64,000 nucleotides of DNA, from positions 2,826,501-2,890,500 of the forward strand of contig NZ_AP024597.1 of the NCBI RefSeq assembly GCF_019704315.1, given 5' to 3'. The stretch comes from Stygiolobus caldivivus. Lineage in GTDB: Archaea > Thermoproteota > Thermoprotei_A > Sulfolobales > Sulfolobaceae. The translations under genes and the position numbers were made by a program. Position 1 is the first letter of the stretch. Each line of letters starts with the position of its first letter. Under the pieces are notes generated by a model. It made no database searches and was not told where the DNA came from. It was given only the letters and a program-made list of their open reading frames with translations. This document shows, one piece after another, positions 1-64,000 of the stretch.

Positions 1-566
1 TAAAGTCGTGGTAGAACAGAGTACCTAAACGGTGGAGTTCAATTTTAAGAGCGAGACCGTCAATGATGTATACAAGATAAGCTCCATTAATCAGGTATCA
101 TTAGCCCTAAAGAGTTGATAATTCCACTGTGATAAGTGCACTGTTATAATATAAAGTGCACGGGATCTTACAAAGACGCTCAGCCTAGCGTGGAGATAAC
201 GTATTCCTTTAAAACCTGACAAAGGTATAATTTCTAGTACTAGTATCAACTGTTCTCCTTGAGACCCTCTTCCTTCTCTCACACCTAAACATATGATCGG
301 GGTACGGATTGTAGTTTTACATGCTTTAAGGGCTTGTCGTAATACTCCTGAAATGTTCTGACCAGAGGAGTCGAAATCCAATATAAAAGGACGCGGTGTT
401 TTCCTTAAAATACTTTTTATGAAGCTTTTATGGGTATATCTGCCTTTCAGGTATACCAGTAATAAAACTAAAAAATCTTTTAATTTATTATTTCTAATTT
501 ATTACATAAATCATGAAGATTATATATAATATGTATTTATATATTATTAAGAGTATAAATTAATAT
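1..566. other. Gap with no supported gene
   Basis: No reading frame here matches a family I recognise. A minus-strand frame of about 96 codons (91-381) has no ATG start and no identifiable motif; it could be a remnant of an older gene. The last 80 bases before the next gene are extremely A+T rich and probably contain its promoter. Confidence 0.4.
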
Positions 567-1181
567 ATGTTAAAGAAAGTAACGGTTACGGTCAGGCATG
601 AAGACTGTTGGACTAGCCAAGTCCCTTTCAGGGCAAAAACGATAAGCCTCCAAGTGTATCCAAATAAGCACTATTTGAGGAGTAGAATAATGATTGACCT
701 AAATGACCCAGACGTAGTAAAGGAAATGGGCAAGTGTAAGGGGGTAATGAAGGTCAATAAAGTTATGCCTAATCGTGATAAGACACTAGTGGACTTCCTT
801 AACGTGTACAAGGGCTCTATTGCTGGGATACTCTATGACTATGAGGTCTTACTCCTTGACAACGAGATAAGAGAAGGTAAGGAGATATGGACTTTTGTAG
901 TCCCGCGGTTATCTATAAGAGAAATTGTGAACGAGATAAAGAACGTTTCGAAAGTGGGCGAAGTAAAAATAGATGACTATACCCCTAGCAACGTATATCT
1001 AACAGATATGGAAAGAAAGGTATTACTCTTGGCATTACACTCTGGATACTTAGATTACCCAAAGAAGTCAAAGACTGAAGATTTGGCAAAACTGCTGGGA
1101 ATCAGCAAGGTTACTTTTCTATATCACTTGAGGACTGCCGAGAAAAAGATAATATCTATGTATCTAGATACGGGAGAATAA
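567..1181 (+). CDS. HTH_10 (bacterioopsin-activator type) regulator
   Basis: A 204-residue protein likely to be a DNA-binding transcription regulator. Residues about 1-140 form an alpha/beta domain without a clear ligand motif. Residues about 146-200 (from LTDMERKVLLLALHSGYLDY through LAKLLGISKVTFLYHLRTAE) match the HTH_10 domain found at the C-terminus of archaeal bat-type regulators. The ATG lies directly after a very A+T-rich stretch, so a short or absent leader is likely. It stands alone on its strand, 107 bp ahead of a molybdenum hydroxylase subunit that it might control; that link is inference from position only. Confidence 0.85.
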   Translation: MLKKVTVTVRHEDCWTSQVPFRAKTISLQVYPNKHYLRSRIMIDLNDPDVVKEMGKCKGVMKVNKVMPNRDKTLVDFLNVYKGSIAGILYDYEVLLLDNEIREGKEIWTFVVPRLSIREIVNEIKNVSKVGEVKIDDYTPSNVYLTDMERKVLLLALHSGYLDYPKKSKTEDLAKLLGISKVTFLYHLRTAEKKIISMYLDTGE

Positions 1182-1288
1182 CGTTAGTTATTTGAATAAT
1201 ATGTGAAAATGTCTATAATTTATCAGCCCTTCGACTATTAACCACGTTTGATGTAAAGCTTTAAAATTACCAAAACCTGATTCAATTC

Positions 1289-3346
1289 ATGAAACTTAGG
1301 GATCACCTACCCAAGATCAAAGGTGAAGGAGTTTATATAGACGACTTTACCCCAAAAAACACCGCATACCTTTTTGTAGTGAGGTCCCCTATAGCCAGAG
1401 GGATCATAAAAAGCGTTTCAAGACCCGATAACGTACTCCTCTCATTAACATGGGAGGACGTGAGGGCTTACCTCCCCGTCAGGGCAGACCCCGAGACTAT
1501 GAAGATGGGAAAGATTGTCAAAATGCCCCTGCTGGCTGACGGTAGGGTTAACTTCGTAGGGCAACCTGTTCTGGCTTTTGTAGTAGAAGACAGATACGAA
1601 GGTGAGGATATAGCGGAACAAGTGTCCATCGACTACGAGGAACTCCCACCTATATTAGACATTGAATCTGCATTGAACTCTACTGAGCAAATCCATTCAG
1701 GGGTTGAGAGAAATATCTCAGTAGATAAGACGCTGGAAGGCGGCCAATTATCAGCGAAGAGAAGTGCTGATGTTATAGTAAGCAGAAAAATTTACCAGAA
1801 TAGGATAGTCTCTAATCCTATGGAGCCTAAGGGAGTCTTAGTCTACTGGGACGGGGATAACCTAAATGTTTATGGGTCCTTCCAGTCGGCGTTTAGGATA
1901 AGGGGCGATTTAAGAGAAGTCCTCAACTTACCCCCTGAAAAGATCAGGGTTTACTCTACATTAGTAGGAGGAGGCTTCGGTAATAAGGTTCCCTTACATG
2001 CGGAGTACGCGTTAGCGGCAATAGCCTCAATGAAACTGAAAAGGCCCATAAAGTGGATAGAGACTAGGATGGAACACCTGAAAAACCCTACTATAGGTAG
2101 GGGAGTACTATCAGAAGTTAACATGTACGCAAGGAGGACTGGAGAAATACTAGGTGTCGAGGGTTATGTTGCGGTGGACTTAGGAGCTTATGATTACACA
2201 ATAAACCCTACTACCCCGGAATTTATAGCCAGATTAGTTACCGGCCCTTATAAGATGAAATTTGCATCCATCAGAGCTATGGGAGTTTTTACTAACCTTC
2301 CCCCGACAGGGCCTTACAGAGGAGCGGGTAGGCCTGAAGCTGCGCTAATTCATGAGAGTCTAGTTGAAGACCTTGCAAGTGAGCTAGGTATGGATCCGGT
2401 AGAAATAAGAAAGAGGAACTTAGTAGGGGATATGGAAGAATTCATAACACCTCTCGGTATAAGACTGGACCCAGCAGGGTATAGGAGTGTGCTAAACGTA
2501 GCTGAGATATATTATAGGATGAGTAAGGAGAAATACAAAGATAAGGGAGTATCTATAGTAGTTTTCACGGATGTCGACAGACTATCACCAGGTGAAGGAG
2601 CTAGGATAAGGATCGAGGACGGCAGAGTAAAGGTATTTGTGGGGTCCGGCCCTCACGGACAAGCCCATGAGGACACCTTTGCTAAGTTAGTCTCTGAGAC
2701 TTTAGGGGTAAGTGAAGACCTAATAGATGTGTTTACTAATAGTACGGACACAGTAAAAGAAGGGATAGGCAGTTTCGGCTCAAGGAGCGGGACTATAGCA
2801 GGGTCTGCAGTTATTGAGGCCAGTAAACAGCTCCTCCAAAAAATTAACATACCTATCGAGAGAGCGTTAAAGGAATTCAACGGTATAGAGGTTGAAGTAT
2901 TTTACAAGGCAGAGGACATATTTACACCTGGGGCTCATGTAGCCGTAGTAGATATAGACAAGGAGACCGGTTTTGTTAAAGTCCTGAAATACTACTCAGT
3001 AGAAGACGTAGGGAGAGAGTTGATAACAGCTGAAGTAGAGGGGCAAGTTATAGGCGGTATCCTTCAGGGGGTATCCCAAGTAATATGGGAGCAGGCACCA
3101 TACGACGAGAACGGTAACCCGTTATTCTCTTCTATCGCTGATTGCGGAGTCCCCACGGCTAAAGAGGCGAGTTATTTGGTTGAGTTAAATACCTTGACAT
3201 TCCCCTCTTCCCTACCTTCAAGAAGCAGGGGAGTCGGAGAAGCAGGAACTACCGGAGCTGTACCTGCAGTCTTCATAGCGTTAGAAAAAGTTACTGGAAA
3301 GAAGTTCTCAAAGACGCCTATACTACCATGGGAGATATTAGGCTAG
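1289..3346 (+). CDS. Molybdenum hydroxylase large subunit (xanthine dehydrogenase / aldehyde oxidase family)
   Basis: This 685-residue protein is a molybdopterin-binding subunit of the xanthine dehydrogenase/aldehyde oxidase/CO dehydrogenase family, which hydroxylates aldehydes or N-heterocycles. The N-terminal a/b-hammerhead domain spans about 1-125. Cofactor-binding motifs are VGGGFGNK (about 225) and GPYRGAGRPE (about 340). The catalytic glutamate is present at about residue 651 in RGVGEAGTTGA. The CO dehydrogenase signature AYRCSFR is absent, so CO is an unlikely substrate. The protein looks complete, although somewhat short for the family. The usual FAD (CutM-like) and 2Fe-2S (CutS-like) subunits are not adjacent and not in the window, so partners must be encoded elsewhere or replaced. 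Confidence 0.88.
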   Translation: MKLRDHLPKIKGEGVYIDDFTPKNTAYLFVVRSPIARGIIKSVSRPDNVLLSLTWEDVRAYLPVRADPETMKMGKIVKMPLLADGRVNFVGQPVLAFVVEDRYEGEDIAEQVSIDYEELPPILDIESALNSTEQIHSGVERNISVDKTLEGGQLSAKRSADVIVSRKIYQNRIVSNPMEPKGVLVYWDGDNLNVYGSFQSAFRIRGDLREVLNLPPEKIRVYSTLVGGGFGNKVPLHAEYALAAIASMKLKRPIKWIETRMEHLKNPTIGRGVLSEVNMYARRTGEILGVEGYVAVDLGAYDYTINPTTPEFIARLVTGPYKMKFASIRAMGVFTNLPPTGPYRGAGRPEAALIHESLVEDLASELGMDPVEIRKRNLVGDMEEFITPLGIRLDPAGYRSVLNVAEIYYRMSKEKYKDKGVSIVVFTDVDRLSPGEGARIRIEDGRVKVFVGSGPHGQAHEDTFAKLVSETLGVSEDLIDVFTNSTDTVKEGIGSFGSRSGTIAGSAVIEASKQLLQKINIPIERALKEFNGIEVEVFYKAEDIFTPGAHVAVVDIDKETGFVKVLKYYSVEDVGRELITAEVEGQVIGGILQGVSQVIWEQAPYDENGNPLFSSIADCGVPTAKEASYLVELNTLTFPSSLPSRSRGVGEAGTTGAVPAVFIALEKVTGKKFSKTPILPWEILG

Positions 3347-3468
3347 TGTATCTCTCAATAGTCGTCTAAAAATAAATATGCTAGGAGAACTTACATTAGT
3401 CTGGAATAATATACCACTAACCTTAAAAAACGTTTTATGTGATAACACTTACGTCTGACAAACTTTTA

Positions 3469-3574
3469 TTATACTCGGTCAGTTGATAAGGGACAGTAAT
3501 ACCTTCGTGTAGAAACGTCGATATTTAGCAAGCAGTAAGATGGGGCTCGTCCTATAGTGCCTGACTAAGTATAA
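3469..3574. repeat. Family A inverted-repeat element, copy 1
   Basis: A 106-bp element. The left end reads TTATACTCGGTCAG and the right end GCCTGACTAAGTATAA, so the termini are imperfect inverted repeats that continue inward (TGATAAGGGAC against GTCCTATAGTGC). It has no coding capacity. Five related copies occur in other gaps of this window. Either a MITE-like non-autonomous mobile element or a structured RNA/DNA element is possible. Confidence 0.75.
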
Positions 3575-3660
3575 ATATGGCATATAATGTTACCGCTTTA
3601 CCGATTAAACCTTCACTCCTTAAGCATTAAACATAACGCGTATAGGCGTTAGGGGGGAGT

Positions 3661-3703
3661 GTTTATGGTAATACTCGGTTACTCCAGTTTTTCAATAAAT
3701 GCT
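3661..3703. repeat. Intergenic motif B, copy 1
   Basis: The stretch combines TATGGTAATACTCGG with TTTTTCAATAAATGC. The same two blocks with the same spacing recur at 6907-6950 and 43470-43513, all in non-coding DNA. Function is unknown. Confidence 0.5.
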
Positions 3704-3754
3704 GCAAGGAGAAAAGGTCCCTCTTCTCTTAACAGAAAAAGATTAAAAAATCTT

Positions 3755-4309
3755 TTATTTCATTAAAGGCCGTCCCAAAGGAGGAGATACACCTAATGCT
3801 TCCGCGACAACGGCAGCAAGTCCCGTATACCAAGCCGCAATGGCCGTAAGTATCCCTACATACCCTCCAGCATGGACTAGAGCTGTACTGTTAACCATGA
3901 GACCTGCTCCGAGGAGGAAGAAAGTTATCCATAACAGTAGGAAAGTCATAAACAGTCCAAGGTTACTCCTGAAAGTCCCGAACCACATCACTAAAGTGAA
4001 TATACCGAAAGCTATGAGGACTAAGCCTATCCCTTGGGCTGCAGCTCCGCCGAGCATCGAAGTCAGGAAATACCACTCCCAGAAGGCCCCGTAAGTAAAA
4101 AAGGCAACATAACCGAATGTATTTCCAGCCCTCCACTCGAGTATTCCTGCAAGTAATTGTGCAAGCCCGCCGTAGAATGCAGCTAACCCGAGTACTGCAG
4201 ATTCACCTTGTGATAATAAACCAGCATTATAGACAGACAGTACTAACGTAGTCAGTGCGAACCCTGATAGACCTAGTGGTGCAGGATTAGCCCTTTTTTG
4301 TTCCGTCAT
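3755..4309 (-). CDS. satP: SatP/GPR1-FUN34-YaaH family acetate transporter
   Basis: This 184-residue integral membrane protein belongs to the acetate/succinate transporter family (AceTr). The signature [14 protein letters not shown] lies at residues 8-21, directly before the first of six predicted membrane helices; the family is normally about 190-210 residues, so it is complete. It would import acetate, probably with protons or as part of acid homeostasis. It is divergently arranged with acetyl-CoA synthetase, 92 bp away, which fits joint uptake and activation of acetate. A possible TATA element (TTTAAAAG on the minus strand, about 25-32 bp upstream) supports the chosen ATG. Confidence 0.92.
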
Positions 4310-4401
4310 TACAATTATTTTTTACTTAAATCCTTTTAAATTATTTCATAAAGGATCTTTATAAAATAAGTTTATTATTATAATTAAAGAGAAATATTTA
4401 A
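4310..4401. promoter_or_regulatory. Divergent promoter region, satP and acs
   Basis: These 92 bp separate two divergent genes. TTTATAAAA at 4358-4366 is a plausible TATA box for acs, about 36 bp ahead of its ATG. On the other strand TTTAAAAG at about 4334-4341 is suitably placed for satP. Shared regulation by acetate is inference. Confidence 0.5.
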
Positions 4402-6393
4402 ATGTCAGTTTCGTGGGCACTACCTTTTGATAAAGAAATAAGGATAAAATCGAATAAGGAAATCGACATTAATACGTATAAAAAAATCCATGAAGCATCG
4501 ATAACTGACGTCAAATCCTTCTGGTCCTCCGTAGCTACAGAACTAGACTGGTTTAAGCCTTGGGAAAGAGTACTGGATGACTCTAACCCCCCGTTTTATA
4601 AATGGTTTGTTGGCGGCGAACTTAATGCCTCCTACCTTTCAGTGGACAGACACGCTAGAGGATGGAGGAAAAATAAGGTAGCGTTAATTTGGGAAGGAGA
4701 ACCCTTAGACAATAACGGTAACCCTAAGGAGGTCAGAAAGCTTACATATCAGGATCTCTATAGAGAAGTAAACAGAGTAGCATATTTAATGAAGGAGAGA
4801 TATAAGCTCAAGAAAGGAGATACAATAGCTATTTATTTGCCCATGATCCCTGAACTCCCCATATTTATGTTAGCAGCAGCTAGATTGGGGGTAGTGTTTA
4901 CCGTAGTATTTTCCGGGTTCAGTTCGGACGCATTAGCTAACAGGATAAACGACGCTGAGGCTAAGCTCCTTATCACAGCAGATGGTGGGTGGAGGAAGGG
5001 GAAGATTGTAGAGTTAAAGAACATAGCTGATAAGTCTTTAGAAAAGACTCCCAGCGTAAGACACGTTATTGTAGTGAGGAGAACTGGAGCAAAAGTAAAC
5101 ATGGTAGAAGGAAGAGACGAATATTACGATGATGTGATGAAGGATGTGCCATTAAATACCTATGTAGAGCCTGAAAGAGTTAAGTCGGAAGACCCGCTTT
5201 ATATCCTTTACACTTCTGGGACTACCGGTAAACCTAAAGGTATCGTCCATGACACTGGAGGCTACATGACGTTACTTCATGCTACAATGAAATGGGTGTT
5301 CGATATTAGGGACGAAGACGTTTATTGGTGTACTGCAGACATAGGATGGGTTACCGGTCATTCCTACATAGTATTTGGTCCCCTAATGGAAGGTGCAACT
5401 GAAGTAATGTATGAAGGTGCATTAGATTACCCCAAACCAGATAGGTGGGTATCTATTATAGAACGTTACGGTGTATCAGTCTTATATACATCGCCGACTG
5501 CAATTAGGTCGTTTATGAAATATGGAGATTCGTGGATAAAGTCACACGATACATCGAGTGTTAGGTTAATGCACTCTGTGGGGGAGCCCATCAACCCGGA
5601 GGCATGGGAGTGGTTTTGGAAATTAGTAGGGAGAGAGGAGATCCCCTTCGGCAGTACTTGGTGGATGACCGAGACCGGAGGTATAATGATTTCCCACCTA
5701 CCCGGACTCTATCTTATCCCGTTAAAGCCTGGGACTAACGGGATGCCCTTACCCGGTATTCAGGCAGATGTGGTCGACGATAACGGTAATCCCGCTAAAC
5801 CCGAAACGAGGGGTTATCTAGTGATCAAACAGCCTTGGCCCGGTATGCCCTTAACCATATATAAAGACCCTGAGAGGTACGTAAACGTATACTGGAGCAA
5901 GTTCCCTAACATGTTTTATGCAGGCGATTACGCTGTAAAAGACGACGACGGCTACTTCTGGGTCTTGGGAAGGGCTGATGAGGTCATAAAAGTAGCAGGT
6001 CACAGACTCGGCACATACGAGCTCGAGTCAGCTTTAATAGAACACCCAGCCGTTGCTGAAGCTGCAGTTATAGGTGTCCCAGACCCCATTAAGGGAGAAG
6101 TCCCTTACGGCTTTATAATCCTAAGGCAAGGGTACTCTCCTTCTCCTCAGTTGACTCAGGAGATCTTGAAGACTGTAAGAGAGAAAGTGGGACCTATAGC
6201 AGTAATCGATAAAGTATTCTTTGTAGGGAAGTTGCCTAAGACAAGGAGCGGAAAGATAATGAGGAGAGTAGTAAGGGCAGTTATAACTAACTCTCAAGTA
6301 GGCGATATAACTACACTTGAAGATGAAGCATCTGTAGATGAGATCAGGAAGGCTTATGAGGAGTTTAAGCAAGAGTTTCAGAAGATAAGTTAA
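4402..6393 (+). CDS. acs: Acetyl-CoA synthetase (AMP-forming)
   Basis: A 663-residue adenylate-forming enzyme that converts acetate, ATP and CoA to acetyl-CoA, AMP and PPi in the cytoplasm. The N-terminal ACS domain precedes the AMP-binding domain. Visible motifs are the phosphate loop YTSGTTGKPKG (about 271-281), ADIGWVTGHSY, the GSTWWMTETGG motif, GRADEVIKVAGHR at the hinge, and KTRSGKIMRR near residue 615 with the catalytic, acetylatable lysine. The tryptophan in STWWMTETG is typical of enzymes preferring acetate over longer acids. Length is normal for the family. Divergent neighbour satP supports a role in acetate assimilation. Confidence 0.95.
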   Translation: MSVSWALPFDKEIRIKSNKEIDINTYKKIHEASITDVKSFWSSVATELDWFKPWERVLDDSNPPFYKWFVGGELNASYLSVDRHARGWRKNKVALIWEGEPLDNNGNPKEVRKLTYQDLYREVNRVAYLMKERYKLKKGDTIAIYLPMIPELPIFMLAAARLGVVFTVVFSGFSSDALANRINDAEAKLLITADGGWRKGKIVELKNIADKSLEKTPSVRHVIVVRRTGAKVNMVEGRDEYYDDVMKDVPLNTYVEPERVKSEDPLYILYTSGTTGKPKGIVHDTGGYMTLLHATMKWVFDIRDEDVYWCTADIGWVTGHSYIVFGPLMEGATEVMYEGALDYPKPDRWVSIIERYGVSVLYTSPTAIRSFMKYGDSWIKSHDTSSVRLMHSVGEPINPEAWEWFWKLVGREEIPFGSTWWMTETGGIMISHLPGLYLIPLKPGTNGMPLPGIQADVVDDNGNPAKPETRGYLVIKQPWPGMPLTIYKDPERYVNVYWSKFPNMFYAGDYAVKDDDGYFWVLGRADEVIKVAGHRLGTYELESALIEHPAVAEAAVIGVPDPIKGEVPYGFIILRQGYSPSPQLTQEILKTVREKVGPIAVIDKVFFVGKLPKTRSGKIMRRVVRAVITNSQVGDITTLEDEASVDEIRKAYEEFKQEFQKIS

Positions 6394-6686
6394 TCATTTT
6401 TTTAATAAATTATTTTTGAATATTCTTCTTGATTTTATATTCTCTGTCTCTCAATCGAGTAGGTGCAGATGACAATTAAGCGAGCTCCTCTCTTTTAATT
6501 AAAAGAGTTACAATATCCTAAACCCCATGGGATATTTTAATCGTCTGTATTTATACTCAGATAAAGGATGCCCGTTATTAGTCAAGTATGTCTTAAGCAT
6601 AGTAAAAGGATCCTCGAGTAGCATTTTACATAAAACCCTTAACGTCTGATACGTTTCTGATATATTCTTTGTTCATAATTAGATGT

Positions 6687-6800
6687 AAAGGCATGAAAGG
6701 ACGATCTATCCATGGTGAAGGTGAATAAGTTAATTTAAGCGATTACACCGCGTTCCAGCAGACGTTAGACCGTCTTCGTATTTATTATAATATAAAAGGA
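6687..6800 (+). repeat. Family C repeat, copy 1
   Basis: About 114 bp that match the reverse complement of 38617-38727 nearly end to end. Shared blocks include GGCATGAAAGG, CATGGTGAAGG with GAATAAGTTAA, and the longest one, AGACGTTAGACCG, followed by TCTTCG and TTTATTAT with few differences. No coding capacity is apparent. It may be a small mobile element or an unrecognised RNA gene. Confidence 0.6.
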
Positions 6801-6906
6801 CTTATATGTTTTTACTAGTTTTGACGTGTATTATATTATTTCATGATTAAGGCTTCGGACTCTAAAAAACTTAAAATGAAATGGGATTATAAGTGTTCAC
6901 GTAAGT

Positions 6907-6950
6907 GGTTGAGGTAATACCTGACTGCTATGGTTTTTCCAATAAATGCC
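6907..6950. repeat. Intergenic motif B, copy 2
   Basis: GGTTGAGGTAATACC followed by TTTTTCCAATAAATGCC, the same order and spacing as at 3661-3703 and 43470-43513. Confidence 0.5.
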
Positions 6951-7126
6951 ACTCGAAGCCTTTACAATTCTACATCTGTAAATATATTAAGCTAAAATAT
7001 TTTTTTAGGTAATATAGCTCATGTTTCACATCTAAGTAAATGCTACACGGGCTATAGATACCTTAGATAACGATATTAAAGGGCCAAGCTCATGAGTAAC
7101 ATTATAGGAAAGGCTGATGATGGGGA

Positions 7127-7393
7127 CTAGGTCTCAATTCTTATCCTTTTACCCGTAAACTTCTTTTCACTTTCCTCGTCTTCCACATGCAGTTCCACCG
7201 GGGCGTCGAAGGGTAGGTCATAGAAGTCCATTGCCCTAAAGAACACTTTTTTCCTTAATTCCATCTTTTCCTTCCCCTCTAACTTCCTCTTAACGACGAT
7301 AAGTATATCAATGTCACTGAGTACTGTTATGCGGTCTTCAGCAACACCACCTATAACATATACCTCAGCACCAGGCTCTATATCACGGGTCAC
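7127..7393 (-). CDS. MNT-type nucleotidyltransferase domain protein
   Basis: A small protein with the minimal nucleotidyltransferase fold: GGVAEDRITVLSDIDILIVV carries the G-G...S-D-x-D core typical of MntA-type proteins, which act as antitoxins or modifiers of a HEPN partner. The annotated GTG start gives 88 residues. The frame stays open about 75 nt further upstream and encodes KFRFSHLRRWREYAEKVAKV, which looks like the family's usual N-terminal helix, but this extension contains no ATG, GTG or TTG, so the start is uncertain and may be damaged or non-canonical. The extension overlaps the end of the upstream HEPN gene, with which it forms one transcription unit. Confidence 0.75.
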   Translation of the reverse strand: MTRDIEPGAEVYVIGGVAEDRITVLSDIDILIVVKRKLEGKEKMELRKKVFFRAMDFYDLPFDAPVELHVEDEESEKKFTGKRIRIET

Positions 7394-7448
7394 CTTCGCT
7401 ACTTTCTCGGCGTATTCCCTCCACCTCCTTAAGTGGGAAAAGCGGAAC

Positions 7449-7871
7449 TTAACCCAGCTTGACAGATTTTACCACCTCCTCAAGGAAATTAATGGCTTTT
7501 TCAGCAAAACTGATTAACTCCATTACTCCTTCGTCGTATTCAACGTCCTCATAACGTGAGTCTAGGTAAGCGTCTTCAACCGATACTAACTTATTTCTGT
7601 ACTCCCTTACCATTTCGTCGACCTTAGTAGCTAATTCGCTATAGCCATTCTCTCTCAGGAGTTTAGACAAGTAGCTGAACGACTCCCTTATACCGTGCCC
7701 CCTATACTCCTTTCCGAATATCTCGAGGATAACGGCTTTGTTATAAAGTTGGAGCGACTGTCCGACGTGAAAGGCACTAACGTCATAATAGCCTTCAACG
7801 TAGTCGTCCTTAGCGTCTGTTAAAAACCTTAAAGCCCTCCTCTTTAACCTCCAGACCCTTATCCCGCTCAC
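7449..7871 (-). CDS. HEPN domain protein (partner of MNT protein)
   Basis: This 140-residue helical protein is a HEPN-domain protein, usually the toxin or effector half of a HEPN/MNT two-gene module. Recognisable family features are the N-terminal RALRFLTDAKDDYVEGYYDV, AFHVGQSLQLYNKAVI, and VSVEDAYLDSRYEDVEYDE near residue 97-115. The R-x4-6-H motif of RNase-active HEPN toxins is not visible at the expected place near residue 90, so RNA cleavage cannot be assumed. The MNT gene lies immediately downstream on the same strand, consistent with co-transcription. Confidence 0.82.
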   Translation of the reverse strand: MSGIRVWRLKRRALRFLTDAKDDYVEGYYDVSAFHVGQSLQLYNKAVILEIFGKEYRGHGIRESFSYLSKLLRENGYSELATKVDEMVREYRNKLVSVEDAYLDSRYEDVEYDEGVMELISFAEKAINFLEEVVKSVKLG

Positions 7872-8324
7872 ACCTTAATATACTCGTGTAGGGTTAAGAA
7901 TTTAGAGAGAGGATTTGACTTATACTAGTCGCAAAACCTCCCTGCTACGTTTTTTTTTTTGGGACTAAAACTACTCGTAATTTAGGGATATTCCCTGTCT
8001 GTTCAATCCTCATGTACCTCTGTCTTAACGTTAACTCCGGCTTCACCGCGTAATGGGTCATGAGCGGGAGTACCGTTCTTCGCTTCAAGCAACCGAACGA
8101 TAGACTGTGAGTAGATGTGTAAGTGTTTATCATTTTGTCGATCAGCCTTACTACGTACCCCGTTTAGCCTTATAGTGAGAGTTAAACCCTAAGCGCGATA
8201 TTGGTATATCCGTGAGATAAGTCTTATCACTCAGACCATTGTCGTCGTTCAGGGACGACTCGTGGTACCTTAATGGGTAAAAGGACCTTTCTTTTAATAA
8301 TTTTAAAAAAGAAGTAATTCGGTT
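7872..8324. other. Gap with no supported gene
   Basis: A run of T residues at about 7951 and a minus-strand frame of 62 codons (7945-8133) are the only notable items. The frame has no recognised motif and is not called as a gene. Confidence 0.4.
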
Positions 8325-9500
8325 TTAAGAAGATACGACTTGGACGTTTATTACTTGTCCGTTAGATAAGAATAGTTGTATCGTATAGGCTGTGTTTGGA
8401 ACCAGCCCTTGGTTTAGTGTAAATACAGCTCGCAAGTTGTTGTAACCGACGTTTAGCTGATACGGTGTAATGTTGGTAGTCGTGTAGTTAGTCCCGTAAA
8501 GGCTCGCCTTAAGCACTTGTACCTGATAGGGAGAATAGACGGTAAATTCAGCGATACCGTTACTGTAAATCTTTCCTGAACCGTACTGGTAGGGGGTAGG
8601 CTGTGTAGGTTGTTGTTGAGTAAGTTGCTGTTGTGGAGGAGGCGGTGTAGTTTGTATCTGGTAGTTGGCCTGCTGTGGTGGTTGCGGAGGTTGGGGTGGT
8701 TGCGGAGGTGGTACCGGGACTTGTTGAGGTTGAAGGGTAGTGGGTTGGTAGTTGTAACTCTGTGACGTTACTTGGTAGTTAAACTGTTGAGGGGACTGGC
8801 GCAATAAAAGCGTCGATAATGTCTTCCCTATACCTATGAAGGCGAGCAAAGCGGGTATCAGTGGTGATAGCGAGTATAAGAACTTCCCTGAATAATACAC
8901 GGCTTTGTTATCGTAGTGCAAACCTATGAGTACGAGTAGAATAGCTATAGGTAGTAAGACGATAAATAAGACTCCACTTAACCTTACCAACCCATTAGTG
9001 TATTTCTTACCTACCCTGTAAAGTCCGAGTCCAAGTAGCACATAGCCTAAATCTACAAAGACCATGATAGGTGTGACTACTCCTAGGAGTGTAAGTGAGG
9101 TAATCCCACTTGTGATAGTCCCTATTCCCGTTGACGCACTCTCTCTTATTGTCGATAGCTCAATTATGTATGCAGAGAAGATTATCAGTACCACTGCGGT
9201 AGCCAGTAGTGTCGTCCCGCCGGTCTTCCCTAAACCAAATTCCGGGTATATGTACCTTAATATGTCGAAGCCATTCCTGACCATTACAGCTTGTATAAAC
9301 ACAAAAGCACTAGCTAAAACGGCCATACCGTCGACTACCAGTGACAAGGTTTGGATCGTAGTACGCCCTAACTGAACTGGATTCTCGTATGAGATAACGA
9401 CTGATACAATAGTCCCGATAAGGGAAAATATAGACCCTAATACCGCTATTAGGCTACTGATCCTCAGTTCTCTTAACCCAATTCCTTCTGAACTACTCAT
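8325..9500 (-). CDS. DUF973 family membrane protein with Pro/Gln-rich linker
   Basis: This 391-residue protein belongs to DUF973, a family largely confined to Sulfolobales and relatives, of unknown function. About six membrane helices occupy residues 15-235. A low-complexity segment rich in Pro, Gln, Tyr and Thr follows (about 236-305, with runs such as PPQPPQPPQPPQ). The last 85 residues (from about 306, KIYSNGIAEFTVYSPYQVQV) look like a small beta-sandwich domain, probably outside the membrane. The architecture suggests a cell-envelope role, which is inference. It is a single gene in this window. Confidence 0.85.
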   Translation of the reverse strand: MSSSEGIGLRELRISSLIAVLGSIFSLIGTIVSVVISYENPVQLGRTTIQTLSLVVDGMAVLASAFVFIQAVMVRNGFDILRYIYPEFGLGKTGGTTLLATAVVLIIFSAYIIELSTIRESASTGIGTITSGITSLTLLGVVTPIMVFVDLGYVLLGLGLYRVGKKYTNGLVRLSGVLFIVLLPIAILLVLIGLHYDNKAVYYSGKFLYSLSPLIPALLAFIGIGKTLSTLLLRQSPQQFNYQVTSQSYNYQPTTLQPQQVPVPPPQPPQPPQPPQQANYQIQTTPPPPQQQLTQQQPTQPTPYQYGSGKIYSNGIAEFTVYSPYQVQVLKASLYGTNYTTTNITPYQLNVGYNNLRAVFTLNQGLVPNTAYTIQLFLSNGQVINVQVVSS

Positions 9501-9927
9501 AGTTAAAGATTAAGTATTAAAATTAAAAATTTAGCTATCCCTTATGCACTATTTCCTAAAATTTTCCCTTGGGTATATTTACCCGAGGACAGTAGCAGTG
9601 GTGGTTCACGACTTTAGGCGATTCAGGTATTCTTTGTGAAGTGTAATTTTACCTCGAACTAGTACAGTTCGTGGACCAATAACACAGTACGCATAAGGTC
9701 ACTACAAAACACATAAGGTCGCTAGATAAACTAAGCTGTTAAACCCATCACTTTACGCTTCTACACGGCGTCACGTATTATTGCCTTGTGAACATATCTG
9801 ATAATAGTTATGACCTCACTCTATTTAGACAAACAAGGTTCGCGGGGACTCCGTGAAAGGCCCAGTCACGGTTTTTCAAATAAATACTATCAGATAACCT
9901 TAAAGTTATGCCGTTTAACTTTCGTCT
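9501..9927. other. Gap with a short tandem repeat
   Basis: No gene seen. Two copies of a 20-bp unit lie at 9691-9710 and 9711-9730 (each starting with (G/A)CATAAGGTC(A/G)CTA). GGTTTTTCAAATAAATAC at about 9869-9886 resembles the right half of motif B. Confidence 0.4.
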
Positions 9928-11055
9928 GTGAAACCATTAAGGACTTACATCATGCTGAAAAACTTTGCACTGAGCCTGACACAGCCCTTTATCGCCTTTC
10001 TCTCAGCCCTCTCGGGAGTTAATGGAGAAGCATTGGCGATAATCTCGTCAGCAGGCACTGTTTTGCCTTCAATAGTCCAGTTCTTATTAGGCTTCATGAG
10101 GGCTAAGGGAAAACAGCTAGTGGTCTTAGGCTCTGCAATAGTAGGGGGCTTATGGATAATACTTTCACTTATCCCTTTTGGTAGTGTAGTGTTTGTAGTC
10201 TTCTACGTCCTGCTAGAGGCCGGTCTGGGTATCTCGCTTTTCGGCTGGTATTTAATAATGGACAAGGTTAGTACGTCCTCTAGGGGTAGGGTGCTCGCCC
10301 AATATTCCTTTTACTCTACCCTTGGCGGGCTCATAGCTACCTTGATTACAGGTTTCTTTGTAGGTGATGATAAGGCCCTTATAAGGCCCTTCTTTATGAC
10401 CACAGGGCTGTTAATGGTTACCGACTCTTATATAGCTTATAAGTTTGATGTGGACTACGAAAGGCCCCCATTAAAGGGGCTAAGGGTGAGCAGGGAATTA
10501 CGTGATTTCCTAGTGGTTACTTTTGCCTTTAACGTCATATGGTCCTCTGCATGGCCTATATTTCCTTTAGCCCAAGTATACGTATTTAACATGAACTTCG
10601 AAAACATAGCCATTATAGACACTATCTCCGGCGTCTCTACATTATTGATGCAGAACTGGGTCGGTAGGCTAGTCGATAAGAACAGAAAGATGGTGATGTT
10701 CACCGGGAGACTTGCACTAGCCACCTTTCCTTTAGCTTACGCTTTGTCCAGTTCAGTTTATGAGATCTATTTAGCTAACGTTATAGCCGGGTTTACAAAT
10801 TCTGTTAACTCAACAGCTTACCTTTCATACTTATATGATAGTTCTAAAGACACAAGAAAAAGCATAGGGCTTTATAATGTAATTACAGCTTTAGGGGATC
10901 TTACGGGCTCCAGTATAGGGGGAATCACTGCTGAAATAGTTACGAATACCTTTGGTCTTGTACGGGGTATAAGGGAAATGATGCTCGCTATCGCGCTCCT
11001 TAGGGTCATAGCTTCCCTGTTTTACCTTAAACTTCATGAACCTATTAAGGCGTAG
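9928..11055 (+). CDS. MFS transporter
   Basis: A 375-residue polytopic membrane protein with about 10-12 predicted helices and the layout of a major facilitator superfamily carrier; substrate unknown. The loop [20 protein letters not shown] (about residue 246) is the second-half counterpart of the MFS cytoplasmic loop 2-3 motif. The GTG at 9928 is used here; ATG at 9952 ([15 protein letters not shown]) is equally possible and would start nearer the first helix. The 3' end overlaps the convergent PQQ-repeat gene by 22 bp. Confidence 0.82.
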
Positions 11056-12425
11056 ACCGGGACTACATCTATTAATCCGTTAAGTCCTACCATTACTAGA
11101 GAGTTTTTGGTTAATAGCAAGTTCCCCGGTCCCGGTATGACAGGCGTCAGGACCGTCTTCACTAACTGTCCGTTTAGCTTAAGTACGTAAAGTTCACCGC
11201 TCCTAGACTGTATAATTATATACTTACCGTATACTATGTCAACATTACTCACCGTAGGACCGGTATAGAACTCCCACAATACTTTTCCGTTTGTGATGTT
11301 TACAGCGTAAAGTATGCCCACCGGAGAGTCGTGGTATACTACACCGTCAAGTATTACGGGGGGCGGTGATTCAAGGTACATAGGTATGGGAGCATTCCCT
11401 TCATTTAGGTACCACAACATCCTCCCGTCAGTGGCGTTGAAGGCTACTAAGAATTCACTCATGGTAACGTTAGTGATATGGACGGTGTAAGAGGTAACCA
11501 CAACACCTCGATAGTAAGCAGGGGACGAGTCGTCCAGACCTCCGAACACCAGACCTTGTGTAGAGAAGTTATATTCCCAAATTACTTTTCCGTTATCAGC
11601 GTCTATAGCCCAGAACACATAGGGGTTTGCAGAGCCGAAATAGATTATGTTACCCACCAGCAGTGGAGAGGACATACTGACATAAGAACCTATATCCTCT
11701 TCCCATACTAATTTTCCGTTATCAGCGTTAAGAGCGAGGACTTCATCGTTTCCGTTAGCTTCTATCACCATCCCGTGGTATATTACTGGAGTGGGCATAT
11801 CTTCGCCTAACGTCGTGTAATTCCATAAGATTTTCCCGTCCGTAGCGTTGACAGCAACTATTGCGTTTTCACCAGTCCCCCTGACCGTTGAGTTAATGAA
11901 ACACGCGTTACCTAGTCCTATGATTACTTCTCCCTCATACGTTATTGGGACAGTCATCACTTGGTTGGGGAATTTATCGTACCATATTACCTGTCCATTA
12001 GTTATGTTTATTGCATAAAGGCAACCCACTTGTTCTTCCATCGCACCACTCGACATATTCATCGGCCCAGACGTAACTACATACATTAGGTCACCGTAAA
12101 TAGTAGGCGGGACTATTATAGCACCGGTCAAGTTTAACATGAAGAAGCCCGTATTAATAGGGACGTAATAGATGTGTTGGGGGTTTCCCTCAAACATGTA
12201 CGTAGATGGAGTGTATCCTCTAGGTTTAATGGGGATTGACTGTATGACCGAATATGTTGGAGATTTAGTGACCGTAGGTAAACTGGTTATCTCGACCTCC
12301 TTACCTTGGTTTTGTGATATAATGTAGTGTTTTTGAGATGTGTAGTAATTAGTTAAAAATAAATATTCCGATAATAATAAAAAAAGTACTGTAATTATCA
12401 AAACTATCGATTTTAATTTATTCAC
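11034..12425 (-). CDS. Secreted PQQ-type beta-propeller protein
   Basis: A 463-residue protein with one N-terminal membrane segment (residues about 5-28, [20 protein letters not shown]) that serves as signal peptide or anchor. The rest is made of repeated blades with the tryptophan-docking motif: [45 protein letters not shown] and GKVLWEFYT, about 45-60 residues apart. This matches the PQQ_2/BamB-like propeller fold. No residues show that it binds PQQ or is an enzyme; binding or scaffolding outside the cell is more likely. Asn-x-Ser/Thr sequons are abundant, fitting a glycosylated surface protein. Confidence 0.87.
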
Positions 12426-12948
12426 GAGAAGAGTTTTTACTCTTTCATGTTAATAAATCTATTCATGATGAAAATTAAAAGAGCATACCTTGAGTGGGTC
12501 TTAAAATGGTTCTCTGTTTAAAACTTTATAAATTATAAAAATTTTTCTGATAAATTTTCTAACTTTATTATAAAAAGGTTGTATTGGTATTTCGTCCATG
12601 GGTTTGGGCTTGGGCAATTCATGTTTATTTTACGACTTCTATTTGTTTTAAGTATGGTAAGATTATAACAATTATTGAATATACGTACAAGAGTGTTAAT
12701 ACATTGACCGTGTAGTAGCGTGTGAGGTGACTAGTTTATAATTTAGCTTATACAGAATGATTTTGCATAACTTTATTATTTGCTCGCGAATTATACTAAT
12801 TCATAGTAAATATTACAATTTACAATAGTGTACTTTAGTGACCGGGCTTTATTAGACTGGGTTTCCATTGTAAACCGTTTTTCAAAATACCAAGGGATTT
12901 GGGAGAATTCTTAAATACTGAGAAGAAAGGCACTAAATTGAGTAAAAA
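12426..12948. other. A+T-rich gap between divergent genes
   Basis: No gene seen in these 523 bp, which should carry the promoters of both flanking envelope genes. A segment resembling parts of the intergenic motif B (CCGTTTTTCAAAATACC, about 12877) lies near the right end. Confidence 0.4.
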
Positions 12949-14547
12949 ATGAAAAAAGAATATTTAATTGGTATATTATTAATAATTTTAATTATTCTAG
13001 CTGGGATAGTGGGTTATCTCGTAGGGAAAAATATCTCTGGCGGAAAACTGACCGAGCAAAAGGTGGTCAATGAGACTACGGTCATAAAGACAGTTTACTC
13101 TTCGGGCTATTCAGACCCGGCAAGCATAGGGAACGGCGAAGACTATCTGATTAACCCGGTCTTCCCTGATAAGACTATTGCGTCCCAATACGCATATGTA
13201 ACTTCTGGCCAAGGGTTAGTATTTATAGGCAACCCTTTCTCTACCGGCAACGGTTATCTTGCAGGTGCAAAGGGTGCTGCCGTGGTCGCATCTATGCTTG
13301 CATATCAACCGTTAACTGAGTATAACTACTACCTATACATAACTGCACCTAATTACATTAACGTCCCTGGTGCAGTAAAGACTGACTCGGCTACCGTAAT
13401 GTACTTAAGTTCAATGTTGGGTCAGCAATCAGCATTAAACAGGTCATTATATTTCTTGGGAGATGTAGGACTGGAAGGCTATATGTATTCTACTGGAGTA
13501 GTATACCAGAGGATTGTGCAACTTTACCAAGGAGGGATATATTATTTAGTAGTCCCCAAAATGATGGCATTAGCTGAGGGACAGAATTACCAAATGGCTC
13601 AGCAATTCGCCAAGGAACACGGAGAAGTACTGTACACTGTCTCATCAATCCCCCAAATTTATCAGATAGTAACATCACAGCAATTACCCCAACCTAAAGG
13701 GTACATAGACTTCCCGGTAAACCTTTCAGCAGGATATACTTATTTGTCTATGATCTATGACCAGCTCTACAACTCCACTACCAATTCCTCAGTTAAAGAA
13801 ACTGCGTCGATGTATTGGTCGATGGCCGAAAAACTAGCCAGCGAGGGAAATTACACGGTATTTTATACCTTCCAAAACCCTGCAGTCGAGGCGATCCAAA
13901 TACTTTACCAATCTAACCCATCAGTAAACTTAGCACAAGAGGTAATGAAAGCAGTGAGTAATGCTGAGAGTTTAAGTAACCTCTGGACTATAGAGACCGC
14001 GGCTGAGGCTGACTACCTCTATAACCAAGAAAACATTTCTGACCAAATTTTAGCTAACGCTTGGGCTGCGTTAAGCCTTTCCATAAGTGCAGGTCCTACG
14101 ATAACACCCTCCGGGTTTTACCAAGGGCTTTACAACGAGTTCTTGACAGACCTTTATGCTGCAGAGTACTTAGACTCAGTAACTAACGGTAATTTCGGAA
14201 ATGTAAGCTTACTACTCCAAGTGTATAGGGATCCTAACGTAATATACGATTATGGATTTTATGCGAATTATTATGCCCAAATGGCCATCGCATTCAGGGA
14301 CTATTTTCTAAAACAGCTGAATGCTACTGATCAGGCCCTGGTCCTTAATTCAATATATCAATACATGGCTAATGAAACTCAAATACTAGAGAGTGCGGCA
14401 GCTTATAATGACGGGCCATCTTTGGTCGGTTATGTAATGATGGATTACGGTTTAAGCTCCCATAATCTTACCTACTTATACTATTCCATGCCGTTCATTA
14501 GGTTTACGATGAACGTAGAGCAACTCACTTGGTATATACAGACTTAA
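12949..14547 (+). CDS. Secreted protein with degenerate Lon-like (S16/COG1750-type) domain
   Basis: A 532-residue protein with an N-terminal membrane anchor (about 5-27). Residues about 85-240 resemble the Lon (S16) proteolytic fold seen in archaeal secreted proteins of the COG1750 type: [16 protein letters not shown] aligns with the serine motif, [18 protein letters not shown] with the lysine motif, then GGIYYLVVP and [15 protein letters not shown] as in that family. Ser147 sits at the nucleophile position, but Arg188 appears where the catalytic lysine is expected, so proteolysis is doubtful. Residues 250-532 are helical, rich in Tyr, Asn and Ser, with many glycosylation sequons. The fold call is by eye and moderate. 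Confidence 0.6.
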
Positions 14548-14552
14548 AAGAG

Positions 14553-14573
14553 AAAAATTTTTTATTTTTCTCA
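14553..14573 (+). terminator. T-rich terminator
   Basis: AATTTTTTATTTTTC directly follows the stop codon of the secreted Lon-like protein, a typical U-rich archaeal termination signal. Confidence 0.45.
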
Positions 14574-14604
14574 CTTAGTCTTTCCTTCTCCTCCCTTCTG
14601 CCCC

Positions 14605-14742
14605 CTAGTTTTTGTCTTCTTCAATTAATTTCAATATAGCCTTCCTTATTACTTCACTCCTGTTAAGTCCGTGCTTTTGAGCGTATGTATCGAGGTCCTT
14701 TATTACGTCGTCCTCCACCTTAAATGTAATGACTTTTTTCAT
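14605..14742 (-). CDS. Ribbon-helix-helix (CopG-type) protein, 45 aa
   Basis: A very short gene starting at ATG 14742. It encodes MKKVITFKVEDDVIKDLDTY then AQKHGLNRSEVIRKAILKLI and ends EEDKN. The pattern of an N-terminal beta strand with alternating residues (VITFKV), helix 1 (DDVIKDLDTYAQKHG) and helix 2 after NRSEVIRKAI is the classic CopG/RHH DNA-binding fold, normally a dimer. It may be an autoregulator or an orphan antitoxin; no toxin gene follows. It lies 66 bp downstream of the CARF gene on the same strand. Confidence 0.8.
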   Translation of the reverse strand: MKKVITFKVEDDVIKDLDTYAQKHGLNRSEVIRKAILKLIEEDKN

Positions 14743-14808
14743 AGGTAATACTTCTCAATAGGGGTTAAAAGGTATTACGCAATGATATAAAATTCTAGAA
14801 AAAACTCG

Positions 14809-15357
14809 TCAGGTTAGCATTATGGTTAAAGCGGACTTGCTCACCAAACTACATACACTAATACCCTCACATCTCCCATCTCCAGCACTCTCTATTTCAG
14901 CCTCTCTACTCTTAAGCCCCTCAATCTCCTTTTGTATCCTATTATACTCAGGTTGGGGTATTATGGTCGTTATTGTCTTCGCCCTTTTCCTCATCGCAGA
15001 CAGTGCAGCAGCCGCAGCCATCGACTTCCTCCCACCGGTTATGTCTACAAAATCGCCCTCTCTGATCTTGTTTTCTACTTCCTTTTTGAAGAGTAGGTAG
15101 TCCTTCCTGCTGTATATATCAGTGATGCTAAGCGGTATGTCATAAATCGCCACGTCCCTCCCTCCACAACACACGAATATAGCCTTGACTAACTTCCAAG
15201 CAAATTCTACGGACTTATCCGCTGTCCTTATAACATACACCTCATCTACCCTTATTTTCTCCGGGTTGTCTTCTTCATATGTACCGTTAATGAGGTTCTT
15301 ATAGCTCTCGAATATCCCTCCTGGAGAGGTGCCTAAAGTCGCTATTAACCTGACCAT
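14809..15357 (-). CDS. CARF-domain protein, Crn1-like ring nuclease candidate
   Basis: The frame extends to 15411, but the ATG at 15357 fits better and gives 182 residues. The protein has a Rossmann-like CARF fold: LIATLGTSPGG at the N-terminus, then VDEVYVIRTADKSVEFAWKL, and GDFVDITGGRKSMAAAAAL near residue 101-119. Such proteins bind cyclic oligoadenylates made by type III CRISPR systems; ring nucleases of the Crn1 group cleave cA4. With the revised start the serine of TSPG is residue 11 and Arg-Lys of GGRK are 110-111, compatible with the active-site serine and basic residues described for Crn1. No cas gene or CRISPR array is in the window. It could also be a binding-only sensor. Confidence 0.7.
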   Translation of the reverse strand: MVRLIATLGTSPGGIFESYKNLINGTYEEDNPEKIRVDEVYVIRTADKSVEFAWKLVKAIFVCCGGRDVAIYDIPLSITDIYSRKDYLLFKKEVENKIREGDFVDITGGRKSMAAAAALSAMRKRAKTITTIIPQPEYNRIQKEIEGLKSREAEIESAGDGRCEGISVCSLVSKSALTIMLT

Positions 15358-15463
15358 ATGGGATATCGTGATAGGGACATTAATATCTTTTTGGTTGTTA
15401 AAAGGGGACATCAGTAAGGTGTTAAAACTGTATAGTTTTCATTTTAGGGGCTTTTGAGAAGTT

Positions 15464-15601
15464 TTACGGGCTAGCTTTTTCCTTAGCCCTCTTTAGCAAG
15501 TCCTCCTTAAATTTCCTAAAGTCCTCCTTATTCTCGACCTATAGATACTTACTCTCGTACTCGTCTCGGCAATTCTCGTTAGGTATAGTTTGTTGCAAGC
15601 A
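15464..15601 (-). pseudogene. Remnant of a small gene with an in-frame stop
   Basis: On the minus strand the frame reads LQQTIPNENCRDEYESKYL, a TAG stop at 15538-15540, then VENKEDFRKFKEDLLKRAKE and KASP before a terminal stop. The charged helical tail resembles the C-terminus of small antitoxin-like proteins. A single base change would restore one frame. It may equally be chance; no family is assigned. Confidence 0.3.
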
Positions 15602-15917
15602 TTAAATAATTAAGGATATAGTAATTTTTCTCAATGAATCTTGAAAAATATAAAAGGAAACGATAGGGTCTTTCACGGCCCTTTGAGGTTTTTATTTGTC
15701 TCAACAGGATGAGATTATCATATTAAATATACACTAAGCAATATTAATACATAGAATTTGCAAAAGCAAAGGTGAGGAGCTAATAACTTAGTTTACTAAA
15801 TTTATACCCTAGCGAAGACACCTATCCCACGGCGTACCTGAGGTGTGGTGGAAAGTGGTTAAACAGGGACTTATGGGCGGCTTTTATACACCACCCTTTG
15901 ATTAACGTCGATCAGAG

Positions 15918-15926
15918 TTTATATAC
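15918..15926 (+). promoter_or_regulatory. TATA box of the 15960 gene
   Basis: TTTATATAC lies 34 bp before the ATG at 15960, the expected place for an archaeal TATA box giving a very short leader. Confidence 0.5.
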
Positions 15927-15959
15927 AGCTTTATTTAGTTTAAATTTGTAATTAAATAT

Positions 15960-17171
15960 ATGGAAGAGATTTTGAAAACTACTGAAGACAAAAAGGTGCA
16001 CCTCGCGTTTATCTTTGACCCTAATAAATGCATAATCTGTAACGCTTGTGTCAACGCTTGTAATTCAGCTTATGGTGGGTTAAACTGGAGGACATTGTTA
16101 GTGTTTGGTGAGGACACTAAAGTAGGTGTGTCCATTTCATGTAACCACTGCGAAAACCCCTTATGTATGAAAGCTTGTCCTGCAAATGCTATAAGACGGG
16201 ACGAATTGGGTATAGTCTACATAGACCCGAAAGAGTGTATAGGTTGCGGTTATTGTACGTGGGCCTGCCCCTATGAAGAACCCAAGTTCACTAAAGAAGG
16301 TATAATGAGCAAGTGTGACTTCTGTAGGGCCAGGCTATTAAACAAACAAGGGCTACCCCTCTGTGTCGAGTCGTGCCCCACCGGTGCACTATCCTTCGGG
16401 TGGGTAAAGGAAAAAGAATACAGTGCCCCTTACTTAGCCCCTTACGACATCACAAGACCTAACTTAGTAGTAAGGCAGAGCAAGACCGAGATAAAGGCCT
16501 CTCCGCTAAAGCAGAGAAAAGAGCAAAACTACTGGCAACTCCTCCTCTTTACGCTCTTCTCAGAGTTCGCCTTAGGTAGCCTTTTCGTACCCGTAAAGGG
16601 GGTAATCCCGTTAATACTGATGCTGGTGGGTTTAGTCCCGTCAATATTGCATATTAACAGGAAGGATAGGTTTTATAGAGTGATATTTAACCTGAAGACA
16701 TCATGGTTAAGTAGAGAAGTGTTTTTCGCTTCCCTCTCAGTCTTATCCCTAATCCTATATGCACTGACCGACACATCTGTGACTTTAATCTCCTCAGTAA
16801 CACTGGTCTCTCTAGCGGTCTTATCGTCTATCATGCTATACCTCCTTAAGAGCGTACCATCATGGTATAATTTGGACACCCCCATATCTTTCGTGGGTAC
16901 AGCGTTTACTACTACTTTCCCTATAGGTTATTTCTTGACACACGACCCCGTATACTTGGTAGTAGGGGTAGTATTCAGCGTAGCTGAAATGGTAGTGAAT
17001 AAAGAGAATAAATATAGAATTTCACTCAATTCGGCTTATGTAGTGCTAGCTATACTCTCTATTCTATTCCCGTTAATTAGTCTCATAACAGTTCCAGTAG
17101 CTGTATTATCGGAATTCATCCAAAGGAAGGGATTTTATGAACATATTTTATACTACGGCCTTCCAAAGTAG
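15960..17171 (+). CDS. Fused DmsB-DmsC: four-cluster Fe-S protein with membrane anchor
   Basis: This 403-residue protein joins two subunits that are normally separate in DMSO-reductase-type complexes. Residues about 20-145 carry four cysteine groups for [4Fe-4S] clusters: CIICNACVNAC, CNHCENPLCMKAC, CIGCGYCTWAC and CDFC...CVESC. Residues about 185-395 contain roughly eight membrane helices with the DmsC hallmark NLKTSWLSREV near residue 245. It would pass electrons between a molybdenum enzyme and quinones. No catalytic subunit is adjacent; the nearest candidate in the window is at 35666-37783. The gene lies only 28 bp upstream of the POR genes in the same direction, so co-transcription is likely. 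Confidence 0.88.
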   Translation: MEEILKTTEDKKVHLAFIFDPNKCIICNACVNACNSAYGGLNWRTLLVFGEDTKVGVSISCNHCENPLCMKACPANAIRRDELGIVYIDPKECIGCGYCTWACPYEEPKFTKEGIMSKCDFCRARLLNKQGLPLCVESCPTGALSFGWVKEKEYSAPYLAPYDITRPNLVVRQSKTEIKASPLKQRKEQNYWQLLLFTLFSEFALGSLFVPVKGVIPLILMLVGLVPSILHINRKDRFYRVIFNLKTSWLSREVFFASLSVLSLILYALTDTSVTLISSVTLVSLAVLSSIMLYLLKSVPSWYNLDTPISFVGTAFTTTFPIGYFLTHDPVYLVVGVVFSVAEMVVNKENKYRISLNSAYVVLAILSILFPLISLITVPVAVLSEFIQRKGFYEHILYYGLPK

Positions 17172-17238
17172 TGTATTTTTTTAATGCGAAACTTTTTTAA
17201 TGTTCAAGATAAATTGTATATTTGGAAGTGGTGCCTTA

Positions 17239-17790
17239 TTGCTCGAGATCAGGTTTCACGGGAGAGGAGGGCAGGGAGTAGTTACCGCGGCTAACTTGTT
17301 GGCAATCGCGGCAGACCTTGACGGTAACTGGTCCTCCGCCTTCCCCTTCTACGGTGCGGAGAGAAGGGGAGCTGAAATAGAGTCTTATTGCAGGATCGAC
17401 TCGTCACCTATTAGGATCACATCACCTATCGAAAACCCTGATGTTGTGGTCATCTTAGACCCTTCATTACTTAAGATCTCAAACCCGTTAAGGGGTATAA
17501 AGGAGAACGGGAAAGTTGTCATAAACTCTCCCTCCCCCGTAACCCTCCCCTACCAGACGTTTGTCGTTAACGCTACTAAGATAGCCTTAGACTTAAACCT
17601 AGTTAAGTCCGGCTGGCCCCTAGTTAACATTATTATGCTGGGAAGTATAGCTAGGTTAAACGTTGTTACACTGGACTCTTTAAAGAAGGCAATAGACGAG
17701 GAATTTGAAGGTAAGGTAGCTGAGCTCAATAAAAAAGCCGTAGAGGTAGCATACGAAAGCGTAAAGGAGGTGTCACAAGTTGTCGCTTGA
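17239..17790 (+). CDS. porC: Pyruvate:ferredoxin oxidoreductase, gamma subunit
   Basis: Gamma subunit of a four-subunit 2-oxoacid:ferredoxin oxidoreductase. LEIRFHGRGGQGVVTAANLL at the N-terminus is the family signature. An ATG at 17200 would add 13 residues without homology, while TTG at 17239 is preceded by GGAAGTGGTG and starts where the family starts, so TTG is preferred. Together with delta, alpha and beta the enzyme converts pyruvate and CoA to acetyl-CoA, CO2 and reduced ferredoxin, or the reverse. It overlaps the next gene by 11 bp. Confidence 0.9.
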   Translation: MLEIRFHGRGGQGVVTAANLLAIAADLDGNWSSAFPFYGAERRGAEIESYCRIDSSPIRITSPIENPDVVVILDPSLLKISNPLRGIKENGKVVINSPSPVTLPYQTFVVNATKIALDLNLVKSGWPLVNIIMLGSIARLNVVTLDSLKKAIDEEFEGKVAELNKKAVEVAYESVKEVSQVVA

Positions 17791-18040
17791 ATACCAAGTC
17801 TTCCCTATAAGTAAGCCGTCTAAAGGTGCCGGCGGTAAGACCGGGAACTGGAGGGTAGTAAGGCCATTAGTCCATGAGGACAAGTGCGTAGGGTGTAAAG
17901 CATGTTACATGTGGTGCCCTGAAGGTACAATCCTTGTGAAAGGGGGAAAGGTCACCGTGGACTATGAGTACTGTAAGGGGTGCGGTATATGTTCCAACGT
18001 ATGCCCCGCAAGAGCAATTGAAATGGTGAGTGAGACATGA
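17780..18040 (+). CDS. porD: Pyruvate:ferredoxin oxidoreductase, delta subunit (ferredoxin-like)
   Basis: An 86-residue protein with two [4Fe-4S] motifs, CVGCKACYMWCP and CKGCGICSNVCP, that carries electrons from the TPP centre to soluble ferredoxin. The TTG start at 17780 is preceded by AAGGAGGTG at a good distance, inside the end of porC. It overlaps porA by 4 bp (ATGA), showing translational coupling. Confidence 0.93.
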   Translation: MSLEYQVFPISKPSKGAGGKTGNWRVVRPLVHEDKCVGCKACYMWCPEGTILVKGGKVTVDYEYCKGCGICSNVCPARAIEMVSET

Positions 18041-19224
18041 TAGAAAAGGTAATCTCAGGAAATGACGCAGTGGCGCTTGCAGTAAAACTGTCCAGAGTTA
18101 AAGTCACCGGGATCTATCCTATTACCCCACAGACATACATTATCGAGTCACTGAGTGAAATGAAAGATAAGGGAGAACTTGAGACTGAGATAATAAGAGT
18201 GGAGAGCGAGCACTCAGCTATGGCAGCGACTTTCGGTGCAGCGGCTTCAGGTGTTAGGGCATATACGGCTACAGCGTCTCAGGGGTTACTCTACATGCAC
18301 GAGATGGTCTGGTGGGTAGCAGGCAGTAGGATACCCGTGGTAATGACTGTAGGTACTAGGGCTGTAGGCCCCCCTTGGAACATATGGAACGAGCACACTG
18401 ACTTTATGAGCGAGAGGGATAGTGGTTGGATAATGGCTTTTGCCTCGACCCCGCAAGAGGCCATGGACCTCACAATTATAGCGTTTAGGGTTACAGAGGA
18501 CGAGAGAGTCTTCCTTCCCATGATGGTGGGTATGGACGGGTTTATACTGTCGCACACAAAGACGAGAGTTTATGTGCCGTCACAAGAAGAAGTAGACTCA
18601 TTTTTACCTCCTAGGAGACAGCCCTATGTCTTAGACCCGGAAGACCCACTAGCCATGGGGAATATGTTCCAACCCGCAGACTATATGAGGCTGAGGGAGT
18701 CCATCCACAGAGCACAGTTAGCTTCTAAGGAGGTCATTGTAGAAGCAGGAAAACAGTATATGAAAAAAGTGGTTCCAATTGGGTCTTATTCCACACTTAA
18801 CGAGAGCTACAGGCTAGAAGACGCAGAATATGCGGTAGTTACAATGGGGGCGTGGTCTTTAGACGCAATGCAGGCTGTTGACGAGTTGAGGAATGAGGGG
18901 CTCAAGGTAGGAGTCTACAGAGTAAGGTTTATAAGGCCTTGGCCGGAGGAAGAGGTAGTAAAAGCGTTAGACGGGAAGAGGGTGTTAGTCCTCGATAGGT
19001 CTGTCAGCTTCGGTAGGGGAGGGCAACTTTACACAGAGGTCAGGGCATCTCTACCTAACGCGGAAGTAAAAGGAGTTATAACGGGACTAGGAGGAGTATC
19101 AATCGGTAAGAACGAAATAAAGACGGTTATACGTAAGTTCGTAGAAAGGCCGGAAGGAGTAGAATGGTTCTACCCAAAGGAGGGCGAGAAAGTTGAGCTT
19201 AGGAGTCCGAGATATATTAAATAA
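18037..19224 (+). CDS. porA: Pyruvate:ferredoxin oxidoreductase, alpha subunit
   Basis: A 395-residue alpha subunit. The conserved opening GNDAVALAVKLSRVKVTGIY followed by PITPQTYIIE and the segment ESEHSAMAATFGAAASGVRA are the pyrimidine-binding side of the TPP site. The block RAVGPPWNIWNEHTDFMSER with DSGW matches pyruvate-specific members of the family rather than the fused 2-oxoglutarate type. The 3' end overlaps porB by 32 bp. Confidence 0.93.
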   Translation: MIEKVISGNDAVALAVKLSRVKVTGIYPITPQTYIIESLSEMKDKGELETEIIRVESEHSAMAATFGAAASGVRAYTATASQGLLYMHEMVWWVAGSRIPVVMTVGTRAVGPPWNIWNEHTDFMSERDSGWIMAFASTPQEAMDLTIIAFRVTEDERVFLPMMVGMDGFILSHTKTRVYVPSQEEVDSFLPPRRQPYVLDPEDPLAMGNMFQPADYMRLRESIHRAQLASKEVIVEAGKQYMKKVVPIGSYSTLNESYRLEDAEYAVVTMGAWSLDAMQAVDELRNEGLKVGVYRVRFIRPWPEEEVVKALDGKRVLVLDRSVSFGRGGQLYTEVRASLPNAEVKGVITGLGGVSIGKNEIKTVIRKFVERPEGVEWFYPKEGEKVELRSPRYIK

Positions 19225-20098
19225 GCACAGGCTATTAAGCGGGACTTCAGCTTGTCCGGGGTGTCCTGAAAATATAGCAATGAGGTTAATAAGTACAGCT
19301 CTAGGTGAAAACGCAGTATTTGTAGTCGTTGCCGGTTGCTCCTCTGTCATCCAAGGGATGGGGCCTAACTCAGCGTACAACTACCCCGTACTCAACATCG
19401 CTTTTGCAGCAGGCCCGGCCGCTGCCTCAGGTATAGCTGCTGCTATGAGGTCTAGAGGGAAGGACGTCAAAGCCGTAGTGTGGGCTGGAGACGGTGGGAC
19501 AGCGGATATCGGGATGGCCTCGCTGAGCGGTGCCGCAGAGAGGAACGAGGATATATTGTATATATGCGTAGACAATGAAGCTTATATGAACACCGGGGGG
19601 CAGAGGAGTGGGTCTACACCTATAGGGGCTTCTACTACTACTACACCTATGGGAAAGAGACATAACAAGAAAAATATACCGTTCATAATGATGGCCCACC
19701 ACGTGCCTTATGTAGCTACGGCTAGTGTAGGTTATCCCCACGATTTAATGGAGAAGGTCAAAAAGGCTAAGGCTATTCGCGGGTTTTCGTACGTCCAAGT
19801 ACTGTGTCCTGACCCTTACGGGTGGATGTTCGACCCGTCGAAGACAGCTGAGGTAGCAAAGCTTGCAGTTCAGACTTGCTATTGGCCATTATTCGAGTAT
19901 GAAAACGGGAGATTAAGGATTGCAGATGAATGTCTGCACTGTTTAGATAAAAGGACGAGGAAACCCGTGAAAGAGTTCTTGAAGGTACAAGGTAGGTTCA
20001 AACACGCAGACGAGGAGAAAGTTAGGGAGTTACAAGAATATATAGACGAGATGTGGGATAGACTAAAGTTATTATACGAGGAGAAGTTGAAGTTTTAA
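19193..20098 (+). CDS. porB: Pyruvate:ferredoxin oxidoreductase, beta subunit
   Basis: A 301-residue beta subunit binding the diphosphate of TPP: GTSACPGCPENIAMR at the N-terminus, GDGGTADIGMASLSGAAERN as the TPP motif, and NEAYMNTGGQRSGSTPIGAS. Conserved cysteines of the ACPGCPE motif and C-terminal Cys in ECLHCLD probably hold the beta-subunit [4Fe-4S] cluster. The TTG start at 19193 lies inside porA; no better start is seen. This is the last gene of the operon. Confidence 0.93.
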   Translation: MSLGVRDILNKHRLLSGTSACPGCPENIAMRLISTALGENAVFVVVAGCSSVIQGMGPNSAYNYPVLNIAFAAGPAAASGIAAAMRSRGKDVKAVVWAGDGGTADIGMASLSGAAERNEDILYICVDNEAYMNTGGQRSGSTPIGASTTTTPMGKRHNKKNIPFIMMAHHVPYVATASVGYPHDLMEKVKKAKAIRGFSYVQVLCPDPYGWMFDPSKTAEVAKLAVQTCYWPLFEYENGRLRIADECLHCLDKRTRKPVKEFLKVQGRFKHADEEKVRELQEYIDEMWDRLKLLYEEKLKF

Positions 20099-20103
20099 AC
20101 AAA

Positions 20104-20128
20104 AGGTTTTTCTTTCTCTCTTTTTTTG
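20104..20128 (+). terminator. T-rich terminator after porB
   Basis: GGTTTTTCTTTCTCTCTTTT and further T residues follow porB within a few bases, fitting the U-rich termination signals of archaea. Confidence 0.5.
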
Positions 20129-20572
20129 AACCTTGAGCCTAACTTCTTACTTAACGTTGAGCCTATGTCAAGGTGTATACGCAATTATGCACTTAATCTA
20201 TACACTATGTTACCGGTTATGACATGCACTAGGTAATTGGTAATCGCCTCTACATGTTGGACTGTGCATGAAGAAGTGGGATAGGACAAAATAACATATG
20301 CAAAAATGCTAGTATCTAGTATATTTTTTGTTATATAATTGCGCTAATACAATAATTTTACGTGAGTTCTCAGAAGTTTTTATGTTTATCACAAAATAAA
20401 ATATAAAAATTCAATTTACCACCTAAGGAAATACCGGGTGCAGGCTACCCGATAAACCCAATTTTACACCATGTTGTGTATCCCATACTCAAGGTTTAGA
20501 TAAGGTATGAGTAAGTGAGGGAATGTGTACAAACTTAAGGAGACTTTATTGCCTATTTAATAACTCAATGGT
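20129..20572. other. Gap with no supported gene
   Basis: Nothing recognised. The sequence is A+T rich, with no element shared with the repeat families described elsewhere. Confidence 0.35.
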
Positions 20573-20821
20573 TTACTGGAGTAGTAAGGACAACTTGTCC
20601 TTTACAATCATCATGAACTTTATTAGAGCTACGATGACCAGGAGGAAAGCAGCTACTGGTATAAGGCCTATATTGAGAAGGAAGGACGTGGTATCGTTTA
20701 CTAGTATAAACGGTAGGAACAATATTGCCAGTTTTTCTAGGCTTAGTAGCTTTAATGAAGCAAAAACTAAAAATAGAAGTACCCTAGCTGTAATCCTATT
20801 TAAAATTATTGTAATATCCAT
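20573..20821 (-). CDS. Small hydrophobic membrane protein, unknown
   Basis: From the ATG at 20821 the frame encodes 82 residues that are almost entirely hydrophobic, with about three membrane spans: TARVLLFLVFASLKLL, EKLAILFLPFILV and LIPVAAFLLVIVALIKFMMI. A longer frame to 20962 would add a less hydrophobic segment; the internal ATG has an A+T-rich TATA-like run (AAAAAAATTTTAATTTTT) about 20-35 bp upstream, so the short form is preferred. No family recognised and coding status is moderate. Confidence 0.42.
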   Translation of the reverse strand: MDITIILNRITARVLLFLVFASLKLLSLEKLAILFLPFILVNDTTSFLLNIGLIPVAAFLLVIVALIKFMMIVKDKLSLLLQ

Positions 20822-21223
20822 GATGATAAATATTGTCCTAAAAATTAAAATTTTTTTCCAAGAAATTATCTGCAATAAGTGGTTCGCATTAAGGCTCACA
20901 ATACCCAACTTACTGAGAAAGTTCGGTTCTAAATTGATTAAATCCCTCACAGTATTAAACAATGTTAACCCAATACATTCCCGTTATAGAGATGATATTC
21001 TATACTTTGTTTATTTTAAGCGCCTTAAAATTAAAGCTTCAATTATAAATTGTGTATTCCCAAGTATACCCTAAGGTACAAACGAATCTCTGGTGTCCCT
21101 CGATATATCAGGGAGGTTACGTTGCCCTTTAAAATCTCAGAAAGGATAATATTAGGAGCCTAATTGGTGAAGACATATCAGGCGTACGGATTTTATGTAA
21201 ACCGGTATCAGAGGTCAGGGTAG

Positions 21224-21650
21224 ATGGGAACTGTAAGGACACATGAATGTGAGAAGCCATTAGGGATCGGTGAAGTAACTGAACCTAAAATTACAACCTA
21301 TAGGATATCGTTGTGAGGATTAAAGGGGCAGATACAGTTATAGATTTTTGGAGAACACTCTACCCCCTCTAACGGATTAAAGATACTTAAAAAGGGAGGA
21401 ATTTACTCTATCGTAGGGTATGTTGATTGTATGAACCTACTAAATTACCTACGATGCTGATTTCCCTACTTATAAAGTCTATCGTCTTATCCGTTACCTC
21501 ACCTCCCACGGTTGCAAACCCAAGTCTGTTAGAGGCGAAGCATGTGGAGCCTCCTTTCAGGGCTGGTTAGTTTATACGTTCAGGGAAAAGTGTTGCTAAA
21601 AACTAAGGTTTATCCATTAGCAGAAGCTAATAAAGTATATTAGAAGATTT
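21224..21650 (+). pseudogene. Decayed zinc alcohol dehydrogenase
   Basis: Pieces of a medium-chain zinc-dependent dehydrogenase appear in several frames. The start at 21224 reads MGTVRTHECEKPLGIGEVTE then PKI, like the usual N-terminus. Two extra bases shift the frame before DIVVRIKGA, the segment that normally leads to the Cys-His zinc site. This joins directly to GADTVIDF from the coenzyme domain, so most of the catalytic and Rossmann region is missing. SNGLKILKKGGIYSIVGYV, LLEAKHVEPPFRAG and TKVYPLAEANKVY follow in other frames, matching the C-terminal end. Several stops confirm inactivity. Confidence 0.7.
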
Positions 21651-21719
21651 AAAACGAGGGGAAACGGCACAAATTATCATAATAACCTATTCCAATATTT
21701 AAGGATTTTCTGAAATAAA

Positions 21720-22934
21720 TTAAAATTTCACTTTATCTGGATTAAATAGATCCTCTTTATCATACATCTTTTTATAGACCAAGATTTTATGAAGGTGATC
21801 TCTAGGAAGTCTGGAGTTTATATATATACTGTTCAGGTCGAAATTAGTCCCTCCTAAAATTTTAAGTATCTCATAATATTCTTTCTCCTCATCGGTTAGA
21901 ATGAAGGGGTGAGACTTCCTCCCTATATCAAACTCTACGTCAGTCACGAAGCCCTTCCTAGATTCTATAACTTTAGTCAGTTTTTCCTCAGTCTCCTCTA
22001 AAGGTATATCCTTTACTACGTAATAATACCTCTTCTTCATAATCCCCATAGCTGTGGTAATAGTCCCGCCGAAGAACAGAAACCTCTTTTCCCAAACTCC
22101 GTCGCCTCTTTTACCTTTAAAAGGACATTCCTCCTCACATACTACTAAAACATTCCACTTACTAGTGTAATAACCAGTAATGTTAGATGTAAGTCTAGAC
22201 ATTTCAGGAGACCTTAAAGTCACGTGATACACCGTGTGAGAATAATTATCATAAAGGCTTTGGATGAAATTCATAGCGTTATGTAAATTGTCAAATTCGA
22301 CTACAATAGGGATGTCCTTAGTCTTTTCCCTTTTCTGAACCTTTAATTTAGTTATTATCCCCGTAGTCCCCTCTGCATGAGCGGCTATTTTCACATCTCC
22401 TCCCCTAAGTTTTACAGTTTTACCGACAGGGTTGACCATGGTTACCTCGGTTGCATAATCCCAATTACGACCATACCTAAACTCCCCAATGCCCCCTGAA
22501 CCACCGCTAAAAAAACCAGCCACGGTAGCTCCCTCACAATACGTAGAAGGATAGACACGTACATTAAACCTTAGCCTTCCGTTATCGCAAAAAGAGACCC
22601 CGGGCCCTACTTCTATTTCGTCCTCATATTCCTTAAACGTTTTCATCCTTGAGAGGTCCATTATTATCCCTCCCTTCATTGGGATCACACCACCTACATT
22701 ATTTACTCCCCCTCCTCTCGGGACTATGGGTACGTGTTCTTCAATGCAAGCTTCCACGATAGTTTTAACTTCGTCTTCGTTTTTAGGAAAAACTACTGCA
22801 TTAGCCGACTTAGATAATAAAGGGGAAATTATAGGACTAGTATGGCTAAAATCTCTAGAAAGTGATGAGACAATTTTAGGATCAATTGAGTAATCAATTT
22901 CTTTCAACTTACTGAGGAATATTTGTGATAACAT
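21720..22934 (-). CDS. GlcD-type FAD-binding oxidase (VAO/PCMH family), paralogue 1
   Basis: A 404-residue flavoprotein of the vanillyl-alcohol oxidase fold. The FAD domain shows IVPRGGGVNNVGG near residue 75-87 and HAEGTTGIITKLKV near 190; the C-terminal anchor DKEDLFNPDKV is typical of GlcD-like proteins. Such enzymes oxidise 2-hydroxy acids, aldoses or amines; no Fe-S partner is encoded nearby. It is closest by eye to the paralogue at 38763-39974 (shared SGGxGGIGxFRYG-like and LRGGDxKIAxHAEGTTGIIT segments). Two further paralogues lie at 46796 and 53190. The substrate is unknown. Confidence 0.87.
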   Translation of the reverse strand: MLSQIFLSKLKEIDYSIDPKIVSSLSRDFSHTSPIISPLLSKSANAVVFPKNEDEVKTIVEACIEEHVPIVPRGGGVNNVGGVIPMKGGIIMDLSRMKTFKEYEDEIEVGPGVSFCDNGRLRFNVRVYPSTYCEGATVAGFFSGGSGGIGEFRYGRNWDYATEVTMVNPVGKTVKLRGGDVKIAAHAEGTTGIITKLKVQKREKTKDIPIVVEFDNLHNAMNFIQSLYDNYSHTVYHVTLRSPEMSRLTSNITGYYTSKWNVLVVCEEECPFKGKRGDGVWEKRFLFFGGTITTAMGIMKKRYYYVVKDIPLEETEEKLTKVIESRKGFVTDVEFDIGRKSHPFILTDEEKEYYEILKILGGTNFDLNSIYINSRLPRDHLHKILVYKKMYDKEDLFNPDKVKF

Positions 22935-23132
22935 AGGCTGATAAAAGACTGAGCGATTTATAAATTTTTAAACTTGTATATTGAACTTTGTTCAAAAGTT
23001 TTCATAATGAGCCTTTTATCCATAATTATACGCTGTGAGTCTATAAAGAGCAAAGGGACTTTTAATGTGGAGAGGTCATGTCTGCTAAAGGGGGAATAAG
23101 AATTATACTTTATTAGTATCTGGCTGAGTAGA

Positions 23133-24458
23133 TTAGTCTTTAAACTCTCTATCTAGATCTGAGACCACTTTATCAATCTTATCAATCCCTTCATCTATCT
23201 CCTCCTTAGTAATTATGAGAGGTGGGGATATTATAAACCACGAAGGTCCGTTAAATACGTAAACCCCTTCATCAAGCAGTCTTTTGGCTATTTTATCTAC
23301 ATCACTCGAGTTTCCGTTAAACTTATCATCGTATGTTGCAAAGGGTGTGTTCTTCTTATCCCTGACAAACTCAATAGCCCAAAATAATCCCATTCCCCTT
23401 ATATCACCAATACTTTTATGCCTTTCTTTTAGCTCACTTAGTCTATCAGCAACGTATTTGCCAATAGCATTTACGTGAGAGAGTATTCCAAGCCTTTCGA
23501 ACTCCTCAATAACGGCGGGGATTGCTGATAATGTCACTGGATGGGCCTCGAAAGTGTGACCGTGGGCGAAAAGGTTATCTTCGAAGAAATCCCCGATCTC
23601 CTTACTGACACCAGTGATACCTATAGGGACGTAAGAGGCTGTAGCTGATTTGGCAGTAGTAATTATATCCGGTTCGATATTCCAATGGTTTACCGCGAAC
23701 CACTCACCAGTCCTACCCCACCCCGTCATAACCTCATCTGCAATAAATAGGACGTCGTTTTCCTTTGCTATCTTCCTTACTGTAGTCAAGTAATCCTTAG
23801 GCGGGACTATAACCCCGTTAGTCCCCGTGATCGGTTCCACTATGATCCCAGCGACATTATGTTCGTTTTTAATAACATAATCCACATAATTTGCACAAGC
23901 TAAATTACACTCAGGGTACTTGAGCTTTAAGGGACACCTAAAACAGTACGGTTCTGGTATTCTCACCACACCACCTAGTGTATGTGGCTCAGCAAACCAC
24001 CTCCTGTAATCTCCAGTTAACGAGACGGAGCCATATGTAGAACCGTGATATGACCTATATCTAGCAATTATCTTGTACTTGGGGTTTTTAGCTAACCTCG
24101 TTATTTTTACTGCAGCTTCATTGGCTTCGGTGCCCGAAGTTGAAAAGAAGAATTTTGTAATGCCCTTAGGCATGACTTTTATGAGCGATTTTACAGCCGT
24201 CATTCTCACCTCGGTTGCAAATGCAGGAGAGATATACTGTATTTTATCCAACTGTTCTTTTATACTTTCGATGACCCTCTTATTTCCATAGCCTAAGTTA
24301 ACGTTAACAAGTTGAGAGGAGAGATCAAGATATTTTTTACCGCGTGAGTCATAGAAATAAACTCCTTCAGCTCTTGTCACCGTTAAGGGATTCCAATCCT
24401 TCTGTTTTCTCCACGTTCCAAATGTATGTTCTTTTACTGCTTTTGAAATTTCATCCAT
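23133..24458 (-). CDS. Class III aminotransferase (omega-amino acid / beta-alanine type)
   Basis: A 441-residue PLP enzyme of aminotransferase class III. Visible motifs are FFSTSGTEANEAAVKI for the phosphate site, ARYRSYHGSTYGS, IADEVMTGWGRTG with the cofactor Asp, and ITTAKSATASYVPIGI with the Schiff-base lysine. CxxC-like segments EPYCFRCPLKLKYPECNLAC with four cysteines may bind metal or form disulfides and are seen in the beta-alanine:pyruvate group. It probably moves the amino group of an omega-amino acid to pyruvate or 2-oxoglutarate, which would suit removal of beta-alanine-like products of pyrimidine or hydantoin breakdown; that link is inference. Confidence 0.88.
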   Translation of the reverse strand: MDEISKAVKEHTFGTWRKQKDWNPLTVTRAEGVYFYDSRGKKYLDLSSQLVNVNLGYGNKRVIESIKEQLDKIQYISPAFATEVRMTAVKSLIKVMPKGITKFFFSTSGTEANEAAVKITRLAKNPKYKIIARYRSYHGSTYGSVSLTGDYRRWFAEPHTLGGVVRIPEPYCFRCPLKLKYPECNLACANYVDYVIKNEHNVAGIIVEPITGTNGVIVPPKDYLTTVRKIAKENDVLFIADEVMTGWGRTGEWFAVNHWNIEPDIITTAKSATASYVPIGITGVSKEIGDFFEDNLFAHGHTFEAHPVTLSAIPAVIEEFERLGILSHVNAIGKYVADRLSELKERHKSIGDIRGMGLFWAIEFVRDKKNTPFATYDDKFNGNSSDVDKIAKRLLDEGVYVFNGPSWFIISPPLIITKEEIDEGIDKIDKVVSDLDREFKD

Positions 24459-24680
24459 ATTTCGCCAAATAAATTGAATTATATATAAATTTTATGACGA
24501 TTATATTAGAATTATTCCAACGATGCGTACTCCAAGTAATGTCGATTAAGTTTAAAGTAAAAGAGGGAAAAGAAGAGAGTAAAGTCCAGTCTAAATCTCT
24601 ATATATCCTATTTTGGACTATATTGGTTTATTTACACGGTTAAATCACCTGCTTAAAACCCGACCAGTCTAGTTAATACT

Positions 24681-25643
24681 ATGAATTTACACGACTTGTC
24701 CAGAGAGATAAAGTCCGTGTTAAAAGAAGATAAAAAAGACGTAGGTAACATAGTCCACAAAGACAGAATGTCCCTGATCTTGGTAGACGGTTTAGGTTGG
24801 AATATAGCCCAGAGGTTGAACACGAGCGTAAAACCCGAGAAAATAAATTCAATATTCCCCTCAATAACAGTCACGGTATTTGCGACATTATTAACAGCAA
24901 AGAGACCGGGAGAACACGGTATTCTGGGCTGGAGGATATACGACAGAGAGGAAGGTAGGATATTGAACCTGATGAAAGTACTCAAGGAGCAGAGCGTGGA
25001 ACTGGACACGTTCTTCTCTAACACTGACTCAGTCTTTATTATGCCTGAAGTAGCGACCAAGAGCATGATGAGCAAGCTAAAGGTCATCCCTTATTACACT
25101 TATTGGGACGGGCTGTATAAGTATAAGTTAGCCCTCGAAAATAAGGACTCCAAGTTCGTCTTCTTCTACCTGCCCTATGTAGACGCTATGTCCCACTTAT
25201 ACGGGCCGTTCAGTAGCCCCACCTTAGAGACAGCTAGCGAAGTCATGGGTTCGCTGGAAAAGATAACCAACGTTTATAGGGAGTCCTATTCAATACTCAT
25301 TACCTCCGACCACGGCCACGTCCAGGTCGACAGGAGTGTGAACTTGAGGGAAGACGAAGAGTTCCTGAGGGAAATGGAATTCCCGCCTTACGGGGACGCG
25401 AGGAGCCTGATGTTCAAGAGTAAGAGGCCTTTGGCATCACTCTCAAAATACGGTACACTATACGAAAGAGAGAAGGTCGAGGAGTTAGTTGGAGGTACGA
25501 ATAACATACCCGACTACCTCCTAGTCCCGTTCGACAACGTCAACGTGGTCTACTGGAAAGATGATATGGAGCACAAATATAAGGGTAGCCACGGAGGGCT
25601 CACTAAGGACGAGATGGAGATACCGTTATTCGTCTATGAGTGA
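24681..25643 (+). CDS. Type I phosphodiesterase / alkaline-phosphatase superfamily protein
   Basis: A 320-residue protein of the nucleotide pyrophosphatase/phosphodiesterase group. LILVDGLGWN holds the first metal aspartate, SITVTVFATLLTAKRPGEHG the nucleophile Thr region, LPYVDAMSHLYG the second metal site and ITSDHGHVQVD the Asp-His pair; a final KGSHGGL supplies the last His. All expected metal ligands are visible. No signal peptide, so cytoplasmic. The gene lies 51 bp before an MFS carrier on the same strand and may be co-transcribed. Confidence 0.85.
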   Translation: MNLHDLSREIKSVLKEDKKDVGNIVHKDRMSLILVDGLGWNIAQRLNTSVKPEKINSIFPSITVTVFATLLTAKRPGEHGILGWRIYDREEGRILNLMKVLKEQSVELDTFFSNTDSVFIMPEVATKSMMSKLKVIPYYTYWDGLYKYKLALENKDSKFVFFYLPYVDAMSHLYGPFSSPTLETASEVMGSLEKITNVYRESYSILITSDHGHVQVDRSVNLREDEEFLREMEFPPYGDARSLMFKSKRPLASLSKYGTLYEREKVEELVGGTNNIPDYLLVPFDNVNVVYWKDDMEHKYKGSHGGLTKDEMEIPLFVYE

Positions 25644-25694
25644 CTAAATAATGAATTTATTCCTATATAGATTTTATACGTTATATTAATAAAT

Positions 25695-27020
25695 ATGTTT
25701 TTTTATACAGAGTGTATGAAAAATCCGTTAAAGGAATGGGACGAAAAAGGTATTTCGACTTTCCACATAAAGACGACCCTTGTAGCAGGTGCAGGGACAT
25801 TCGTAGACGGATATGACTTGACGGCCGGGTCTCTGGTATTCCCGCTGATAGAGAAGAGTTTAGGGCAAGGACTGGAAGGTGCCTCGGAAATACTCTTCTT
25901 AAGTATAATCTTGGGGAACTTCTTGGGTGCAATAATCTTCGGCTATCTAGCTAAGCACGGTAGGAAGAAGTTTTACGGTATCGACGCTATGTTGATGACA
26001 CTAGGTGCTCTAGCCCAAGCATTCGTGTCAACACCGGTTCAACTGGCAATTGTGAGGTTCCTGTTGGGACTGGGGATAGGAGCAGATTACGTTTTATCCC
26101 CCTTAGTAAATGCAGAATATGCAAACAGGAAGGACAGAGGTAAGCTCATGGCCATATCAGGTGGGCTGATGTGGAATGTAGGTGCCTTAGGCTCCGTATT
26201 TGCTACTCTAGCTATTGTAAACTCCTTCCCGCCAGACACCGCGTGGCGTCTCGTACTCGCCCTAGGTGCAATACCGGCGTTAATAGTGATCTACGCGAGG
26301 AGGAAGTTCCCGGAGACACCAAGATATATGCTATATATCAAGAAAAACCCCAAGGAGCTCGAGGAAAAATACGGTATAAAAGTGCAAGATGTGCCCGCTA
26401 CAGCGGTGAGCTGGAGGAGAATAGGGGTCATGTTACTACTAGCAGCACTGACATGGTATATTTTTGATGTAGCCGCCTATGCGGGAGTGTTCTTTGGCCC
26501 CAATGTAATCGCGCAGAGCATTGGGGTTAACGGTGTCATATTCGAACTGATAATTTTGTTAGCCTTTGCTATCCCGGGTAATTTGATATCCACAGCGTTT
26601 AACGACAAAGTAGGTAGAAAGGTGTTACAAGCACTAGGTTTTACAGGTATGGGGGCGACGACCATAGCGTTTGCCCTTTACGGCCTTAAGTCGACCGCGC
26701 TAGTCGCGTTAACGCTATACGGTCTAAGCAATATAATGTCTCAGATAGGGCCTGGAACAGTGGTAGGTTTTTGGGGGATAGAGCTGTTCCCCACGTCTAT
26801 AAGGGGGATAACCTCAGCGGTTACCGTGATGGCCGGTAGGACTGGAGTAATAACTACTACGTTACTGGTGCCCTTAATATTACAATCTCAAGGACTTGAG
26901 TTCACAATGATTTTACTAGGAGTAGTCTCACTCGTAGGTGCTGTGGCGACGCTCTTCCTGAAGGAGCCTAAACATAGAAGCTTAGACGAATTCGAGTTCG
27001 TGGAAAGCGAAACAATATAA
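25695..27020 (+). CDS. MFS transporter (metabolite:proton symporter type)
   Basis: A 441-residue carrier with about 12 membrane helices. DGYDLTAGSLVFPLIEK near residue 38, the loop 2-3 motif GYLAKHGRKKFYG, and LGLGIGADYVLSPLVNAEYA with downstream RKDRGKLMA are typical of the sugar-porter/phosphate/metabolite symporter groups. Substrate unknown. ATG 25695 and ATG 25716 are both possible; the second begins KNPLKEWDEKGIST, where similar proteins usually start. Confidence 0.88.
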   Translation: MFFYTECMKNPLKEWDEKGISTFHIKTTLVAGAGTFVDGYDLTAGSLVFPLIEKSLGQGLEGASEILFLSIILGNFLGAIIFGYLAKHGRKKFYGIDAMLMTLGALAQAFVSTPVQLAIVRFLLGLGIGADYVLSPLVNAEYANRKDRGKLMAISGGLMWNVGALGSVFATLAIVNSFPPDTAWRLVLALGAIPALIVIYARRKFPETPRYMLYIKKNPKELEEKYGIKVQDVPATAVSWRRIGVMLLLAALTWYIFDVAAYAGVFFGPNVIAQSIGVNGVIFELIILLAFAIPGNLISTAFNDKVGRKVLQALGFTGMGATTIAFALYGLKSTALVALTLYGLSNIMSQIGPGTVVGFWGIELFPTSIRGITSAVTVMAGRTGVITTTLLVPLILQSQGLEFTMILLGVVSLVGAVATLFLKEPKHRSLDEFEFVESETI

Positions 27021-27052
27021 TTTATTTTTTCTAATTTTTATTATTATATTAT

Positions 27053-27144
27053 TATACTTAGTCACGCTATAAAGGGCAACTCCTTATCCCCAGCTATTGG
27101 ATCTGCACCAATAATATCGCCCTTTATCGGCTATTTAAGTATAA
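27053..27144. repeat. Family A inverted-repeat element, copy 2 (short)
   Basis: A 92-bp copy between convergent genes. Left end TTATACTTAGTCACGC then TATAAAGGGCAA; right end CGCCCTTTATCGGC then TATTTAAGTATAA. Here the arms pair for about 27 bases with few mismatches, the best hairpin of the family. An internal loop ATTGGATCTGCACCAAT is itself a small inverted repeat. Confidence 0.75.
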
Positions 27145-27260
27145 AAACTAGACTACTTTATGATTTTTGACTTTTATTGAAATTAACATTGGACTTACTT
27201 TTAAGTTGACGTAAGAATAAAAAATAAGATACTATTCCTATAAAACCTGGCGATAGTTTC

Positions 27261-27692
27261 CTAATTAGATCCCTCAAGTTTCTTTACCACTTCAAGCCCG
27301 GCCTTAGCACATTCCATATCCTGTTGGGAAGTCCCGCCAGAGACCCCGATTCCCCCTATAAGCTGTCCATTATAATGTATTGGATAACCTCCTCCGAATA
27401 TTATTAGCCTAGGTGTATGGACAATACCGTGAAGTAACGGAGGATCATTTTTTATCATCTCATACCACTCGTGCGTTGGTATACCGAAAGCTACTGCAGT
27501 CCATGCTTTGTTTATGGCAATATCAACGCTGAGCAGCGGAGCTCCGTCCATCCTCCTGAGGGCTTTGAGCGATCCTCCTTCGTCAACCACAGCTATAACC
27601 ACTGGGACTCCCATGTCTTTAGCTTTTTTCTCAGCAGCGTCTATCATCCTTTCAGCCAGCTCTAGGGATATGCCCTTTTTCTCTATTATCAT
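27261..27692 (-). CDS. GlcG/HbpS family protein
   Basis: A 143-residue protein of the GlcG/HbpS (DUF336) family: ELAERMIDAAEKKAKDMGVP, VVIAVVDEGGSLKALRRMDG, INKAWTAVAFG and IGGIGVSGGTSQQDMECAKA are characteristic. Members bind haem or act as accessory proteins to oxidoreductases and to glycolate or diol metabolism; no catalytic role is established for this type. No signal peptide. It ends 48 bp after the GNAT gene start direction block and is on the same strand as that gene, so they may be co-transcribed. Confidence 0.88.
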   Translation of the reverse strand: MIIEKKGISLELAERMIDAAEKKAKDMGVPVVIAVVDEGGSLKALRRMDGAPLLSVDIAINKAWTAVAFGIPTHEWYEMIKNDPPLLHGIVHTPRLIIFGGGYPIHYNGQLIGGIGVSGGTSQQDMECAKAGLEVVKKLEGSN

Positions 27693-27740
27693 GAGTAGAG
27701 TGTGTCCATCGAGCAGTTTTATCCTTTACATCAAACTAGT

Positions 27741-28511
27741 TTAACCAAACGCGTGCCTAAAAATACCGTAAATTAGCCCTCTATCCTCTTTCACTATACC
27801 ACCTCTCCTCATCCTAGTGCATTCATATACTTTCCTCCCTCCTAAGCTTTCTATAAACTCCTCTTTATCCTCAATAGTTATTATCATCTTTACTCCCAGA
27901 GAGGACACGCTATATTTAATTAACTCTTCCGCATTTCGTTTATCAACAGCTATTAGGGGACCTATGAAATTACGGTAGATCACACCAAAACCTCCCTCGT
28001 TGTAAACTACTTTACCACTAATTCGTGATAAGAGTTTTGACCTATCATCTCCGAAGGCCTCTCCGTCCAGATGGAGCATCCACTTATCAAGCCTGTCCGT
28101 AACATTTGCCTTCCTTCCATCTTTAACTCCTGAAATATCATAAACTACCGTCTTATACTCCTCTTCAAAACCGAGACCTCTGTATAGCATAATACCGGGA
28201 TTAGTTGAATCGAGCCTAACGCTCCTCGTCTTTATCTCACTAAGTAGCTCAGTCATTATTCTCTTTCCTATCCGTTTATGTTGGTATTCTGGTCTTACAC
28301 CTACATTTCCTACCCATGACACATCTCGGTAAGGTATATAACAGCAAGTAGCTATGACCCTTCCTCTCTCTTCAGCTATTAAACACTTTCCCAGTTCTAG
28401 GAAAATGAGGAAGACTTCTCTGTTCGCTTCCGTGTTCGTAGAACCGATAGCCTCTCCCCAGACCTCTACCATTTCTCGTATATCCTGATGTGTAGCTACA
28501 CGGATTATCAT
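27741..28511 (-). CDS. GNAT family N-acetyltransferase
   Basis: A 256-residue protein with an N-terminal GNAT domain: VGNVGVRPEYQHKRIGKRIM is motif A with the acetyl-CoA-binding Q/R-x-x-G-x-G/A pattern, and STNPGIMLYRGLGFEEEYKT is the motif B region. The C-terminal half (about 130-256) looks like a second, divergent GNAT-like lobe without a clear CoA motif. Substrate unknown. Confidence 0.85.
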   Translation of the reverse strand: MIIRVATHQDIREMVEVWGEAIGSTNTEANREVFLIFLELGKCLIAEERGRVIATCCYIPYRDVSWVGNVGVRPEYQHKRIGKRIMTELLSEIKTRSVRLDSTNPGIMLYRGLGFEEEYKTVVYDISGVKDGRKANVTDRLDKWMLHLDGEAFGDDRSKLLSRISGKVVYNEGGFGVIYRNFIGPLIAVDKRNAEELIKYSVSSLGVKMIITIEDKEEFIESLGGRKVYECTRMRRGGIVKEDRGLIYGIFRHAFG

Positions 28512-28845
28512 ACGATATACAGTATTTTGTTTTTATTATGTTTTTAATAAAACTATCCTCATGTGGTTTATAGAATATCATTAAGTTGCGCAAAGTGTTT
28601 CCCTAGACCTCAAACCCTTACCTAAAAATAAACCCCTTTATTCCGTTATATTCCCTGAGAGCTTAAAGCGTACTTTCCATATACTGAGCGTCTCTAAAGC
28701 CGTCATACTTTAGATTAATGAATAAGTACAATTTTTGTACTTACCCTATAGCAAATAGGAAGGAGGGAAAAAAGGCAAATAACTTTATTAAATCAAGTTA
28801 ATAGACAATGTAAATTTTATTACCTGCGATTCAGAGATGTGATCT
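28512..28845. other. Gap with a perfect hairpin
   Basis: No gene seen. TAAGTACA-ATTTT-TGTACTTA at 28723-28743 is an 8-bp perfect inverted repeat with a 5-base loop, located about 100 bp upstream of the next gene; it may be a regulator site. Confidence 0.4.
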
Positions 28846-29637
28846 GTGTACCTAATTTCCACTAAAGATGGGTTATATGAGTACACAGAGACGCTGAGAA
28901 AGGTGGGTTATGAGTTTAACATTTACGACGCGTTAAAGTTTGAAGACGATTATATCGTATGTTCTCCACAAGAGGGAGTGGTTTACGGAAAAGAAAAAAT
29001 TATCGATAAGGCTTGTTGGAGGCTGATGCTAATTGACAGACAACTCTACGCTTCCCTTGCAGGCCCTATTATTTATGACATAATAGATAGGAAGGTGGTA
29101 CTGGACTTAACGAAAAAGGCTAAGGAGATGGGCTGGAGCTTCGACTATACTCTGCCTCACATTAACGATATCGTATATTTTAAGGGAAGCTTGGTAGCTG
29201 TGATTGAAGAAGGGAACTTACTCAAGGGGGAATCGCTGGAAGGTCTGAAGCCCACTGACTTCAAGGCTGATATGCATAACGTATTCACTAACGATAAGTT
29301 TATGCTTATAGCTACTGCCGATGGTGTGTATTATACGGAGGACTTGAATAACTTCACACTGACACTTGGAGGATATGCCCATGGTTTTGCGGGACTAAAT
29401 GGGAGCATCGTCGCCCAGATAATGAGGGGGGAGCCTCTGTACCTTACAAGGGACGGTAAGGAGTGGTCCAATATGGGGATCAGGCTACCTAAGCCGGTTT
29501 TCGGTCAAACAGCTATAGCTGGAAATGGGAGTGAGTTAATGTATTCAACTACCTCTGTATACAAGCTAAGGGACAACGGTGTCGAACTGGTGGTCGATAA
29601 AATACCTCTCACTAGGAGGATATCCTTCTTTGGTTAG
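28846..29637 (+). CDS. Propeller-like protein, unknown function
   Basis: A 263-residue protein starting with GTG, preceded by GAGATGTGAT as a ribosome site. Repeats of the type STKDGLYEYTE, IATADGVYYTEDLNNF, LYLTRDGKEWSNMG and ELMYSTTSVYKLRDNG resemble the beta strands of BNR/sortilin-like propellers, with Asp-box-like LTRDGKEW. Only five or so blades' worth of sequence is present. No catalytic residues or signal peptide identified. Function unknown. Confidence 0.6.
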   Translation: MYLISTKDGLYEYTETLRKVGYEFNIYDALKFEDDYIVCSPQEGVVYGKEKIIDKACWRLMLIDRQLYASLAGPIIYDIIDRKVVLDLTKKAKEMGWSFDYTLPHINDIVYFKGSLVAVIEEGNLLKGESLEGLKPTDFKADMHNVFTNDKFMLIATADGVYYTEDLNNFTLTLGGYAHGFAGLNGSIVAQIMRGEPLYLTRDGKEWSNMGIRLPKPVFGQTAIAGNGSELMYSTTSVYKLRDNGVELVVDKIPLTRRISFFG

Positions 29638-30065
29638 CTATATTAATAGTATTCCGCAAGTTCGACACAAACCGTAATAGGAACTGCCCGTCCCTTTTGA
29701 GGTTATAATTTATAATTAGTACTGTGTAGTTACTAGTACTAAGAAATATAAAACCTCAAAAATATTATGCATATATAAGTGAACCTTTAGCATAACTTAG
29801 GAAATATTGACTAAAAAGTATTTTTGTTTAAACTTTATACTCGGTCAGCTTATAAAGGAGGGCAATAGCTTTACCTTAAAGTATACATATCCCCTTTGTA
29901 TATGACGAGGGACTTACTATTTATGCCTGACTGAGTATAATTTCCTATATACTAGATTATTAAGTGTAATTATAAGGTGTTATCCAGTTTTACATTATTA
30001 ATTTCTTATCACAAAAATTATTACTAGACATTTTTATTCATTGATCCTTAATATCACTAACTATC
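29638..30065. other. Gap between convergent genes with a repeat
   Basis: No gene seen. The middle is family A copy 3; the rest is A+T rich. Confidence 0.4.
29835..29940. repeat. Family A inverted-repeat element, copy 3
   Basis: A 106-bp copy. Left end TTATACTCGGTCAGC, right end GCCTGACTGAGTATAA. Its reverse complement matches copy 5 (43625-43731) along the full length, including CTCGTCATAT and GTATACTTTAAG-TAAAGCTATT in the interior, which shows true common origin and not just similar ends. Confidence 0.8.
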
Positions 30066-30992
30066 TTACCCCTTCCCTAGATGGATAGCCTTGACGTCAT
30101 ATTTCTTGACGTAAAATTTTCCGAACCCTTTCATCTCCCTCCTAATTGCTATGAGGGCATAGTTTAATATACCTTCTTTATAGTCGCTACCGGGATTAAC
30201 TACATTAGTACTTCCGATTTTATCTACACCTGCTGATTCATGGACATGTCCGTGTAAACCTAGAAGGGGCTGAAGTTTCTCAATGACTTCTCTTACAGAT
30301 GTTGAGCCGACATGGTCTCTTTTTCCCTTGTCGATAACAGCAAAGTCTAATTTAGTATTATAAGGTGGAGCATGGAAATTAAATATTACATTGTCAAAAT
30401 GTTCAATTCCCTTTAGCTTATCAAGGATTTTATTGTAAAGGGTTGACTCTGGGAGTTCCCTATACGTATTCCAAGGAGTAGGATTAACATATCCACAGGT
30501 GAGAAGTAAGAGGTCGTCGAGTTGCTCTATCTTATTTTCACTGACATCAAGCCCGTATCTCTGCATAATACTATCGACTTCTAACGGGTCATCGTTTCCA
30601 GTATTCCAGAGTACTTTGATGTTAGGTTGTTTTTTCTCGTTAAATATCTTGCTCCATTCAGCGGCTTGACCTTCTATAAACTCCAATATCTTCTCTTTTC
30701 TAAAATGTGAATTAGACTTGAATTCATTTATTTCTTCTATTCTCTCAAAAAATAGTGGTGCTATGCCTGAGATTTTATATTCCTCATATAGTTCAGATAA
30801 GGAAACTTCTCGTTCTCCCGCATAGTAATTATTTCCCGCTTTTCTAATGAGCAGAAAGTCCTTAGAAAACAAGTCACCGCCTAATATTAAATAGTTAACA
30901 GAGAACATCTTAGAGGCGTTCAGGGCTTTTCTTAAGACTATCTCAGATCCGTGAATATCTGACACGAACAAAATCTTGGTTTCTAAAGGCAT
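30066..30992 (-). CDS. Calcineurin-like metallophosphoesterase
   Basis: A 308-residue protein with all five metallophosphoesterase blocks: VSDIHGSE (about residue 11), GGDLFSKD, WNTGNDD, FNFHAPP and GLHGHVHES. These supply two metal sites. The insert of about 60 residues after GGDLF is variable in the family. Likely cytoplasmic phosphatase or phosphodiesterase of unknown substrate. Monocistronic here. Confidence 0.88.
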   Translation of the reverse strand: MPLETKILFVSDIHGSEIVLRKALNASKMFSVNYLILGGDLFSKDFLLIRKAGNNYYAGEREVSLSELYEEYKISGIAPLFFERIEEINEFKSNSHFRKEKILEFIEGQAAEWSKIFNEKKQPNIKVLWNTGNDDPLEVDSIMQRYGLDVSENKIEQLDDLLLLTCGYVNPTPWNTYRELPESTLYNKILDKLKGIEHFDNVIFNFHAPPYNTKLDFAVIDKGKRDHVGSTSVREVIEKLQPLLGLHGHVHESAGVDKIGSTNVVNPGSDYKEGILNYALIAIRREMKGFGKFYVKKYDVKAIHLGKG

Positions 30993-31292
30993 AGAACATT
31001 GTCAATTAATTTACTTTTTAAGCTTTTTTCTAACTAAACTGAAAACTTAATAATGATTCACCAGTTAGAGAAAGCTTCAAACTTAACAGCTAATGGTTTA
31101 GCGAGCAAGGAAATTAAAAAATAATTAATAATTACCAATCTTTTGAAAAAATTCATAACGCAATAAATATTTTTTATAATGATAAATTATGAACGACTTA
31201 GTCAGTTTCTCAGGTAACGACCAAGTTTTTTTAAGTGTTTTAATTATCTTCTCCTTAAAGCTTAATAACAGTTTTAGGTAGAGAATAGCAAA
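30993..31292. promoter_or_regulatory. Divergent promoter region
   Basis: A very A+T-rich 300 bp between the phosphoesterase and permease genes. No gene seen; both promoters must lie here. I could not single out a confident TATA box. Confidence 0.3.
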
Positions 31293-32879
31293 ATGGCTGA
31301 GGATAAAGAGTTAAAAAAAGATAATAATATTCAAAAAAATCTATTCGCAAGAGAATCATCTGGTCTCGTTAGAGAAATAAATTGGACAACTGCAATGTTT
31401 ATAAGCATGGGATTTATAGCATTTTATGCATTACCAGTATCATTTTTATCAGGGCTCTATGTCTCCCCTAACGGGTTAGCAGTTTTAGCTGCTCTACTCA
31501 GTTGGATTGTTTTATTACCTCACGCTTTTATATGGACCAAGATAAGCGAAACCTATCAAAGAACAGCAGCTGATTACGTGTTCGCTAGTAGAGTACTCCA
31601 CCCCGCAATAGGTGTAGGTGTAGGGCTAGTATTCGGTATATCTCAGATGATTTTTGATGCAGCTATAGTATATGACGGTGTAGGGCAATTAGCTTCCGGG
31701 TTTTCAGCAATGGGAATAAACTTTGGCCAACCGTATGCTGGGATAGCGAACACATTGTCCAACCCATATATAGTCCTTTTAATTGGTTCCGTTACATTTA
31801 CTGCTGTCATATTAATTAACATCTTTGCTCCTAAGTTCACAAACGAGCTTATGGGAATAGTAACCGGGGTAGCGTTAATCACATTTGTGATTAACGGTGC
31901 CTTAATGTTTACTGTTACTCCCCAGAGTGTAGCTGCTTCAGGTATAACTTATCAGCAACTTGTAGAAGCGTCCAGTAAGGCAACGCCTCTATTCTCTAAT
32001 GTCGGTCTGGCTACTATAGGGCTCATGGTATTCACAGCGTCTTTCCTGCCTTTTGTAAACGGAGCTACATCTATAGCTGGGGAAGTCAGAGGGGGAAGTA
32101 AGGCGTTTACAAGAGGAGTATTTATGGCACTAGTAGTAGCAGGTCTTCTAATTACATTCTTTATATCCTCAAGTATAGCCTCTTTAGGAACAAAGTTTTT
32201 CATAGGCGCAGGAATATTATCTTCTTCTAACCCTACCGCATCACTGCTGAATAATCCTACTTTTGACGTGGTACTAGCTAATAAGAACTTACCATTAGAC
32301 CTTTTCCTAACTATAGGCTCTTATTTCTGGTATATTGCAGTAATGTTTGCAGTAGCGTTATTCGTCTCTAGGTATTTTATGGCTGTAGCGTTCGATAAAG
32401 CCTTACCCACTGTAGTGTCTTATGTAAGCGAAAGGTTCCACAGTCCGGTCGTAGCCCACTTAATAGACGAAATAATTACAATTTCCAGTCTGGTCATAAT
32501 AACGGTAACACCGTTGAGTTCTGCTTTCTTCTACGGTATGGACACCGCAGATGCCATGGCACTGTTATTTGGTTTTATTATAGTAGTCCTTGCTGTGATA
32601 TATTCCTCAGCAAGGAACACATTATCTGCCCTTAAGGGGAACAGGAGTCTTATATTATCTATGGCGGTTATTGACCTTATAGTCCTTTCGGTATACGCAT
32701 ATTATTGGTTCGGCAATTCGACTATCTACCTAGGTATAGATATGAACCCTGCTACATGGGCTTTAATAGCTTCCCCGTTCATAGCTGGGATCATTATTTA
32801 TTATGTCATGAAATATTATAGGGCTAAAAAAGAAGGTATAGACTTGTCCATGACGTTTAAAGAAATACCTCCAGAGTAA
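31293..32879 (+). CDS. APC superfamily amino acid/amine permease, RESSGL...EIPPE type, copy 1
   Basis: A 528-residue carrier with about 12-14 membrane helices. The cytoplasmic N-terminus ends in FARESSGLVREI before helix 1 and the C-terminus ends exactly in EIPPE; both features recur in the permeases at 40536, 44187 and 48911. Arginine deiminase starts 46 bp downstream in the same direction, so arginine or a related guanidino compound is a reasonable but unproved substrate. Confidence 0.9.
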   Translation: MAEDKELKKDNNIQKNLFARESSGLVREINWTTAMFISMGFIAFYALPVSFLSGLYVSPNGLAVLAALLSWIVLLPHAFIWTKISETYQRTAADYVFASRVLHPAIGVGVGLVFGISQMIFDAAIVYDGVGQLASGFSAMGINFGQPYAGIANTLSNPYIVLLIGSVTFTAVILINIFAPKFTNELMGIVTGVALITFVINGALMFTVTPQSVAASGITYQQLVEASSKATPLFSNVGLATIGLMVFTASFLPFVNGATSIAGEVRGGSKAFTRGVFMALVVAGLLITFFISSSIASLGTKFFIGAGILSSSNPTASLLNNPTFDVVLANKNLPLDLFLTIGSYFWYIAVMFAVALFVSRYFMAVAFDKALPTVVSYVSERFHSPVVAHLIDEIITISSLVIITVTPLSSAFFYGMDTADAMALLFGFIIVVLAVIYSSARNTLSALKGNRSLILSMAVIDLIVLSVYAYYWFGNSTIYLGIDMNPATWALIASPFIAGIIIYYVMKYYRAKKEGIDLSMTFKEIPPE

Positions 32880-32925
32880 TAATATTAGGAAAAGATTTTT
32901 ATACTAAGACAATTATTTTTATTAT

Positions 32926-34059
32926 ATGGACTTAAAATCCGAGTTCTCTCCCTTAAAAAAAGTAGTAGTCTCAACACCTGGTAAAGAAAAAGAAAGGCTA
33001 ACCCCTAAAACACTATATGAGCTACAGTACGCAGAAATACCTGACCTCGAAGAGTTGAGGAGCGAGCATGACGAGTTTAAAAGGAAACTCTCTGAAGCAG
33101 GAGCTGAAGTAGTTGACATAAGAGATGAAATAAAGAAGCTACCTAAAGGGGAAATCATTGAGTATATTATAAAGCGTTCAGAATGTGCGTTAACGTCCCT
33201 TGAGAGCCTGGACATAACGACTTTAGCCGATATAGCGATTTCGGGACTTACATTTACAGAGGCAAAAGCACTAGGGATATTAAAGGACTCTATAGTCGGA
33301 GAAGAGGCTGACCTGTGTTTAAGACCTCTCGTCAACATTATGTTTACTAGAGACCCCGGAATGGTAATGGGCAAGACGTATATAGCAGGGAAAATGAGGT
33401 GGGAGAGCAGGAGAGCTGAACCAGAACTCCTGTTAAAAATACTTAAACCGGAAAATGTAGTTAAGGCTGAGAGGGGCTTCTTCGAGGGCGGTGACTTTAT
33501 GCCTTTAGGTTACGGAAAGTTACTTATGGGGTTCGGTACAAGGTCTAGCGCACTGGGGATAAACGATGTGTTACCTAAGCTGGTAGACCAGGGGGAATTA
33601 GATGAAGCTGTGTTGGTCAGACTTGAGACACCTGAATATCACCCCAACAAAGGTATAGGACACTTAGACACAGTAATGGGTATCCCTTCGAAAGACGTAA
33701 TAATATATTACTCATATCTTGACTCCATGAAGGTCTACATCTACTCTAAGGGTGGTACGAGGAGGGTTGACAGACCCCTAAGAGAAGTGTTGAAAGACTA
33801 TTTAGCGAGGGATTTAAGGGTAGTACTTATAGGTAATGGCGAGTATTATTCTGAGGAAAGGGAACACTGGTTATTAGCCAGTAATATAATTGTCGTCGAT
33901 AACAATAAGATTGTAGCATATGAACATAATAGAATAACTAACAAATTATTGACAGAAGCTGGAATTAAAGTCATAACATTCAGGGGAAACGAGATAATTA
34001 AGGAAGGAGGAGAGAGGAGCGGTCCGAGGTGCATGACATTACCTCTAATAAAGAAGTAG
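32926..34059 (+). CDS. arcA: Arginine deiminase
   Basis: A 377-residue guanidino-modifying enzyme that converts arginine to citrulline and ammonia. Family blocks are MFTRDPGMVMGK (about 140), FFEGGDFMPLG (about 186), GIGHLDTVMGI (about 243) and the C-terminal GPRCMTLPL with the nucleophilic cysteine near residue 370. The N-terminal VVVSTPGKE and ERLTP segments are also typical. It is slightly shorter than bacterial enzymes of about 405-420. The neighbouring permease could import its substrate. Citrulline would need ornithine carbamoyltransferase and carbamate kinase, which are not in the window. Confidence 0.87.
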   Translation: MDLKSEFSPLKKVVVSTPGKEKERLTPKTLYELQYAEIPDLEELRSEHDEFKRKLSEAGAEVVDIRDEIKKLPKGEIIEYIIKRSECALTSLESLDITTLADIAISGLTFTEAKALGILKDSIVGEEADLCLRPLVNIMFTRDPGMVMGKTYIAGKMRWESRRAEPELLLKILKPENVVKAERGFFEGGDFMPLGYGKLLMGFGTRSSALGINDVLPKLVDQGELDEAVLVRLETPEYHPNKGIGHLDTVMGIPSKDVIIYYSYLDSMKVYIYSKGGTRRVDRPLREVLKDYLARDLRVVLIGNGEYYSEEREHWLLASNIIVVDNNKIVAYEHNRITNKLLTEAGIKVITFRGNEIIKEGGERSGPRCMTLPLIKK

Positions 34060-34557
34060 TAGATAATGTTATAGGCACCTAGTCCATACTTTTTTCACAG
34101 CCAAATCGAATATTTTAAGGATGATATTCTTGTATAAAATTCCTTAAGTTTGTTTTAAAGGCTAAGGTCTTATAGCCTACAAGGCAAGTTTACTTATAAA
34201 CATTACGAGGTGGTTCCTACTAAACCCCTCCAAACCGCAACATTTTCAAAAGTATATTATATCTATCCGTAAATTATGTAGAGAAATAAGGGTAGTAGCG
34301 GGTAATTGGGTCAACTGTTAGTAACAGTTACAAGTCCTTTCATAACAAATGCGAAGTGAATGTAATGCTCGCCTATGCGGGATATCGTCTCACAATGACT
34401 TTACCCCTTCCTGACGCAGTGTAACATAACTCTGTCCTTTGATCTCTATGTGACTACCGCGAGAAAGACTGTAAACTAAAAAGAAAAATAGGAATGTTAA
34501 TTGATCTATCACATGGGCATAAAACACGTCAAGGTTTCTCAACAGGAGACAAACTAC
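34060..34557. other. Gap with possible family C remnant
   Basis: No gene seen. The stretch 34335-34441 resembles family C on the minus strand. Confidence 0.4.
34335..34441 (-). repeat. Possible divergent family C repeat, copy 3
   Basis: Read on the minus strand, the right end CTTCGCATTTGTTATGAAAG matches CTTCGCGTTTATTATGAAAA of copy 2, and total length is similar. The interior is poorly conserved, so homology beyond the end is uncertain. Confidence 0.35.
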
Positions 34558-34974
34558 TTACTCGAGAAATATTACCTCCTCCATATCCCTAAACAGTTCG
34601 TCCCCGGTAACCACTTTTGCATTATACTTTCTACCTAACGTAAGGAGTATACTATCTGTTATACTAGGCTTATTTTTACCCTCCTTTTTCGCCTTGTCTA
34701 ACAATTCGAGGTATGCGTTAGCACTCAGGACACTCAACTCTCTATCAATACATACGACTACGCTGTTCTCTTCAACAAATTTTAGCCTCTCTCTGACGCT
34801 GTTCTCCTCAAATCCTTCTCTTACGTATTTTCTGGCCAGCTCTGCTAGGACTAGGTCTGGCGTTATTATCTCGTCTGCAGAAGACATGAATGTGAGGACT
34901 TTCTTCCCCTTCTCGCTCCCGATGAAAAACTCTACCCAAGCGTAGCTATCCATCACGATCCTCAACCCTATCAT
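34558..34974 (-). CDS. vapC: VapC-type PIN domain toxin
   Basis: A 138-residue PIN domain ribonuclease. Acidic residues for metal are visible in VMDSYAWVEFF (Asp near 8), DLVLAELARKYV (Glu near 45), SITDSILLTLG (Asp near 105) and VVTGDELF (Asp near 122). The start overlaps the vapB gene by 29 bp; a start a few codons later at the second Met is also possible. Toxin activity is by family. Confidence 0.9.
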   Translation of the reverse strand: MIGLRIVMDSYAWVEFFIGSEKGKKVLTFMSSADEIITPDLVLAELARKYVREGFEENSVRERLKFVEENSVVVCIDRELSVLSANAYLELLDKAKKEGKNKPSITDSILLTLGRKYNAKVVTGDELFRDMEEVIFLE

Positions 34975-35152
34975 CCCTAATGAAGGGATTTATCTTACCC
35001 TTATCTACACCGAACATGCTCTTCAACTTCTCCTCCCTATACAGTTTTATTAAATATGAGATCGTGTCGTCTATCGACGAAAAGTTATTCTCCTCCTTAA
35101 GCCTTTTTAGCATCTCAAGTGTGGTCTCCCTCACTTTTATCGTCTTTTCCAT
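34946..35152 (-). CDS. vapB: VapB-type antitoxin
   Basis: A 68-residue protein with an N-terminal DNA-binding and dimerisation part TIKVRETTLEMLKRLKEENN followed by SSIDDTISYLIKLYREEK and an acidic tail. The layout is that of crenarchaeal VapB, an RHH/AbrB-like small antitoxin preceding and overlapping vapC. Confidence 0.88.
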   Translation of the reverse strand: MEKTIKVRETTLEMLKRLKEENNFSSIDDTISYLIKLYREEKLKSMFGVDKGKINPFIRDDRVEDRDG

Positions 35153-35665
35153 AATTCTACTTTCTACTTTCTACCATATTAACTTTACTTCGGAAGGGGT
35201 TATAAAGCTGGTTAACGTAAGTATGATACTAGGCTTGTGTAAATAAAGTAAACTTAAACTTCTGGTTAATAATGGGGTGTCAACTAGTACAATGTCGATT
35301 ATGTGTATTCTTTTATGCCCTAAAGTCGAGCCACTCACGTCTCCATTGCAAATTGAAATATTCTTCGAATTAGTATAATTCGGTTTAGTATAATTCGGTG
35401 TATAAATAACCAGCTACTTGTTAAACGTCCTGTCTAATTTAAGTTATAACCCCCTCGTTATCCGTCCTACTAGCTTTTTAGTATTAATTTTACTTGACGT
35501 ATAATTAACAGTTAAAATATCACTTCAATAAGATAAATCACATGGATCCGTGAACGATTCCTTAAATCACACAGTTGATTTTATACAGAGGTATCTTTAT
35601 CCATAGCTTCGTATTAGACTCTTAAGGCCTAAGAAAATACATCCACAGAAGTTTCATACTATAGG
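35153..35665. other. Gap with a short tandem repeat
   Basis: No gene seen. TTAGTATAATTCGG occurs twice, at 35370-35383 and 35385-35398, about 220 bp upstream of vapB. Nothing else is recognised. Confidence 0.4.
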
Positions 35666-37783
35666 CTACTTTAAAGTCCTGATCTTAACTATATTTAGAG
35701 ACTGAGCTATACTCCCGGAGACTGGGTCGGTTATCTGTTCACTTATGAGGCTATTTACATCAAACCCGTGTCCATACGCAAACCTCTCACCCCTCGCGTG
35801 CCTGCCGAAGCCAAAATAGGCAAACACTGTATCGTCCCTGATCCCTTTACTTACTTTTACTTTACACCTTACTCTCTGCCCGGTAGTTAGTGATATTACC
35901 TCTACCTCGTCCCCATCATTAATCCCGAGTTGAGATGCCTTATTCTTACTTATCATTACCGGGTTATCTGGGGCCAGTTTAACTAGAGTAGGTATGTCAA
36001 AAGTAATGCTGTCTTGCGTATGGTATAGCGTATGACCTGTCGTAAGGAAAAACTCGTCATTAGCCCTCGGCATAATGTTCTTCTCAATATATGTGGGGAT
36101 GGGGTAATACCCTGCTCTCCTCAGAGTATCAGAGTATATCTCAACCCTACCTGACGGTGTCTTAAACGGCTTTTTATAGGGATAGACCTCATACACTTCT
36201 TCCTCGATCCTTAATGCGCCTTTTTGGGCTAGCTCTTCTTTACTTACGTTAAGTTGTTTCAGGGCCATTTCCTCAAGGTCTTTAAATGTTGAGCTTGACA
36301 AACCAAGCCTATGTTCTAGTTCTAACATAATCCACCATAAAGGTCTCGTGTCGTATAGGGGGTCTATAGTCTTCTGGTGTATGTCCACCCAGTTATCTAG
36401 AGTCCAACCCACAGGTAAAGGTAATTCGTCCCTCTCTAGATACGTAGACTCTGCTAAGACCACGTCGGCGTATTCGGTAACGTCGGAAGGCATTACGTCG
36501 ACCACTGCCAGAAAGTCTACTGCCTTTAATGCCCTCCTTACAAACTCAGAGTCGGGGTCTCTACCATCGAGGTTAGTACCTATTACCATTAAAGCCTTTA
36601 TAGGATAGGGGCTACCCGTAAGGATAGCCCTATAGACCTCCTGGAATGCCGCGTATGTAAGGGGGTACCTGATCTTATCTATCCTCTGTGCCTTTACATT
36701 ACTCTTATCGTAGAGTTTAACCTTAGCCTTTTTAGCTATAATTAACCCTCCCTTCTTATCTATATTGCCTAGCATAGCGTTAATTGTAAATGCCGCCATC
36801 CATGTATATGTAGAGTCGTTCGAGAAAGAGGTGTGCCAACCGTCATCTATAACAGATGCGGGTCTGTTAGACCAGAGGTTTTCCGCTATGTATTTAACGT
36901 CGTCATAACCCACTCCGGTGATCTGTTGTAGCCTAGGGTAGACTTTTTCCCCTTCCTTTTCTAATAGCGAGAATACCGTAATGGCTTTCCTCCCGTTCAA
37001 GGATTTCTCTTCGAGAAGTTGTTGAGAATATATACCGGTAGGGGTTAGGTCGTCCTCGTATACGAGTAAGGGGGCATTAGTATACTTTACCAAAAAGTCC
37101 TTATCATACATCTCGTTCCTGATCATGTAATATATTACTCCCAATAGGAACGCAGTGTCAGTACCAGGCCTGATGGGTACCCATCTCTCGGCGTACCTCT
37201 CCGCTATAGCTGATTTTCTCGGGTCTATCACGGCTATTTTTAGCCCCTTTTTCCTGCCTTCGTCTATCCTCCTCACAATATCGGGGACTATCCCCTCCAA
37301 GGGGTTCCTACCTATAAAGACGACAAACTTAGAATTTGGATAGTCGGGGTCTACACTCCTCGGGCCCTCTGTCCCGAGTACTAATTCTGAGGCGACAGTC
37401 CTAGGCCCGTGGCAAACTGACTCATGTCCTATTAAGTTCGGAGTACCGTATAAAGCGGAAAACCTTTCCAGTAACTCTTTTCCGTAGTCATGGAAGGTGA
37501 TTGCTAAATACTCTGGGTGTCCTTGATCCAGTAGTTCCTTTAAGTACTTGACTACGGTATCTAACGCCTTATCCCATGTCGTAGGGACTAAGGTGTCACC
37601 TTGCCTAATGAGGGGTGATTTTAGCCTATCAGGGTGGCTTAAGAGATAAGGGCCAGCAGCACCCCTACCGCATATTCCGGGCTGGGGGTGATCCTTGTTG
37701 GGGGCTACTCTAACGTTCTTACCCTCTACTGAGGTTATAATCCCACAAGCGTTCTTACACATATAACATCTTGCAAATGGCAT
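35666..37783 (-). CDS. DMSO-reductase family molybdopterin oxidoreductase, catalytic subunit
   Basis: A 705-residue enzyme of the complex iron-sulfur molybdoenzyme group. It opens directly with the Fe-S motif CYMCKNACGI and a fourth Cys in PGICGRGAAG. HESVCHGPRTVASELVLG carries the probable Mo-ligand cysteine. GRNPLEGIVPDIVRRIDEG and VIGTNLDGRDPDSEF bind the pterin dinucleotides, and the C-terminal molybdopterin-binding domain starts at about 585. The general pattern is closest to polysulfide/thiosulfate/tetrathionate reductases. No Tat signal precedes the cluster, so the enzyme looks cytoplasmic or the start lies elsewhere. No electron-transfer subunits are adjacent. Confidence 0.85.
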   Translation of the reverse strand: MPFARCYMCKNACGIITSVEGKNVRVAPNKDHPQPGICGRGAAGPYLLSHPDRLKSPLIRQGDTLVPTTWDKALDTVVKYLKELLDQGHPEYLAITFHDYGKELLERFSALYGTPNLIGHESVCHGPRTVASELVLGTEGPRSVDPDYPNSKFVVFIGRNPLEGIVPDIVRRIDEGRKKGLKIAVIDPRKSAIAERYAERWVPIRPGTDTAFLLGVIYYMIRNEMYDKDFLVKYTNAPLLVYEDDLTPTGIYSQQLLEEKSLNGRKAITVFSLLEKEGEKVYPRLQQITGVGYDDVKYIAENLWSNRPASVIDDGWHTSFSNDSTYTWMAAFTINAMLGNIDKKGGLIIAKKAKVKLYDKSNVKAQRIDKIRYPLTYAAFQEVYRAILTGSPYPIKALMVIGTNLDGRDPDSEFVRRALKAVDFLAVVDVMPSDVTEYADVVLAESTYLERDELPLPVGWTLDNWVDIHQKTIDPLYDTRPLWWIMLELEHRLGLSSSTFKDLEEMALKQLNVSKEELAQKGALRIEEEVYEVYPYKKPFKTPSGRVEIYSDTLRRAGYYPIPTYIEKNIMPRANDEFFLTTGHTLYHTQDSITFDIPTLVKLAPDNPVMISKNKASQLGINDGDEVEVISLTTGQRVRCKVKVSKGIRDDTVFAYFGFGRHARGERFAYGHGFDVNSLISEQITDPVSGSIAQSLNIVKIRTLK

Positions 37784-38007
37784 ATAATGATCTATTAACC
37801 CCGTGTTTTAAAAATTAGTATAAAAAACTCAAGAAACGTAAGTATGTTTTCTCCTTATAAGGTATAGCAAGTTAATTCTTAGTCTTCTGTTTCTAAAATC
37901 TTAGATACGGAAAGTATATAGATGGAATAGATAAAAAGTTATCTCGTTCTACCAAACTTAATCCCCAAAGTTTTTGTATAATACTTAGGGATTTATCCCG
38001 TCTTTTT

Positions 38008-38457
38008 TTACCACCTTGCATATTTTAACCATTTTCCGTTAAATGTTAGTACCATTCTTTCGTTTCCTTTTTCGTCTTTTGTCTTACCTACGTCTATTGT
38101 GACATCTATCATGCTCATTATCCCGTCGCCGAACATCTCATGTGCGACATCCTTTATAGCAGGACCGTAGAGTAATACGGCCTCATAGAGCCTATATATA
38201 AATGGGTCGGTCGGCGGCCAAGGTTGAGCTGGCGTCCTCATCGGGACTTCCATCAATATTCCCTTATATTCAGGGGGAAGTTCTAAAACCTTGACCAATT
38301 TTTCAGCCTCTTCTTCAGTAGCTTGTCCGTAACCGTATAATAACATGGCCGTATAAACTGGGCTCCTACCTATCACCTTCCCTAACTCTTCCCAACTTAT
38401 CTTCTTCTCTCTCTTTCTCTCTAACATGAGCTCTCTAGCCTTAGACTTATCTAGCAT
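38008..38457 (-). CDS. cynS: Cyanate hydratase (cyanase)
   Basis: A 149-residue cyanase, which converts cyanate and bicarbonate to ammonia and CO2. The N-terminal helical DNA-binding-like fold (ISWEELGKVIGRSPVYTAML) and the C-terminal catalytic domain are both intact: DPFIYRLYEAVLLYG supplies the Arg and Glu and FGDGIMSMIDVTIDV the Ser of the active site. Length is normal. It fits the nitrogen-compound theme, since carbamoyl compounds release cyanate when hot. Confidence 0.95.
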   Translation of the reverse strand: MLDKSKARELMLERKREKKISWEELGKVIGRSPVYTAMLLYGYGQATEEEAEKLVKVLELPPEYKGILMEVPMRTPAQPWPPTDPFIYRLYEAVLLYGPAIKDVAHEMFGDGIMSMIDVTIDVGKTKDEKGNERMVLTFNGKWLKYARW

Positions 38458-38616
38458 AGGAAAGGCTACTCTTAACCTACTAATTAATATTACTCACCTA
38501 GCGAGTTTAAAGTATTCAGCCAAACACGTTAAATGATGTTTATATGTGAAAGGTTGCCGTACATCAGGTGTGTGATGGTCTAAGTTATAAGAAGTTTTCC
38601 TCTTGTTATCTTATAG

Positions 38617-38727
38617 TTCTTTTCATAATAAACGCGAAGGCGGTCTAACGTCTACTGGAGCTCGGCGTAGTCACATGGCTTAATTTATTCGCCTTCACCA
38701 CGGTTAGGTAATACCTTTCATGTCTTT
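38617..38727 (-). repeat. Family C repeat, copy 2
   Basis: About 111 bp whose reverse complement aligns with 6687-6800. The longest shared block is AGACGTTAGACCG. It sits in the 305-bp gap between cynS and the FAD oxidase and no gene is seen in the rest of this gap. Confidence 0.6.
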
Positions 38728-38762
38728 GCAAATATTACGATTTGCAAATATTATGATAAAGA

Positions 38763-39974
38763 CTATTGCCTAATGAAATCGACCTTCCCCGGATTAAATA
38801 AGTCTTCTTTATCATATTTCCTTTTAAACTGAATTATTTTCTGTAAATGATAGCTATCAAGACGACTGTTTATCCTTAGGTCATGCAGTTCAAATATGCT
38901 CCCCTCTAGGTTCTCCATATCCTCTTTTATTTTCAAGTATTTAGTTTCGGAATCCGTTAGTATAAATATGTGTGCCAATCTCCCAGCTATAAACTCAACT
39001 TGAGTTATAGTACCTTTAGGTAAACGGGAAATTACATCACTGGCTAAACTAACGTCGACGTCCTTGATCATATAATATACTCTCCCAAATTTCTTATAGT
39101 ATGCTTTAGTAACTCCACCATAAAAAACGTGTTTATTTTCCCAGATCTCTTTTCCGTCGATTCCCTCCACTTTCTCCTCTTTAGAATGTGCTATAAATAA
39201 CTGCCACTTATCACTGGGCATTACGTTCGTGACCTCGCTTGCTTGAGGGCTCCTTAACGTGACATGATAAAAGTCTCTTCCTTCGTCAAAAGCTTGCATA
39301 ACGGTATTTAGCAGTTTGCCAGGTGAACTGTCTTCAACAACATGTGTAACATACCTTTCATTATCTATAAGTAACCTGGCCATTGTTATAATGCCCGTAG
39401 TCCCCTCGGCATGAGAAGCTATTTTTATATCACCTCCTTTTAGTACCCTGGGCTTACCTCTCGGGTCTATCATCCTTATTTCCGTTACTTGATCCCAGAC
39501 CCACCCGTATTTGAAACTCCCTACCCCACAACATCCTCCTTCTATGTGCCCGCCTACGGTGACCCCATCCTCGAATGAAGATGGATATACTCTAGGGGGA
39601 AAATTGAACTTACCCTTATTGAAATACTTTGCTCCGGCTTCCCCGATAAACTCCTTGTGGGTAAGGATAAACTTATCCATTGACCTTGTATCAATAATAA
39701 CCCCACCTCTTAAAGGGACTAATCCACCTATATTATTCATCCCTCCTCCACGAGGTATAATCGGAATGTGTTCTTCAATGCATAACTCTACAATCTTAAT
39801 GACCTCATCCTCATTTACCGGATATACTACAATGTCGCCTACTATGTCTGAAAATCTTGATAAAAAAGGAGACATATAAGTCATGTCACGAGATTCTTTT
39901 CTTAATACCTCACTATCGTCGGAAAACCGGATCCCTTCTCTATCTAAATATTTTATAACATACTTTGAGATCAT
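38763..39974 (-). CDS. GlcD-type FAD-binding oxidase, paralogue 2
   Basis: A 403-residue VAO-fold flavoprotein. PIIPRGGGMNNIGGLVPL near residue 75 is the FAD loop, ASHAEGTTGIITMARL near 185, and YDKEDLFNPGKVDF closes the protein. It is the nearest relative, by eye, of the protein at 21720-22934. It is divergent from the permease/hydrolase pair at 40536-43378 across a gap containing repeat A copy 4. Substrate unknown; a role in oxidising an imported compound is inference. Confidence 0.87.
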   Translation of the reverse strand: MISKYVIKYLDREGIRFSDDSEVLRKESRDMTYMSPFLSRFSDIVGDIVVYPVNEDEVIKIVELCIEEHIPIIPRGGGMNNIGGLVPLRGGVIIDTRSMDKFILTHKEFIGEAGAKYFNKGKFNFPPRVYPSSFEDGVTVGGHIEGGCCGVGSFKYGWVWDQVTEIRMIDPRGKPRVLKGGDIKIASHAEGTTGIITMARLLIDNERYVTHVVEDSSPGKLLNTVMQAFDEGRDFYHVTLRSPQASEVTNVMPSDKWQLFIAHSKEEKVEGIDGKEIWENKHVFYGGVTKAYYKKFGRVYYMIKDVDVSLASDVISRLPKGTITQVEFIAGRLAHIFILTDSETKYLKIKEDMENLEGSIFELHDLRINSRLDSYHLQKIIQFKRKYDKEDLFNPGKVDFIRQ

Positions 39975-40535
39975 GTGTTAGATTACAATTGATTTTGGAG
40001 TATTTGAATATTTAACATAGTTTTTAGATTGTAGATATCAGTTTCGTTATATTCAGTCAGACACTGAAGCGCAAGTCCCTATCCTCCCGTTAAGCAAATG
40101 TTTCCACCTTAATATCGATAATATTCTTGCCTTTATTAATTGACCGAGAATATATCTTTTTCACTATTAATGCGGAAAGCAATGTAACGTTTACCCGTAA
40201 GAGATAACAGTAGGGATTAAGTGCTCCACTGCCAATTGTAATATCCTTTTCTTAATTAACATAATTCAGTATACAAATAATACAATGTACGTGGAGCTGT
40301 TCTTGGTAGTCTCAATTATAACACCCTTATCATACGCTTTTATATACTCCCTTATTTTGCACTTTATGCGGCTTTAAAGGGCAACATAGGCATTAAGCAT
40401 GTAGATTATTACCTTCAGACTAATTAGTAAGGATATAGATTTAAAAAATATTTAAAAAAAGGTTCAAAAAATTAGATATTATCCATCATAATGCATGACT
40501 AATTTATTAAATAGTTTAAAACTATAATTTAGCTC
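39975..40535. promoter_or_regulatory. Divergent regulatory gap with a repeat
   Basis: 561 bp between a FAD oxidase and a permease gene. No gene seen. Contains family A copy 4 (40047-40155). TTTAAAACTATAATTTAG about 20 bp before the permease ATG is a plausible TATA region. Confidence 0.4.
40047..40155. repeat. Family A inverted-repeat element, copy 4
   Basis: About 109 bp; left end TTATATTCAGTCAGACACTG, right end AATTGACCGAGAATATA. The left inner part GAAGCGCAAGTCCCT matches AAAGGGCAAGTCTCT of copy 5. It lies about 75 bp from the start codon of the FAD oxidase. Confidence 0.7.
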
Positions 40536-42128
40536 ATGCAGAAAGGCGGTAAAAAAGTCTTCGTTAGAGAAAGTTCAGGTTTAATTAGAGAAATAGGCGC
40601 ATTAGACGCTTTCTCTATGAACTTTGCTTATTTAGGACCAGCTGCAGGTGTTGCCTATCCTCTGACTTTCGCAGTAGTATTACTCGGCTCAAATTGGATT
40701 TTAGCTACGGTTTTAGGGGCCGTCTTAATGTTTCCAGTAGCTATACTTTATTATAAATTAGCATGGGTAATGCCGAGAAGTGCAGGAGACTATATCTATA
40801 TTTCAAGAATAATAGGGCCTAGAGTAGGATACATTCAAGCGATAGCAAATATATTTGTGTTCGCTTCAGGTGTACCGCTTTTAGCGCAGTTAGAATTACC
40901 TTTAGTTTTACAGCCATCACTTGAAATTTTAGGAATTACTTTTCATAACGCTTTCCTGATAACTTTTGCTCAAAATTTCTCTTTTTCTGCTGAATCTACT
41001 CCAGTTTTCTTTGTGGCTACTTTATTGATAATAGGGTTAGCTACAGCTGTTACGGCAGTTAGGACTAAGTATTTTGCTACCATAGTCTCAGGTTTAACAC
41101 TTATTCAGATAATTGGGACAATTGCAATGATAATTAGTATATTTACAGTGAGTAATTATCCTGCGGTATTTAATTCCGTTTCTGCATCATATTCTGGTCC
41201 GTCTTATTCTTCCCTAATAGAGCCTTTAGGAAAATTTAGCTTAATACAGACTCTAGTATTAATGGCAGCTATAAACTCCTTCCTTTATCTTTACAATAAT
41301 GCACCGACTTATTTTGGTGGAGAACTTAAAAGGGGCAAAAACACCATGTTAATTGGACTGATAATATCGTATATAATTACAGCTATTATGGCTATCACTC
41401 TAGTAGCTGGAATACAGTATAAGATAGGGATTTCGTTTTATGATTATACTAGCGTCAATGGGTGGTTTTCACCAAATGGTAACGGAATACCTATTGCTCC
41501 TAATTCCTTATTATCTTACGTTGTTATACCCTTTCTGAATAATCCCCCCTTAGTTACGATTATTGTATTATCTGCATTAACATGGTATTTGTTGTATGCA
41601 ATTATAGACCTAGCTATACCCACTAGGACGCTTTTTGCTCTATCTTTTGATTGGATGGCTCCTTCTTTTCTTTCAAAGGTACATGAAAAATTAAAGACCC
41701 CCATATACTCAGTTTTGATTATAACATCTATGGCGATAATTTTTGATATACTAGAAATATATTTCGGATTTTCGATCGGGGTATTGACTGATATTATAAT
41801 TTATATCTTATACCAATATTTTCCAGCTGCAATTGCTGCGATAATTCTGGCAAGGAAGAAATTATATGGTGTTAATGATAAATCAATAGAAGTAATAGGT
41901 TATATTTCGGCAGTAGTCCTTCTATTTTCGGCTCTATTACTAATAGTTTATGGGGTCTTAAACTCTGCCTTCGGCTCTATGTTATTTGCAGGAAATCTTC
42001 CTCTAAACCTCGGGATAATAGTTGGAGTCCCGGTATTTGCGATAGCCATGTTTGAGGGAATTAGACGTTATAGACTTAACCAGGGTATTGATGTCACTAT
42101 AACATTTAAGGAAATTCCACCGGAGTGA
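40536..42128 (+). CDS. APC superfamily permease, RESSGL...EIPPE type, copy 2
   Basis: A 530-residue carrier with about 12-14 membrane helices, opening KKVFVRESSGLIREIGALDA and ending ITFKEIPPE. The next gene begins within its stop region, so the carrier and the cytosine-deaminase-family hydrolase should be made together; the hydrolase substrate is probably what this carrier imports. Base composition here is more A+T rich than in the first copy. Confidence 0.9.
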   Translation: MQKGGKKVFVRESSGLIREIGALDAFSMNFAYLGPAAGVAYPLTFAVVLLGSNWILATVLGAVLMFPVAILYYKLAWVMPRSAGDYIYISRIIGPRVGYIQAIANIFVFASGVPLLAQLELPLVLQPSLEILGITFHNAFLITFAQNFSFSAESTPVFFVATLLIIGLATAVTAVRTKYFATIVSGLTLIQIIGTIAMIISIFTVSNYPAVFNSVSASYSGPSYSSLIEPLGKFSLIQTLVLMAAINSFLYLYNNAPTYFGGELKRGKNTMLIGLIISYIITAIMAITLVAGIQYKIGISFYDYTSVNGWFSPNGNGIPIAPNSLLSYVVIPFLNNPPLVTIIVLSALTWYLLYAIIDLAIPTRTLFALSFDWMAPSFLSKVHEKLKTPIYSVLIITSMAIIFDILEIYFGFSIGVLTDIIIYILYQYFPAAIAAIILARKKLYGVNDKSIEVIGYISAVVLLFSALLLIVYGVLNSAFGSMLFAGNLPLNLGIIVGVPVFAIAMFEGIRRYRLNQGIDVTITFKEIPPE

Positions 42129-42133
42129 TTGGC

Positions 42134-43378
42134 ATGTTAGTAAGGAACGTGAAGTTTAATTCTGATAATAAAATTCACTCAATATACGTTAACGATGAGG
42201 GCATGATAGAGTGTATTGACTGTAATAGAAAAGACGGTACTGTAATCGATGCTAAAGGAAGATTGATCTCCCCTCCCTTTGTTAATCCTCACTCTCATCT
42301 TGGTTATGCCCTGACCTTAAAATATGCCAAGTTTAATGAAAGCGGTACATTGCTAGAAGGTGTACAAATTACAAGGGAAGAGATTATTCCTAAAATAAGT
42401 GAGGAAGACCTAAGAAAAAGACTAGATATTATTTCAAAAATGTTATTTATTAATGGGGTTTTATATGTCAGAACACATGAACCAGTATTAAATGACTTAG
42501 CTATAAAGATGTTGAGAATTAGGGAGGAATTCACGAATTTAATAAGAATACAAGTAGTAGCTTTTCCTACTCCGGGGTATTTTTATGGGGATAATATAGA
42601 GAGGGCAGAAAAAGCATTAGAAGAAGGTGCGGAAGTAGTTGGATTAATACCCCATAGTGAAGGTAGCATTGAAGAGGGATATAAGTCAATAAAAATTGCT
42701 ACAGATTTGGCTGTAAAATACGGTAGGTTAATAGATGGACATGTTGATGAGACCGATGATCCTTCATCTCGCTTTTCTGAGGCCTTAGCAAGAGAAGCCC
42801 TTGTTAGGGGCATAGGGAAAAGAACTAGTATTAGCCATATGACAGCTTCCCATTCCTATGATAACTGGTATTTTCACAAATTACTCCTCCTATTACGGGA
42901 TAGTGGCGTATCCGTGATCTCAAACCCTGTAGTCAGCCTTCACTTACAAGGTCGTTATGATAACTATCCCAAGAGGAGAGGTATCGCAAGGATTAGAGAG
43001 CTTATGAAAGGAGGTGTAAACGTTGCTTTAGGTAGCGATAACGTTATTGATGCGATTTATCCTCTAGGGGATTATAATATGTTAAGGGTAGTACAAGAAG
43101 CGTTCTTAGTAGACCACTTCGTAGCATCTGAAGTAACTTCTTTAATTAGTGGAATTACCGAAAACGGTTATAAAGCTCTTAGTATAGTTCCGCCTATCAT
43201 TGAAGAAGGACAAAAGGCTCAATTTATCATTTTGCAAGCTAGGAACTATTACGACGCGATTAGGACTGCGTTGCCTCCATTTCTTGTAATTAACGGCAGA
43301 TATTATGCTAATAATAATGTTTCTTTTCTTGTAAATGATAGTGATATCACTGATAAGGTAATAAACATAGTAGATTGA
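42134..43378 (+). CDS. Cytosine-deaminase family amidohydrolase, copy 1
   Basis: About 414 residues of the CodA group of metal-dependent hydrolases, which deaminate cytosine, creatinine or similar rings. By comparison with E. coli CodA, the metal ligands are all present: NPHSHL, GHVDETDD (His plus the proton-shuttle Glu), SHMTASHSY and GSDNVID (Asp). The Gln that binds cytosine in CodA's AFPQEG is Thr here (AFPTPG), and CodA HDD is SDN, so the substrate probably is not cytosine. GTG 42125 is possible, but ATG 42134 follows GGAGTGAT and matches the family start. Overlap with the permease stop implies coupled translation. Confidence 0.88.
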   Translation: MLVRNVKFNSDNKIHSIYVNDEGMIECIDCNRKDGTVIDAKGRLISPPFVNPHSHLGYALTLKYAKFNESGTLLEGVQITREEIIPKISEEDLRKRLDIISKMLFINGVLYVRTHEPVLNDLAIKMLRIREEFTNLIRIQVVAFPTPGYFYGDNIERAEKALEEGAEVVGLIPHSEGSIEEGYKSIKIATDLAVKYGRLIDGHVDETDDPSSRFSEALAREALVRGIGKRTSISHMTASHSYDNWYFHKLLLLLRDSGVSVISNPVVSLHLQGRYDNYPKRRGIARIRELMKGGVNVALGSDNVIDAIYPLGDYNMLRVVQEAFLVDHFVASEVTSLISGITENGYKALSIVPPIIEEGQKAQFIILQARNYYDAIRTALPPFLVINGRYYANNNVSFLVNDSDITDKVINIVD

Positions 43379-43469
43379 GCTAAGGTATGATATTTTATAT
43401 ATTTTCTGATTAAATTAGTGGGGGGCCTAAGTATTTAACGTAAACTGAGGTATAATTATCGAGGGAAAT

Positions 43470-43513
43470 GTTTAGGGTAATACTCAGCTGTTACGATTTT
43501 TGAATAAATGTCA
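43470..43513. repeat. Intergenic motif B, copy 3
   Basis: TTTAGGGTAATACTCAG followed by ATTTTTGAATAAATGTC in the same arrangement as the other two copies. It stands 112 bp before a family A element, as copy 1 stands about 87 bp after one. Confidence 0.5.
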
Positions 43514-43624
43514 ACCAGAATCGGGCTTACGGTGGCGATAATAAGCTTTGCTCTCATGGATCACATATTACTTTATGGTACTTACTGTCCACGAGACTGA
43601 AGAAATTTTTTAACGCATGATCTA

Positions 43625-43731
43625 AATACTTGGTCAAAGCACTAAAGGGCAAGTCTCTCGTCATATTCATAGCCAATGTGTATACTTTAAGTTAAAGCTA
43701 TTTTTGTCCTTTATAAAGTGACCGAGTATAT
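43625..43731. repeat. Family A inverted-repeat element, copy 5
   Basis: A 107-bp copy; left end AATACTTGGTCAAAGC then ACTAAAGGGCAAGTC; right end TGTCCTTTATAAAGTGACC then GAGTATA. It aligns end to end with the reverse complement of copy 3. Confidence 0.8.
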
Positions 43732-44186
43732 CGCTCTTTCATTTCCTCCATCAACTATAGTTATCTGCGACCCTATACAAGATGGATTCACTTTGGGAAT
43801 ATGATCCTTTAGGAGTACCAATTAAAAAACTCTTAATAAATATCTAGAATATAATTAGCATTTACTGAAAAATCGTTGCAGTAAAGTATTACCCTGAACA
43901 CTTACATGCATACTTATACTTCATTATTATCTTAAATAGTTAGGAACACAAAATCTTGATCTGAAGATCTAATATTACACATCTAATTGGTAAAAATATA
44001 TTAGGCACAAGAGTTTTAGGTAAAATGTTATCTAAATAGTAAGAATATATACTTTCAATATAAATTTTCACATGATTTTTCCCAAATCTTCATCAAAAAT
44101 ATACAAAATTCAAGTGTAATAGTTTGTAATATTTTTAATTTAAATGGGTTTTACATTTAAAAAGAGTTCATGAAAAGATTACATTT

Positions 44187-45788
44187 ATGTCACAAGGTAA
44201 AAAACTATTCATAAGGGAATCCTCAGGTCTAGTTAGGCAAATGGGAGCCAAGCATGCGTTTGCAAAAGTATTAGCCCTAATTGTTCCAATATCACTTTAC
44301 TATACCCTAATTTATTCACCAGCAATACCAGCAGCTAACTGGTACATAGGTATAACTATAGCACCGATAATAGCTTTACCTATATTTTTAGTCTACCTAA
44401 AATTAGCGGAGTATATTCCACGGTCTTCAGGGGAGTATATCTACATTTCGAGGATCATAGGACCTTTACCCGCTACTATACAAGGGATGGCTAATATTAT
44501 TTCAACTCCTTTATTAGCTGCTATACTATCTCAAATAGAGGTATCCGCAGGGATAGGACCGGCATTTCAAATAATAGGACTTGCTTTTAAAAACTCGGCA
44601 TTATTTAACCTAGGTACTGAAATACTCTCAAACCCAGACTATTTCTTTCTAGCCAGTTTAGTATCATTAGTCTTAATGTGGATAGTGAGTATATCTCCGC
44701 AAAAAATAATGGCCAATTTCCTTTTTGCTATCGCCACAATGCAGGTTGTAGGAGCTATCCTAATTATAGGTTTATTTGCACAAGGTAGAACAGCTTTTGT
44801 AAATGATTTCAATAAATTCTCGTCAACGTTCTCTGGGCCTAATTACCAGGATCTATATTCACAAGGATTAAGCTACTACTCACCTTACACTGATCCGTTG
44901 CAGACTTTCGTCTTTGCGATATTGATGCTTATGTGGCTCTTTGTATGGTTTTTTGGTCCTTCTTATTTTGCAGGCGAGTATAAACAAGCTACCAGGAGTC
45001 TAAAGGTAGGAATGCTAATAGGTTACGGTATAGCTACAGCTTTAATAATAGGATTAACAGTTTACACTGCGACTACGATGGGGATACCGTTCTTTAATGA
45101 GGTAGCTTTGAACGGTTGGGGTTCCAGTAATCCGGTAAGCGCATCAGAAGGATATATAGCATGGGCAGGAGTAATGGTGGTAAGTTCACCTATTCTGGCC
45201 CTGCTTGTAGGTGTGTTGAATATAGGTATCCAGTTCGTAGCGGGTCCTCTATCGTTAGCGATCCCCGCTAGAGTGATGCTTGCCATGGCATTTGATAGGA
45301 TACTACCGGAGAAACTAGCTTATGTGAACCCAACGACACAAAGTCCTCTTATAGCTTCAGGCGTTGCTCTAGCGTTAGGCGTATTCTTTGAGTATGCTAC
45401 TCAGTTTTTAGGTTTTGCTGTTTCAACTATTGCATTGATTGCTGTTTTGTTTATTTATCAATTTTTACAAGCTACAATATCAGCTACTGTAGCAGGTATT
45501 AAAGGTATACCTAGCGTTGAACTATCACAGAAAGAAAAGAAAGAGCTACTGATAACAGGGATAATTTCATCAGCAGTTCTGGTTATAGCAGTCATAACAG
45601 CTATAGGCTACGCATTGATTAATAGTTTGTATAACTCTATGGTTCTAGCAGGTAATTTGCCCCTGAACCTCACACTGATAGCAATAATACCGATAATTGG
45701 AGTGATAACATATTATATATCTAAATATTATAGGCAAAAAGAAGGAGTAGACTTAAAATTAGTGTTTACGGAGATACCACCCGAGTAA
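44187..45788 (+). CDS. APC superfamily permease, RESSGL...EIPPE type, copy 3
   Basis: A 533-residue carrier, about 12-14 helices, opening KKLFIRESSGLVRQMGAKHA and ending LVFTEIPPE. Its 3' end overlaps the convergent formamidase/acetamidase gene by 23 bp. Small amides or related compounds are possible cargo, judged only by the neighbour. Confidence 0.9.
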   Translation: MSQGKKLFIRESSGLVRQMGAKHAFAKVLALIVPISLYYTLIYSPAIPAANWYIGITIAPIIALPIFLVYLKLAEYIPRSSGEYIYISRIIGPLPATIQGMANIISTPLLAAILSQIEVSAGIGPAFQIIGLAFKNSALFNLGTEILSNPDYFFLASLVSLVLMWIVSISPQKIMANFLFAIATMQVVGAILIIGLFAQGRTAFVNDFNKFSSTFSGPNYQDLYSQGLSYYSPYTDPLQTFVFAILMLMWLFVWFFGPSYFAGEYKQATRSLKVGMLIGYGIATALIIGLTVYTATTMGIPFFNEVALNGWGSSNPVSASEGYIAWAGVMVVSSPILALLVGVLNIGIQFVAGPLSLAIPARVMLAMAFDRILPEKLAYVNPTTQSPLIASGVALALGVFFEYATQFLGFAVSTIALIAVLFIYQFLQATISATVAGIKGIPSVELSQKEKKELLITGIISSAVLVIAVITAIGYALINSLYNSMVLAGNLPLNLTLIAIIPIIGVITYYISKYYRQKEGVDLKLVFTEIPPE

Positions 45789-46755
45789 TCTCTTTTATTT
45801 CATTTTTTACAGTGTCATTTTCAAATATGTCTAAAGGTAAATAAGCTGTAACTATCCAATTGGGAACATCTACGACTTGACTAACTCTCAGGTTTACCGC
45901 TACACTTGCTAACATATAAGCTTCAACAGGAGCCATATACTTTGACAAGATAGAAATTATACCCTTAATAGCTTTTTTAGATGCTACCCATAAGTTACTA
46001 TCAATACCCGGATAAGCTATATACTCATTAAATTCCATGTCTTTTACTTTATTGGAATAAAATATTGGTTGAGTTAATCCTATGTTCTTTATCAATCTTA
46101 TTTTCATAGTGACCTCTAGTGGGGCTTCAATAGCTGTGCCACAGACCTCTCCATCCCCTTGAGCTAAATGGGTGTCTCCTATAGAGAGTAGACCCCCATT
46201 AATGAATACCGGAAGATATAACTTAGAACCTTTAGTTAGGTGCTTTATATCCATATTGCCTCCGTTTTCTCTAGGGGGAATAGTACTTAATTTACCTCTT
46301 TGAGGTAAAGCTACTCCGATAACACCAGGGAAAGGATATGTGGGAATCTTGACCTCAATCTCTCCAAACTTAGCATAGGCATTGTTATTTTTAACGTTCC
46401 ATATCTTAAGAGAAGGTCCTTTTAGATCAATAGGTGCAGTGTATTGTTCATCTGATAGGAATCCAAAACCTGGAATAACTGCCGTCCATCCCCATCCTTT
46501 ATCCTTAAAATCAATGAACTCTATCTCTAAGACATCTCCAGGCTCAGCGCCTCTAATTTCGATGGGCCCTGTCAGAGGATGGATTCTGTCGAAATCTAAG
46601 TTATATAGCTCTCTATCTGTAGAAGACGGGCTTATTTGCCCGTCTGAAGCTTCTTTAGTTTCTACGGTTATTATATCACCATCACTTATTGAGAAAATAG
46701 GAGGGAGAGAACTATCCCATTTATTATGGGTTTTTGCGTGTATAGTGTATTGCAT
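45766..46755 (-). CDS. Formamidase/acetamidase family protein
   Basis: A 329-residue protein of the FmdA/AmdA family, which hydrolyses formamide, acetamide or similar short amides to ammonia and the acid. Family blocks are DGDIITVETKEASDGQ, HPLTGPIEIRGAEPGDVLEI, PFPGVIGVALP, the NGGLLSIGDTHLAQGDGEVC block (shortened here to its first part) and TAIEAPLEVTMKI. Length is near that of archaeal and bacterial members. It is divergent from the FAD oxidase at 46796 with only 40 bp between them, so their promoters overlap. Confidence 0.9.
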   Translation of the reverse strand: MQYTIHAKTHNKWDSSLPPIFSISDGDIITVETKEASDGQISPSSTDRELYNLDFDRIHPLTGPIEIRGAEPGDVLEIEFIDFKDKGWGWTAVIPGFGFLSDEQYTAPIDLKGPSLKIWNVKNNNAYAKFGEIEVKIPTYPFPGVIGVALPQRGKLSTIPPRENGGNMDIKHLTKGSKLYLPVFINGGLLSIGDTHLAQGDGEVCGTAIEAPLEVTMKIRLIKNIGLTQPIFYSNKVKDMEFNEYIAYPGIDSNLWVASKKAIKGIISILSKYMAPVEAYMLASVAVNLRVSQVVDVPNWIVTAYLPLDIFENDTVKNEIKEITRVVSP

Positions 46756-46795
46756 ATTTTAATATACGATAAGCGAGATTAAAATGTAAAGAGCT

Positions 46796-48031
46796 ATGTT
46801 TGAATCAAATATACTCAGTAAATTCGAGAGAGAACTAGGTAATAAAATGATAGTTGACATAGATCAAATAATCAATTATTCTATTGCACCTTATGTTGTT
46901 TCTCCAATACTGTCTAAAATGAATAGAGATATTATAGGTATTATTAAGGTATCTAATGAAGATGACATAAAGACTATTTTACAGTTAGCTTATAAGTATA
47001 ATGTTCCCTTGATTATGCGCGGAAGAGGCACCTCAACTATTGGTCAGGTAATCCCGCTTAAACCTTCTATAGTCGTAGACATAAATAATTTGACGAGTGA
47101 CTTTGAAATGGATAATGAATACGTCAGAGTACGCCCTGGAGATAAAGTTTTTGAAATTTTAAGATACTTGAAGAGACATGGTAAGACATTGAAGGTCTAT
47201 CCTAGTAGTCTGTATCTTTCTACAATTGGAGGATATATCGCCGGGGGAGATGTAGGGATTGGATCATTTCAATTTGGGTACCACTTCCACGCAGGTATCA
47301 AGTATCTAAAAGTTTACGGTAGTAATGCAAATATCTTAGAGGTAAGGGAAAAAGAGACTTTGGGATTTGCACAAGCAGCAGGCACTAATGGCGTTATCAC
47401 TGAAGCTGAAATAGGAATAATGGATCGTGATGATTGGAAGGACCAATTAATAACTAGTAAAGATTTATTGCAGATTCTAGAAATTATAAAAACTCTTCCG
47501 AGAGAAAAAACAAGGAGAATCATCATAGAGGATTCTGATGCACTAAGCTTGGTAGGAAGGTTGACCGGGCTGAACGAGTGGAACCTGATTATTTCTTCAA
47601 CTTTGAAATTAGGAAGTGAAATAGACGGTAGATTTTTAGATGAACTAGCATTTGCAGCAGTCTATGTAACCTTTAGCAAAATATCTGGTTTCAAAAATTA
47701 TTTTTATGAGGTGAGGTTGTTATCTCTTGAGGAGTTCTATGAAGTTATAAGCGAAATAAAGAAATATTTAGGTAGAAAAGTGCTGATCCATGGTGATGTA
47801 ATGACGTTAAGAGGAAAGATCATTATTTACACTGTGTTCATGTCCGAGAAGAGGAACTTTAAGATTATCGAGGACATAATGAAAAAGAAAGGGATTCCAT
47901 TCGAGATCCATTCTATATACATAAATGATAGGGTAGATGAACCTGAGAGATTAGAACTGATGAAAAAGTACAAAAGGTTATTAGATCCTAAAGATATTTT
48001 AAATCCAGGGAAACTGAGACTTGATACTTGA
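46796..48031 (+). CDS. GlcD-type FAD-binding oxidase, paralogue 3
   Basis: A 411-residue VAO-fold flavoprotein with PLIMRGRGTSTIGQVIPL as FAD loop, STIGGYIAGGDVGIGSFQFG, and the closing LLDPKDILNPGKL. It is more diverged than paralogues 1 and 2: the loop has Arg-Gly-Thr-Ser in place of Gly-Gly-x-Asn-Asn. The gene overlaps the DUF1177 gene by 11 bp, so the two proteins probably act together. Substrate unknown. Confidence 0.83.
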   Translation: MFESNILSKFERELGNKMIVDIDQIINYSIAPYVVSPILSKMNRDIIGIIKVSNEDDIKTILQLAYKYNVPLIMRGRGTSTIGQVIPLKPSIVVDINNLTSDFEMDNEYVRVRPGDKVFEILRYLKRHGKTLKVYPSSLYLSTIGGYIAGGDVGIGSFQFGYHFHAGIKYLKVYGSNANILEVREKETLGFAQAAGTNGVITEAEIGIMDRDDWKDQLITSKDLLQILEIIKTLPREKTRRIIIEDSDALSLVGRLTGLNEWNLIISSTLKLGSEIDGRFLDELAFAAVYVTFSKISGFKNYFYEVRLLSLEEFYEVISEIKKYLGRKVLIHGDVMTLRGKIIIYTVFMSEKRNFKIIEDIMKKKGIPFEIHSIYINDRVDEPERLELMKKYKRLLDPKDILNPGKLRLDT

Positions 48032-48932
48032 AAGTCTAATAAAAACCGTAAGTGCCTTAGAAACTAAAAACCCTAAGCAGAAAATACTCGAAATAATCAA
48101 AAATAGGGGCGTTGAAGTAGAGGAGATCAATCTTAAGGCAAATAATGAAGATGTCACGTACTTGAGATTTTATGTTAAAAATTCTAAAAATAGGACGGTA
48201 GAAGTATTAGGTAGACTTGGTGCGGTTCAAATAAATAATTCTATAGGACTAGTCTCAGACGCTGATGGAGCAATAGTGTCGTTAACAGTCCTCTTAGAGT
48301 TATTGAATTTAATTGAAAACGGATTTAATATTCCAATAAATGTTACCGTTATTACTAATGTTAGTACTAATGCAATGCTAATACCCCATCAGCCATTCTA
48401 TTTCATGGTACCTTTAGTAGGTCTAGAAGAAGCTATTAAATATGAAGTAGATAAAAAAGCTGACACGCTTATCTCGATAGACTCTACAAAGGGAAATAAA
48501 ATAGCTAAATATAATGACTTTGCCATAACTCACGTTATAAAAGAGGGGTATATTCTGAGGGTAACGGAGGAAATCATCGATATTTATACTAGAGTTACAA
48601 ACCATGAACCATACTTTATCCCACTTACTACGGGTGACCTAACACCACTTAGCTTTAAGGTGTATCACATTAGTACTACTCTTGTTTCACCTTGGATATA
48701 TACTGATGCCGCTGTTTTAGGAGTAGCTACAGTGTCGGCCTATCCTGTGCCAGGCTATGCTACAGGGGTAATGGATATTAATATGTTAGAACATGCATCG
48801 AGGTTTATCCTTGAGTTAATAAAGTATTTGAATGATAAAAACTTGGTTTATTATGATGATGAATTAAAAGAACTTAAAGAAAAAATTGGGAACTCTAACC
48901 TATTGAGGTTTCATTCTGGTGGTATTTCTTGA
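48021..48932 (+). CDS. DUF1177 family protein
   Basis: A 303-residue protein of DUF1177, no established function. Family blocks are DADGAIVSLTVLLELLNLIE, MLIPHQPFYFMVP, LISIDSTKGNKIAKYNDFAI, HVIKEGYILRVTEEIIDIYT, LTTGDLTPLSFKVYHIST and YPVPGYATGVMDINMLEHAS. Conserved Asp, His and Thr residues suggest an enzyme, possibly metal-dependent. In bacteria such genes are often found with transporters and amino-acid or amide metabolism, which suits this setting. It starts inside the FAD oxidase gene and overlaps the convergent permease by 22 bp. Confidence 0.8.
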   Translation: MILESLIKTVSALETKNPKQKILEIIKNRGVEVEEINLKANNEDVTYLRFYVKNSKNRTVEVLGRLGAVQINNSIGLVSDADGAIVSLTVLLELLNLIENGFNIPINVTVITNVSTNAMLIPHQPFYFMVPLVGLEEAIKYEVDKKADTLISIDSTKGNKIAKYNDFAITHVIKEGYILRVTEEIIDIYTRVTNHEPYFIPLTTGDLTPLSFKVYHISTTLVSPWIYTDAAVLGVATVSAYPVPGYATGVMDINMLEHASRFILELIKYLNDKNLVYYDDELKELKEKIGNSNLLRFHSGGIS

Positions 48933-50455
48933 TATAGTAGTCTGAGGTCTATCCCCTCATTCTTTTTCAAGGTATAATACCTTAAAATGTAAATTATTAC
49001 TCCTACCAGTACAGCTATGCCAATAAACTCGTCAGCAAATGTATTACCACCTAGGGCTGGGTCAGTAATAAATACATAAGCGAGATAAACGAAATATATG
49101 AATGAAAGAGCAGATGCTATTACAATAACTGGTATTTTGCCTATTCTAAATCTACTTGCATTAGAATCTTTAAAGAAGGATTTCTTTACATAAAATATTC
49201 CTCCTAGTGATACTATAGCGAACCATATCATTCCTAAAAGAGTGGTGCCGAATAAGTCGTATATAGAAGCGAAAAATATGGATACAAGTATTATTATCAT
49301 TGTCCCTGCAAAATCTAGGAGGTGAATATATATCGGCGATTTAAACTTTGCACTTATGTAAGCAAATTTTTCCGGTAAAACTCTATCAAAGGATAGAGCG
49401 AAGACATACCTTGCAAAGATAGCTATCCCGTATCCTATTGTTGCTAAATCCCAGAAGGGAAATCCTATTGCGACGATCCAATCAATTATAGGGTTCTTTA
49501 TAGTTAAAATTGCATAGGTTAAGAAGTTAGGAGAAATCGGGGCATTACTAGGCCAGTTGGAAGGGGCATTATTAGCAAAATTAATCCCGACAACGTTATA
49601 CATTACCGCAAGGCTTAATGTTACTATTAGTCCTGTGAATAACAAAGAAAGGTAAAGGTTATATTTTCCTTTTTTATGTAATCCTCTAATTTCAGCAGCT
49701 ATGCTAGGTGAGGCGTTAAGCCATGGGTAGATGAACACTACGAATAGAGGTAAAAGGCTCATTGTAGCTAAAAAAGAGAAAGGAGAAGAACTTGCGGTCT
49801 CTATCTTATAATATGTAGTATTATACGGTGCTAAGAGAGAATTAACAGAGCTTACGAAGGCTGAATGCCCATAGTATAGCATACTCGCTAATGTTACTAT
49901 AGTAGAAATTATTGCTATTATAGCTGTTACTGATATAAACATAAAACCGAATTTAGGTCTAAAAATGTTTACAGCTATACCTATAGAAAAAACTACAGCA
50001 GCTAAAATTGCTGTATAGACTGGCGATAAGAGCATTGATGATACCGTTGATAACCCTGGATTTGAGTAAATTACTGAAAGAGCCCCTAAAGAAGAGCTAA
50101 GAAAAGAGGGTACTGATAGGGCTATAAGTGCTATGTATGCTAGAGTTTGTAATGCTAATCCTATTGCCAAGGGTGACGCTATCCACGGTGAGACCAACCT
50201 TGACATCCAAACATAGTCACCGCCGGTTCTGGGTATATCGATCATTAATAGTGTGTACATTATTGCTTGAGGTATGGTAAGTAGTAAACCTATTATTGAC
50301 GTTAATATCGCATTACTGCCTGGTATTAGGGCAGACGAGACAAAATATATCCCTGCACCAGCTGACATGTTACCTAAATTTATCATTATAGCATCGAGTA
50401 CCGATGCGTCTTTTATTAAGCCTGAACTCTCCCTAATAAATAGTTTCTTTTCCAT
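48911..50455 (-). CDS. APC superfamily permease, RESSGL...EIPPE type, copy 4
   Basis: The frame reaches 50506, but ATG 50455 gives MEKKLFIRESSGLIKDASVL, exactly where the three paralogues begin, and TTTAAATATTTAC lies 16-28 bp upstream as TATA box. This makes a 514-residue carrier with about 12-14 helices, ending LLYQEIPPE. The EIPPE codons overlap the convergent DUF1177 gene, whose last residues FHSGGIS are read from the opposite strand. Substrate unknown. Confidence 0.9.
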   Translation of the reverse strand: MEKKLFIRESSGLIKDASVLDAIMINLGNMSAGAGIYFVSSALIPGSNAILTSIIGLLLTIPQAIMYTLLMIDIPRTGGDYVWMSRLVSPWIASPLAIGLALQTLAYIALIALSVPSFLSSSLGALSVIYSNPGLSTVSSMLLSPVYTAILAAVVFSIGIAVNIFRPKFGFMFISVTAIIAIISTIVTLASMLYYGHSAFVSSVNSLLAPYNTTYYKIETASSSPFSFLATMSLLPLFVVFIYPWLNASPSIAAEIRGLHKKGKYNLYLSLLFTGLIVTLSLAVMYNVVGINFANNAPSNWPSNAPISPNFLTYAILTIKNPIIDWIVAIGFPFWDLATIGYGIAIFARYVFALSFDRVLPEKFAYISAKFKSPIYIHLLDFAGTMIIILVSIFFASIYDLFGTTLLGMIWFAIVSLGGIFYVKKSFFKDSNASRFRIGKIPVIVIASALSFIYFVYLAYVFITDPALGGNTFADEFIGIAVLVGVIIYILRYYTLKKNEGIDLRLLYQEIPPE

Positions 50456-50661
50456 AACGGAATTATGATAGTAAATATTTAAAACTTTATGCATTATCTT
50501 AAACAATTTGGATAAGTTGGACGGTAAAAAATGTTTAAATTTTTGCGTTAATGTTTTTCCTATTAATGGAAAACTAATGACAGATAATGGCCCTCATTTT
50601 GTGTTGTTTTTAGTAAGATCACACCTGATTTTTATAAGCTCAAATAAATATAAAGAAAATA

Positions 50662-51609
50662 ATGCTAAATGAGTGGATACCGGTCTCATTTTCTGACCAA
50701 GTTAAAAGTATTCTAAGTGTGACCACTCTTTCTAGAGATATTATCCTTTGGAACTACGCAGGTCGTATCCTAGCTTTTAACGACTTATGCCCTCACAGAT
50801 CGGCTAAGTTGTCTTTAGGTAAAGTAATAGACGGTGAGATAGAATGTCCCTATCACGGATGGCGTTTTGACCATAACGGAGAATTAGTTTTGGTACCGTC
50901 ATTAGGAAAAAAGATAAACGTTAAGCTGACTAAATATAATACACTAGAGAAGTACGGAATAGTATGGATATCTATTTCACATGAACTCCATGAGATCCCT
51001 TTTGTAAGTGAGTGGGAGAAAGAAGATTTTAGAAAGATAAGATGTGGCCCTTATGTTATTAATGCAAACCCTTTTAGGGTTATGGAAAACTTAATGGACG
51101 TATCCCACTTTCCGTTTGTCCATTCAAATTATTTAGGCGATCCTAAATTTCCTCAGATCCCAGAGTATGAAGTAGAGAAGAATTATAGAGGAGAAATAAT
51201 AGCGAAAAATATCCTAGTGTGGCAACCTAACCCAGATGGAACCACTAATGGTAGATTTTTTAACTATACTTATAAAGTGCTAACACCATTCGTCCTCTAT
51301 TTCAAGAAGGAAGATAAAGGGAATGTATTTTCAATGTTATTTGCAGTTAACCCCGTTTCTAAGGATAAAAGCATTGTTTACGCGTGGATATTTATGAACT
51401 ATGCTCATCAAGTAGATCCAGAGAGTATTAGAAAGTTCGAGGATGAAATAATAAATCAAGACAAGAAAGTCTTAGAATCCCAGCCCAAAGAATATTATCT
51501 AGATTTAAGGAAAGAAATAAGTGTCAAAGCTGATAAATTATCTATTTTTTATAGAAGAATGTTAAGAGAGAGGTTGGGAGTAATGCCGGAACTGGGTTTA
51601 ACAGAATAG
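50662..51609 (+). CDS. Rieske non-haem iron oxygenase, alpha subunit type
   Basis: A 315-residue oxygenase. The N-terminal Rieske domain holds CPHRSAKL (about 43-46) and CPYHGWRFD (about 62-66), giving the 2Cys-2His [2Fe-2S] site. The catalytic domain has NLMDVSHFPFVHSNYLGDP, with two His of the mononuclear iron, and a likely carboxylate in the later NQDKKVLESQP. It is of the VanA/monooxygenase-like size and type, which hydroxylate or demethylate aromatic and heterocyclic compounds, including purines and methylxanthines. No reductase is encoded nearby. The hydantoinase-family gene follows after 31 bp. Confidence 0.9.
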   Translation: MLNEWIPVSFSDQVKSILSVTTLSRDIILWNYAGRILAFNDLCPHRSAKLSLGKVIDGEIECPYHGWRFDHNGELVLVPSLGKKINVKLTKYNTLEKYGIVWISISHELHEIPFVSEWEKEDFRKIRCGPYVINANPFRVMENLMDVSHFPFVHSNYLGDPKFPQIPEYEVEKNYRGEIIAKNILVWQPNPDGTTNGRFFNYTYKVLTPFVLYFKKEDKGNVFSMLFAVNPVSKDKSIVYAWIFMNYAHQVDPESIRKFEDEIINQDKKVLESQPKEYYLDLRKEISVKADKLSIFYRRMLRERLGVMPELGLTE

Positions 51610-51640
51610 CTTTAATTATAGTATCTTTCTATTTACTTAC

Positions 51641-52897
51641 ATGATAATAAAAAACATAAAGATAGTCAATAAAAATAGTGAAGTTGTAGAAGCCGAAATT
51701 AAAATAGAGGAGAATAGGATAGTTAAAGTAGGCAAATCCGTTGGGAACTCAGATATGGTGTTGGATGGTAAGGGTAAGTTACTCCTGCCTGGTGGAGTTG
51801 ATAATCACGTCCATATATATAAGACATATCTAAAGGTCCCCACATCAGATGACGTAAAGAAAAGCACATCAGCAGCCCTATTAGGTGGAACTACGACTGT
51901 AATTGATTTTGCGTTCGTGGATAGAGAACCTAACTTAGACCAGAGGATTGAACAATTTAAGGACTCAGCTACCAATTATTCTTTTCATATTTTTGCCAAC
52001 ACTGTTTCTAGTGAGCTAAGTAAAATATTCGAGCGCGGGTTCAAATCGGTAAAATTTATGATGATCGAATATGCTGGACTAAAGAGTAGCTTGTCAGATT
52101 TAATAAAATTGAATGAATTTGTAAAGGAAAGAGGCGGGTATATAATGGTACATGCTGAAGATGAGGAGCTAATTAAGGTTCTGTCTGAAGGTAAGGTGGG
52201 AGAGCCTGCTCTACATCTTTTAACTAGACCTGAAGAGACTGAGATATCTGCAGTTGCAAGGGTTAATGCAATCCTTGACAGAGGTCTTATAGCTCATACT
52301 AGTGCCGGAAAGTCCCTAGATATCATAGACCATAAGAGGGTAAAGGCAGAGGCTGTTCTCCACCATCTTATTCTAGATAAAAGCGTATACGACAGGAAAG
52401 ACTCTTATATGTATGTGACCTCACCCCCAGTTAGGGATCCGGAGGAACTGTGGAAAAGGATAGATAAGGTTTATGTTATTGCTACTGACCATAACTGGTT
52501 TAATAAGAGCGTCAAAGAGGCGCATAATCAATTCCCTGATCTAGTGCCAGGCTTACCGGGTATAGAGCTTAGAGTCCCTATGATTATTACCGAGTTTATA
52601 AAAAGGGGACTACCCCTACATAGGGCTATAGAGTTACTATCGGAAAACCCAGCAAGGCTTAACGGTCTCGACACCGGAGCTATCAAAGAAGGGTATAGGG
52701 CGGACCTAGTCCTTTATGACCTGAGTAAGAAATGGAAGATCAGTATAAATACGACCCATATGGCGGATTGGACTCCTTATGAGGGATATGAAGTTATCGG
52801 AAAAGTGGATACTACAATAGTCAACGGTGAAATAGTAGTTGAAGGTAGCGAAATAGTGAGCCAAAAGAGGGGAGAGTTATTATATAATAACCTTTAA
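51641..52897 (+). CDS. Hydantoinase/dihydropyrimidinase family amidohydrolase, copy 1
   Basis: A 418-residue cyclic amidohydrolase. Metal residues are visible: DNHVHIY (two His), VKFMMIEYAG (the lysine that is carbamylated), VHAEDEE, IAHTSAG and ATDHNWFN (Asp). It would open cyclic diimides such as hydantoins, dihydropyrimidines or allantoin. It is less similar to classic dihydropyrimidinases than copy 2, so allantoinase-like or other specificity is possible. Expected to be co-transcribed with the Rieske oxygenase. Confidence 0.87.
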   Translation: MIIKNIKIVNKNSEVVEAEIKIEENRIVKVGKSVGNSDMVLDGKGKLLLPGGVDNHVHIYKTYLKVPTSDDVKKSTSAALLGGTTTVIDFAFVDREPNLDQRIEQFKDSATNYSFHIFANTVSSELSKIFERGFKSVKFMMIEYAGLKSSLSDLIKLNEFVKERGGYIMVHAEDEELIKVLSEGKVGEPALHLLTRPEETEISAVARVNAILDRGLIAHTSAGKSLDIIDHKRVKAEAVLHHLILDKSVYDRKDSYMYVTSPPVRDPEELWKRIDKVYVIATDHNWFNKSVKEAHNQFPDLVPGLPGIELRVPMIITEFIKRGLPLHRAIELLSENPARLNGLDTGAIKEGYRADLVLYDLSKKWKISINTTHMADWTPYEGYEVIGKVDTTIVNGEIVVEGSEIVSQKRGELLYNNL

Positions 52898-53046
52898 GAA
52901 GGCTCCCAAAGACCTAGTAAACCCGTAAGGCTTAATCTTATATATTCACATGGTTAATCTATAAAGGGCATCTTTCAAGGTAAGACGAAAAGCCCTCTGT
53001 AAGATAATTGTAAGGCAAATATCAGAAAGTCAAACAAGGTATATTT

Positions 53047-53153
53047 TATACTTGGCTAGAATTAAAAGAACAAGGTCTTTTCCTTACTTGTCAGAAGCTT
53101 CGACGTGATTTTAGAAAGGGTCTCTTGTCCTTCATGCTCCGATCGAGTATAAC
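53047..53153. repeat. Family A inverted-repeat element, copy 6
   Basis: A 107-bp copy; left end TTTATACTTGGCTAG, right end CTCCGATCGAGTATAA. It is the most diverged copy. Its right end lies only about 36 bp before the start codon of the next gene, and the following TTTTTATATACTC may be that gene's TATA box. A possible older half-copy starts at about 52941 (TATATTCACATGGTTAATC then TATAAAGGGCA). Confidence 0.65.
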
Positions 53154-53189
53154 CTAATTTTTATATACTCAGATATAACTGAATTATTT

Positions 53190-54341
53190 ATGTGGAGTAA
53201 AATGATAGAGAGTGTACTATCTAAGTACTTCACTGTGTATACTCAGAAGGACATATTAGAAAAATATTCAATGGATTATGGATCCCTTTCACCTATACTA
53301 TCGTCACTGAGGAAAATACCAAAAGCGGTAATAAAAATTAAAGAAGAAGAAGAAATAAAGATCCTAATGGATCTAGTTAATGAGTATAATTTTCCTGTTA
53401 TACCTAGGGGAAACGGTACAAATACATTAGGAGAGGCAATTCCGCTTAACGAAAACTCCGTAATAGTCGATATGTCAGAACTGAAAGGTTTCGAGGATAA
53501 AGTGACTTCAATAATAGTCCGACCAGGAACAGAATTTAATGAAATAGGCATAGAAAAATTACCAGTAGTCCCTACAAGCTTTAATATGGCTACAATAGGT
53601 GGATATGTTGCAGGAGGGTCCCTTGGGTTTGGCTCGCTCAAATATGGTGCGATATGGGATAATGTTAGACAAGTTGTAGTGTACACACCTAAAGGTAGAT
53701 ATACCTTAGAAGGTGAAGACACATACAGTGTAGTGCAAGCAGCTGGAACTACCGGCATAATATCTCAGATAAAAATAGCTGCTCTCAACAGACCTAGACG
53801 AATAAGCGTAATTAGGGCCGGTTTTAACACTCTAAGGAAGGCTATAGATAAAGCGTTAGACCTTCTGGAGGTGGCGGAGTTTATAAGCATAAGGAACAAG
53901 GCTATGGCTAGTATCATAGAGCCTTACCATAAGTGGGATAAATGGAATTTGATTTATGGGATAAATGACCCTGATGAAGAGGAAGATCTCCCATTCAAGG
54001 ATATAGTGACCACGTTTGCCGGTGCGTATTTTACAGTCGTTAATAGGACAAAAGTAAATTATGCGTCTATGGATATAAGTTTAGATGAGCTGGAAAAAAT
54101 AGACGATGTAAAGTGCCTTATTGACGCTGAACTAGCTAAAAGTAGAGGAAAGTACTTCTCTCACACGTATTTTTTGGGATATACATCTTTACCTAACTTG
54201 AAATCTAGTAAATTTGACCTTCACTCTTTCAGGGTTAATGATAGGGTAGAACCAGATAGATTAAAGAAGATGGTAAGTTTTAAGAGAGTAGTGGATCCTG
54301 AGGACTTGTTAAACCCTGGTAAATTGGTGATGAATACGTGA
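53190..54341 (+). CDS. GlcD-type FAD-binding oxidase, paralogue 4
   Basis: A 383-residue VAO-fold flavoprotein, shortest of the four. FPVIPRGNGTNTLGEAIPL is the FAD loop, GGYVAGGSLGFGSLKYG follows, and VVDPEDLLNPGKL closes it. It overlaps the next cytosine-deaminase-family gene by 4 bp, so the oxidase and the hydrolase probably act in one pathway. The substrate is unknown. Confidence 0.85.
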   Translation: MWSKMIESVLSKYFTVYTQKDILEKYSMDYGSLSPILSSLRKIPKAVIKIKEEEEIKILMDLVNEYNFPVIPRGNGTNTLGEAIPLNENSVIVDMSELKGFEDKVTSIIVRPGTEFNEIGIEKLPVVPTSFNMATIGGYVAGGSLGFGSLKYGAIWDNVRQVVVYTPKGRYTLEGEDTYSVVQAAGTTGIISQIKIAALNRPRRISVIRAGFNTLRKAIDKALDLLEVAEFISIRNKAMASIIEPYHKWDKWNLIYGINDPDEEEDLPFKDIVTTFAGAYFTVVNRTKVNYASMDISLDELEKIDDVKCLIDAELAKSRGKYFSHTYFLGYTSLPNLKSSKFDLHSFRVNDRVEPDRLKKMVSFKRVVDPEDLLNPGKLVMNT

Positions 54342-55570
54342 TTATAAAGAATGCCGTTAACGAGAATGGTGAGAAAATAAATATTATAATAGATGAAGGA
54401 TCAGGGATTATTAATAAGGTCGTTAAGGGAGATTATAATGATAATCATGACGATAACGTTCTCGATCTGGGAGGTAGATTTATCTCACCGGGACTTGTTG
54501 ACTCCCATGCACACATAGACAGTAATTTTTTATTAGACGTATGTAAGGAGGTAGATACCCCTAAATTCACTGAAGCGCTAAGGTCATTAATAGAATGTAA
54601 GGAAAATTTAACAGAGGATGAAATATATAGATTAGCTAAGAAATCAATGGATTATTATATAATGCATGGGACTCTTTTTATACGTAGTCATGTAATGATA
54701 GACGGCAGGAAATGGAGGGAAAGAGTTAAGTCCCTAATCAGGTTAAGAGAGGAATTTAAAGATAAAGTCTACTTACAAATAATAGGGTTTGTCCAGAGCT
54801 ATGATTATTTTGACACAGACCAAGAGGAGAGGGTGATCAAAAGCATTGAAATGGGAATAGATGGGATAGGCGGTCAACCCCATTTACAGCCCTCTCGGGA
54901 GGACGGAATATACATGATCAAAAGGTTGTTTGATATAGCAGAGCAATACAATATGATCCTAGATTTTCACGCTGATTATGCTGATGAGCCAGATTTAAAA
55001 TTCTCAGAGGTAGTAGTATCAGAGGCTATAAAGAGAAAATTATACGGTAAGGTTTCGTTGAGTCACCTAATAGCTATGCATTCGTATTATGAGGACTATG
55101 CCCACAGGCTGATGAGGTGGATAAAGAACGCAGATATAAACATTATTATATCCCCTATAACTGAGATGCAAGGTTCTGGTGCGCATGAAAATTATCCAAA
55201 AAGAAGAGGGATACCCAGAGTTAGAGATTTATTAGAAGAGAAAATTAATGTGTCTTTAGGTCACGATGATATACAAAACCATCTAAATCCTATAGGTGAT
55301 GGTGATTTACTGAAGGCATCTTTTGCCCTAATGATAGGAGATTATATGTTCTTCACTAGGTATTTTAAACAGATCCTTCAGATGATGACCTATAATGGAG
55401 CTAAGAGTTTACGAATCGAAAATTATGGTCTAGAGGAAGGGAAAAAGGCCAATTTAGTTATCTTTAACACCAAGAACCTGAAAGATACCCTGATACAGAT
55501 ACCTTCAGAACGAATGGTAATAGCTAATGGCAAGGTCATATTTAACAGTTTAAAGTCCGTAACTGTTTAA
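54338..55570 (+). CDS. Cytosine-deaminase family amidohydrolase, copy 2
   Basis: A 410-residue CodA-group protein starting with GTG inside the upstream stop. Metal ligands are kept: VDSHAHID, DFHADYADEPD (His), SHLIAMHSY and GHDDIQNHLNP (Asp). At the position of CodA Glu217, the proton shuttle needed for deamination, a Tyr is found (HADY), and the CodA AFPQEG segment is GFVQSY. A hydrolytic reaction other than deamination is therefore likely. Convergent overlap of 21 bp with the nitrilase-family gene. Confidence 0.83.
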   Translation: MIIKNAVNENGEKINIIIDEGSGIINKVVKGDYNDNHDDNVLDLGGRFISPGLVDSHAHIDSNFLLDVCKEVDTPKFTEALRSLIECKENLTEDEIYRLAKKSMDYYIMHGTLFIRSHVMIDGRKWRERVKSLIRLREEFKDKVYLQIIGFVQSYDYFDTDQEERVIKSIEMGIDGIGGQPHLQPSREDGIYMIKRLFDIAEQYNMILDFHADYADEPDLKFSEVVVSEAIKRKLYGKVSLSHLIAMHSYYEDYAHRLMRWIKNADINIIISPITEMQGSGAHENYPKRRGIPRVRDLLEEKINVSLGHDDIQNHLNPIGDGDLLKASFALMIGDYMFFTRYFKQILQMMTYNGAKSLRIENYGLEEGKKANLVIFNTKNLKDTLIQIPSERMVIANGKVIFNSLKSVTV

Positions 55571-56347
55571 TCTCTTTTTCAAGAATGGCCTTTTTATTCT
55601 GGCTTGTGTTAGTTCACTAATATTAATGTCTGCGTATACTATCCCCTCTTCCTTTCCTAGCCTACTTATTATTTCTCCCAGAGGGTTCACTACTAAAGTA
55701 TCTCCGAAGTACTCCTCTTTCTGGGAAGGGTATTCTTTTCCAATTCTGTTTATTCCAGCTATATACGCGGTATTGAACACGGCATGTGCTTGTAATTCTA
55801 ATTCCCATATTTCCTTAAACGCTGCCACAGACGGGATAAACACTATTTGGGCTCCTTTAACTACTTCGCTCCTGACAGTTTCAGGAAAGTGCCTATCATG
55901 GCAAATTACTACACCTATGGTAATATCCCCTAACTTAAACACGGGAAAACCCAAGTCTCCTACTTTAAAGAAATAATATTCGTTAAACCATTCTTCTTGC
56001 GGTAGGTGAGTTTTTCTATATTTTCCAACTATTTCTCCCTTGTCGTTTATTACAAAAGCGGTATTGTAAAAGAATGAGTTATCTACCTCAAATATTGGAA
56101 CAATTAGATTAATTTGCCTTTCTTTAGCAACCTCTCTAAATGTAGATATGGTTTCTCCATTTTCATCTTCAGCCCAGCTAAAATATTTTGGGTTCTGTTC
56201 AAACGGAAAGTAGATCGTGTTACTAAGTTCATCTAATGATATTATTTTAGCACCGTTATCTGCAGCTTTATGGACAAGTTCTACTTGCCTTTCCACATTA
56301 TCTTTCTTATCCCAGCTCATATACGTTTGAATAGCTGCTATTCGCAT
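55550..56347 (-). CDS. Carbon-nitrogen hydrolase (nitrilase superfamily, N-carbamoyl amidase type)
   Basis: A 265-residue amidase with the full Glu-Lys-Cys triad: ISLDELSNTIYF (Glu near 43), VGKYRKTHLPQEEW (Lys near 115) and IGVVICHDRHFPETVRSEVV (Cys near 150). The Cys motif and the later GINRIGKE match beta-ureidopropionases and N-carbamoyl-amino-acid hydrolases, which release ammonia, CO2 and an amino acid from ring-opened hydantoins or dihydropyrimidines. Length is normal for archaeal members. It would complete the reaction begun by the hydantoinases; specificity is inferred. Confidence 0.85.
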   Translation of the reverse strand: MRIAAIQTYMSWDKKDNVERQVELVHKAADNGAKIISLDELSNTIYFPFEQNPKYFSWAEDENGETISTFREVAKERQINLIVPIFEVDNSFFYNTAFVINDKGEIVGKYRKTHLPQEEWFNEYYFFKVGDLGFPVFKLGDITIGVVICHDRHFPETVRSEVVKGAQIVFIPSVAAFKEIWELELQAHAVFNTAYIAGINRIGKEYPSQKEEYFGDTLVVNPLGEIISRLGKEEGIVYADINISELTQARIKRPFLKKRLNSYGL

Positions 56348-56499
56348 AACTAAATACTCCCTTATCCTAGTTATTAACTGTTTTCATTTATTTAATCAAA
56401 TAAATAAGGTCTCACTGTTTAATGTAAACCTTTTACTGAGATGCGTAAAGGTCTTTTGCTAAATGTTTAAATAGTATTGTCTAAAAGTAAAAAGATCAA

Positions 56500-58440
56500 A
56501 TGCGTTGGAACCTAACATATGTAGACGATATTATGGGCAATTATGAGTATGTGAGTTTTGTAAGGTCTAGATATGAGCACGCTAAGTTCGACATATCAGG
56601 CAGAGCATTGACATATGATGACTTGAAAGAATTCAAAATACCGTATTTATATGATAGAAGTCAGTTAAGACTTCCCGAAATATCGTTACTTCCTAAGGTT
56701 AAGGCATTATACAAGTTTCAGCCCCTTGCTGTCGTAATCGGAAAGGATCCTTATGAGGCTGAAGACTTAGTGGAAGACATAGAAGTTAGTTATACTCCGG
56801 TCTCCGGACCCCTATATGAGGAAATACCAGATAATATAATCTACAAAGAAGGGGTAAAGGGAGAAGTAGATAGTAAGAACGTTATAACTCTTACGTTAAA
56901 TTTCGATAGAAATTCCCAATACCCATTAGAGAGTAGAATAGTCGCGGTCAGGTTTACTGGAGACGATGTTGTTCTTCATATATCTACCCAAATACCTACA
57001 GTAGTCAAGCTCCTTGTGGCTGAAATGCTAGAGATTCCTCAACACAATATAATTGTAGATACTCCCAGAGTAGGTGGGGGCTTCGGGGCAAAACAAGACC
57101 TAATATTAGAAGAGCTGAGTGTTATCGCTTTAGCATATAAACTAAGAAAGAACCTTAAGTGGATAGAAAAAAGAGCGGAAAGCGTTATGACTTCTCAAGC
57201 TAGAGGACAGAAACACGAGGTTAAGGTAGGGTTTAACGATAACGGGAAAGTAGAAGCAGTTTATGATAAAATAACTTATGATGTGGGGGCATATTTATTG
57301 CCATGGACGGGTATATCACCTCTATTTGTAACATTAGCTACCATAAGGGCAGTATATGAGTATCAGTTTTACTATGAGGCCACAGCTTTGTTGAGCAATA
57401 GACCGCCTCAGGGTGCATACAGGGGCTTCGGTAGGCCAGAGGCAGTATTTGTAACTGAAAGGATTATGGATGAAGTCGCTAGATATCTTAAGAAAGACCC
57501 ACTCGATATAAGAGAGGTCAACTTAAAGGAGCCATCGGGAGATGTTGGTGATATAAAAACTGTTTTCGGTAAGTTAAGGCAGAAATATGTTGAGTTAAAA
57601 GAGAAATATAAGAAAGGCGTAGGAGTAAGTTTTTATATACAATACGCCGCTCCAAACTCTGAAATAATGATCAAACACGAGAAATCGCTGGTACCAGGTT
57701 ATGAATGTGTTAGGGCAATCCTTGATACCGATGGATGGATAGAAATCGAGATAACTGCTACGGATCAAGGTCAGATGATGGATAAGGCAATAAGAAACTT
57801 GGTAATAAGGGAATTAGGATACGATAAGGTAAGAGTAAGGTTAGCAGTTACTAACCTTAAGGGTTCGGGAGTATGGGCAAGCAGAACGATGCTTACAATG
57901 GGTAATGCAGCCTTATTAGCTATAAGAAAACTAAAGGATATAGCGAAGGCTATTGATCCTGAACTTAACTGGGAAAAACTAGGTTTAAAAATGCGAAGTC
58001 AGCCTTGGTTAGTTAAGGACATATCTAGCGTAGCTTGTTATGAGCCGTCAGAATTCGTAGGCACCGTTAGCGGTCAAATTAGCGTAGTCACTGTGGATGA
58101 CTTTTCGCGGATTAAACCCCTATATCATTATATTATCGCTGATGTTGGAGAAGTAGGTGATGCAAACAATGTCATAGGTCAATTAATAGGAGGTGCACTG
58201 CAAGGAATTAGCGGCTCGCTTTATGAGAATATACAAGACGAGTACTCTTATCTTATAGCTAAAGCAAATGAGTCTCCTATTTTTGAGGTCGATTTGCTTC
58301 ATGCTCCGTCTAGAACGCCAAGCGGAGTTAGGGGAGTTGGAGAAAACGGGCCAACCGGTGCATATGCTGCTGTTACAAATGCAATAAACGATCTAGGAAT
58401 AAAATGTAATAAAATCCCTATAAACCTTGAAGGTGAATAG
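56500..58440 (+). CDS. Molybdenum hydroxylase large subunit, copy 2
   Basis: A 646-residue molybdopterin subunit of the xanthine dehydrogenase/aldehyde oxidase family. VGGGFGAKQDL, PPQGAYRGFGRPEAVF and SGVRGVGENGPTGAYAAV with the catalytic Glu are in place. It is clearly shorter than the family norm of about 750 and than the copy at 1289 (685), with reduced loops in the middle. No FAD or 2Fe-2S subunit is encoded near. The hydantoinase-family gene starts 2 bp after its stop and a CodA-family gene follows, a strong hint that it hydroxylates an N-heterocycle whose ring is then opened. Confidence 0.87.
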   Translation: MRWNLTYVDDIMGNYEYVSFVRSRYEHAKFDISGRALTYDDLKEFKIPYLYDRSQLRLPEISLLPKVKALYKFQPLAVVIGKDPYEAEDLVEDIEVSYTPVSGPLYEEIPDNIIYKEGVKGEVDSKNVITLTLNFDRNSQYPLESRIVAVRFTGDDVVLHISTQIPTVVKLLVAEMLEIPQHNIIVDTPRVGGGFGAKQDLILEELSVIALAYKLRKNLKWIEKRAESVMTSQARGQKHEVKVGFNDNGKVEAVYDKITYDVGAYLLPWTGISPLFVTLATIRAVYEYQFYYEATALLSNRPPQGAYRGFGRPEAVFVTERIMDEVARYLKKDPLDIREVNLKEPSGDVGDIKTVFGKLRQKYVELKEKYKKGVGVSFYIQYAAPNSEIMIKHEKSLVPGYECVRAILDTDGWIEIEITATDQGQMMDKAIRNLVIRELGYDKVRVRLAVTNLKGSGVWASRTMLTMGNAALLAIRKLKDIAKAIDPELNWEKLGLKMRSQPWLVKDISSVACYEPSEFVGTVSGQISVVTVDDFSRIKPLYHYIIADVGEVGDANNVIGQLIGGALQGISGSLYENIQDEYSYLIAKANESPIFEVDLLHAPSRTPSGVRGVGENGPTGAYAAVTNAINDLGIKCNKIPINLEGE

Positions 58441-58442
58441 GA

Positions 58443-59750
58443 GTGATTATACGAAATGCAAAGGTTATTACTTCACAGGGGATTATAGATACTGACATTA
58501 AAATAGCTAACGGAAAAATACAAGAAATTAGGAAAAATATAGTGAATATAGGTGAAGACGCATTAGACCTTTCTGGGTATTTTTTGCTTCCGAGTGTCGT
58601 GGACGGGCATACTCACTTTAACTCTCGGTACCTAGGAGCTAGAGATATCATACCCACAGCGGATGACTATAAGAGTGGGAGCGAAGTAGCCCTAGCTGGA
58701 GGGATAACATCTTTTATCAACTTCATTGATCCAATGAAAGACCCCGTAGAGTCTGTTAAAGAAGAAATTGAAAAAGCTAGGCAACAGTCCATGGCTGATT
58801 TTTCTTTTCATCTTATAGTTAAAAGAGGCGAGCACGTAAAGTATCTTGATGAAGTTTTTAGGTTAGGTGTAAAGAGCGTAAAAGTGTTTACAGCGTATAA
58901 GGGTTCAATGCAACTTGATGACGAGAATATTTTCAAAGTAATGAAAAAAGTAAAACAGCTTAATGGGGTTGTGGCAGTCCATGCAGAGAACGGTGATGTA
59001 ATAGATGAGCTCCAAGAGGAATACGGGAGGAGGCCTGAAGCAATATACCACGCGTTGACCAGACCGCCGGAAGTTGAAGAAGAGACCGTTTATAGGGTGG
59101 CTACAATGGCTTACCTTACTAAAGCTAAAGTATACATTGTCCACACTTCGTCTCCGAACTCAGTTAAAATCGTTAGTGAATGGAGGAAAAGAGGAGCAGA
59201 AATTTATTCTGAAACATGCCCGCATTACCTAGTCTTTGACGAAAGCTACTATGAAAGACCGGACGGTAAGAGGTTTATAATGTCTCCTCCCCTAAGGAGT
59301 AAAGAGCTTAGGGCGGAGCTTATAAGTAATTTAGACATGGTAAGCACATTAGGTAGTGACTATGCAGGGTATATGTCGCAATATAAGGATAAAGCATTAA
59401 GTTACTTAGAAGTCCCTAATGGTGTAGCGTCAACAGAGTTCCTAGTGCCTACGATAATGACCATGATGTTCAAGAATTATATAACTCCCCAAAAGGTAGC
59501 AGAGATAACTTCAGAGAACCAAGTCAGACTTTACAACCTTAAGGATAAAGGATTTAGGGTCGGGGGAGACGCCGATTTTGCGGTAGTTAAGAGAGAGACA
59601 TGGAAGGTTAAGGACTGGCACGGTAAAATGGATCACTCTATCTATGAAGGAATAGAGTTTGATGCAAAGGTAGTGAAGACGTTTTTAAGGGGTGATTTAG
59701 TCTTCGAGGAAGATCTAAAAGGTGGTAAAGGAGTGATGTTAGCAAGATGA
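58443..59750 (+). CDS. Dihydropyrimidinase/hydantoinase, copy 2
   Basis: A 435-residue cyclic amidohydrolase close to true dihydropyrimidinases. Metal residues: VDGHTHFN, VKVFTAYKG (carbamylated Lys), VVAVHAENGD, VYIVHTSSP and LGSDYAGY (Asp). SETCPHYL and SPPLRSKE are also diagnostic. It starts with GTG preceded by AGGTGAATAGGAGTG and is followed by a 4-bp overlap with the CodA-family gene. It opens hydantoin- or dihydropyrimidine-like rings to N-carbamoyl compounds. Confidence 0.9.
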   Translation: MIIRNAKVITSQGIIDTDIKIANGKIQEIRKNIVNIGEDALDLSGYFLLPSVVDGHTHFNSRYLGARDIIPTADDYKSGSEVALAGGITSFINFIDPMKDPVESVKEEIEKARQQSMADFSFHLIVKRGEHVKYLDEVFRLGVKSVKVFTAYKGSMQLDDENIFKVMKKVKQLNGVVAVHAENGDVIDELQEEYGRRPEAIYHALTRPPEVEEETVYRVATMAYLTKAKVYIVHTSSPNSVKIVSEWRKRGAEIYSETCPHYLVFDESYYERPDGKRFIMSPPLRSKELRAELISNLDMVSTLGSDYAGYMSQYKDKALSYLEVPNGVASTEFLVPTIMTMMFKNYITPQKVAEITSENQVRLYNLKDKGFRVGGDADFAVVKRETWKVKDWHGKMDHSIYEGIEFDAKVVKTFLRGDLVFEEDLKGGKGVMLAR

Positions 59751-60913
59751 CAATCATAAAAAATACCTCAGGGTTTAGTGGGGTCATTACAATAAATGAC
59801 GGAGAAAATATTGTGATCGATGCAGAGGGTAGACTAGCTGTCCCTTCTTTTTATGATATGCATGTTCACTTAGAAAACGCATTAACATTAAAGTACACTG
59901 GTGAAAATGAGTCTGGGACTCTTACAGAAGCAGTAGAAAAATGGGCTAAAGTAAGAGATACACTCAGTAAGGAAGATATAAAAGTTATAATGAAAAAGGC
60001 TATAATAGTAGAACTTTATAACGGAGTAACTCATATCCGTACCCATGCTGATACGTGTTCAAAAAACTTAAACTCAGTCAAAGCAGCGTTAGAAGTTAAA
60101 GAAGAAATGAGAAAGTACGTTGACTTACAAGTGGTAGCTTTTCCTGAACAAGGTGTTTTTAACTGCAACCCTGAGGAATTTATAAGGGCTATTCAAATAA
60201 GCGACATTATAGGAGGAAAACCTGACGGCGAAGATAGTGAGGACTTGGGAAAAGAGCAATTGAGGCTTATAGCCGAATACTCACTAAAGACTGGTAAACC
60301 TATCGACGTACACATAGATCAAGGTGACGAGTTAACGAGGTTCACTGAATATTTGTTATCCTTAAAACAAACCCACGTTGCCCTTTCTCACCTTACAGCA
60401 CTTCACTCTGCTTCTAATGAATATTCAAATAGAATTCTCGGTTTGATAAAGAAAAAGAACGCATCGGTAATAAGTTCACCCTTAACTACAGTATACCTTA
60501 ACGCAAGGTATGATAGTTATCCCAAAAGGAGGGGGGTTACCAGAATAAGAGAGATGTTAAAGAGAGGGATTAACGTTTGTCTAGGTCATGACGATTTTCA
60601 AAATCCGTTCTTCCCTTTAGGGTTTGGTGATATAATTCAAGCATTGTATCTTGGAATATTACTGGAGCAAATTGACCCTGTGGATGAGGTAATTAGTTTG
60701 ATAACCGTTAATTCCGAAAGGGAATTTTCTTATGCCACTAAACCGTCTACAGATGATCTAGTAATTCTTGACGCGAAAAGTATAAGAGAACAACTATCTA
60801 CTTTAGCTAGTAGATTTATGGTCATAAGAAATAATAAGGTAATTGCAAAAACGAATAAGAGTGGCGAGGTAATATTAGACGGAAATAAATTCAATCCGTA
60901 TTCTTTAATCTAA
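59747..60913 (+). CDS. Cytosine-deaminase family amidohydrolase, copy 3
   Basis: A 388-residue CodA-group protein. Metal ligands: YDMHVHLE, DVHIDQGDE (His), SHLTALHSA and GHDDFQNPFFPLG (Asp). The AFPEQG segment is close to CodA AFPQEG. The residue matching CodA Glu217 is Gln (HIDQ), so the proton shuttle is altered. The protein is the last gene of a three-gene operon with the Mo-hydroxylase and dihydropyrimidinase. Its end overlaps the convergent Lrp gene by 9 bp. Confidence 0.85.
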   Translation: MTIIKNTSGFSGVITINDGENIVIDAEGRLAVPSFYDMHVHLENALTLKYTGENESGTLTEAVEKWAKVRDTLSKEDIKVIMKKAIIVELYNGVTHIRTHADTCSKNLNSVKAALEVKEEMRKYVDLQVVAFPEQGVFNCNPEEFIRAIQISDIIGGKPDGEDSEDLGKEQLRLIAEYSLKTGKPIDVHIDQGDELTRFTEYLLSLKQTHVALSHLTALHSASNEYSNRILGLIKKKNASVISSPLTTVYLNARYDSYPKRRGVTRIREMLKRGINVCLGHDDFQNPFFPLGFGDIIQALYLGILLEQIDPVDEVISLITVNSEREFSYATKPSTDDLVILDAKSIREQLSTLASRFMVIRNNKVIAKTNKSGEVILDGNKFNPYSLI

Positions 60914-61363
60914 TATATAGAACGGAGTTTCCCGGATTATTTTAGCAATAATCTGGGTATTGGTTCTTTCAATTTCAGGCATGCTCATAAGTTTTTCGAG
61001 ATACTTATTCATCATTTCGTCCCTGTTCCTAAATCTCGCAAGTACGATGAAATCGTTATCTCCTAACACGAAATATACTCCCCAAACTCCGGGTAATTGA
61101 GCTATTTTCTGACCTAAGATCTCATGGTAATCTTTACCATACTTAGCTTTAACCAATGTTACTACTAGGTAATCTAGATTTAAAGACGAAGGATCTATAT
61201 AAGCATGATAGCCTCTTATTACACCCGATTTTTCAAGTCTCTTTATTCTATAAGCAACTGTAGATTTAGGAGCCCTTACTTCCTCGGCTATTTTCTCTAG
61301 CGGGTATTTAGCGTCATCTTGGAGTATTTTCAGGATTTTAAGATCTACCTCATCAAGCTGCAT
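60905..61363 (-). CDS. Lrp/AsnC family regulator
   Basis: A 152-residue regulator with the N-terminal winged HTH (DEVDLKILKILQDDAKYPLE, then PKSTVAYRIKRLEKSGVIRG) and C-terminal RAM ligand-binding domain (VVTLVKAKYGK to the end). Such proteins sense amino acids or nitrogen status. It sits at the end of the nitrogen-compound block, so it may regulate that block; inference only. A palindrome upstream suggests self-regulation. Confidence 0.93.
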   Translation of the reverse strand: MQLDEVDLKILKILQDDAKYPLEKIAEEVRAPKSTVAYRIKRLEKSGVIRGYHAYIDPSSLNLDYLVVTLVKAKYGKDYHEILGQKIAQLPGVWGVYFVLGDNDFIVLARFRNRDEMMNKYLEKLMSMPEIERTNTQIIAKIIRETPFYILD

Positions 61364-61395
61364 GATTATATCTCATACAATTATCCTTTTTAAAG

Positions 61396-61414
61396 TATTG
61401 TATAAAAAACAATA
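61396..61414 (-). promoter_or_regulatory. Possible operator and promoter of the Lrp gene
   Basis: TATTGT-ATAAAAA-ACAATA is a perfect 6-bp inverted repeat with a 7-base spacer. On the gene strand, CTTTAAAAAG lies between it and the ATG, about 31 bp upstream of it, as a good TATA box. Binding just upstream of a TATA box is usual for archaeal Lrp-type sites. Confidence 0.5.
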
Positions 61415-61430
61415 TTTCCCTTCTTTCTAG

Positions 61431-61862
61431 TTATTGTGTCTTAATTTCCTCTTGTTTCCTTGGATAAAATGTAGTAATAGTAGGCCCTATTTTATCTTCG
61501 ATTATACTACCTAGAAATAGCGCTGCTTGTAAGACACCTTTAAAATACTCTTTCAAATCGTTATTTTTAGCGTATATCGCTCCTTCTAACGTAGCAACAG
61601 AGTTAATAACAGCCTCATCACCAAAGCTCCTTAGGTCTTCCCTTAGGACGTCCAAGTTGTCCTTTAAGTAGGTAAAAACGTCCTTATTTATGCCAAGGAC
61701 TTTAGGGAGTTCGTTAACGTCCTTTCCGCACTCTAGCGCAATTAGCCCCATTCTGGCCGTATTTTCAATCCTCTCTAAGTACCTACCTGCCCACCAAATC
61801 TTATATGCAGTGCTCTTTGTTATCAAACCCTTTTCACCCCCACTGTAAGTTTTTTCAACCAT
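61431..61862 (-). CDS. Small alpha-E domain protein (DUF403-like)
   Basis: A 143-residue helical protein. STAYKIWWAGRYLERIENTA with RMGL corresponds to the alpha-E N-terminal block (A-x-x-L-Y-W-M-G-R-Y-L-E-R-A-E-N). Full bacterial alpha-E proteins are about 300 residues, so this is a half-size version. It is the last gene of the ATP-grasp/transglutaminase operon and starts 40 bp inside its neighbour. Function unknown; probably supports peptide ligation or modification. Confidence 0.8.
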   Translation of the reverse strand: MVEKTYSGGEKGLITKSTAYKIWWAGRYLERIENTARMGLIALECGKDVNELPKVLGINKDVFTYLKDNLDVLREDLRSFGDEAVINSVATLEGAIYAKNNDLKEYFKGVLQAALFLGSIIEDKIGPTITTFYPRKQEEIKTQ

Positions 61863-62623
61863 CCCCTCCCCTTACTCACGAAAGTACCGACAATAGGAGA
61901 CGCGTCATAATAATCCCTTCCTATAGCGAATTTAATATATTTTATTTCACTGTAAAACCTTTTTCTGGTAGGGTCAATAGGCACCCACCCGTTTGGAGTC
62001 TTAACCTCTATCCACGCATGTGTAGTCCTGGGGTTATCATGAACGACCCCCATTACGTATCTGGCTGGAAAACCCATTGCACGCAAGATCCCTATAGTTA
62101 TCTGTGCTATATCTTGGCAGACACCTAGTCCGATTTCAAAGCTCTTATGTGCTGGAGTATCAACGTTAGTGACCCCTTCTCTATACTTGACCTTGCCGTT
62201 AACAAAAGAAACAACTTTATGTAATACTTCATCTAGAGTCTTTGACCCATTATATATTTTATCAGCTATAGGCTTAAAATATTCAACGTTTATTAACTTA
62301 GTGGAATCGGTAAACATAGGTTCGTGTACAATACACGGCAACTCACAGTCTATAAAGTCTAAGACTTTAACTCTAACCTTACTAGTGCTCCGTATAACCA
62401 TTGAATAATGGGGTTCTATGATTTTTACTCTGTACACACTATTACCCAGTATGTCCCTATATTTAGTTACGTATCCTGCAGGTTCTGTTTCGACTTTTTC
62501 TTCTATAACGACTTGGTTATCACCGTCATAAGGGACTACCTTTAAAGTATTATCATTTGTGGTGACTACGTCCTCGTATTCATATCTAGCTTCATAGAAC
62601 ACTTCATAATTCACAATATCCAT
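61823..62623 (-). CDS. Transglutaminase-like cysteine protease family protein
   Basis: A 266-residue protein with an N-terminal beta domain and a transglutaminase-like core. The catalytic triad is visible: LGVCQDIAQITIGILRAMGF (Cys), RTTHAWIEVKTPNGW (His) and VPIDPTRKR (Asp). In this operon type it is thought to cut or transfer peptides made by the ATP-grasp protein. No signal peptide. It overlaps both neighbours. Confidence 0.9.
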   Translation of the reverse strand: MDIVNYEVFYEARYEYEDVVTTNDNTLKVVPYDGDNQVVIEEKVETEPAGYVTKYRDILGNSVYRVKIIEPHYSMVIRSTSKVRVKVLDFIDCELPCIVHEPMFTDSTKLINVEYFKPIADKIYNGSKTLDEVLHKVVSFVNGKVKYREGVTNVDTPAHKSFEIGLGVCQDIAQITIGILRAMGFPARYVMGVVHDNPRTTHAWIEVKTPNGWVPIDPTRKRFYSEIKYIKFAIGRDYYDASPIVGTFVSKGRGWLKKLTVGVKRV

Positions 62624-63924
62624 ACCGGCTTCACCAGACCCCCAGAAGAATTATTTGTAATCCTACTTCCAAAGGGCGCTACTCTACTAAGGACTGAGGT
62701 TGACGTTTCACCATTGAACATAAATACTCTAATGTCAGCATATGTCTGATAAAAATTGTCGTCAATAGCTGATACGACAGTGTCGAAATCAAGGGTCTCT
62801 TGGACCATAAACTCCTCTGGGTAATTCCTCGCTTCTTTTAGTACCCTTATCCTTTCCTCTAAAGGTAGGTCTTTTAAAACATAAGTCCCCGACCCCCCGT
62901 ATCCCTCTCTACGTTTAATAACGAATTTTTCTATCTCTTTTTCAAAGTGTTCTTCAGTAGCCTCTAAGGGCAAAGAAAAAGGTTGTCTGATCACTTCTTT
63001 TATCCCCAAAAAGTCCATTATCTTAGGCATAAAGCAGAAAGTTATCTTATCGTCTGCTATCCCCGTCCCGGGGGCGTTCACAATATTCACTCGCCCCCTG
63101 AGGTACGCGTTCATGAGCCCCGGAGTAAGTATATCGAGGTCTTCTATTCTCCTATAAATTACATCAACATGGACCTCACCCTCATCTACAGTCTTAACTA
63201 CGACTTCGCCGTCCTTGACTTTAATATCAGATGGTTCAGCTAAAATAATTTCCAAGTTATCTGAGTAAAATTTGTGTTCAAAATATGCGGAGTTATAAGT
63301 ACCCTCTGTTAAAATGACTATTACCGGGTCCCTTGTGTCGGAAGCTTTTTCTAGTGTAGTCCTCAGTTTTCTTAGCCCATCACCTGTGCTCCCTTTTATC
63401 GAATAAATATCGTTAAACACTCTGTTCGTAAGTTCTACAGACTTAATTGCATAGCTCATACCAGAAGGTATCCTTACGTTATCCTCGAGTATGTAAGGTA
63501 TTCCTTGTACCTTTACTAAGTCCTCTCCGAATATGTATACATAGGTCCCTTTGGGCGGGTCAAACCCCATCATTTCGGGTCTAAAATACACTGAGGATTT
63601 TATAATTTCCTCTGGTACTACTACTTTATCGCCGTGGTACCATGAATAGAGGAACTTGTTTATAGCCATGCCCCTCCTTTTTAACCCGTCTGATATTAGG
63701 CTGAACTCGTCTTGAGTAAGTACTCTAGGGAGTGGATCGACTTTTATACTCCTGTAGTAGTAGGAAGTATAAAACGTAAACCCTTCCCTATACGCTAGTT
63801 CGTTAACCAGCTTAACATACTTGAAATAGTCTTTAGAATTTTCCACATCAGAAATAATTTGTTTATATCTTTCATCATAATACTCCACAAACGCTGACGA
63901 GTTAATTTTTTTAAAAGATATCAC
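62611..63924 (-). CDS. Circularly permuted ATP-grasp protein
   Basis: A 437-residue protein of the type 2 circularly permuted ATP-grasp family (DUF404/DUF407). VYIFGEDLVKVQGIPYILED followed by NVRIPSGMSY is the hallmark; VIKRREGYGGSGTYV near residue 345 is the ATP-binding glycine-rich loop, and NAPGTGIADDK the metal-binding part. Such enzymes form amide bonds. It heads an operon with the transglutaminase-like and alpha-E proteins, a widely conserved trio proposed to synthesise and process small peptides or tags. It is followed upstream by 76 bases to the window end with no gene visible. Confidence 0.9.
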   Translation of the reverse strand: MISFKKINSSAFVEYYDERYKQIISDVENSKDYFKYVKLVNELAYREGFTFYTSYYYRSIKVDPLPRVLTQDEFSLISDGLKRRGMAINKFLYSWYHGDKVVVPEEIIKSSVYFRPEMMGFDPPKGTYVYIFGEDLVKVQGIPYILEDNVRIPSGMSYAIKSVELTNRVFNDIYSIKGSTGDGLRKLRTTLEKASDTRDPVIVILTEGTYNSAYFEHKFYSDNLEIILAEPSDIKVKDGEVVVKTVDEGEVHVDVIYRRIEDLDILTPGLMNAYLRGRVNIVNAPGTGIADDKITFCFMPKIMDFLGIKEVIRQPFSLPLEATEEHFEKEIEKFVIKRREGYGGSGTYVLKDLPLEERIRVLKEARNYPEEFMVQETLDFDTVVSAIDDNFYQTYADIRVFMFNGETSTSVLSRVAPFGSRITNNSSGGLVKPVWIL

Positions 63925-64000
63925 AATTTTAATTTCTATTTTCTGGTTTATAAGCTTGAACGATGCACTTTACTTGAAGCGATAAAAATTGATCATTTGT

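Follow-up and report, generated by a model that had tools for sequence, protein, structure and literature searches.

The three CodA-like proteins encoded in the 64,000-nucleotide stretch of the Stygiolobus caldivivus genome analysed here (the window) probably have three separate functions within the CodA branch of mononuclear (subtype III) amidohydrolases, and none of them is likely to be a cytosine deaminase. That these proteins, referred to with their orthologues as groups B, C and D, catalyse three distinct reactions is well supported as an inference, because they fall into separate orthologous groups, each marked by fixed residues of its own and by a particular neighbour: a permease for B, an FAD oxidase for C, and a hydantoinase together with a molybdenum (Mo) enzyme for D. 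The full explanation, in which B, C and D serve three separate functions and D belongs to an oxidation and ring-opening module, stands in our judgement about evenly poised between right and wrong, with the order of steps and the substrates put forward as a proposal. Automatic annotation would label several of these proteins as cytosine deaminase, which is probably a misannotation in the case of B, C and D alike.

Family assignment and genes of the window

Table 1. Features of the window discussed in the text, with positions within the window.
Feature	Position	Strand	Remarks
Amino-acid-permease-family transporter	40536..42128	+	Stop overlaps B GTG start by 4 bases
Group B CodA-like amidohydrolase, HVDE and AFPTPG	42125..43378	+	Translation, phmmer, residue table; inside CodA core clade. 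Starts: GTG 42125, overlapping permease stop; alternative ATG 42134. Codons: Thr at CodA-156, 42569-42571; Glu at CodA-217, 42749-42751
Rieske oxygenase, upstream of HYD1	50662..51609	+	
HYD1, second hydantoinase-like enzyme, wider island	51641..52897	+	
FAD-linked oxidase (FAD_binding_4)	53190..54341	+	Stop overlaps C start by 4 bases
Group C CodA-like amidohydrolase, HADY and GFVQSY	54338..55570	+	Translation, phmmer, model. Codons: Tyr214 (CodA-217), 54977-54979; Gln153 (CodA-156), 54794-54796
Carbon-nitrogen hydrolase (nitrilase superfamily)	55550..56347	-	Nearest: N-carbamoylputrescine amidase models, below cut-off
Mo enzyme: molybdopterin-binding subunit, xanthine-dehydrogenase-family hydroxylase	56500..58440	+	Accompanies D in 9/9 genomes
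HYD2, hydantoinase/dihydropyrimidinase-like	58443..59750	+	Stop overlaps D start by 4 bases
Group D CodA-like amidohydrolase, HIDQ and AFPEQG	59747..60913	+	Translation, phmmer, model. Codons: Gln192 (CodA-217), 60320-60322; Glu134 (CodA-156), 60146-60148; Lys158, 60218-60220

An earlier note on this DNA had described three CodA paralogues with HVDE, HADY and HIDQ signatures and intact metal ligands, and the open reading frames, translations and phmmer searches all agree with that description; the counterparts it gave for the AFPQEG motif (Table 1) are likewise seen in the translations. The best PDB match of all three proteins by phmmer is CodA or a 5-methylcytosine-deaminase relative (E values of 5e-80, 5e-52 and 1e-68 for B, C and D), the match for B being the 5-methylcytosine deaminase 4r7w. 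Structure comparison of the predicted C and D models also returned CodA as the best PDB match, with Z scores of 43.8 and 40.7. Their best NCBIfam scores (314 for B, 241 for C and 273 for D) all lie below the CodA cut-offs (NF005748, 438 bits; NF006685, 483 bits), and C and D fall far outside the SsnA family NF005540, scoring 25.4 and 22.7 against a cut-off of 444. The NCBIfam scores of HYD2 and the nitrilase-type enzyme are also below their cut-offs.

The host is a heat- and acid-loving archaeon. Its genome holds five CodA-like genes rather than just the three in the window, and one of the others, G000:C1:1711773, located approximately 1.1 Mb from the window, has the CodA residues at positions 156, 217 and 319. 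Judged by these residues, it appears a better candidate for a cytosine deaminase than B, C or D.

Active-site residues and evolutionary constraint

The residue table comprised seven rows of group B, seven of C, nine of D, and 17 of group A chosen from 42 with Gln156 and Glu217. Metal ligands are present in 40/40 rows of groups A-D, and the HxH motif, His214 and the activating pair of Asp313 and His246 (CodA numbering) are kept in every row of B, C and D (7/7, 7/7 and 9/9). The groups part at three other positions, among them those of the oxyanion/substrate glutamine (156) and the proton-shuttle Glu (217) of CodA. Position 156 is Gln in 17/17 A and 7/7 C rows, Thr, Ala or Ser (five, one and one) in B, and Glu in 9/9 D rows; position 217 is Glu throughout A and B (17/17 and 7/7), Tyr (six) or Phe (one) in C, and Gln in 9/9 D rows; and the Trp at 319 in all 17 A rows is missing from the other groups, being replaced by Ile (7/7 B), Leu (7/7 C) and Phe (9/9 D). 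Thus B keeps Glu217 yet never Gln156 (0/7), C keeps Gln156 (7/7) yet never Glu217 (0/7), and D presents a reciprocal Glu/Gln exchange relative to CodA, with Gln156 becoming Glu and Glu217 becoming Gln in 9/9 rows. An enzymologist wishing to probe how these enzymes choose substrate orientation would design just such a double swap, which in D occurs naturally and is fixed. The available text of PMC12828455 sets out the roles of the Asp, the His, Glu217 and Gln156 in CodA, and reports that changing Gln156 to Asn or Ala is inactivating.

The trees place the groups at different depths. From 133 profile matches, 103 distinct sequences were obtained, of which 96 passed length and hydantoinase filters; leaving out six distant rows gave a first tree of 90 rows, and leaving out seven hydantoinase rows gave a second of 83. 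Bacterial rows were 12 of the 60 plasmid matches listed, plus four more. In the 83-row tree, C and D each constitute a deep clade (support of 100/100 in both cases) outside a 49-row CodA core (95/97), while B lies within the core beside bacterial CodA. Glu217 is present in 49/49 core rows of this set, against Tyr/Phe in 7/7 C rows and Gln in 9/9 D rows. The AU test does not reject trees in which C alone or D alone is united with the CodA core (p-AU of 0.142 for C and 0.396 for D). Four relatives emerged when genome contigs were scanned for the C signature, only one of them of type C (on a Sulfolobus sp. UBA167 contig). A first scan of viral contigs for CodA relatives found none, and a second found seven distant ones, which were left out of the folding alignments.

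Given its position in the CodA core, its retention of Glu217 and its match to 4r7w, B might be read as a true cytosine or 5-methylcytosine deaminase, with only C and D having diverged. We consider this unlikely, as Gln156 is replaced by Thr, Ser or Ala and Trp319 by Ile in 7/7 rows, the NCBIfam score of 314 falls short of the 438-bit cut-off, and another gene of the same genome has the CodA residue at each of positions 156, 217 and 319. The earlier note had foreseen three distinct reactions with at most one classic deaminase; the first part stands, whereas "at most one" is probably too generous, as B lacks both Gln156 and Trp319. A further active-site Glu serving all three proteins alike would have spoken against that note, and the sequence comparison contains no such common substitute in B, C and D.

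Loss of a residue important in CodA could also mean that C and D are degenerate copies, inactive or regulatory. This seems very remote indeed, since metal ligands are intact in 16/16 C and D rows and reading frames are intact in seven genomes (C) and nine (D), while the broken D gene of a further genome, G013, shows what decay looks like. In a same-genus genome pair, pS is about 0.8 and thus saturated, which precludes a dN/dS ratio, and pN is 0.10 for C and 0.115 for D against 0.13 for classic CodA. Because synonymous sites are saturated while pN is low, C and D are constrained rather than decaying genes, and on the strength of this constraint and the intact frames we reject decay. One search suggested an in-frame TAG in the D gene of G005, but a second, made with the D protein itself, did not show it.

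The loss of Glu217 is not unprecedented, as AtzC has His at this site, and to equate it with the loss of deaminase chemistry would be too strong, because AtzC still removes an amine (available text of PMC4577212, which proposes His249 as the shuttle). In this enzyme, the H219A variant at the Glu217 site has a kcat near wild-type whereas H249A is dead (same portion of PMC4577212). Other relatives also lack Glu217, with HxDF in three bacterial rows and HxHD in AtzC and three actinobacterial rows. It is therefore conceivable, at a level we regard as appreciable though well short of probable, that C and D have remained hydrolases of exocyclic amines (deaminases or alkylamine hydrolases), acting like AtzC on other heterocycles, with the substitutions only retuning specificity and with another shuttle, either the His246 equivalent alone (present in 7/7 C and 9/9 D rows) or Glu134/Asp160 in D. 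D does carry new carboxylates, at Glu134 and at Asp/Glu160. However, C has no new carboxylate at the positions compared, and so no visible acid there for protonating the leaving amine, and the linkage of D to a hydantoinase and an Mo hydroxylase points instead to ring oxidation and opening.

A further feature of D is a Lys in 9/9 rows (GGKP, Lys158) where CodA has Ile183 (GAIPH), situated directly after strand 154-157 in the D model. With HxH, His189, His215 and Asp282, this Lys gives D, in sequence, all five classical binuclear ligand types. If Lys158, which closes strand 4, were carboxylated and bridged two metals in the manner of dihydroorotase or hydantoinase, D would have no need of a Glu217 shuttle. 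We find this quite improbable; when the profiles of C and D were compared with those of the window's hydantoinases, Lys158 did not fall on the bridging Lys, D being unaligned there, and other roles are conceivable for Lys158, such as pairing with Glu134 or binding a substrate carboxylate.

Co-inheritance of the D module

Across 60 related genomes, S. caldivivus included, intact D, HYD2, the Mo subunit, the nitrilase and the FAD oxidase share one set of nine (G000, G001, G003, G004, G005, G012, G019, G020 and G023), with matches of at least 56% for HYD2, 49% for the Mo subunit, 71% for the nitrilase and 51% for the FAD oxidase. In G013 both the D and Mo genes are broken, and HYD2, the nitrilase and the FAD oxidase have no match over the thresholds. 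Strays without D are limited to one Mo-subunit homologue (G007, 47%) and one nitrilase homologue (G009, 63%, beside a 41% hydantoinase). All nine genomes come from one family, so that their sharing of these genes does not amount to nine independent events. C is absent from two of the nine (G004 and G020) and is therefore not an obligate step.

The constant company of the same ring-degrading enzymes suggests an undescribed pathway of N-ring breakdown, in which D, and probably C, would be hydrolases opening N-heterocyclic rings. The tight co-inheritance of D with four other enzymes supplies a concrete, testable candidate for a pathway that has so far been missing in thermoacidophilic archaea, that of nitrogen-ring degradation. 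Among the open-licence papers listed on cytosine deaminase in Sulfolobus tokodaii, on hydantoinases or amidohydrolases of Sulfolobales, on purine or pyrimidine degradation in Sulfolobus, on Sulfurisphaera and on CodA E217, none concerned these genes.

Proposed reactions and comparison with known systems

We propose that the Mo hydroxylase, the FAD oxidase or both oxidise an N-heterocycle, and that D hydrolyses a C-N bond of the oxidised compound, to yield a cyclic ureide resembling a hydantoin or a dihydropyrimidine, which HYD2 would open to an N-carbamoyl amino acid. From this, the nitrilase-type enzyme would then release ammonia and CO2. In D, the metal hydroxide would be activated by Asp282 and His215, with Glu134 rather than residue 217 as proton donor. 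C may take as its substrate what the partner FAD oxidase produces; as it lacks a Glu217-type acid, amide or imine hydrolysis would suit it better than amidine deamination. B, a member of the CodA core, plausibly acts on a new substrate, perhaps imported by its permease.

CodA- and guanine-deaminase-type enzymes have a common Asp-His-Glu machinery, with the stabilising Gln placed differently. A suggestion that we regard as rather doubtful is that the active-site geometry of D is a third one among subtype III amidohydrolases, in which the two roles have traded places in space: the Glu follows strand 3 and the Gln strand 5, with an invariant Lys on strand 4. If true, its substrate would be forced into a flipped orientation, in an enzyme coupled to ring opening in an undescribed archaeal N-heterocycle pathway.

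The window's proteins resemble CodA (PDB 1k6w, 3o7u) in metal ligands, His246 and Asp313 and, in the C and D models, in fold, but Glu217 is lost in C and D, Gln156 in B and D, and Trp319 in all three. AtzC, the N-isopropylammelide isopropylaminohydrolase, belongs to the same subtype III branch and also lacks Glu217 while keeping the His246 equivalent. It differs, however, in having HxHD (HIHD in its row, L055) with Asn304, where C has HxDY/F and D has HxDQ, both with Asp-Asp, and it lies apart from them in the tree; the His of its motif at the Glu217 site is found in none of B (HVDE), C (HADY/F) and D (HxDQ). The proven E. coli route runs from XdhD through ring cleavage by SsnA to the hydantoinase HyuA (available text of PMC12507026). 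This reductive urate pathway (XdhD, YgfK, SsnA, HyuA) shares with the D module an Mo enzyme, a subtype III amidohydrolase, a hydantoinase and ureido cleavage (same portion of PMC12507026), whereas the module described here has a CodA-like amidohydrolase in place of SsnA, a nitrilase-type amidase and an extra FAD_binding_4 oxidase.

Active-site residues of the CodA-like proteins

For B, C and D, the three CodA-like amidohydrolases of the window, the closest PDB relative is CodA of E. coli or 4r7w, a 5-methylcytosine deaminase, yet all score far under the NCBI cytosine deaminase cut-offs. Two further CodA-like genes, A and B2, lie elsewhere in the genome. The translations agree with the motifs and gene positions claimed in the earlier note, and its statement that the metal ligands are intact holds for every B, C and D orthologue row, together with His246 and Asp313 (E. 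coli CodA numbering).

Features discussed; positions are those of the window (G000:C1:2826501-2890500, in a single-contig genome of 2.96 Mb) unless prefixed
Feature	Location	Strand	Content
B	42125/42134-43378		HVDE, AFPTPG (translation)
C	54338-55570		HADY, GFVQSY (translation)
D	59747-60913		HIDQ, AFPEQG (translation)
A, outside window	G000:C1:1711773		HVDE with AFPQDG
B2, outside window	G000:C1:2916697		HVDE with TLPATG
HYD1	51641..52897	+	hydantoinase-like
FAD oxidase	53190..54341	+	FAD_binding_4
Nitrilase-type amidase	55550..56347	-	
Mo subunit	56500..58440	+	molybdopterin-binding, xanthine-dehydrogenase family
HYD2	58443..59750	+	hydantoinase/dihydropyrimidinase-like
Mo-subunit paralogue	G000:C1:2930914-2932293		43% identical, ~44 kb past D
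Interrupted D and Mo subunit	G013:C1:1410381-1412493		
Cluster near B-type CodA, G003	L040:14476-17932		nitrilase-type (39%), hydantoinase-like (37%)
Permease adjoining B, G001	L035:10900-12488		split across two reading frames
Further nitrogen-release genes	32926-48932		arginine-deiminase-like, cyanase, formamidase-like, DUF1177 protein; also several FAD_binding_4 oxidases and permeases
Consecutive genes	61431-63924		Alpha-E, transglutaminase-like, circularly permuted ATP-grasp

Orthologues were drawn from 60 related genomes, 398 genomes of the phylum and stretches extracted from these. C is present in seven of the 60, with Tyr (six) or Phe (one) at the Glu217 site, and the acceptance of either residue makes a conserved acid there unlikely. 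Intact D is found in nine, where position 217 is always Gln and position 156 always Glu, and the seven B/B2-type rows retain Glu217 with Thr, Ser or Ala at 156. The Trp319 site is Ile in B, Leu in C and Phe in D; on strand 4, the Ile183 site is Gln in all C rows and Lys in all D rows, and every D row has an acidic residue, Asp or Glu, at the His185 site. No single replacement Glu shared by B, C and D emerged from this residue comparison. The original observation was right, and is stronger than first put; the interpretation placed on it, three distinct reactions with at most one classic deaminase, is supported in part.

Phylum-level relatives of D examined beyond the window's family were either of the classic AFPQ/HVDE type or members of a clade that lacks the strand-5 His. 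Eight archaeal rows (L030, L032, L033, L075:172-1428, L089-L092) form a CodA-like clade in which AMLTDD stands in place of HxDE, so that this metal ligand is absent. Three bacterial plasmid records (L101, L108, L110) encode CodA-like proteins that combine HxDF with absence of the Asp313 ligand (TNN motif); in two cases the adjoining genes are annotated as 8-oxoguanine deaminase.

According to PMC12828455, Asp of CodA deprotonates the metal water, the proton passes via His to Glu, which protonates N3, and Gln stabilises the oxyanion. Asp, His and Glu are described there as highly conserved, the Gln to Asn or Ala variants as inactive, and the place of Gln relative to the triad as setting substrate orientation. 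Set against this scheme, the Gln is missing from B and the Glu from C, and in D they have changed places. The scheme does not hold everywhere: in AtzC (PMC4577212) His219 occupies the Glu217 site and both H219A and Q160E are still active, the proposed shuttle being His249.

Phylogeny and constraint

In a thorough maximum-likelihood analysis of 83 rows, from which the three trait columns had been taken out, the C and D clades each received 100/100 support, and a CodA core of 49 rows, including A and B, received 95/97. Glu217 is kept in every core row; in the 18 rows that belong neither to the core nor to C or D the aligned position holds Glu (3), Asp (12) or Phe (3), and 8 of the 12 with Asp lack the strand-5 His as well. 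Both C and D represent deep lineages. Their possible sister grouping has 93/46 support on long branches, and a tree that attaches C alone or D alone to the core is not rejected (p-AU 0.142 and 0.396, respectively).

When the window genome is compared with its same-genus relative, C is 82% identical (pN 0.10) and D 81% (pN 0.115), with synonymous sites saturated (pS 0.81); the classic CodA pair of these two genomes gives a pN of 0.13. Both C and D are under purifying selection.

Gene neighbourhood and the proposed pathway of D

Each gene shares a 4-base overlap with one partner: the permease with B, the FAD oxidase with C and HYD2 with D. C adjoins the FAD oxidase in six of seven genomes, and D lies at most two genes from the Mo subunit in all nine. 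Intact D, HYD2, the Mo subunit, the nitrilase-type amidase and the FAD oxidase are found in the same nine of 60 genomes, seven of which also have C. There are exceptions: G007 has a 47% Mo homologue, G009 a 63% nitrilase adjoining a 41% hydantoinase, and the window's own genome the further Mo-subunit paralogue at 43%. In G013, D and the Mo subunit stand side by side, both interrupted by stops or frame breaks, and searches there for HYD2, the nitrilase-type amidase and the FAD oxidase gave no match above thresholds; this locus is a decaying copy of the module. The hydantoinase His, Lys and Asp ligand positions are invariant in all 14 HYD1 and HYD2 rows. The cluster in G003 is possibly a second, divergent module. 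The Alpha-E, transglutaminase-like and ATP-grasp genes are kept next to the module in G001, the same-genus relative.

AlphaFold models of C and D, built from six-row alignments, reached pTM values of 0.81 and 0.83, with low-confidence loops after strands 7 and 8 in both. The best structural match was CodA in each case, 3o7u for D (Z 40.7, rmsd 2.7 over 358) and 1r9y for C (Z 43.8, rmsd 2.7 over 371), and AtzC came next (Z 38.3 for D and 41.9 for C). The main rival explanation is an AtzC-like removal of an amine from another heterocycle. We favour, by analogy, a role for D in an N-heterocycle ring-opening pathway, on the strength of the Mo hydroxylase, amidohydrolase, hydantoinase and ureido-cleavage logic shared with urate breakdown. 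In the putative order of steps and substrates, D would act on the oxidised ring, HYD2 would open the cyclic ureide so formed, and the nitrilase-type amidase would perform the finishing step. The bacterial reductive urate pathway, as set out in PMC12507026, comprises a Mo hydroxylase, a subtype III amidohydrolase, a hydantoinase and a ureido-cleaving enzyme; the D module follows the same enzyme logic, with an amidohydrolase from another family.
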